IMG/VR virus record: IMGVR_UViG_3300044699_000118 | Span: 1 to 22,603 of that record | Source of the DNA: a virus | Length of the DNA: 22,603 nucleotides | Strand: one strand, 5' to 3' | Part shown: positions 1 to 22,603 of the stretch, one piece after another | How positions within the stretch are numbered: the first letter of the stretch is position 1 | How the letters are laid out: every line of letters begins with the position of its first letter | The notes under the pieces: generated by a model | What the model was told of the DNA's origin: nothing | What the model saw: the letters and a program-made list of their open reading frames with translations, nothing else | Database searches by the model: none | Position numbers and translations under genes: made by a program

Positions 1-128
1 GTCACGGTCCTGCCTGGATAGGCCACGGCGAGGTTGCCGGCGAGTCTGAGCGCATCGATCCTAATCCACGGGCGCCGTTTCTCCTTCGAATCAAACGCTC
101 GCGAAGTCTGAAGTACCCAGACCCTGAC
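1..128 (-). other. possible start of a further early gene, cut by the window edge
   Basis: Downstream of the replication-initiator-like gene one minus-strand frame stays open from its stop (129) to the window edge. It reads DSKEKRRPWIRIDALRLAG and continues about 12 residues, which has a protein-like composition. No ATG, GTG or TTG lies early in that frame, so the start may be hidden by an indel like those elsewhere in the window. I do not recognise the family. It could also be an ordinary intergenic stretch. Confidence 0.25.
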
Positions 129-609
129 CTAATACCCCGTCCCTTTTCCCCATTGCTGATTTGATTCGAGTCGGATTGGCGAATCGCTATGCCATCGGGA
201 TTGCGCTGCGGATGCGGCTTGCATGCGTTTCGCATCGACCTGCTCTCTCGAGAGCTGTGGACTGCATCGAGGTAATCGTGGATCTGGTAGCCGAGCTTGA
301 CCTCGGTCCACAGGCCGGCGGCGGTCATCTCGCCGATGGTCTTCACGCTGGCCCACGACTTCGCCTTGGGACCAGGGGACCAGGCCGTCGGTGAGAGCCC
401 CGCCGAGTAGCAAAGGGCATGGACGTACACCCGGAACGCCTTATCAGAGAGCCTTGCGATCTTGGCGTTGTCGGTGAATCGGTCATCGAGCCTGACCCAC
501 ACCTCATGCCTCCTGGTCCCGGCCGCGGACGGGGCGGTGATCCCTGGGGAGGAGGCGCCGCCGAACCCCGACCGGGGCCACGAAGCACGAGGCGGTATCC
601 AGGGATCAC
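129..609 (-). CDS. replication-initiator-like (replisome organizer) protein, frameshifted
   Basis: The core reads RHEVWVRLDDRFTDNAKIAR, then SDKAFRVYVHALCYSAG, GLWTEVKLGYQIHDYLD and SREQVDAKRM. This is the pattern of small phage proteins usually annotated as replication initiators or replisome organizers with an N-terminal winged-helix fold. The segments lie in different frames. The frame appears to change near 552-556 (C run), near 388-392 (GGG, after CYSAG), near 361-366 (AAGGCG) and near 250-256 (GAGAG repeat), ending in GKGTGY and TAG at 129. The start is uncertain: GTG at 609 overlaps the stop of the preceding gene as GTGA, the coupling used throughout this operon; GTG at 502 is a shorter in-frame choice. 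The gene would act early, loading the replication machinery at the phage origin. The family call is from remembered sequence patterns. Confidence 0.6.
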
Positions 610-1028
610 GGCTGAACCCTACGCCTGCCCGGTGCCGCTGTCCATAGTGAGCCCTGATTCGTCGGCGGCTCGAGCTCGCGCTCTCGACCGCACGCCCTGC
701 ACTCGCGCCGGACGATACGGACGTGGTGCCGCCCCTGGTCGGTCAGCCGACGCCACTCAATCCGACGCTCAAGCAGGTCGCGGCGATCAACGAGCCGATC
801 ACCTACATGCGCCGAGTTCTCGCAGCTTCCTCTCACGCCGATACCCTCCCTCGGTTCCCACGCCGCCAGCTGCGCCTCGGCCTTGGTCAGGGAGGCTAGG
901 GATTGCAACGCCGAGAGCCATTGCTTCTTCGCGTCGACGGCCATACCAGCCGTCCGCTTGAGCCCTTCGGCCAGCCTCGCGGACATCTGCACATCGGCGG
1001 TCTCTAGATCGACCATCGCCTCGATCAC
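606..1028 (-). CDS. hypothetical protein with helical N-terminus and CxxC motif (140 aa)
   Basis: I do not recognise this protein. It starts with GTG at 1028, sharing GTGA with the stop of the gene before it, and the frame is open to 606. Residues 1-60 are rich in A, L, E and K and look helical (for example MSARLAEGLKRTAG). The C-terminal half is Arg-rich and carries CRACG at residues 110-114, half of a possible zinc site; Cys69 is the only other cysteine seen. The uneven composition after residue 60 could mean that one frame change is hidden there, but I cannot place one. Its position between a short helical protein and the replication gene suggests an early, non-structural role. Confidence 0.5.
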   Translation of the reverse strand: MIEAMVDLETADVQMSARLAEGLKRTAGMAVDAKKQWLSALQSLASLTKAEAQLAAWEPREGIGVRGSCENSAHVGDRLVDRRDLLERRIEWRRLTDQGRHHVRIVRRECRACGRERELEPPTNQGSLWTAAPGRRRVQP

Positions 1029-1207
1029 GCGCCGACCGTCGCTTTGGGGTTGTGCTCGCGGTAGGTAAGCGTGGCTCGGGCCATCCCCCGCCGGCGTTCG
1101 TCGTCGCGGATAGCATCTTGCGCGATGGCCTCTCGGTAGACCTCGAAGGCCATATCGACTTCGCGCTTGGCGGAGTAGAGGGCTTGGGTGAGCTCGGCGG
1201 CGTTCAT
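1025..1207 (-). CDS. small helical hypothetical protein (60 aa)
   Basis: The ATG at 1207 overlaps the stop of the preceding helix-turn-helix gene (ATGA), and the protein ends at 1025, overlapping the next GTG. It begins MNAAELTQALYSAKREVDMA and is highly charged, with heptad-like Leu/Ala/Val spacing over residues 1-45, so a single long helix or coiled coil is likely. It has no cysteine, no signal peptide and no membrane segment. I do not recognise a family. The tight overlaps at both ends support it as a translated gene. Confidence 0.6.
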   Translation of the reverse strand: MNAAELTQALYSAKREVDMAFEVYREAIAQDAIRDDERRRGMARATLTYREHNPKATVGA

Positions 1208-1385
1208 GCTCGACTCCGACGAAGGTACTTCTCGAGCTCGGCAATCTCGATGACGACGCGCTTGCCGATACGCGATGCCACTAGGTTTCCAGCTTGATCT
1301 CACTTCGAATCGTCTGAACGTGGACGCCGATCATGTCGGCAGCCTCTTGTGGTCTCACCGCGAGCCGCTCTAGGTCGTCTCTCAC
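1204..1385 (-). CDS. excisionase-like / MerR-type helix-turn-helix DNA-binding protein, one frameshift
   Basis: After one correction this is a 60-residue HTH_17-type protein. It starts with RPQEAADMIGVHVQTIRSEI, the helix-turn-helix, then AGNLVASRIGKRVVIEIAEL and LEKYLRRSRA, the beta-wing and closing helix typical of excisionase and AlpA-like regulators. The first part is in the GTG (1385) frame; after SEI the frame must gain one base near 1293-1295 (AAG for AAGG), otherwise it ends at a TAG within four codons. Corrected length is 183 bases, an exact codon number. GTG overlaps the preceding stop (GTGA) and the TGA overlaps the next ATG (ATGA). It probably binds DNA as an excisionase, an early-gene regulator or a replication accessory factor. 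No integrase is visible here, so the excisionase role is not shown. Confidence 0.75.
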
Positions 1386-2068
1386 GCCGGCCCCAGATCA
1401 GCCGTGGTGCCTTCCATCGCTACCAGCTTCGGCGTGCCGCACTTAGGACAAACCGGCTGCGTCTCAGGGTGGCGATAAACCCATCTCACCCAATGACCGG
1501 CGCTCGTCTTGTGATCGCATTTGCTCGGGTCGATAGGGAAGCCGGGGGAGGGCAGTGAGGGACGATCCCTCCCCTGGCTCCTTACCCGCCGCTTCCCCTT
1601 CGGCGAGTGAGGTGTCCCCGGCGGATGAGGCCTGGGGCTTCCCTACCCCGGGTGGCGCCTGGCGCCAAGAAGTTTGTTCGGCCTCACCCTTGGGACCGCT
1701 CCGCCCCGCTCGGTGGCGGGTTCGTTCACGGCCGGGACGTCTTGGTTACATCTCTTCTCGTGATGGACGCCGACCCTTGCGGCGTAGCCCAGGTTAGCCA
1801 GGGCTCGGCCTATCGCAGAGGTCTCGCAGTTCTCAAGTGCCGACGTGGAGTTGACGCCGCGATCCGTAACCGATTCTTGCGCGAGGCCGGTGGCGACCGG
1901 ATACGGCTCTCCCCGATGCGACCAGACCGACGCCTTCACGATGAAGAAGATGCCGGCCTGCTGCTCGATCAACTCGGTGTCGATCCGGCCATCAGGGAAC
2001 TCGGACCAGAAAGCCCGGAGGCGATCCTCGACCGGCTCGTAAAAAGGATCCTTGAGGAAGTCAGCCAC
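1382..2068 (-). CDS. putative DNA recombination / single-strand annealing-type protein with C-terminal zinc motif, two frameshifts
   Basis: The N-terminal domain reads FPDGRIDTELI, IFFIVKASVW and ATGLAQES, then ENCETSAIGRALANLGYA. The last motif is typical of phage proteins grouped with ERF/Rad52-like annealing or single-strand-binding factors. The middle is a Gly/Glu/Pro linker, and the C-terminus carries CDHKTSAGHW followed by CPKCG, a likely zinc site. The linker is reached after a missing base near 1689-1698 and left after an extra base in the G5 run at 1544-1548; the two changes cancel, giving 228 residues. GTG at 2068 is chosen because GAGGAG lies about 7 bases upstream and the overlap with the previous gene is then only 8 bases; an ATG at 2098 is in frame but overlaps by 38. 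The family is inferred from motif memory. Confidence 0.6.
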
Positions 2069-2315
2069 GCCGGCGCTCCTCGGCTCGGTCTTCCTCATGC
2101 TCGAAGTCGATCCGGCAATCCAGGTGGGCGGTGCGGCCGTTGTAGACCTCTCGGGCTTGTCCCGGCATCACTTGGTGCCCGCAGAACTGGCACGGCGAGC
2201 GTGGGCAATCCGGCGCGTGATGGATGAACCCCAGCGTCAACAGGTCCACGCCACCGCAGGATGGACAGCGGGCTAACGTGTTGCGGCGGAAGCGTTCCAG
2301 GTAACCGGGGCTCAT
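2061..2315 (-). CDS. zinc-ribbon protein (84 aa)
   Basis: The protein is rich in metal-binding residues: CPSC at 17-20, two histidines at 32-33, Cys37, CQFCGH at 42-47 and Cys67. This is enough for two zinc knuckles. The tail (EHEEDRAEERRRG) is highly charged. ATG at 2315 overlaps the preceding stop as ATGA and has AGGTG 8 bases upstream. It belongs to the broad class of small phage zinc proteins often found among early genes; its partner (DNA, RNA or protein) is unknown. The frame is clean from start to stop. Confidence 0.65.
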   Translation of the reverse strand: MSPGYLERFRRNTLARCPSCGGVDLLTLGFIHHAPDCPRSPCQFCGHQVMPGQAREVYNGRTAHLDCRIDFEHEEDRAEERRRG

Positions 2316-2482
2316 CGGAATCGCACCTTTATCCTCGGCTCGGGTAGAGTAACGGATCGTTCGGAGCCACCGCCGGTATCGGAACACTCTCCACCTCGGC
2401 GGGCTCGGGGGCCAGTCGAGGTCTTCGGGATAAACTCGAAGGGCTCATCCATCATCCGCTGTCGCCAGACCACCTCGTACAT
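2312..2482 (-). CDS. small hypothetical protein (56 aa), probably with two cancelling indels
   Basis: The ATG at 2482 directly follows the stop of the upstream gene, and the TGA at 2312-2314 overlaps the next ATG. The literal reading is open, but its middle is Gly/Ser/Arg-rich and unlike a protein core. If one base is restored near 2430 (ATCCCG to ATCCCCG) and one C removed near 2340 (CCC to CC), the middle reads EDLDWPPSPPRWRVFRYRRW and length is unchanged. That version is aromatic and basic and looks more natural. I do not recognise a family either way. Confidence 0.5.
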   Translation of the reverse strand: MYEVVWRQRMMDEPFEFIPKTSTGPRARRGGECSDTGGGSERSVTLPEPRIKVRFR

Positions 2483-2724
2483 TCAAATCGTGTCCTTCTT
2501 CGTTCGGACCTTCCCGCAGGGACACCGCTCTCCTCGAGGGGTCAGGGGATGGTCGAAGTAGACGCAGATGGTGGTGATCGCCCACGGCGAGGTCTGGTGT
2601 AGGGGGACATCAACAAGGCCAGGGCATCCCGGCGCAACTTCTCGAGCTCATTCGGCTCGACCGATGCGGGGTAGTTCCCGCCGTGACCGTAGTTCATTTC
2701 GCCACCGGTGCCGTTCTCCATCAT
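2483..2724 (-). CDS. small protein with C-terminal CxCG zinc-type motif, one frameshift
   Basis: Two adjacent ATGs (2724 and 2721) overlap the preceding stop. The first part reads NYPASVEPNELEKLRRDALA in one frame. A base is missing near 2608-2616 (TTGTTG); in the next frame the protein continues TSPWAITTICVYFDHPLTPR and GERCPCGKVRTKKDTI before TGA at 2483. The literal frame instead runs into a low-complexity Arg/Ser/Pro tail. The corrected protein is 79 or 80 residues. CPCG with the upstream Cys and His may bind zinc. The function is unknown. Confidence 0.55.
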
Positions 2725-2933
2725 TCGAAGTCTCTCTTTCCCGCGCCGTCGTAGATGCCGCCCTCCGACACGGGATGATGCGGGGACGTTCCCATTCGTC
2801 GGCGTGGTCCACGTCGTACCGGACGTGGGATGCCATCTCCTTGAGGTAGTCCCGCTGGATGTGCCGGTAGGTGATGATGGCCCACACCACGAACGCCGCG
2901 AGGAGAAGGGACGGCGAGGGTAGGGGCGATCAT
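2721..2933 (-). CDS. small single-pass membrane protein (70 aa), two cancelling indels
   Basis: The start ATG at 2933 overlaps the preceding stop (ATGA), and the stop at 2721 overlaps the following ATG. Removing one base from the C run near 2908-2910 exposes a membrane segment, TLAVLLLAAFVVWAIITY. It is followed by a charged cytoplasmic-type segment, RHIQRDYLKEMASHVRYDVD. Restoring one base near 2772-2774 leads to IPVSEGGIYDGAGKRDFE and the stop. The two changes cancel, so the gene is exactly 71 codons. The membrane segment is near the N-terminus with basic residues after it. Its role in the early operon is unknown. Confidence 0.6.
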   Translation of the reverse strand: MIAPTLAVPSPRGVRGVGHHHLPAHPAGLPQGDGIPRPVRRGPRRRMGTSPHHPVSEGGIYDGAGKRDFE

Positions 2934-3142
2934 GCCGCCGCCTTCCGAGCCTGTTCGCAGCTTTCGGAAGATAAAATTAAAAGGAAAAAAAGAAAGTAAA
3001 AAGTAGTCGGTCCCGGACGGTCCTCGTCCCCCGGCTTCGGTGCGTAGGTCTCGCCGGGTTGGGTGCCTTCCCACTGATAGCCCAATGCCAGGAGGGCGTC
3101 CATCAGTAAGTCAGCCTCGCGTGGTCCGATGTTGATGTTCAT
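2930..3142 (-). CDS. small hypothetical protein ending in an AT-rich-coded hydrophobic run (70 aa)
   Basis: The ATG at 3142 shares ATGA with the previous stop and the protein ends in ATGA with the next. The first half, NINIGPREADLLMDALLALG, is a plausible helical domain, followed by an acidic and Pro-rich stretch. The second half contains FYFLFFLLIL, coded by a strikingly T-rich tract (plus-strand 2968-3005 is almost only A). That run is only ten residues, short for a membrane span, and may be an accident of base composition. I do not recognise the protein. Confidence 0.5.
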   Translation of the reverse strand: MNINIGPREADLLMDALLALGYQWEGTQPGETYAPKPGDEDRPGPTTFYFLFFLLILSSESCEQARKAAA

Positions 3143-3321
3143 TCCACCACCCTCAATCCGTTGGCGATGCCGAGAGCTTCCTTGCGTATCCGTTCGATCG
3201 TCGCCTCCATCGTGTCGATGGGTAGGCCGGTCAACCTAGTCCACGCCGATGACAGCGCGGCATAGCAGACGTAGCACCTCGGGTAGTCGGTGATCGGGTC
3301 GTGGTCGTCGGTGTGTTCCAT
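3139..3321 (-). CDS. small CxxC protein (60 aa)
   Basis: ATG at 3321 overlaps the stop of the gene before it (TGATG), and the protein ends in ATGA overlap with the next gene. It reads DYPRCYVCYAALSSAWTRLT, then a helix IDTMEATIERIRKEALGIAN. The CYVC pair with His4 and His8 could hold a metal, but only two cysteines are present, so dimeric metal binding or a redox role is equally possible. It is acidic at the N-terminus and helical at the C-terminus. I do not recognise a named family. Confidence 0.55.
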   Translation of the reverse strand: MEHTDDHDPITDYPRCYVCYAALSSAWTRLTGLPIDTMEATIERIRKEALGIANGLRVVE

Positions 3322-3479
3322 CACGCCGCCTTTCGACATATCGAGCAAAGGAAGACCTCTCCGGGTGGGCTGATCCGTTTCGTGGTCTCGGCCCAGGGGA
3401 TACGCCGACCGCAGACCGTGGACGTGTGTCCCTCGTCCATGACGGCGTGCCAGACGGCGTACCACCGGACCCAACTCAC
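3321..3479 (-). CDS. zinc-finger-like small protein (52 aa)
   Basis: GTG at 3479 overlaps the stop of the upstream membrane peptide (GTGA). The protein has an aromatic N-terminus (SWVRWYAVWHAVMDEGHTS), then VCGRRIPWAETTKR and FLCSICRKAA. The layout, a His and Cys near residues 18-23 followed about 20 residues later by CSIC, is common in small actinophage proteins thought to bind zinc. The frame is intact. It sits in a chain of overlapping genes behind the leaderless promoter, so it should be made early. The target is unknown. Confidence 0.6.
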   Translation of the reverse strand: MSWVRWYAVWHAVMDEGHTSTVCGRRIPWAETTKRISPPGEVFLCSICRKAA

Positions 3480-3626
3480 CGTATGACTCCTTGCTCGACG
3501 GCACGCCGGCCGAGTTCGGACATGACCGACTGGTGCAGGATGAGCGCCGCGACCATGAGCCAGAAGACGGCGCAGATGGTCAGGGCTCATCAGGATGCCG
3601 CGAGCCGGTGCGAGTGATTCCTTCAT
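3476..3626 (-). CDS. small single-pass membrane protein (49 aa), one frameshift
   Basis: The ATG at 3626 overlaps the stop of the helix-turn-helix gene (ATGA). The reading begins MKESLAPARGILMS; removing one base from the C run at 3583-3585 continues it as LTICAVFWLMVAALILHQSV, a clear membrane span, and then MSELGRRAVEQGVIR to the TGA at 3476. Corrected length is 150 bases, exactly 50 codons. Without the correction the frame runs on into the next gene as an Arg/His-rich sequence. Small membrane peptides among early phage genes are often host-takeover or superinfection factors, but nothing here proves that. Confidence 0.6.
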
Positions 3627-3778
3627 CGGATTACCCCCAACTCTCGTAGGCGTTCGAGGTGTTGATAGACACGCTGCGTGGATACGCCGAGTAGCACGGC
3701 GATCTGACGCACCGAGACCTTGGCCTTGTAGAGCCGCTGGACTTCCTGCTGCTGTTGGGTGAGGGCTACCTTTGCCAT
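3623..3778 (-). CDS. small helix-turn-helix DNA-binding protein (51 aa), first gene of the leftward early operon
   Basis: The protein is a Gln-rich helix (ALTQQQQEVQRLYKAK) followed by VSVRQIAVLLGVSTQRVYQH, a clear helix-turn-helix with the GVS turn, and LERLRELGVIR. This resembles the HTH of sigma-region-4-like or small winged-helix regulators. It is the first gene after the late-operon terminator, and its ATG sits 7 bases after a -10-like TAAGGT, so its message probably has no leader. The stop overlaps the next ATG. It is likely to control its own promoter or the switch between early and late transcription. The frame is clean. Confidence 0.75.
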   Translation of the reverse strand: MAKVALTQQQQEVQRLYKAKVSVRQIAVLLGVSTQRVYQHLERLRELGVIR

Positions 3779-3785
3779 GCCGGGG

Positions 3786-3815
3786 ACCTTACCCCACCTC
3801 TCTAGGACTTGTCAA
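3786..3815 (-). promoter_or_regulatory. predicted leaderless promoter of the early operon
   Basis: On the minus strand TTGACA (3810-3815) is followed after 18 bases by TAAGGT (3786-3791), which fits the TANNNT -10 of actinobacterial housekeeping promoters. Only 7 bases separate the -10 from the ATG at 3778, so transcription would start at or next to the A of the start codon. There is no Shine-Dalgarno sequence in that gap, as expected for a leaderless message. It is the only large non-coding gap on this side of the terminator. Confidence 0.65.
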
Positions 3816-3830
3816 GTACTCAGGAACGCC

Positions 3831-3869
3831 GAAACGCCCTCCCCTGGGCCATGAGACCAGGAGAGGGCG
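3831..3869 (-). terminator. predicted intrinsic terminator ending the late (structural and lysis) operon
   Basis: The arms at 3835-3847 and 3857-3869 pair over 13 positions with one mismatch around a 9-base loop. Read on the minus strand the GC-rich stem is followed by TTTC, a short T tract. It lies just after the last lysis gene and just before the next promoter. The T tract is weak by E. coli standards but fits high-GC hosts. Confidence 0.6.
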
Positions 3870-3901
3870 AACGGCCGTTAGGGGGCCGCACAGGGCGTTT
3901 C
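3831..3901 (-). repeat. perfect 10-bp inverted repeat that competes with the terminator stem
   Basis: GAAACGCCCT at 3831-3840 is matched exactly by AGGGCGTTTC at 3892-3901. The left arm shares bases with the terminator stem, so only one of the two structures can form at a time. Between them lies a small CGGCC/GGCCG hairpin (about 3872-3887). See the finding on a possible alternative fold. Confidence 0.5.
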
Positions 3902-3905
3902 TGGG

Positions 3906-4136
3906 CTACTTCAGGGCGGAGCCGTCGGCTAGGATCAGGTTCTTCACGGCTGAGATCGCGGCGGCGATAGCGGCACCGATTAGCGCGAGCCCGACGGCCT
4001 TAGCACCCTCGAGCCCGCTGCCCTTGAACGCATTCAGTACATCGGTCAAGCCCAGGGCGAGCACGGCGACGAACGCCTGAGCGGCGGTCCAGAGGACCCG
4101 CTTGAAATCGTCTAGCGTGAAGCTGATTCCGAACAT
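3906..4136 (-). CDS. holin candidate (76 aa)
   Basis: A short protein with two hydrophobic stretches, AAQAFVAVLALGLTDVL (about residues 18-34) and GLALIGAAIAAAISAVKNLI (about 48-67), the second Ala/Ile-rich. The N-terminus, LDDFKRVLWTAAQAF, recalls r1t-type phage holins, in which a short amphipathic helix leads into the first span. ATG at 4136 has GGGAGG 4 bases upstream. It is the last gene of the late operon, behind the endolysin. A holin forms lesions in the cytoplasmic membrane at a set time and releases or activates the endolysin. The family call rests on size, topology and location. Confidence 0.65.
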   Translation of the reverse strand: MFGISFTLDDFKRVLWTAAQAFVAVLALGLTDVLNAFKGSGLEGAKAVGLALIGAAIAAAISAVKNLILADGSALK

Positions 4137-4145
4137 GCTTCCTCC

Positions 4146-4232
4146 CTATCTCCGGGCGATGAACAGGATGAGCGCGATGATGGCGAGGACGATGAGGATC
4201 GTGATGAGCAAGCCCGAGTCTCCGGCGATCAT
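4146..4232 (-). CDS. very small membrane peptide (28 aa)
   Basis: ATG at 4232 overlaps the preceding stop (ATGA), with AAGGAGG 4 bases upstream, a strong ribosome site. The peptide is MIAGDSGLLI, then a continuous hydrophobic span TILIVLAIIALILFIAR, and a final Arg pair before TAG at 4146. It is nearly all membrane segment. The strong ribosome site and its place between lysis genes suggest it is translated, as a lysis accessory peptide or an antiholin-like factor. The function is not known. Confidence 0.6.
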   Translation of the reverse strand: MIAGDSGLLITILIVLAIIALILFIARR

Positions 4233-4330
4233 GGTTCCTCCTTCTTTCGAGCCTTGAGCCACAGAGCCACCGCCGAGATGATGACGGCGCCGCTGATGGT
4301 AACGGTGACGGTGATGATGGTGCGGTTCAT
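4229..4330 (-). CDS. very small membrane peptide (33 aa)
   Basis: ATG at 4330 shares TGATG with the stop of the coiled-coil membrane gene. The peptide is MNRTIITVTVTISGAVIISA followed by VALWLKARKKEEP, so one membrane span of about 22 residues and a basic cytoplasmic tail. Its stop overlaps the ATG of the next peptide. Together the two peptides and the holin candidate give three successive short membrane genes. It may be a holin partner; no named family is recognised. Confidence 0.6.
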   Translation of the reverse strand: MNRTIITVTVTISGAVIISAVALWLKARKKEEP

Positions 4331-4848
4331 CAGATCGCGACGCCGGAGGCGAGCCGGATGCCGAACAGGATCAGGCTCAGCATCAGGGCTACCCCGGCGG
4401 TGATGAGGATGTACTTGATCTGCCGCTTCTGCGCCGCGATGGCGTCGGTGTTCGCTTGCCGCAGGCCGTCCAGCGCGGTCTGCTCGACCGACTGGATCTT
4501 GAGGGTCTCGACGTCTTGTTTGAGCCGCTCGAGGCTGTCGTCCAGGCGGGAGGCGAACGGGGCGCCGCCGCTCTCGAGCGTATCGAGCCGCCGGATGATC
4601 TCCTTGTTCGTTCGTTCACGCTGTTCTGGCGTCGGAGACCGCCGACTCGAGGGTCCTCCCGAGCGAACTGTAGGGCTTGCGTCTCGGCGGGCGTGCTTCT
4701 CCGCATGGGAGCCGTGCTCGGCGTCGTGAGCCCGCCTCCGTTCCTGGAGGATGCGCTCGAAGTAGTCCCGCTCGGTGACCCGTCCACCGGAGTGTCGTCG
4801 GTCCTCGCCGGACCGCTCGACGTGTTCGTGTCCGTTCGCGTCGTCCAT
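4330..4848 (-). CDS. coiled-coil protein with C-terminal membrane anchor, three indels
   Basis: The N-terminal half is charged (RVTERDYFERILQERRRAHD) and the C-terminus is one membrane span, YILITAGVALMLSLILFGI. A long coiled coil lies between (LDDSLERLKQDVETLKIQ). The literal middle is a Ser/Pro/Arg-rich stretch that breaks the coil. Removing one base at each of 4683-4689, 4651-4653 and 4621-4627 gives ARETQALQFAREDLESAVSD and then ARQRERTNKEIIRRLDTLES, a continuous helix, and the gene loses exactly one codon (171 residues). ATG overlaps the endolysin stop (TGATG). Membrane-anchored coiled-coil proteins are common next to endolysin genes; holin, spanin-like or endolysin-tethering roles are possible. 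Confidence 0.6.
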   Translation of the reverse strand: MDDANGHEHVERSGEDRRHSGGRVTERDYFERILQERRRAHDAEHGSHAEKHARRDASPTVRSGGPSSRRSPTPEQRERTNKEIIRRLDTLESGGAPFASRLDDSLERLKQDVETLKIQSVEQTALDGLRQANTDAIAAQKRQIKYILITAGVALMLSLILFGIRLASGVAI

Positions 4849-5290
4849 CAGGCGCAGGCCGGTACGCCGGTACGGAGCGGGGAGGCGCTGACGTGGATAT
4901 GAGGTCCGCTGGTTCCGCCGTAGGGGTGCCAGCCCTGGCTCGGCGTCCAGATACGCCGACCGTCGTGGTCGATCACTTCTGCGACCTCCAATCTGCGGAG
5001 TCGGTTGGCCTTGGTCTTGTGCTTCGCCTGGTTAGGACCACGGCATCGGCGATGTGACGGAGCTCGTCCTGGACGTAGGTCGGAGAGGGGTGCGGGATGG
5101 GGAACAGGTCCAGGGCGTTCCCCCAGGAGTGCTGGCTCCAGGAGTTCGAGCCCGAGATGTTCTTGCAGACGAAGCATCCGGCGTAGGCGATGATGCGTGT
5201 GGACCCCGAGCCCACCTTTGCCCGACCCATCACCGTCGCGACCCTGCTACAGGGTGCCGTCTGTACGCTGGTGCTGTTGACCGGAAACAT
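4848..5290 (-). CDS. endolysin, M15-type (VanY-like) zinc peptidase, one frameshift
   Basis: After one correction the protein is 147 residues. SQHSWGNALD at residues 52-61 matches the SxHxxGxxxD zinc motif of M15 peptidases (His54 and Asp61), and GPHIHVS at 129-135 gives the C-terminal His pair. Four cysteines or near-cysteines (14, 39, 42, 146) may form disulfides. The frame changes after IADAVV, where one C is missing near 5031-5038; the second half then reads NQAKHKTKANRLRRLEVAEV through IWTPSQGWHPYGG. Without the correction the last metal ligand is lost. It should cut a peptide bond in host peptidoglycan at lysis. The ATG at 5290 shares one base with the protease stop (TGATG), and lysis genes follow. 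Confidence 0.75.
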
Positions 5291-6013
5291 CAGAACGCCC
5301 CCTCGGCGAATGTCCAGTTGTCCCACATGTTGAGCCGGCGGAAGTTCTCGACCGTCAGCCGCGCCGTACCGCTCTGCCCCCACCCCTCGCCCCAGCTGTT
5401 CTGGACCCGGAGGAACGGGGGAGCCCCGTCGTCGGGAGCCAGGTCGATCCCGGTCAGGGCGACGCAGTGATAGCCGGCGAGGTCGCCGTCCATGTTGACC
5501 TTGATCCAGTAGTTGCCGTATGCGGTCTGCAGCGCCTTGTCGCCGTTGCCGCTGTTGCCGCTGAACATCGACATGTACCAGGGGACGGCGATCATGACCG
5601 GTCCGAAGGTGAGCAGCGCCGTGATCACGTCCTCGACCTGGAGCACCTTCCAGTAGGACGTGATAAGGCCGTCGGTCAGGAGCTGGGCGCAGGCATCCCT
5701 CGGGAACATCCCTTCCTTGTAGGTGGCGTCCCCCGATGCCTCGAGGTAGAGCTGACGGGCGAACTGATGGGCCAGCTCCTCGGTCTGGAACTCCGCGTAG
5801 GTCGGATGCGCCGAGGGGCCGGCCAGCAGGACGTTCGTAGCGGCGTGGCCCACGCATGTCCCCTCGCTGCCCTGGTTGATTGCGGAAGTCCTTGTTCACC
5901 ATCGTGTAGAACTTCCGGTCGATCTCGACGGCCGCGAGTGCCCTAGGGCGTAGGTCGAACAGATAGTCCCGCGGGTCGGGTCGGTCGGGCTTGGCGCCGA
6001 GCGCGTACTCCAT
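5290..6013 (-). CDS. papain-like (C1A) cysteine protease, one frameshift
   Basis: All four C1A landmarks are present after one correction: Gln47 and Cys53 in NQGSEGTCVGHA, His182 in GYHCVALTG and Asn205 in VQNSWGEGWGQSG. The N-terminus, YALGAKPDRPDPRDYLF, is the 'PDPRDY' leader seen in phage-borne C1A proteins. One extra base at 5880-5881 separates the leader from the catalytic Cys; without it the enzyme is split. Corrected length is 240 residues. ATG at 6013 is chosen for GGGAGGT 3-4 bases upstream; an in-frame ATG at 6025 overlaps the previous stop. No signal peptide or membrane span is visible. It lies after the fibre genes and before the endolysin, so it may be virion-associated or act at lysis. 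The substrate is unknown. Confidence 0.8.
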
Positions 6014-6024
6014 CGGACCTCCCA

Positions 6025-6919
6025 TCAGATGACCCGGCGGGCGCTCAGCTTGGAGCCCAGCCGGACGATCTCCGGGTTCCCGGCGTCCGTGATGAACTGG
6101 GCGTGGCGGTACTGCACCGTCCCCGGCGTGGCTCCGTTCGTGACGGTCCCCTCGACGAGCAGCGGCCCGTCGACCGTGGCGTTGACGCCGTGGACCGCCT
6201 GGGTCGTGATCGACGCGAGGGGATGGGTGCTCAGGGCATCCCACGCCCCGATGTCCATCCACTGACCGATCGCACCGGTGGGGACGCTGAAGACATGCTT
6301 GAAGTCCCCCGCCGAGCTGATCCGGACGTCGAGAGCCATCGAGAAGACCCATTGCTCGTTCGCGCCGATCGACCAGAAGAAGTGGTCGTCGTTCTGCAGC
6401 GTGTTGTTCGCCACGCTCTCGTCCGACGGCTTGACGATGTCCACCGAGACGGTCTGGATGCCGGAGGACAACAGCACGCGCTTGTCGACGATCTCGGCGG
6501 CGGCGATGGTCGTGGTGTTGGCCGGGACGTCCACCGCCGCTAGCGCGATGTTGGATGACGGCAGGGTGGGAAGAGACCGGGACCACGGTCGGGTCGGAGG
6601 GGACCACCGCGACCGGGGTGCCGGCGATCGCCGAAAGGGTCCCGGAGAAGTTCGACACGATCAGGTCCCTACGGGGGCTGGACGACGCCGCAGTGATGGT
6701 GACGTCGCCCGCCGATACCGAGACGGCGCTCGTGCCGACGGACAGGATCCCCGCCGCGACGTGGACGGTCATGTTCGGCGAGCCCTGCGGGGTCACCAGG
6801 CAGCCCGAGGTTACGCCGTTGCCACCTATCCCCGCGGTGAGTGCGTCGATGTCGGCCTGGTTCGGGAAGGCTTGGTCGTCGTGCGATGCTGCGCCGAGGT
6901 TCGGGATCGTGAAAGGCAT
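6025..6919 (-). CDS. baseplate / receptor-binding fibre protein, one frameshift
   Basis: The protein opens with ADIDALTAGIGGNGVTSGC and a short beta-rich domain (TVHVAAGILSVGTSAVSVSA) typical of phage baseplate-attached fibres. One extra base near 6574 separates this from LPSSNIALAAVDVPANTTTI, after which a second domain follows with HFFWSIGANEQWVFSMAL and ends TVQYRHAQFITDAG and GSKLSARRVI. The C-terminal domain resembles terminal domains of actinophage minor tail proteins. Corrected length is 297 residues. ATG at 6919 abuts the upstream stop and has GAGGAG 4 bases before it. It probably sits at the tail tip and touches the host surface. Confidence 0.65.
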
Positions 6920-8533
6920 CTAGCTCCTCTGCTTGAATGAGACGGCGTCGAAGGCGATCATCGCATCGGGGTTGGTGGTCGGCGACCACCTGAACACGAT
7001 CTCGGCCTTCGCGGCGCCGGTGGGGGCGACCCCGGTCGCGGTGAGCCGCTGCCATACGCCGAACGGGGGGTTGAAGATGTTGGCACCGCTGACCTCGTCG
7101 ACGAAGTTGCCGTTGATGTCGTTCCAGTAGATGAACAGCTGACACTGGACCGCCGACTGGCTCTCGAAGTACCCGACCGCCTCGTAGGTCTCCCCCGGCG
7201 TGACCGCGGGGCGCTCGGTGGACTGGAGACGGAACTTCGAGTAGACGGCCGAGTCTTGGATCACCACGATCGACCATTCCCCGATGTATCCGACGTGCTG
7301 CCGACCGTAGAACGTAACGGCACCGTCGGTGTAGAACCAGGCTGCGTCGTCGGTCTCCATCGAGGAGGCGTTGGCCGACAGCAGGTTGAGCCGGTGCACG
7401 TTCGCCAGCGGGGTCGCTAGGTCCCAGTCCACCCGCCATTCGAACTCGCTGTTGACCGTCCCCGTGATGCCTTGGACCGCGAGCTCCTGCTCGAGCATCG
7501 CGCCGTAGGGCGGACGGTGGCGGGCGATGACCCGCTCCAGGAGTTCGGTCCCCAGCGCCGACGCCCAGTTCGTGTTCCTGGTCCCCAACCCCAGGTGTCC
7601 GATCCTCCTCCGAGGCTGGGAGTAGCCGGACAGGACGGACTCGGCGAGGTCCTGCATGTCCAACCCGTTCGCCAGGATCGTCGAGATCGACAGGTCGGTA
7701 CGGCCGAACTCCCCCATCGAGTCGATGTCGGTGACCTCGATGTCCACCTCCCCGGGAGAGGAGACGGTGACGGCGTTGAAGATCTCCTTGTCGTCGTCGT
7801 CGATGGAGATGTCGAGGTAACGCCGTTCGCTCGAGATGTCCCCGTAGGCGATCGGGTCCGGGGCCGGGGCGTAGGTCACGTCCCGGAAGACCGCGGAGCC
7901 GTCGGCGCCGAGGAAGAACGCGCCGCCCTCGGACTCGGCGACCAAGAGCATGTAGTCGAACCGTCCCGAGGTCCCGACCGAAGCCTGGACGAGGCGCGTC
8001 CCGGCGTCTACGTCCCGACCCGCCTGCCAGGTCGGGGTGGTCGCATCCAGGACCTTATTCACCCGGCTTCCCGTCAGCTCATCGCCGGTGCCGTATCCCC
8101 CGTCGTAGAGCGGTCCCGGTTCAGACGCTTGGAGTCATCGACGAACGACCATGTCACGGTCGAGTCGGCCTTGGTCTGAGAGAAGGCCATCGGCCCGCCC
8201 TCTGTTCTGCCGGTGAAGATCGGCAGCGTCAGGCTCCCGCCGCCCATCGCTCCCGACAGCGGTCCAGAACCCAGTCCGGTCCGGCCCATCCTCCAGGGAT
8301 TGATGCCGGTGTCCACCCGAGCCAGGAACCGAGCTCGTCGGTTGGGGCGGATCTCCGGGTGCAGGTCGCGGTCGAACCTACCCGTGCGGTTGTCGAACAC
8401 CGCCTGCGCCGTCCCGGCTCCCATCCGGTCCCGCTCCCTCGCCCTGCCGCGGTGCCAGGTGAAGTTCCGCAGGTAGGCCCACGACGCTCTCGTAACCCTG
8501 CCCCAGGTCGATCTCGGCGATGAGCGCCGGCAT
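6920..8533 (-). CDS. distal tail / minor tail protein, two cancelling frameshifts
   Basis: The pattern is that of the phage minor tail family that begins with a short strand, then 'RGRxRExDRxxAGTAxxxxDNRxGRFD': here RNFTWHRGRARERDR and GAGTAQAVFDNRTGRFDRDL. A middle domain has LTGSRVNKVLDATT and the C-terminal domain is a carbohydrate-binding-like beta sandwich (residues about 350-535). One extra C near 8476-8480 and one missing C near 8110-8116 cancel, giving 537 residues. ATG at 8533 has GGAGG only 2 bases upstream, and the same frame runs back into the repeat protein without a stop, so it may be translated as one chain with that protein. It should form part of the tail tip. Confidence 0.65.
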
Positions 8534-10960
8534 CCCCTCCGGCGTGACGACCTGCGGCTCGCCGGATACCTGGGGGACGAACGGGGTGAGCGTCATGTCG
8601 ATGCGCGGCGGCTGAACCGGACCGAGGTAGGACGGGTCGAACGGCGTCAGGATGTGGTCGATCCGGGGGACCCCGGTCAGGACCTGGTCGACGTTGCCGA
8701 AGGTCGGCACCGGAGGAAACAGAGCGAGGGTATGGTCGATGATCAGGTTGACGTTCAGGAAGGCGTCGGCCTGGACGTCGGGAGCGAAGGCCGCGAGCGT
8801 GTGGTCGATCGGGGTGAGCGGTCCTATCTCGAGTGTCCCGGTGCCGAACGAGATCGACGTGGGAGAGAACAGCGTCAGGGTGTGGTTGATGAGTCCGACG
8901 TCGGAGTAGGTGTCGAGGTAGGAGTCGAGGTAGTCCCCGAACCGGATTATCAGGTCTCCGATCGAGAACGCGAACGGGGTCAGGGTGTGGTCTACGACCG
9001 GGGGGAAGACCTGCTGGATCGTGAGCGAGTCGGTCACCGTCGGCGCGAACGCCAGCAGCGAATGGTCGACGAACCCCGGAGTGACCACGAGCGCGCCGGA
9101 CACGTTCGGCGCGTACAGCGTCAGCGTGTGGTCGATCAGCGGGAAGCTGCTGCCCTCTGGCGCGGCGTACTCCATCATCAGCGCCGTCAGGTGCGGGGGA
9201 GGAAGAACGTCGGTGGAGAACCCCCACCGCGCCTTCGCTCTCCCCGCGAGCTTGGTACCGTCCCACCCCCCGGCAGGCCTCGCTACCAGGAACCTATGCA
9301 GGCCCACCGAGAGCGAGGAGTAGTCCAGGAGCCCCGTCGATGATAGGAGCGTCGAACCCGAATCGAGCACGCGCAGGTCGGCGTTATCGCCCAGGACATC
9401 GTCGGAGTTCCCCGCCAAGACCGCCTGCACGTCCCAGATGACCGCCTCGGGTGGGTCGGCGAATCCGATCTCGGCGTAGTTCGCGCCGGAGACGCCCTGG
9501 ACCAGGTAGGTCGTCGAGTCGGGGGGCCACTCGTTGACCGACTCGAACAGCGTCGTGGTCCCGCCGCCGGCGTTGGTGATCGCCCCGCCGAGGGAGTGGG
9601 TGCCGTCGGCGTTGGGGTCCAACTGGATGCAGCGGTGCGGCCCTACGGGATAGTCGGCGGCGGTCGCCGACAGAACGAGGTCCTGGAGCCAGAAGGTCGC
9701 GGTGTTAGCGGTGTTGACCGACCCGAGGTAGAAGCGGTCCATGTTGAGCGGCGTCTGGAGGGTGAGCACGACCTGGGGTTGCGCGACCGAGTCGAACTGC
9801 CAGTCGATCGTGAACGTCGCCGACGAGCAGGTGAAGCGGAAGTCGATCAGGTGCCAGCCGCCGTCGGAGAAGACCGGGCCGGTCTGGGAGTTGCCGCCCC
9901 ACGTCGCCCGTATCTCTCCCGCCGCCGTTATCTGGAAGCTCGGGATGGTCGCCGGCCCGGACGCCCGGAGCATCGTCGAGACCGCGGCCGGGTTCGTCAC
10001 CGCTCGGACGTAGATCGACCCGACCAGGACCGAAGTCGCGACCGGGGTGTAGGCGTTCTGGGCGGTGATGCCGTCCTGTTGTATCCGCAGCGACGCCCGA
10101 TGGGCCGCCGTCCGGGTCACCGTCGGGTCGAGCGTCGGCGTGCCGTTGACCAGGGTATAGGTCCCGCCCAGCCCCGTGCCCGACAGTGGGTCGTCTATCC
10201 CCGAGCCGAACGAGTCCAAGAAGATGAGCGTCGGCGTCGTACCGGCCAGACCCGAGACCGACGGCGCTAGCGCGACGAGGGTGTGGTCGATGAGCGCACC
10301 GTCGACCTGCCCCGCCACCCCTCCTAGCGCGATCTCCGAGGCGATGCCGATACGGTTGGAGGTGGAGGTCGCCCAGGAATACGACGGCGTCGTATCCGTG
10401 GCCGAGGAGTGCCAAGCGACGGCGAAGCCGATGTTCGACGCCGTCTGGGTCTGATCGGCTATCTCGGTGTAGCCGGCCTCGGGGGTCGAGGCTTCGGCCG
10501 TACCATGCTCCGCGACGATCAGCGGGCGGTTCCCCGAGTCCGAGAACGCCGCGAGCGTCACCGTGACGTCTAAAGCCCCACCGCCGGGGGCCGTCCCGAC
10601 GGTCTGGACGAACGGGTCCGACGTCGAGGCGCCGGTGATCTCGTAGACCGCCCAGGTCCAAGAGGTCTGCGTATCGGCGCCGTGATCGAAGGTGATAGTC
10701 CCCGAGCCGGGAGCCGAGCCGGTCCAGGCGTAGAACCGCGAGAGGCTCCGGGCTCCTACGGCCGAGGTCTGGAAGTTCTCCGTGAACCACGTCAGCGACA
10801 GTCCGGAGACGGTCGGTTGCGTGATCGGCCCGGAGCTCTTGGCCGAGGCCACATCGGCCACCAGCCATCGGTCGGCGCCGGGGGAAACCGAGGCGGTCGC
10901 GACCGAGGTCCCGTCCGTCGTGCTCCCACCCTGGGACAGGAGGGTTACAGCGATGGCCAC
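8378..10960 (-). CDS. large lectin-like tail protein with C-terminal IDHTL repeats
   Basis: GTG at 10960 follows AGGAGG by 4 bases. Residues about 1-215 form an Ig-like or jelly-roll domain (TSWTWAVYEITGASTSDPF). About 240-430 looks like a laminin-G/concanavalin-type domain (DSFGSGIDDPL, FTIDWQFDSVAQPQ). Another sandwich domain follows, with ARWGFSTDVLPPPHLTALMM. From about residue 605 the chain is a tandem array of 'IDHTLxxFAPxV' units; one copy sits earlier, near residue 225. The last 40 literal residues (after 8478) are in the wrong frame, because an extra C near 8476-8480 shifts out of the following tail-protein domain. It is probably a virion fibre or tail-tip component that binds host glycans. 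Family names are inferred from fold-like patterns. Confidence 0.65.
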   Translation of the reverse strand: MAIAVTLLSQGGSTTDGTSVATASVSPGADRWLVADVASAKSSGPITQPTVSGLSLTWFTENFQTSAVGARSLSRFYAWTGSAPGSGTITFDHGADTQTSWTWAVYEITGASTSDPFVQTVGTAPGGGALDVTVTLAAFSDSGNRPLIVAEHGTAEASTPEAGYTEIADQTQTASNIGFAVAWHSSATDTTPSYSWATSTSNRIGIASEIALGGVAGQVDGALIDHTLVALAPSVSGLAGTTPTLIFLDSFGSGIDDPLSGTGLGGTYTLVNGTPTLDPTVTRTAAHRASLRIQQDGITAQNAYTPVATSVLVGSIYVRAVTNPAAVSTMLRASGPATIPSFQITAAGEIRATWGGNSQTGPVFSDGGWHLIDFRFTCSSATFTIDWQFDSVAQPQVVLTLQTPLNMDRFYLGSVNTANTATFWLQDLVLSATAADYPVGPHRCIQLDPNADGTHSLGGAITNAGGGTTTLFESVNEWPPDSTTYLVQGVSGANYAEIGFADPPEAVIWDVQAVLAGNSDDVLGDNADLRVLDSGSTLLSSTGLLDYSSLSVGLHRFLVARPAGGWDGTKLAGRAKARWGFSTDVLPPPHLTALMMEYAAPEGSSFPLIDHTLTLYAPNVSGALVVTPGFVDHSLLAFAPTVTDSLTIQQVFPPVVDHTLTPFAFSIGDLIIRFGDYLDSYLDTYSDVGLINHTLTLFSPTSISFGTGTLEIGPLTPIDHTLAAFAPDVQADAFLNVNLIIDHTLALFPPVPTFGNVDQVLTGVPRIDHILTPFDPSYLGPVQPPRIDMTLTPFVPQVSGEPQVVTPEGMPALIAEIDLGQGYESVVGLPAELHLAPRQGEGAGPDGSRDGAGGVRQPHG
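8534..9150 (-). repeat. tandem protein repeat array, eight 'IDHTLxxFAPxV' units
   Basis: Eight diverged units with spacing of about 20-35 residues: IDHTLTLYAP, VDHSLLAFAP, VDHTLTPFAF, INHTLTLFSP, IDHTLAAFAP, IDHTLALFPP, IDHILTPFDP and IDMTLTPFVP. A ninth copy (IDHTLVALAP) lies alone near 10268-10297. The plus-strand DNA signature is GTGTGGTCGAT and near variants. The units differ at many codons, so this is an old repeat under protein-level selection, not a recent slippage product. An insert of DYLDSYLDTYSDV separates units three and four. Confidence 0.75.
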
Positions 10961-10969
10961 GGCCCCTCC

Positions 10970-12218
10970 TTAGACGGTCTGGATCGCGCCGCTCGCGGTG
11001 GTCCCCGAGTCGTCGGTGGGTCGCCAGGACCGCATCGCGCCGGTGTTCCCGGCGGTGACCTCCAGGCGCGGGTCCGGGCCGGTGTACTGCCCGAACCGCA
11101 CCCCGGCGGCGTCGGGTCCGCACCGGACCGTCGGGATCGAGCCGGAGGAGGTCTGGGTCGCGTTGAAGAACACCTCGGTGCCGTTGACGTACACCCCGCC
11201 CAGGCCGGTCGTCGCCGCCGAGAGCTCGAACTTGCAGTGGGTGAACCCGACCCCCAGACGGTACGGGGAGCTCGCGCCTGTCCCGTGCTCCAGCACCACC
11301 GACCATCGGTTCGCCTGCCCCGACCCGGCGAAGTGGCAATCGACGAACTGGAACGAGGCCGAGTCGCCGCCGGTCGCGCTGCGCTTCTCGAGGCGGACCC
11401 GCTCCTCACCGTCGGAGTAGAACGCGCAGCCGACGAAGTTGCCGTTGTTGCCCGAGGTCAACGCCGCCCCCCGGTAGCAACGCCGGAAGATGCAGCCGAA
11501 GAAGTACATCCAGTCGGCGAACGCTGCCGGGGTCTCGGCACGCAGACCCGCCGGTCCGGCGTCGAACGACGCGCCGGTGGGGGCACCGATCCCGAAGCCG
11601 TCGAAGCGGACGTTCATCATGACCATCTCTTGCGCGTTGTCCAGCCAGATGCCCGAGAGCCCCCGGCCTAGGACGGTCCCACCGAAGTCCCCCCCGGTGC
11701 CGTCGGTGATCGCGAAGTTCTGACACCAGCCGTCGGCGCCGGTCCAGTGGAACATATGGATACCGGCCGTCCCGCACTTGATCCGGGTCGCAGTCCTACC
11801 CGCTCCGACCAGGGCGACGCCGCGCTTGGAGATGTTGACCTGGGAGTTGATGATGTGCGTCCCCCTCCGAGACGTAGATCGTCCCGCCGTTGGTAGGAAG
11901 GGCGGTGTGGGCGGCGGCGATCGTGGCCTTCGCGGTGTTCGGGGAGGCGCCGTCGTTCGCATCCGACCCCCCGGCGGCGCGGACGAACTGCCAGCCCATC
12001 GCCGTGTTGAATCCGGGGGAACCCCCGGCCCCTCCGGGGGAGGCCCATGTCCCGTCGGCGCGGAGGAAGTTCGCCGTCCCTCCGGGGAACCCGACGTGTC
12101 CGGTGAGGATGTCCTGTCCCTCGTTGTAGCCGAGGGGGTTGTTCAGCCATGCGTGAAGGAGGTTGTGGTCGGTGACGTGTCCGGTCTCGCCGGCGGTCCT
12201 TTGAGGTAGGTCGGCCAT
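10970..12218 (-). CDS. tail fibre with right-handed beta-helix (pectate-lyase-like) domain, one frameshift
   Basis: The N-terminal part reads GHVTDHNLLHAWLNNPLGY and FLRADGTWASPGG, the linker common in phage fibres. After a G5 run at 11861-11865 with one base too many, the second frame continues THIINSQVNISKRGVALVGAG. A long series of short strands follows (GIWLDNAQEMVMMNVRFDGF, FVGCAFYSDGEERV, FQFVDCHFAG), as in beta-helix depolymerases and fibres. Corrected length is 415 residues. ATG at 12218 has AGGAGG 4 bases upstream. Many phage beta-helix fibres bind or cleave surface polysaccharide. I cannot see a definite catalytic site, so binding only is possible. Confidence 0.7.
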
Positions 12219-12226
12219 CGAGCCTC

Positions 12227-12337
12227 CTAGTAGGTGTTGGAGTAGACGTCTCGGTAGACCCCGCGCCGCTTGCGCCGGGGGAGGAGCCGGATCGTGGGCA
12301 GGACCAACAGTCCCCCGAGGAAAGACCGGCGGGTCAG
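12227..12337 (-). CDS. possible tiny basic peptide with Tat-like start (36 aa), CTG start
   Basis: Between the stop of the small structural gene and the ribosome site of the fibre gene one frame reads LTRRSFLGGLLVLPTIRLLP followed by RRKRRGVYRDVYSNTY. The stop TAG merges into the fibre's AGGAGG. The only start is CTG at 12337, overlapping the TGA of the previous gene. TRRSFLGG resembles a twin-arginine signal and the tail is basic. The reading is protein-like and fills the gap exactly, but a CTG start is rare and chance is possible. An indel hiding a better start cannot be excluded in this window. Confidence 0.4.
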   Translation of the reverse strand: MTRRSFLGGLLVLPTIRLLPRRKRRGVYRDVYSNTY

Positions 12338-12744
12338 AAGGTGGCGATCCCCGAAGATGACCAGACCACCGTAACGTTGGCGCCGTTCGGCGTGATCGGC
12401 AGGCCAGAGGCCGTGTCCCAGTACAGCAGCAGGTTCGAGGTCGACTCGACAGCGGTGTCCCGGAACAGGATCATCGACTCGGACTGGTCCCCGGTCAGGG
12501 AGGAGAACACCGTATCGGCGGCGTCGAAGACCCCCGCGGTGAAGGTCTTGGTGCCGAGCGTCGGACAGGAGGCGATCGCCGGGACCCTCGCGGCGGAAGC
12601 GATGTCGTTGATGAAGTCGTCCGTCGCTACCACGGGGGTGTCGTCGGCGTGGTCGACGAACATCGCCTTGATCGTGCCGGCGCTGATGTCCGGCCCCGCC
12701 GTCCAGACCAGGTTCCGGTACGCCGTGAAGCCTGCGTTAGCCAT
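12334..12744 (-). CDS. small phage structural protein (136 aa)
   Basis: The protein belongs, by its pattern, to a widespread phage group that sits next to fibre genes: SAGTIKAMFVDHADDTPVVA, then FINDIASAARVPA, GVFDAADTVFSSLTGD and SGLPITPNGANVTVVW. It is beta-rich with no cysteine pair or membrane segment. ATG at 12744 has GGGAG 5 bases upstream and overlaps the CxxC gene's stop by 8 bases. It is probably a small fibre-associated or tail-tip component. The name rests on resemblance; I know no solved function for the group. Confidence 0.6.
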   Translation of the reverse strand: MANAGFTAYRNLVWTAGPDISAGTIKAMFVDHADDTPVVATDDFINDIASAARVPAIASCPTLGTKTFTAGVFDAADTVFSSLTGDQSESMILFRDTAVESTSNLLLYWDTASGLPITPNGANVTVVWSSSGIATF

Positions 12745-13063
12745 GCGTTCTCCCTTCTCGGGCCACCACGAGCGGGCGGCGTAACTGCGTTCCTTGTCCG
12801 GGGACCTCGAGCCGTTGGGGCTCGGGTTGGGGGATCTCCTTGGTGGCCTGGAGGCCGTCGAGTCCGGCTTCTTTGAGGCGTTCGTAGACCGTCTCCGAGA
12901 CGACCACGTCCCCGACCTGGTCTAGGCCGAGGTGGTAGGTCTTGAGGTCGTGGACCCCTTGGCAGAGCCAGCAGAACATCGGCTGGGTCAGGGGACGGCC
13001 GAAGTGGATCAGGGTGTAGGTGCAGTTCCTAAGTTCGGGGTGGTGGAGGCGGACGCCGCTCAC
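12737..13063 (-). CDS. CxxC protein following the tape measure (108 aa)
   Basis: GTG at 13063 shares GTGA with the tape-measure stop. The protein reads LHHPELRNCTYTLIHFGRPL, then QPMFCWLCQGVHDLKTYHLG and a Val-rich segment DVVVSETVYERLKEAGLDG. CWLC with nearby Cys14 and His residues may bind a metal. This arrangement, a small CxxC protein directly after the tape measure, recurs in actinophages. The C-terminal 30 residues are Pro/Gln/Arg-rich and probably disordered. It may help tail assembly or be a minor virion protein. Confidence 0.55.
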   Translation of the reverse strand: MSGVRLHHPELRNCTYTLIHFGRPLTQPMFCWLCQGVHDLKTYHLGLDQVGDVVVSETVYERLKEAGLDGLQATKEIPQPEPQRLEVPGQGTQLRRPLVVAREGRTHG

Positions 13064-14517
13064 GTTCGGACGGCACCGTTAAAAATGGCCCCACTCCGCT
13101 CGAGACGCTTAGTCATGATCCGGTCCAGGGCTCCAGAGACCTTCTCGCCATCGAGGAAAACCTCCACCTGTACACCCCCGCCGAAGCCCATCTCATTGTT
13201 GACGCCGGAGAACGCCTCACCCTTGTGGATCACCGCCAACCCTGTACGGGCAACGACGCCGCCAGTAGCAGCACCAGGGACGAACCCTGGTGGGAGCAGG
13301 CCGCCGACCTGACCTCCGAGCTGCTCCCCCACACCATGACCGAGCTGCCCGAGCCAGTCGATCGCGCTCTTGATCCACCCGATGAGCGTCTCGATCTTGC
13401 CGATGACGACCTCGATGAACCCGGCGACGGCGTGCCATGCCGTAGCGGCGGCGTCCCTGACCACGTCCCAGATGGGACGCACCTTGTCCATGACGAAACT
13501 GACGATGCGGGCGAGGAAGTTGACCACCGGCTCCACGACCTTGTCCCTGATGAACCCAACGAAGTCCAGGAACTTGTCGATGACGAATCCGACCGCCGTC
13601 ACCACAAGAGCGAACTGCGCCAGGATCATCGTGGCAAACAGGACCACCGCCGCGCCGATGATGATGAGCAGCGGCTTGATCCGGTTCAGCGCCGGGAGGA
13701 TGCGGTCCTGGATGGTATGCCACGCCGTTAGGAGCAAGGGAACCAGGACGTCACCGATAGCCGATGCGAACGGCTTGACGGCGTCCCACGCCTTCCCGAC
13801 GCCTTCGGTGAATGCGGCCCACGCCGCCGGGATCCTGTCCTGGAGTATCCCGAGCAGTTGATTCAGCTGACCGAGCAGGAACTCGAACGCCGGCGCCAGC
13901 ACCGACCCAACGGCTTCGGCGAGGTTCTCGAACGACACCGCAGCCTTTCCGGTCGCGGTGGCTTGCGCCTCTGCCGATCCCTTGAACTGCGAGGTGACCT
14001 CGGCGAGGATGATCTTCTGAGCACCCATCAGGTTGTTGTGCTTGACCAGTTGAGCGATCTGCTTCTGCTGCTCCTCGGTGAACTGCACGCCGACACGGGT
14101 CAGCGAGGACATACCCGCTATAGGGTCGTTCAGGGCCTTGCCGAGTTGGATGGTCGCCGACTTTAGGTTGATCTGGCTCCCCGAGGCGGCGGCGTATCCG
14201 GCCGCCAGGTCCAGGGCCGCGGTGGATGCTTGGGTGAAGATGTCGTTCTGTGCGCCGGCCTCGTTACGGATGTTCTTGAACGTCAGGAGCATGTTCTCGC
14301 CGGCCTGGATGACCTCATCGTCCACCCCGGCCTTGACCGAGAGCGCATCCGCGAGCTCGGCGACCTGTCCGGCGGTGACATGTGCCGCGCCACCGGTCGA
14401 CTTGATCACGGCGCCGGTCTGCTGGAGGACGTTCTCGGATTCCTCGAACTTCCCGAAAGCGAAAGCGGCCCCCGCGGCGAGCGCCGTGAAGGCCGTGGCG
14501 GCTGCCGCCAGTCCCAC
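13060..14517 (-). CDS. tape measure protein
   Basis: A long Ala/Gly-rich helical protein with a hydrophobic block near residues 282-315 (LLIIIGAAVVLFATMILAQF) and a Gly-rich C-terminal part (GLLPPGFVPGAATGGVVAR), as in siphovirus tape measures. It follows the tail tube and assembly chaperone, the conserved order. From GTG at 14517 it has 485 residues; at roughly 0.15 nm per residue this predicts a tail near 70-75 nm. In-frame sequence upstream (IPTISTLSVDVVANTSRLR) looks like the true N-terminus and runs back to a TGA at 14578. There GGAGG is placed about 6 bases before an ATC codon (14574), not an ATG. The real start may be masked by an error there. Confidence 0.8.
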   Translation of the reverse strand: MGLAAAATAFTALAAGAAFAFGKFEESENVLQQTGAVIKSTGGAAHVTAGQVAELADALSVKAGVDDEVIQAGENMLLTFKNIRNEAGAQNDIFTQASTAALDLAAGYAAASGSQINLKSATIQLGKALNDPIAGMSSLTRVGVQFTEEQQKQIAQLVKHNNLMGAQKIILAEVTSQFKGSAEAQATATGKAAVSFENLAEAVGSVLAPAFEFLLGQLNQLLGILQDRIPAAWAAFTEGVGKAWDAVKPFASAIGDVLVPLLLTAWHTIQDRILPALNRIKPLLIIIGAAVVLFATMILAQFALVVTAVGFVIDKFLDFVGFIRDKVVEPVVNFLARIVSFVMDKVRPIWDVVRDAAATAWHAVAGFIEVVIGKIETLIGWIKSAIDWLGQLGHGVGEQLGGQVGGLLPPGFVPGAATGGVVARTGLAVIHKGEAFSGVNNEMGFGGGVQVEVFLDGEKVSGALDRIMTKRLERSGAIFNGAVRT

Positions 14518-14546
14518 ACGCAGCCTGGAGGTATTGGCGACGACGT

Positions 14547-15227
14547 CTACCGAGAGGGTGCTGATTGTCGGGATGGCTCACCTCCACTCGCCCAGGCTTG
14601 CAGCATCATCTCGAGTTCCTCGGCGCTCTGTTGCTTGGACTTGGGCCGCAACCACGGCGGCAGGAAGTCCTCCGGCTTGCGGCGGTTCTTGTTACTGAGC
14701 AGCGCGACGAGGTAGTAGGACAGCGATGCGAACCCCACGTCGATCCGCTCATGGACGAGCAGGGGACCGTGGATCTGTTCGTACGCGATCCAGTCCGTCA
14801 GCTCGGCAGCAGAGAGGGTTTCGAGTTCTGCGACGGTTCGCCCGAGAGCGAGGGCAACCCGGAAGAGGGCTGTTCGTCTCGGGCTTGCTCGAAAGTCGCC
14901 ATCGCCGCCTCGAGCTCCTTGGAGGTGAGCCCGTTGAGCTTCGCGGCTTCGCTGAACAACCGGAGCACCAGAGGGAAGTCCTCCTGCGCGAGTGCGTCGG
15001 CGTCGTCCCTCTCCGAACAGCCGGGTCCCAGTCTCATCGACGAGGCAATGCAGGAGGACCTGCACCGGCATATCGAGCGGCTTGACATCTTCGGACAGCG
15101 CCGCTTGATCGGCCACCGTCATCACACGGAGATACACGTCCCCGCCCCACTCCGGCACCGAGACCTTGACCGGCTTGCGGTCATCCCGGTGCCGTGCGGC
15201 GAGGATCTGCTCCCTGGTCAGGCTCAC
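14547..15227 (-). CDS. tail assembly chaperone (G/GT-like), two frame changes
   Basis: GTG at 15227 overlaps the tail-tube stop (GTGA). The first part reads VKVSVPEWGGDVYLRVMTVA, then VQVLLHCLVDETGTRL. After a frame change near 15008-15020 it continues SERDDADALAQEDFPLVLRL and AAKLNGLTSKELEAAM, typical of lambda G-type chaperones. After a second change near 14867-14869 it reads LFRVALALGRTVAELETLSA and ELTDWIAYEQIHGP, a T-like domain, and ends at 14547 within the tape-measure leader. A programmed -1 shift between G and T parts is the usual rule, but I see no XXXYYYZ heptamer in the right register, and the first break has no such precedent. The protein coats the tape measure before the tube forms. 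Confidence 0.65.
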   Translation of the reverse strand: MSLTREQILAARHRDDRKPVKVSVPEWGGDVYLRVMTVADQAALSEDVKPLDMPVQVLLHCLVDETGTRLFGEGRRRRTRAGGLPSGAPVVQRSREAQRAHLQGARGGDGDFRASPRRTALFRVALALGRTVAELETLSAAELTDWIAYEQIHGPLLVHERIDVGFASLSYYLVALLSNKNRRKPEDFLPPWLRPKSKQQSAEELEMMLQAWASGGEPSRQSAPSR

Positions 15228-15658
15228 GACGGGGTCACCGTTGAGACACCAGGTGTGACGATCTTGAGCGTGATGTGTGCTTCCATCGCGCCGTCGTCGG
15301 TGGCCTCGATCTCCCACTGGCTCGTGATCGCCGGGAAGCGATACGCCGAGGACCAGTTCGGGTGCTGGAGTTCGTAGTACCGGATAGCCACGGCGACCGA
15401 GTCGTAGTCAGCCTTCATGTTCGTGTGCGTGGTAACGGTCGGATCCCACATGACGGTCAGCGTGACCTCCGAACCTTCCTGACGTCCGGGGAGGAAGTCG
15501 GCCCACAGATCTCCATGCGCCGAGACGTCGATGAGGGCACGGTTGGAACCGACCGCCGTCACCGTGCCGATCTGCGTGACGGTGTTGTAGGTACCTGTTG
15601 CCACGCCGGTCGCCGCGTTCTGCTTGAGGAATCCGAGGAAGCCTGCTTGCTTGGTCAT
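15224..15658 (-). CDS. major tail tube protein
   Basis: 144 residues, beta-rich, with TGTYNTVTQIGTVTAVGSNR, FLPGRQEGSEVTLTVMWDPT and a C-terminal strand set TDDGAMEAHITLKIVTPG. The pattern is that of siphovirus tail tube subunits, which stack as hexamers around the tape measure. ATG at 15658 has GGAGG 4 bases upstream, fitting high expression. It precedes the assembly chaperone and tape measure, the normal order. The frame is intact. Confidence 0.7.
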   Translation of the reverse strand: MTKQAGFLGFLKQNAATGVATGTYNTVTQIGTVTAVGSNRALIDVSAHGDLWADFLPGRQEGSEVTLTVMWDPTVTTHTNMKADYDSVAVAIRYYELQHPNWSSAYRFPAITSQWEIEATDDGAMEAHITLKIVTPGVSTVTPS

Positions 15659-15671
15659 CTACCCTCCTTCC

Positions 15672-16025
15672 CTAAGCGACGAAGACCGCGGCGGTGACGG
15701 AGGTGGTGAACGAGTTGGTCACCACGACCGTGCCGTTGGACTGGAGATACCTACGCACCGGGTTGAGCCGGATGAACCGCTCCGTTCCGTTGACGACGGA
15801 GATGGTGAGGTCAGGGTTGTATGCGGTGGCCCCCGGGGCGTTGGACAGGCTCGAGGCGTCGTCGATCACGACCGAGTCCGGGGAGCCGCCTGCGTTCTTT
15901 ACGTGCAGGATGTGCGGCTTGTCCAGGTCTGCCGTCGCCGGCGTGAAGGTGTCGCTCGCGCTCACCCCGGTGTAGGTCGGCACCACCCCGGCCTCTGTGA
16001 CGGTCTGAACGGTGTACGTTGCCAT
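15672..16025 (-). CDS. small beta-rich structural protein (117 aa), possibly tail terminator or virion decoration
   Basis: The protein reads MATYTVQTVTEAGVVPTYTG, then TPATADLDKPHILHVKNAGG and DLTISVVNGTERFIRLNP. It is a compact all-beta domain with many Thr and Val and no Cys. GGAGG lies 4 bases before ATG at 16025. In this position (between the gp10-like protein and the tail tube) phages usually have a tail terminator; the sequence instead looks more like small jelly-roll decoration proteins. I cannot decide between these. The frame is intact. Confidence 0.5.
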   Translation of the reverse strand: MATYTVQTVTEAGVVPTYTGVSASDTFTPATADLDKPHILHVKNAGGSPDSVVIDDASSLSNAPGATAYNPDLTISVVNGTERFIRLNPVRRYLQSNGTVVVTNSFTTSVTAAVFVA

Positions 16026-16034
16026 GCTGCCTCC

Positions 16035-16394
16035 TTATCCCTCCACTGCCGCTTTGAAGATGGACGTCATCGCGGCGACGATCCCCGGAACGGACGCTGC
16101 TGCGGCCTGCTCCCCGTACGGCTGCGCCGCCATGTTCTTCGTGCCTTTCTGGACGAACCTGTCGTACGGGGCGCTCGAGCCGACCTTGGTCGTGGCTCCC
16201 TCGCCGAGAGAACTCTCATCGGTCGAGATGAGCGAGACCAACCTGCCCGTGTCCCGGGGAGCCCGAGCGATCATCTGCCGCTGGACGACCTCCCCTCCGG
16301 CCTGGGTCGCCGGTCCTGCTGCGACCTCGGCTTGGGCGGAGGCTTTGGCGAGGGCGGCCTTGGTCTCGGCGATGCCGAGCAATCGCGCAGTCAT
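16035..16394 (-). CDS. HK97 gp10-like head-tail completion protein (119 aa)
   Basis: The key stretch is RQMIARAPRDTGRLVSLIST, then KVGSSAPYDRFVQKGTKNM, the pattern of HK97 gp10-family proteins ('APxxTGxL' and 'VxxxxxYaxfvExGT'). The N-terminal half is helical (AETKAALAKASAQAEVAAG). ATG at 16394 overlaps the stop of the small acidic gene (ATGA). It should join head and tail, or guide tail attachment, in the portal-connector-tail sequence. The frame is intact. Confidence 0.75.
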   Translation of the reverse strand: MTARLLGIAETKAALAKASAQAEVAAGPATQAGGEVVQRQMIARAPRDTGRLVSLISTDESSLGEGATTKVGSSAPYDRFVQKGTKNMAAQPYGEQAAAASVPGIVAAMTSIFKAAVEG

Positions 16395-16519
16395 CCGGCC
16401 TTCTTCGCTTTCGGTTTCGGCTTGGGTTCCGGCTCGGGTTCGGGTTCGTCCGTGTCCTCGTCCACGACGAACGTCTCCTCATCGCCGTGGTACTCGAAGT
16501 GCCCAATCTTGTCCGTCAT
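16391..16519 (-). CDS. small acidic/Pro-Lys protein (42 aa)
   Basis: ATG at 16519 and the stop at 16391 both make ATGA overlaps with neighbours. The protein starts MTDKIGHFEYHGDEETFVVD and ends in a Glu-Pro then Lys-Pro tract (EPEPEPKPKPKAKKAG). Such tails are common in small connector-module proteins of actinophages. It is disordered by composition. I do not recognise a function; the exact coupling at both ends supports translation. Confidence 0.6.
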   Translation of the reverse strand: MTDKIGHFEYHGDEETFVVDEDTDEPEPEPEPKPKPKAKKAG

Positions 16520-17069
16520 CTGACAGGCCCCCTCATAAACGGCTTGAGCGTTTCCTTGTTGTCCTGGGTCAGGAACAGCGTGGTAGGAAACCCGACCGTC
16601 TCGACCGGGAACCCTCCTTGAGACAACGCCTGTCCCGATTCGTCGGCGGTGTAGGCGCGCTTGACCATCTCGACGCAGACGGACTGGATCGCCTTGAACG
16701 CCTCGGAAGTTTCGGCGTGACCGTGGGCATAGGTGACGGTGGCTCCCTGTGTCCACGCCGAGCCAGGTGAGGCCACCGTCCCGGACCTGAGTCCTCGAGG
16801 GACGATGTAGTAGTCAGTCGTCGCCACGCCGTTCACCAGCACCGAAGTGACCGCCGTCACCGGACGCTCAGGCAGGCTGAGGAACGACGACGCCGTGGGA
16901 TACACCGTGATGACGTCCCCCGTGACCGGAGAGAGCGTCTGGTTGCAGTAGGCCCGGATCACCGCCGACGCACCTTCGTAGCCAACGCCTGGAGGCGTGA
17001 GAGGTCGCTCGGGATAGTCATCCCGGAGAACTCGCATACCTCCGTAGCGGTGGCGAACGGTCCGGCCAT
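16516..17069 (-). CDS. head-tail connector / adaptor protein, one frameshift
   Basis: The true start is ATG at 17069, 6 bases after the preceding stop: it reads AGPFATATEVCEFSGMTIPS and DLSRLQALA. A base is missing at 16979-16982; the next frame continues YEGASAVIRAYCNQTL, LPERPVTAVTSVLVNG and EAFKAIQSVCVEMVKRAY. 'ASAVIRAYC' is the standard entry helix of gp6-like connectors and adaptors. Corrected length is 184 residues. A literal reading starting at 17106 would replace the first 30 residues with nonsense and overlap the upstream gene. The protein probably forms the ring below the portal. Confidence 0.7.
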
Positions 17070-17075
17070 CCGGGG

Positions 17076-17390
17076 TTACGTGCCCGCCGACGTCAACTGG
17101 AGCCACGTCGTAGTTCCGGAGACGACGGTGCTCCCGACCCCCGGAGCGGTCGGTGTCCCTGCGGCGGACGTGCCGGCGACGGTGCAGACGTAGACGATCC
17201 GAGTGGCGGGGATGTCCACAAGGTCACCCAGCGTGTTCGCAACCGCACCGGGCCAGTCGATCGCCTTCAGTGCACGGCCGAGATAGTCGGTCGTTGACGT
17301 GGTCAGGCGTCCAGAGAAGTCGGTCGCCGTCGTGCCAGGGTTCAGCACCCTGCGAAGCAGATGATCTCTGCGGAATACGGTGGTTGCCAT
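17076..17390 (-). CDS. small head-module protein (104 aa)
   Basis: It begins MATTVFRRDHLLRRVLNPGT followed by TDFSGRLTTSTTDYLGRALK and a short beta-rich C-terminus (RIVYVCTVAGTSAAGTPTAP). The 'RRDxLLRRxxNPGxxATDxxGR' start is familiar from unassigned head-to-tail module proteins of actinophages. ATG at 17390 has AGGGGAGGG just upstream and forms TGATG with the stop expected for the LEM gene. In the literal sequence it is fused in frame to that gene through RGGL; I treat the fusion as an indel artefact. Its role is unknown. Confidence 0.6.
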   Translation of the reverse strand: MATTVFRRDHLLRRVLNPGTTATDFSGRLTTSTTDYLGRALKAIDWPGAVANTLGDLVDIPATRIVYVCTVAGTSAAGTPTAPGVGSTVVSGTTTWLQLTSAGT

Positions 17391-17708
17391 CAGCCCTCCC
17401 CTGAGGGTTGCGATCAGGTCATCCTTGGTTCCCGAAGTCGGAAGACCCTTGCTCTCGGCGAGCGCCTTGAGTTGGGCCACGGTCCGGTCCTCGTACTTGC
17501 CGGTACCGGTGTCGACCTCCTCGATCTCGACAGGTGCTTGTTCTGCGGGGACGTCCTTGAGCTTCGCCTTGATCGCTTTCACAAGGTCTTCGTTACCGGC
17601 GCCTTCCCACATGGCGAGGTCGCGCTCGAGTTGCAGCCGCAGCGCGCCGCCTCCTCCGGGTTCGGGTCCGGGGTCGGATCGGCCTTGACTGCTGAGCTCT
17701 TCCGCCAT
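17390..17708 (-). CDS. LEM/SAP-like domain protein of the head module (about 105 aa), probable one-base error at its end
   Basis: The N-terminus is Gly/Ser/Glu-rich and acidic; the C-terminal 35 residues read TVAQLKALAESKGLPTSGTK and DDLIATLRG, a helix-extended-helix (HeH/LEM or SAP-like) fold used for nucleic-acid or protein contact. ATG at 17708 has AGGAG about 8 bases upstream. As written, the frame runs on into the next gene. Removing one G from the GGGG at about 17396-17400 gives REG followed by TGA that overlaps the next ATG. It lies just after the capsid gene, a usual place for such proteins. Confidence 0.6.
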
Positions 17709-17738
17709 GCTTCGTTCTCCTCTCGGTTCGGGGGGGAC

Positions 17739-17766
17739 GGGGAGGGACCCCGAAAGGCCCCTCCCC
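17739..17766 (-). terminator. GC-rich hairpin between capsid gene and downstream head genes
   Basis: GGGGAGGG at 17739-17746 pairs perfectly with CCCTCCCC at 17759-17766, leaving a 12-base loop that can pair further (CC, GAAA, GG). No T run follows on the minus strand, so it is not a classic intrinsic terminator. A stem here could be an attenuator or a stop to RNA decay that keeps capsid mRNA more abundant than the genes after it. Confidence 0.4.
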
Positions 17767-17786
17767 CTGCACTGTTGTCCCCGGCC

Positions 17787-19025
17787 TTACGTTGCGGTCA
17801 GCTCGATGATGCCGTTGTCCACGATGCGGATCGCCGTGAAGTATCCGGCGTACGCCACCTGGACACCGAGCACCGACGGCTCTGTCACCTGGAGCGTTCC
17901 CACCCGCTGCTCGTAGACCTCCGCAGCAGCGGTCGAGAGCAGGAAGGCCTTGTTGGTGCCCAGCCCTGCGCTCATGTACGTCGGGACGCCGGCGACCGTG
18001 CCGACGAGTCCCTGGTTGAAGTCACCAGCGGACAGGCCGTCTCCGGTCTGCGAGACGTTCACGATCGGCACGAACAGCGGACCGAACACCGGGAGCCGTC
18101 CGGGCGACAGCGCCAGCACGACCTTGCCCACCCCGGCGGTCGCCGTGTAGACCGTGGCCGCCGCCGACCAGATGGCGGTCCGGATCGTCGCCGCGGTCGG
18201 GGAAGCACCGTAGCCGACGTTCGTCGAGGTGGAGGCGTCGAGGACCGTACCCAGCGCCGCCTCCGTCTGTACGGCGTAGCGAGCGGCGAGGTCGTTGACG
18301 ATCGCGTCCATGATCTGCGGCGCCGAGAAGTCGATGTCCTGCCGCGAGACGTTGACGTAGCCGCCGTACGTGACCGCGGTGGCGGTCAGGCGGGTGATCG
18401 TCATCTTCTGCGACACGAGCTCGGCCTTCTCATCTGCCGCCGCGCCGGCCGACCCCTGTACCGCCACGGACGTTCCCTGGGTCACCAGGGGACGGAACCA
18501 CGACTGGGACGGCATGTCCTTGACTCCGAGCAGACTGGTGAGCGGTCGCGCCGAGTCGATGAAGTTGATCACCGGACCCAGGATCGGGTTCGGGATGAGT
18601 CCGGCGTTGTCCGACGTCTTCTGGTGGGCTGCGGCGCGGTTGAAGATCTCCAGCCGCTCCTGGGCCTGCCGGTCGTTCATCGCCGCCTTGTACTGGTCGA
18701 GCACGTACGCACCGGCCGACCGATACTCGATCGCGCCGTTGTCGACCTCGTGCCGCATCTTCGCGAACTGGTCCTGGATGTCGGCGGCACGCTGACGGGC
18801 CTGTCGCGAACGGTCCGACGCCGCCTGCAGGGTCTCGGCCTGCTCCTCGGCGACCTCGATCCGCTTGCGTGCCTCCGTGATCAGCTCCTGCTCGGAGGCG
18901 GTGAGGTCGCGCTCGGCGTCCTGCGCATTGGCGACCGTGCCCTGGATGAACGAGTCGCGCTCGGCGATCTCTCGCTGGAGCCGACCGATCATCGCATCGG
19001 TCTTCGTGTTCTCTTCCGGGGGCAT
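17787..19025 (-). CDS. major capsid protein, HK97 fold with N-terminal coiled-coil scaffold domain
   Basis: Residues 10-95 are a heptad-rich helix (EEQAETLQAASDRSRQARQR), the delta/scaffold domain that the prohead protease removes. The shell domain follows from about residue 140 (NAGLIPNPILGPVINFIDSA), with WFRPLVTQGTSVAVQGSA, RQDIDFSAPQIMDAIVNDL and VAYAGYFTAIRIVDNGIIEL, as in the Phage_capsid family. The 412 residues fit a fused scaffold plus shell. ATG at 19025 has GGAGG about 19 bases upstream and a closer GTAGGG. It follows the protease, the standard order. No frame change is needed. Known family architecture plus clear matching layout. Confidence 0.85.
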   Translation of the reverse strand: MPPEENTKTDAMIGRLQREIAERDSFIQGTVANAQDAERDLTASEQELITEARKRIEVAEEQAETLQAASDRSRQARQRAADIQDQFAKMRHEVDNGAIEYRSAGAYVLDQYKAAMNDRQAQERLEIFNRAAAHQKTSDNAGLIPNPILGPVINFIDSARPLTSLLGVKDMPSQSWFRPLVTQGTSVAVQGSAGAAADEKAELVSQKMTITRLTATAVTYGGYVNVSRQDIDFSAPQIMDAIVNDLAARYAVQTEAALGTVLDASTSTNVGYGASPTAATIRTAIWSAAATVYTATAGVGKVVLALSPGRLPVFGPLFVPIVNVSQTGDGLSAGDFNQGLVGTVAGVPTYMSAGLGTNKAFLLSTAAAEVYEQRVGTLQVTEPSVLGVQVAYAGYFTAIRIVDNGIIELTAT

Positions 19026-19165
19026 CCCTACTTACTATTACTTACCTCCCTACGGTTCGGGCGCGTACGCCCATCGGATAGGACGCAGCCCTCTCGGCCA
19101 ACGAGCACCCGCTACGACCCGCCTCCGTCTGCGAGGCGACCTCTCTGGGGGGGTCGGTAGTGCCT
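19026..19165 (-). other. 140-base non-coding leader before the capsid gene
   Basis: This is the largest gap inside the structural operon. On the minus strand it holds GGGCGTACGCGCCC (about 19058-19071), a small perfect hairpin, several other short inverted pieces, and GGAGG in an A/T-richer stretch near the capsid start. I see no convincing -35/-10 pair. It could be an extra promoter region, a stabilising 5' leader for capsid mRNA after processing, or plain spacing. Confidence 0.4.
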
Positions 19166-19916
19166 CTAACGTCGGCGTGATTCCATCCACGCGACGACTT
19201 CATCGAGCCGTGGTGTCTCGAGCTTCGGCAGGTCTGCGGCTTGGGGCCGCTCCCGCCGTACGTCGATGACCTGGGCTCCCTCGTACGCTCCGTTATCGGG
19301 GAACGCGAGGTGATCCACGAACGCTCGCCGGATGCGGCGCCGTTGCTCCGTCCGGTCGAGTACCTGGTCCGAACCTTTCACGCCGAACCCGACGGACACC
19401 CCGAGGATCCCTTCGTCGGCCAGCGACAGCGTCTCATCCCCCAGCGGCGTCTTGGCGATCTTGACCTGCCCCACCAGCCCCTCGGGGCGCTCCGGGGAGA
19501 AGCTGAGGACGCGACCTATCAGGCCCGAGGTGCTGGTGCCCTTCAGGTGCGCTCCGGCGGCGTGGTCGCGGAACGCCTTCACGCGGTTCGGACGCTTCTC
19601 GATGCCGTCGAAGGCTCCGCGCTCGAACGATTCTTTCCACAGCTCGCCGCGGTACTCGACGAGCGCCTCCTGGTCGTACGGCACCGCGAGGACCTCGATC
19701 ACCCCGCTGGGGGAAGTCCACCCCCTCGACGGAGGCGGCTCGGGATTCGATCGGCGCCTTGATGTCGGGGGCACGGTTCTCGTTCTCCGTGTTCGCGTAC
19801 AGCGCCGCCACGTGGCGCTTTGCCATCTCCTCGGTCGGATGACACTTCTCGGTCGAGCCGTCGGCGTCCTTGATGACGCAGTATTCGTCGTCACGCTTCT
19901 CGATGTGCCAAGGCAC
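19166..19916 (-). CDS. prohead protease (HK97 U35/S78-type), one frameshift
   Basis: The N-terminal 45 residues (PWHIEKRDDEYCVIKDADGS, then KCHPTEEMAKRHVAALYAN) are a small domain often seen before phage prohead proteases. The protease follows: AVPYDQEALVEYRGELWKES, KAFRDHAAGAHLKGTS with candidate catalytic His118, and ILGVSVGFGVK with candidate Ser174. A C5 run (G5 on the plus strand, 19709-19713) has one base too many after VDFP; corrected length is 249 residues. GTG at 19916 shares one base with the portal stop. The enzyme should cut the scaffold domain from the capsid protein next to it. The break falls between two domains, but nothing suggests programmed shifting. Confidence 0.8.
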
Positions 19917-21184
19917 TATTCCTCGCCTCCTGTGATCGCCGTGATGGGCGCGGTCGGGGAGTCTGTACCGTCCTCACCCAGGAGCCGCTCGGCACGCTGG
20001 ACCGTCTCGGTGTCCACGAGTCCGGCGGCGTGGAGCTCGACCCATGCGTGTGCCCGTTCGGCGAATGGCGGTCGGCTGTATTCGTCTCGGTTCAGTTCGG
20101 CCTTCTGGCCGGCGGGGAGCGCCCAGTAGGAGATCGCCGACATGACGTGGCCGGCGAGCGCCCTGAGCGTCTGACGGTCGTGGAAGTCGAACAGGCTCGA
20201 GACGTTCGAGTAGGTCATCGAGTCCCCCCCGGATGGCAGACCGACCAGGAACGGCGGCACGCCGAGCAACACCGCGATGCGGGATTCGTTGAACTGCGCC
20301 AGCTCGAGCATCGTCAGGTCCTTCGGCGAGACCGCGGTGTGATCGGTCAACTTGGCCCCGCCGTCGAACACCGGGGGTGCCGACGGCGTCTGGACCCGGC
20401 TGGCGAGGTATTGGGAGATCAGGTCCTGCGCCTCGTCCTCGGTCAGGCTCTTCTCGACGTCGATGGTCTGAGATACGACCCCGCCGGTAGCCACGACCTC
20501 CCGCGTGTACTTCGCCAACAGTCCGGCGGTGAGCATCCGCCCCCCCGCCGCCTCGAGCGGACCCACTCCTCGAGGGCTGTCGGTCGTGGACTTGTAGCGG
20601 ATGTGCAGGATGCTCTCGGTCACGTCCGGGCCGGTCTCCCCACCGAACCGATAGCGGCGGACGCCGCCGACCATCTCGACGTAGAACGCCCACCCCGGCA
20701 TCACCCGGAACCGCATCGGGAAGCCGTCGGAGAACGACGACATCTCCATCAGGAAGACCTCGCCGAGCTGGAAGTCCCAGAACAGTTGCTTGGCGAACTC
20801 CTCCCACGAGGAATAGGATCGACGGATCGGGGTTGACCATCCACGACGAGGGCGAGATGACCTTCCCGTCCCGCGTGCGGAGACGGGGAACGTCGACAAC
20901 GCCGAAGCGTTCTTGTCCAGGCACGCCCACGCCACGTCGAGGAGTTCGTTATACCGGGAGTTCATGTCCCAGTTCGGCGTGGACCAGGTGCTCGGCCACC
21001 CCGCCCAGGGCGACGGATAGAACGACGGCAGGGACCGCGGTTCGATCTCGGCGCCAACGATCTCCACACCGTGCGGGTCGCCGTCCGCTTCACCCGCGCC
21101 CACGGTCGACGGGGTCGACGGCGGGTTCGCGTTCGGCTTCTCGCCGGCGTAGTTCACCTCGGTCAGCCAGTTCCACAGACCCAA
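19916..21184 (-). CDS. portal protein (HK97 family), two cancelling frameshifts
   Basis: The protein matches HK97-type portals: WACLDKNASALSTFPV, FAKQLFWDFQLGEVFLMEM, ILHIRYKSTTDSPRGVGPLE and ESRIAVLLGVPPFLVGLPSG, which is the portal hallmark near the C-terminal stem. The literal residues between STFPV and SSWEEF are Arg/Ser-rich and wrong; adding one base near 20881 and removing one near 20816 restores RTRDGKVISPSSWMVNPDPS. The length stays at 422 residues. TTG at 21184 is the start, with AGGGGGG about 6 bases upstream. It should form the 12-subunit ring at the head vertex, joining terminase and connectors. Confidence 0.85.
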   Translation of the reverse strand: MGLWNWLTEVNYAGEKPNANPPSTPSTVGAGEADGDPHGVEIVGAEIEPRSLPSFYPSPWAGWPSTWSTPNWDMNSRYNELLDVAWACLDKNASALSTFPVSARGTGRSSRPRRGWSTPIRRSYSSWEEFAKQLFWDFQLGEVFLMEMSSFSDGFPMRFRVMPGWAFYVEMVGGVRRYRFGGETGPDVTESILHIRYKSTTDSPRGVGPLEAAGGRMLTAGLLAKYTREVVATGGVVSQTIDVEKSLTEDEAQDLISQYLASRVQTPSAPPVFDGGAKLTDHTAVSPKDLTMLELAQFNESRIAVLLGVPPFLVGLPSGGDSMTYSNVSSLFDFHDRQTLRALAGHVMSAISYWALPAGQKAELNRDEYSRPPFAERAHAWVELHAAGLVDTETVQRAERLLGEDGTDSPTAPITAITGGEE

Positions 21185-21185
21185 C

Positions 21186-22603
21186 TCATGCCCCCCTGTA
21201 GACGTGGATCTGCGGCGAACGCTCGCCCATCTGCTCGATAGCCTGGTTTACGGCCATGATCAGGCCGATGAAGGCGTTGTTCCCCGCCGGTTGGAAGTAG
21301 GCTCCCGTGGTCGTCTCCTTCACCTGTGCCCCCAGGACCTGACGGCGCAACTCCTCGTCACCGTCGTGGATGACCTGACCGGCGTTGACCAATCCCACGA
21401 AGGTCGCGGTGGCCTCCATGAGGGCGACCGTCGACTGGATGTATTTCGTGAACGGCAACCCTGATTCCTCGAGGAAGTGCTCGCCCCCCGGACCGAACTG
21501 CCGCGTGTCGATGAAGATGTCCCGGACCTTGTAGACCTCCATCAGCCTGTGCAGCATCGGCACGACCTCGGTCCAGACGTGAGAGGTCTTCTCGATCGCT
21601 ACGGCCGCTGACCCGTCGGCCCTGAGCGCCACGATCCCGACCCCGGCGCCGTCCTCCTGACCCGTCCGGATGCCGAGCCATACCGATTCCCCAGAACGCA
21701 ACGTCCCGATGTCGGCGCGGAGCGGGTCCCACTGCTCGGGCAGGATCGCCGACCCGATCCCGGCAGGCAGTCCGCAGTTGAACCGCCGCCAGTGGCTAGC
21801 GATCATCGCCGGCGAGGCGTACTTCTCCTTGAGCACCGCCCTGGTGATGGCCTTCAGCGGGTTGGCCTTCAGGACGTCGTTCATGTTGTCCGGCGAGCCG
21901 CCCTCGGGAAGGCGGTATTCGTGCAGGACGGTCTGCTCCGAGGCGGCCCGCGTGAATCCCCCCCGGACGGTCACGGTGTCGGCCTGGGCCTTGATGTTGG
22001 CCCGGACCTCCTCGAACTCGCCGTCGGGCTCCCCAGCGGTCGAGATGGCGACGATCTGCCCCCCTATCTTGTCCACCTTGCCCCGCCAGGTCCGATACAG
22101 GCGCATGTCCCGATGGCGGTGGAGCTCGTCCAAGATCGCCAACGTCGGCCTCGCGCCGTCCCCGGTCCGGTCGTCAGCGGCGAACACCTGGATGCGAGAG
22201 CCGACCGAGTCGCATCGTATGCGGCGATACCCCTCCTGGGGCTTGAAATGCTTCAGACCCGACCTTGCGATGAAGCCATCGGCGGCCAGGAAGAGCCAGT
22301 TCGCCTGGTCCCGGCTGGACGCCGCCACCGTGACCATCGCCGATGGCTTGAACTCGGCGTGGTACAGCGCGAGCGCTGCCATAAAAGTAGTTTTTGCGTT
22401 GCCCTCCGGGATCACCAGCCAGCATTCCCGGAAGCCGGCGAACACATCCTTGAGGAAGGCCGCCTGGAACGGCTCCAGGACCCAAGCCTGCCCGTTGTCC
22501 AGTTCCAGGCCGTGAGCCCATCGGCGGAAGTGGGGGACGGTGAACGGCTTGCTATTTCTCATCACAAGCACCCGGCGGCGGATTTTCTCGCGAAAACTGG
22601 CGG
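21186..22603 (-). CDS. terL: terminase large subunit, open at the right edge
   Basis: Counting from GTG at 22571, the ATPase has PEGNAKTT at 55-62 (Walker A), TLAILDE at 143-149 (Walker B) and STAG at 177-180 (coupling motif). 'HFRRWAHGLELDNGQAWVLE' upstream is the usual leader of Terminase_1-type proteins. The C-terminal nuclease fold has IFIDTRQFG with Asp355, but the usual first acid is Arg302 (WLGIRTGQEDGAG) and the last usual Asp is an Asn in NNAFIGLIMAV. The frame stays open past GTG 22571 (and ATG 22562) to the window edge, so the true start may lie outside. It pumps DNA into the prohead and cuts concatemers; the portal gene follows directly. The frame itself needs no correction. Confidence 0.85.
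   Translation of the reverse strand, partial: ASFREKIRRRVLVMRNSKPFTVPHFRRWAHGLELDNGQAWVLEPFQAAFLKDVFAGFRECWLVIPEGNAKTTFMAALALYHAEFKPSAMVTVAASSRDQANWLFLAADGFIARSGLKHFKPQEGYRRIRCDSVGSRIQVFAADDRTGDGARPTLAILDELHRHRDMRLYRTWRGKVDKIGGQIVAISTAGEPDGEFEEVRANIKAQADTVTVRGGFTRAASEQTVLHEYRLPEGGSPDNMNDVLKANPLKAITRAVLKEKYASPAMIASHWRRFNCGLPAGIGSAILPEQWDPLRADIGTLRSGESVWLGIRTGQEDGAGVGIVALRADGSAAVAIEKTSHVWTEVVPMLHRLMEVYKVRDIFIDTRQFGPGGEHFLEESGLPFTKYIQSTVALMEATATFVGLVNAGQVIHDGDEELRRQVLGAQVKETTTGAYFQPAGNNAFIGLIMAVNQAIEQMGERSPQIHVYRGA

Follow-up and report, generated by a model that had tools for sequence, protein, structure and literature searches.

Frame breaks in the genes of an uncultured actinophage-like siphovirus record are very probably residual sequencing or assembly errors

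The genes of a 22.6 kb IMG/VR fragment of an uncultured, actinophage-like siphovirus (the window, the whole stretch of 22,603 nt that was analysed) are interrupted by frame breaks that are, very probably, residual sequencing or assembly errors in the assembled record. A frameshift-tolerant alignment against the reading frames of related uncultured phages supports 22 breaks, which affect 13 genes and one gene junction. Ten of them are supported by at least two independent relatives, eight by one and four at low identity. Among the 18 breaks of a clear kind, one base is extra in 11, one base is missing in five, and two are either a gain of two or a loss of one. Broken and intact genes are interleaved along the window. 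We infer the absence of the indels from the real molecule, as well as the kind of platform. An earlier note on this DNA had described about 29 sites in at least 15 genes and had proposed a frameshift-aware protein comparison. This comparison, run against the frames of related phages, upholds the observation in substance: the breaks exist and several genes carry them, but the number reached is 22 sites, and the supported set is 13 genes plus one junction. The eight genes named in that note are all broken where it placed the breaks, the endolysin only at low identity.

Support at most sites was counted in contig groups, in which near-identical contigs are pooled: a group counts when it has one open frame across the site and its alignment requires a frame change in the window. 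An identity filter of 40% was applied. Weak unbroken rows and loci L056-L099 all entered these counts, subject to the same filter. The counts are built on the open frames of relatives, so that a relative sharing a break is not counted, and only the control run addresses such sharing. Of the 45 loci L002-L046, 30 served as the control set; the others were duplicates or fragments or matched poorly. Only query frames of at least 55% identity were used. Two near-duplicate pairs (L003 with L004, and L013 with L034) were kept among the 30 control targets; L040, another cut of the L013 contig, was dropped from the frameshift-tolerant alignment set. A plain tblastn screen was swamped by shadow frames, and the frameshift-tolerant alignment was used instead. 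Segmentation of frames by codon usage gave a first outline only; its left end was unclear and nothing was counted from it. A scan for near-identical contigs with one pattern across one portal site gave 0 matches, and the same molecule was not seen unbroken. Phage records searched with the endolysin fragment gave no match, and a tRNA search and an Rfam search at the gathering threshold were both empty.

All genes lie on the minus strand. In the head region, the large terminase subunit (21186..22571; phrog_9, E 2e-48) and the major capsid protein (17787..19025; phrog_2263, E 5e-59) are intact, the former showing no break against relatives and the latter no internal break. The portal gene (19916..21184; phrog_12, E 4e-27) has breaks at ~20881 and ~20818, each supported by all five contig groups. 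These compensate each other and leave the frame open, with about 20 residues wrong. The prohead protease (19166..19916; Peptidase_S78, phrog_80) has one break at ~19705 (5 of 5 contig groups). In both genes, distant relatives below the 40% filter place the frame changes elsewhere (L015 and L024 for the portal, L015 and L026 for the protease). The head-tail adaptor, or connector (16516..17072; phrog_442, E 2e-21), has one break at ~16978, supported by 16 of 16 contig groups. Clusters of frame changes at 19055, 17785 and 17760 are intergenic and were left out of the break count.

A head gene with a SAP domain match (17394..17720) contains compensating breaks at ~17692 and ~17641 and a third at its end, ~17402. 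The first two are supported by one of three and one of four contig groups respectively, L006 being the sole supporting relative at both sites; L005 and L014 are without the stretch, and L037 is aligned there in a non-coding frame. This pair is the weakest of the breaks supported by one relative, and L003 and L004 also give a nearby cluster. At ~17402, seven relatives were aligned; all six that were informative are without the window's change, and the seventh is too diverged. A stop/start overlap common to the relatives is lost in the window at this junction, and the SAP gene is fused to the next head gene in a chimeric open frame of 210 aa (17076..17708). This chimeric frame agrees with the earlier note, which predicted chimeric proteins in any automatic annotation of the record.

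In the tail region, the major tail (tube) protein (15224..15658; phrog_158) is intact, with L012 100% identical over 144 residues. Terminase, capsid and tail tube are unbroken against relatives of at least 45% identity, in agreement with the earlier description. The tape measure protein (13060..14577; phrog_27166) is also intact, unbroken along 505 residues aligned with L012 and L013; two frame changes appear against L037 at 42% identity and none against relatives of at least 45% identity. Between these genes lies the first frame of the tail assembly chaperone (14801..15227), with an error-like break at ~15010 in 13 of 13 contig groups. A fibre-like gene (10970..12218) has one break at ~11866, and a tail-region gene (6025..6919) one at ~6576; each is supported by the one contig group compared, that of L013. 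A candidate break at ~12220 falls between two window genes and was dropped. The long distal-tail gene (6920..10969) has breaks at ~8478 and ~8105, both supported by two of two contig groups (L013 and L004, at least 40% identity), which jointly restore the frame. Several distal-tail genes of distant relatives below the 40% filter place the changes between 8648 and 8078.

Siphovirus tail assembly chaperones are expressed with a programmed -1 frameshift, as in lambda G/GT. The frame change at ~14.9 kb in the window (14880..14910) is probably such a genuine -1 programmed frameshift and not an error, judging from the overlapping -1 frame in relatives, and was excluded from the break count. The two overlapping frames resemble the lambda arrangement. 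Among 13 relatives examined, six of the seven with a second overlapping frame listed have it at -1. A canonical slippery heptamer at most about 65 nt from the frame end is present in three of the 13 and in none of the nearest relatives. The lambda-type frameshift covers this one conserved frame change and none of the 22 breaks.

A papain-like C1 peptidase gene (5290..6010; PF00112 at its cut-off, phrog_16701) has one break at ~5883 (3 of 3 contig groups). An endolysin-like gene (4850..5280) has a frame change somewhere in 5035-4977, seen with all four aligned relatives (L021, L024, L026 and L030) at 40-47% identity. A coiled-coil gene (4330..4854) was correctly described as broken, at four sites (~4691, ~4660, ~4624 and ~4610) rather than three, each supported by the single contig group of L029/L036 at 83% identity. 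A candidate at its start, ~4856, was dropped because the alignment is poor there. Over the greater part of 0.6-1.4 kb and 2.2-3.9 kb, matches to relatives are only weak and short. The phrog_11717 gene (1385..2149) has a break at ~1780 in 81 of 82 contig groups; a second candidate at ~1560, with three of eight contig groups, was not counted. At the left end, a replication-initiator-like gene (2..502; phrog_2447, E 3e-12) has probable breaks at ~400, ~371 and ~265, seen with seven, four and five of 10 low-identity relatives, respectively.

The breaks are in excess over what related contigs show in the same test. The window has 17 break clusters in 16,590 nt (1.02 per kb), against 12 in 216,117 nt of the 30 related contigs (0.056 per kb, about one eighteenth). 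Without the three intergenic clusters the comparison is 14 against 12, and the window rate is 0.84 per kb. Eight of the 12 control clusters map to the window, at gene edges or between genes, and none is at a counted break. For phage assemblies built from long reads alone, PMC6487183 gives a mean of 474 per 100 kb; PMC10926689 gives 25-519 for PacBio and 37-130 for Nanopore, against 15 for Illumina, per 100 kb. The window rate, roughly 85-100 per 100 kb, is within the long-read-only phage range of these two sources. The window is like such assemblies in that indels, mostly of a single base, split phage genes that are otherwise conserved and would shorten gene calls; it differs in that its breaks are slightly enriched in runs and the longest runs are spared.

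The sequence context of the breaks was compared with expectation. A run of at least three of any base lies within 4 nt of 11 of 19 break positions (6.9 expected, P about 0.045). The mean longest run at breaks is 2.95 against 2.51 expected (P about 0.03), or 2.84 (P 0.08) with one site taken 8 nt off. The window contains 15 runs of six or seven G or C, and none comes within 4 nt of any of these 19 positions. The earlier claim that C or G runs of 2-5 hold most of the breaks stands as a slight enrichment, little above the expectation for a sequence of 66% GC. Nanopore- or 454-type error is strongly concentrated in long homopolymers. A homopolymer-driven error is unsupported, with the enrichment slight and the longest runs spared, and that subtype is not claimed.

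Several structural genes are broken in pseudogenised prophage remnants, and many are broken together here. Such a picture could come from a prophage in decay, or from the remnant of a defective phage, with real indels accumulating in its genes. Integrated relatives may exist: genome contigs searched with the capsid yielded a single distant match, in a Dermatophilaceae MAG contig whose capsid gene is 55% identical. Five tail and left-end genes also have a higher dN/dS ratio, 0.32-0.55 (the fibre and distal-tail genes, the gene at 6.9-6.0 kb, the C1 peptidase gene and the 1.8 kb gene), and the fibre reaches 0.73 past its break. However, the remnants differ from the window, where in-frame stops are absent, core genes are under purifying selection and intact genes stand beside broken ones. 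Across 11 broken genes, none of the 3,741 codons compared is an in-frame stop, although about 2.7% of substitutions made at random in the window would create one; the aligner penalises stops, which slightly biases this count toward zero. The dN/dS ratio of broken core genes is 0.036-0.126, against 0.032-0.173 in unbroken genes. The connector and the chaperone have one break each, yet their ratios are 0.037 and 0.036, and the connector downstream of its break has a pN of 0.006 against a pS of 0.196. Decay fits poorly because the broken core genes are under strong purifying selection and have no in-frame stop, and we consider it very unlikely. The earlier preference for error over decay is borne out by these values, by the open frames in relatives and by the excess over related contigs.

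Real indels that arose very recently in the sampled molecule or strain, through a mutator host, a damaged template or a dead-end hypermutated genome, would be too young to leave a trace in substitutions, and would be compatible with both the selection and the relatives. For some 20 indels to arise with no nonsense changes to match, an indel-specific mutator would be needed, and the molecule would also have to be dominant in the assembly; there is no sign of either in the data examined. This origin has very little probability, as does the narrower form of a phage molecule hit by a recent burst of indels without substitutions, for example by an indel-specific mutator or template damage. Reading of the frame changes by programmed frameshifting has one probable case nearby, in the tail assembly chaperone. 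As a general account it is extremely improbable, given that relatives have the broken genes in one frame and that the sequence around the breaks varies from site to site. Nothing was found in favour of spliced genes or an altered genetic code, which are equally improbable: standard translation follows the relatives within each segment, the fault is of frame and not of stop codons, and the shifts are of only one or two bases.

In the preferred reading, residual error, the sequencing or assembly of an uncultured actinophage-like siphovirus with intact and selected genes would have left about 1 indel per kb, possibly from unpolished long reads or at very low coverage. Every false base would put a normal gene out of frame. 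In the portal, SAP and distal-tail genes two errors would offset each other, and a single error at a junction would fuse two genes. The finding is a caution only: the record would yield wrong gene counts, protein lengths and protein families, with proteins fused and truncated, and the wrong stretches of the portal and distal-tail genes would escape a length check. If the breaks were real, they would indicate an unusual mutation process.

The recognised genes in the 22,603 bases of this IMG/VR virus record all lie on the minus strand and are arranged as in siphoviruses. Terminase, portal, prohead protease, capsid and head-tail connectors are followed by tail tube, tail assembly chaperone, tape measure, fibre and distal tail, and then by peptidase, endolysin-like, holin and replication genes; the chaperone, fibre, distal-tail and endolysin genes were assigned from position and alignment, without a family match. 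The host is likely actinobacterial, because the capsid matches those of Mycobacterium phage MooMoo (56% identity) and one Dermatophilaceae MAG contig (55%). Among the relatives found, the nearest are uncultured contigs (L-numbers), and the window has a mosaic of affinities: its nearest kin are L002-L006 in capsid and portal, L037 in terminase, L014 in the connector and L012/L013 from tube to tape measure, and only distant contigs are related to the replication end. A small head-region gene (17394-17720, minus strand), with the capsid on one side and connector genes on the other, encodes a SAP domain, a motif that usually binds DNA. Directly ahead of the endolysin-like gene lies a papain-like C1 peptidase gene (5290-6010, minus strand), and the distal-tail gene ends in a stretch (6920-8062, minus strand) that matches a PHROG annotated phosphodiesterase. 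The small gene at 12744-12334 and the fibre gene are separated by about 114 nt in the window, unlike in L013, where their counterpart is a single 551-residue stop-to-stop frame (11716-13368).

Relatives' reading frames were aligned to the window by a three-frame dynamic programme with a cost per frame change, and each site was scored by the contig groups (near-identical contigs counted once) that span it at 40% identity or more. The earlier note had placed breaks in the portal and prohead protease genes, and they were recovered there: in five relatives the portal frame is lost at 20881-20880 and regained within 20825-20816, and the protease frame changes at 19706-19703. All spanning groups require the change at ~20881, ~20818 and ~19705 (5/5 each), in the connector at ~16978 (16/16), the chaperone at ~15010 (13/13), the distal-tail gene at ~8478 and ~8105 (2/2 each) and the C1 peptidase at ~5883 (3/3), as do 81 of 82 in the 1.8 kb gene at ~1780. 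A single group spans, and requires, the changes in the fibre at ~11866, the 6.9-6.0 kb tail-region gene at ~6576 and the coiled-coil gene at ~4691, ~4660, ~4624 and ~4610. For portal, protease and distal tail, more distant relatives below the 40% filter put frame changes elsewhere. The SAP gene sites ~17692 (1/3 groups) and ~17641 (1/4) fall where L005 and L014 are without about 16 residues and L037 aligned in a non-coding frame. At ~17402 the window alone deviates in a nucleotide alignment of seven relatives (six informative, representing five contig groups; the seventh is too diverged); this break abolishes a stop/start overlap common to relatives and joins the SAP-domain gene and the next gene into a single 210-residue frame. 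The endolysin frame change is a weak case; so are three breaks in a replication-initiator-like gene, indicated by 7/10, 4/10 and 5/10 relatives. The proposal of about 29 breaks holds in substance, with 22 supported in 13 genes and one gene junction; its number was not reached.

Since the counts rest on relatives' open frames, any relative sharing a break goes uncounted. This possibility was addressed by an identical run with the window and 30 related contigs as targets and other contigs' frames as queries. Break clusters numbered 17 in the window (16,590 nt covered) against 12 in 216,117 nt of controls, where no contig exceeded 0.33 clusters per kb or two clusters (binomial P ~7e-13, clusters assumed independent). 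Three window clusters are intergenic, and the remaining 14 give P ~4e-10, the control clusters not being trimmed likewise. None of the 12 control clusters in the 30 contigs coincides with a counted window break: eight map to window gene edges or intergenic positions (~21177, 19115, 19030, 17713 twice and 16025 three times), and four have no usable window counterpart. Both clusters at 17713 come from the near-duplicates L003 and L004 and lie about 20 nt from 17692, which makes the 17692/17641 pair the least sure of the single-relative sites.

Each gene was also compared with that of a close relative to weigh decay against error, and in the core genes constraint seems no weaker where a break is present: dN/dS is 0.037 for connector, 0.036 for chaperone, 0.093 for SAP, 0.094 for protease and 0.126 for portal, all broken, against 0.032 for tail tube, 0.065 for Neck1, 0.090 for tape measure, 0.153 for capsid and 0.173 for terminase, all intact. 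Over the 148 connector codons past the break, pN is 0.006 and pS 0.196. Decay could be read from the fibre, distal-tail, 6.9-6.0 kb, C1 peptidase and 1.8 kb genes, with dN/dS of 0.32-0.55 at 52-78% protein identity, and from the fibre downstream of its break (0.73); rapid change is usual in host-contact tail parts. Decay is assumed to bring some ten substitutions per indel, so about five stops would be expected, some 2.7% of random substitutions yielding one, and the 3,741 codons compared in 11 broken genes contain no in-frame stop. Together with the absence of the breaks in relatives, the cluster excess over controls and the retained selection, this supports the earlier preference for error, and the frame breaks are most likely an artefact of the record rather than biology.

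Among the 18 breaks whose kind is clear, 11 are net gains of one base, five net losses of one, and two either +2 or -1. The surplus of gains leans weakly towards PacBio-type error, because PMC6487183 describes insertion errors as enriched in PacBio subreads and insertion-deletion errors in Nanopore reads. The window's indel rate, roughly 85-100 per 100 kb, falls inside the range given for long-read-only phage assemblies in PMC6487183 and PMC10926689. Base runs are a poor guide to break location, and the earlier emphasis on short C or G runs was overstated: runs of at least 3 lie within 4 nt of 11 of 19 break positions (6.9 expected, P ~0.045), longest runs average 2.95 where 2.51 is expected (P ~0.03), and no tested break position lies within 4 nt of the window's 15 G or C runs of 6-7 nt. 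Those at 7065-7070, 9000-9005, 11689-11695, 20224-20230, 20540-20546 and 21958-21964 lie within genes and have no counted break; that long runs are spared and short ones hit is odd for homopolymer-driven error. The run spectrum is near that of related contigs, with somewhat more runs of 4, 5 and 7.

The chaperone gene probably also carries a genuine -1 programmed frameshift, distinct from the ~15010 break, at 14880-14910 on the minus strand. In relatives the first frame stops at the equivalent of window ~14801-14861 and is overlapped by a second frame running from ~14.9 kb. Among 13 relatives examined, seven had a second frame listed by the filter; it is at -1 in six, and in the seventh it is not chaperone-like. 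Slippery heptamers occur close to the expected place in three of the 13 (L008, L031 and L035), and the nearest relatives gave none. A programmed -1 frameshift is known in lambda G/GT, and the overlapping frames at ~14.9 kb fit it. A frameshift-aware screen could miscount the chaperone frameshift as error.

Follow-up and report, generated by a model that had tools for sequence, protein, structure and literature searches.

A DHTL-Type Repeat in a Phage Tail-Tip Protein as a Divergent Dialect of the YAPTV-Type Phage-Tail Repeats

Introduction

A putative tail-tip protein encoded in IMG/VR record IMGVR_UViG_3300044699_000118 carries several copies of a compact motif, 'IDHTLxxFAPxV', which raises the question of whether the motif defines a repeat of its own kind and what an array of such units might do in a phage tail. 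We analyzed positions 1-22,603 of this virus record of 22.6 kb; this whole stretch of 22,603 nt is called the window below. Judged by sequence comparison, the repeat is not new in kind but is a divergent dialect of a widespread, unnamed group of phage-tail repeats; for the window alone, what is new is the sequence variant of that repeat and not the kind of system.

Results

Nine Units in a Tail-Module Gene

The repeat lies in an 860-aa open reading frame (ORF) within a tail module, with the tape measure and terminase genes upstream, a peptidase gene downstream, and other tail genes on the minus strand. The ORF aligns end to end with a 1354-aa ORF of the nearest relative of the window, IMG/VR 3300026095_000038 (L005), in which a first domain (D1), one repeat unit, domains D2 and D3, eight further units, and a C-terminal part of ~535 aa follow each other in a single frame. 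The corresponding features of the window, with the rank of each unit in the YAPTV profile test described below, are as follows.

21186-22571 (-), terminase, upstream of the repeat gene
13060-14517 (-), tape measure, upstream of the repeat gene
8378..10960 (-), repeat-bearing ORF, 860 aa, the N-terminal two thirds of a ~1350-aa tail-tip protein
10295..10960 (-), domain D1, ~222 aa, 58% identical to L005
10256..10291 (-), unit 1, the lone copy, IDHTLVALAPSV, rank 4 of ~840 positions
9641..10243 (-), domain D2, LamG-like by a weak match only (Laminin_G_2, E 0.2), placement plausible
9161..9640 (-), domain D3, no family match
9101..9136 (-), unit 2, IDHTLTLYAPNV, rank 1
9035..9070 (-), unit 3, VDHSLLAFAPTV, rank 2
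8960..8995 (-), unit 4, VDHTLTPFAFSI, rank 10
8855..8890 (-), unit 5, INHTLTLFSPTS, preceded by the insertion FGDYLDSYLDTYSDVG, rank 5
8774..8809 (-), unit 6, IDHTLAAFAPDV, rank 3
8705..8740 (-), unit 7, IDHTLALFPPVP, rank 9
8627..8662 (-), unit 8, IDHILTPFDPSY, rank 31
8567..8602 (-), unit 9, IDMTLTPFVPQV, rank 6
6920..8533 (-), hub-like C-terminal part of ~535 aa, homologue of phiPsal1_019, out of frame at ~8097-8477
5290-5853 (-), cysteine peptidase of the papain family (C1), located downstream of the tail-tip gene, with a PHROG 16701 'peptidase' match at E 5e-20 and a Pfam match at the cut-off

The units start at residues 224, 609, 631, 656, 691, 718, 741, 767, and 787. With the substitutions seen among them allowed, the motif [ILV][DN][HM][TSI]L..[FYL].P has exactly nine matches in the protein, whereas 5000 residue shuffles average 0.0006 matches and never exceed one; the motif was composed after the units were known, so the independent YAPTV profile test, which also ranks the units on top, is the stronger of the two. 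The nine-copy repeat of a preliminary description is thus real, as is its arrangement, with one copy after the first domain (10256-10291) and eight at the C-terminal end of the ORF (8567-9136), and the unit is modular and multiplied in tandem. Of the proposed signature of DHTL, an aromatic residue or Leu, and Pro, exact DHTL occurs in only five of the nine units (the others read DHSL, NHTL, DHIL, and DMTL), and unit 4 has Phe in place of Pro. The eight-unit array spans about 190-208 residues rather than the 250 first estimated.

Successive units of the array are 22, 25, 35, 27, 23, 26, and 20 residues apart; four of these seven spacings fall within the 20-25-residue period of the wider repeat group, two are slightly above it, and one contains an insertion, in agreement with that period. 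No tandem array is detectable at the DNA level in the repeat region, which indicates that the copies are old and have long diverged. The window and L005 have nine units each in identical register, and within the ORF, conservation between them is highest in the array (64% identity, compared with 58% for D1 and 53% for D2-D3; dN 0.27, dS 0.53).

Just past the array, the 860-aa ORF is ended by a frame break where the L005 protein continues for ~535 residues; the C-terminal part of the window protein is back in frame after ~8097 and runs down to 6920. Frame breaks relative to L005 are seen at ~8477, ~8097, ~6574, ~11863, and ~15007, two of which compensate within one gene. Because several other window genes have similar breaks and L005 has intact versions, the comparison points to contig errors, not biology. 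The frames at 10970-11962 and 11796-12218 (-) apparently belong to one gene with a break between them, a single open stretch in L005; this gene has a weak beta-helix match (Pfam Beta_helix, E 0.03).

Kinship with the YAPTV-Type Repeats

In its usual form, the wider repeat reads PxL....TFYAPTV..G...L with a period of 20-25 residues; typical units are PALFTNSNTFYAPTVxRGTITL, LIDSGSAIYAPTV, and LVDASAAVYAPSL, and a protein may contain as many as ~36 of them. A DNA pattern of two YAPTV units was found in 47 viral contigs and one of two neighboring TLYAP-like units in four.

As a 21-column unit HMM is too short for scoring single units, we used a position-specific matrix together with shuffles. The matrix was built on 26 other viral contigs, which contributed 251 'PxL....TFYAPTV' units and did not include the window or L005. 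When this matrix is slid along the window protein, ranks 1-6 all go to noted units, and eight of the nine units are among the top ten of ~840 positions. Added together, the nine highest scores amount to 16.8; 2000 shuffles gave -57 ± 13, and none of them reached the observed value. A profile-profile comparison (hhalign) of the two-sequence array of the window and L005 with 16 other arrays gave 93% (E 2.6e-7), with ~five units in register. The window units also conform to the general unit profile (hydrophobic, 2-4 polar, T, aliphatic/aromatic, [YF], small, P, x, V), and L005 units such as PALLSNVLTPFAPLV have an ordinary YAPTV reading (score 12.2), bridging the DHTL and YAPTV dialects. The likeness to 'YAPTV'-type phage repeats that had been suspected is therefore borne out. 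Across very divergent phages, the aromatic-x-Pro core is strongly conserved; the other arrays practically lack His at the DHTL position and do not typically have the first Leu of DHTL either.

Searches for closer relatives returned little. A two-copy DHTL DNA pattern occurred in 20 contigs, of which only L005 is a true relative, the others being chance matches or unrelated DHT-rich sequence; with the full window protein or the hub-like part as query, only L005 was recovered again. The array alone had no match in cultured phages by tblastn at E 10, a probable consequence of how short and divergent the repeats are. Relatives of the repeat are present in mycobacteriophages (PHROG 8501/553, see below), in many uncultured phages, in cyanophage Pam2 and, more distantly, in Microcystis phage Mwe-JY26. 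The array of the last (L074:7137-9641) is made of GIQDGDTFGSSVAQRGSVTVSAS units with an unchanged period and has an N-terminal domain that looks similar; its gene is close to that of the capsid and precedes that of the tail tube. Among eight matches of a pattern scan of a genome collection, only that in Ruegeria sp. 2205SS24-7 (L081) looks like a real array, a 450-aa open frame with ~24-residue GLGYAPTV units that perhaps belongs to a prophage or gene transfer agent.

The databases know this repeat group only as 'minor tail protein'. No match in Pfam, PHROGs, NCBIfam, or PDB covers the repeats of the window protein, and the Pfam/NCBIfam models of hexapeptide, RTX, Ig-like, BACON, and collagen repeats have no match in it; Pfam, NCBIfam, and PDB are without a model or structure for the YAPTV-type repeat, which literature searches found nowhere described. 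PHROG 8501, annotated 'minor tail protein', consists of this repeat (Brujita gp24, E 2e-73; Firecracker gp62) and is matched by two uncultured arrays, L030 in seven stretches and L025 in five; in PHROG 553 and PHROG 13352, the units are combined with further domains. Since the window protein has no match to the PHROG 8501 model at E <= 0.1, it is a distant relative rather than a member of that family.

Two of the cultured phages with a free-standing repeat protein, the Cluster O mycobacteriophages Catdawg and Corndog, have been studied by mass spectrometry (PMC4351075). A lysate of Catdawg yielded 304 peptides of gp61, whose coordinates we matched, and twice CsCl-banded virions of Corndog yielded 9 peptides of gp64, a homologue by position and length (PMC4351075). 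These published data place the Corndog/Catdawg homologues in the virion. The repeat protein is absent from the listed resolved parts of the Corndog baseplate in a 2026 cryo-EM preprint (PMC13252515).

Domains around the Array

None of D1-D3 has a significant match to domain models, and D1 has none to the first domains of other arrays in profile comparisons. Among deposited phage proteins, one resembles D1 weakly (L086:2495-3403, MW202733; 35% over 107 aa); it is annotated 'putative transglutaminase', an annotation that is doubtful.

Further N-terminal domains adjoin the arrays in L054, L072, L041, L046, L064, and L070, with laminin-G in two of them: in L054 and L072, a first domain is followed by two units, a Laminin_G_3 domain (E 8e-38 and 7e-22, respectively), and then the remaining array. 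Given this order, the lone copy of the window is probably part of an array split by inserted, lectin-like domains, a better reading than the earlier one of a linker that was later multiplied.

The C-terminal part is homologous to phiPsal1_019 of Pontimonas phage phiPsal1 (26% identity over 330 residues, E 3e-14), whose gene immediately follows that of the tape measure, where tail-tip or hub proteins are usually encoded. This homology and the domain order of L005 put the repeats between the N-terminal domains and a hub-like anchor.

Copy Number, Spacing, and Predicted Structure

Arrays L041 and L046, whose first domains are 87% identical, contain about 10 and 14-15 units, respectively; array length thus changes between close relatives, by about five units in this case. 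The copy-number change to be looked for between related phages is therefore seen in this pair but not between the window and L005, which have the same number. Spacings in the YAPTV arrays (L025, L029, L045, L054, and others) are nearly always 20, 22, 23, 24, or 25 residues, and 21 is found in 0 of 241; such quantized spacing would fit hairpin turns, or strands joined by turns of allowed lengths. The loops vary freely in length and sequence.

Structure predictions were made on single chains with AlphaFold2. For the window array with 14 others, the model is not confident (pLDDT 47), and for a regular seven-unit array with 25 others, it reaches pLDDT 67 and pTM 0.59, and the same short strands recur from unit to unit; the units are thus predicted to be equivalent in the regular relative. 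A Foldseek comparison of the regular-array model with PDB and viral structure libraries gave no significant fold match. For Brujita gp24, a match to a left-handed beta-helix was weak (E 0.11) and is not relied on.

Discussion

The arrangement is best explained, with a probability of about 0.6, by a modular beta-hairpin spacer that is anchored through the hub-like part and holds lectin-type domains away from it. The array sits between the N-terminal domains D1-D3, putatively of carbohydrate-binding type, and the hub-like C-terminal part, by which it would be attached to the tail tip. A single unit most likely folds as a small beta-hairpin-like element, and the stacked, probably oligomeric, units would form an extended spacer of adjustable length that could hold the N-terminal domains out from the tail tip for contact with the host surface, possibly by sugar binding. 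A stalk or spacer role is plausible given that N-terminal domains, array, and hub-like part are joined in one ORF in L005; the pLDDT of 47 for the window array, the missing fold match, the lack of a significant domain match for D1-D3 and of a link from D1 to the first domains of other arrays, the missing direct match to PHROG 8501, and the absence of the protein from the resolved parts of the Corndog baseplate count against this explanation, as does the capacity of short repeats to converge.

The aromatic-x-Pro core conserved across very divergent phages could instead suggest that the units are active, each presenting a binding surface for a host glycan or a tail protein, with the array giving avidity or docking several partners. 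Copy number varies among relatives, and in mycobacteriophages the array is a small protein of its own, as would suit a docking part. However, most of the conserved positions are hydrophobic or Pro, a pattern like that of a structural core, and the loops are free to vary; we consider a binding array unlikely. An origin of the DHTL units in their own lineage, with the likeness to YAPTV units arising from a need for short strands and aromatic-x-Pro turns, would account for the untypical His and first Leu and for the missing direct match to PHROG 8501. The profile and profile-profile tests nonetheless link the two kinds of unit, some L005 units read as ordinary YAPTV units, and L054 and L072 share the order of domains and units, which together make independent origin distinctly improbable. 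The least credible reading by far is that the array holds divalent ions, as the preliminary description had suggested from its Asp-His pairs: the pair is present in seven of the nine window units, with Asn-His in one more, but it is not conserved, being lost from two of the nine L005 units (LLSNVL and LIALTL) with the Leu/Phe/Pro core kept, replaced by Asp-Met in unit 9 of both the window and L005, and absent from the wider family.

Returning to the hairpin spacer, a broader version of it, to which we give somewhat less than even odds, is that the YAPTV-type repeats, including the DHTL branch, form a single homologous and structurally new class of tail stalks, shared by phages whose hosts are mycobacteria, cyanobacteria, or any of many uncultured organisms. 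In such stalks, the gain and loss of hairpin units and the insertion of lectin domains between units would retune reach and binding. The repeat is found in dozens of phage tail proteins, including virions of well-studied mycobacteriophages, and we found neither a Pfam/NCBIfam entry nor a solved structure for it. Should it serve as a modular spacer, phages would have a simple route to altered reach and host contact through the length of the array and the domains inserted in it.

Among known systems, the triple beta-spiral shafts of viral fibers resemble the present repeat in consisting of short, hydrophobic beta repeats whose turn is fixed and whose loop varies; there is no sequence or fold match between the two, and the likeness serves as a lead only. 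The 'putative tail fiber' phiPsal1_019 corresponds to the C-terminal portion of the window and L005 proteins but comprises only 395 aa, without D1-D3 and the array. The proteins of PHROG 8501 (Brujita gp24, Firecracker gp62, and Catdawg gp61) share the tandem 20-25-residue units, the x-x-P-T-V core, and the setting in a tail module; unlike the window protein, they are free-standing, 132-133 aa long with ~six units, and without lectin-like or hub domains. In the 'minor tail protein' of PHROG 553/13352 (prophi58-1 gp71, L085:4962-6698, from a mycobacterial prophage), a related array and further domains are joined in one protein, as in the window, but the array is N-terminal with the domains after it, and the unit, VPSRVAVGTPTIT, is without the aromatic residue. 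In the uncultured phages L054 and L072, the units (LIDSGSAIYAPTV and LLDAGSALYAPTL, respectively) differ from those of the window, there are up to 23 of them, and L054 is without a joined hub-like part; the order of domains and units is nevertheless the same, the window having one lone unit and a weakly LamG-like D2 where these phages have two units and a laminin-G domain.
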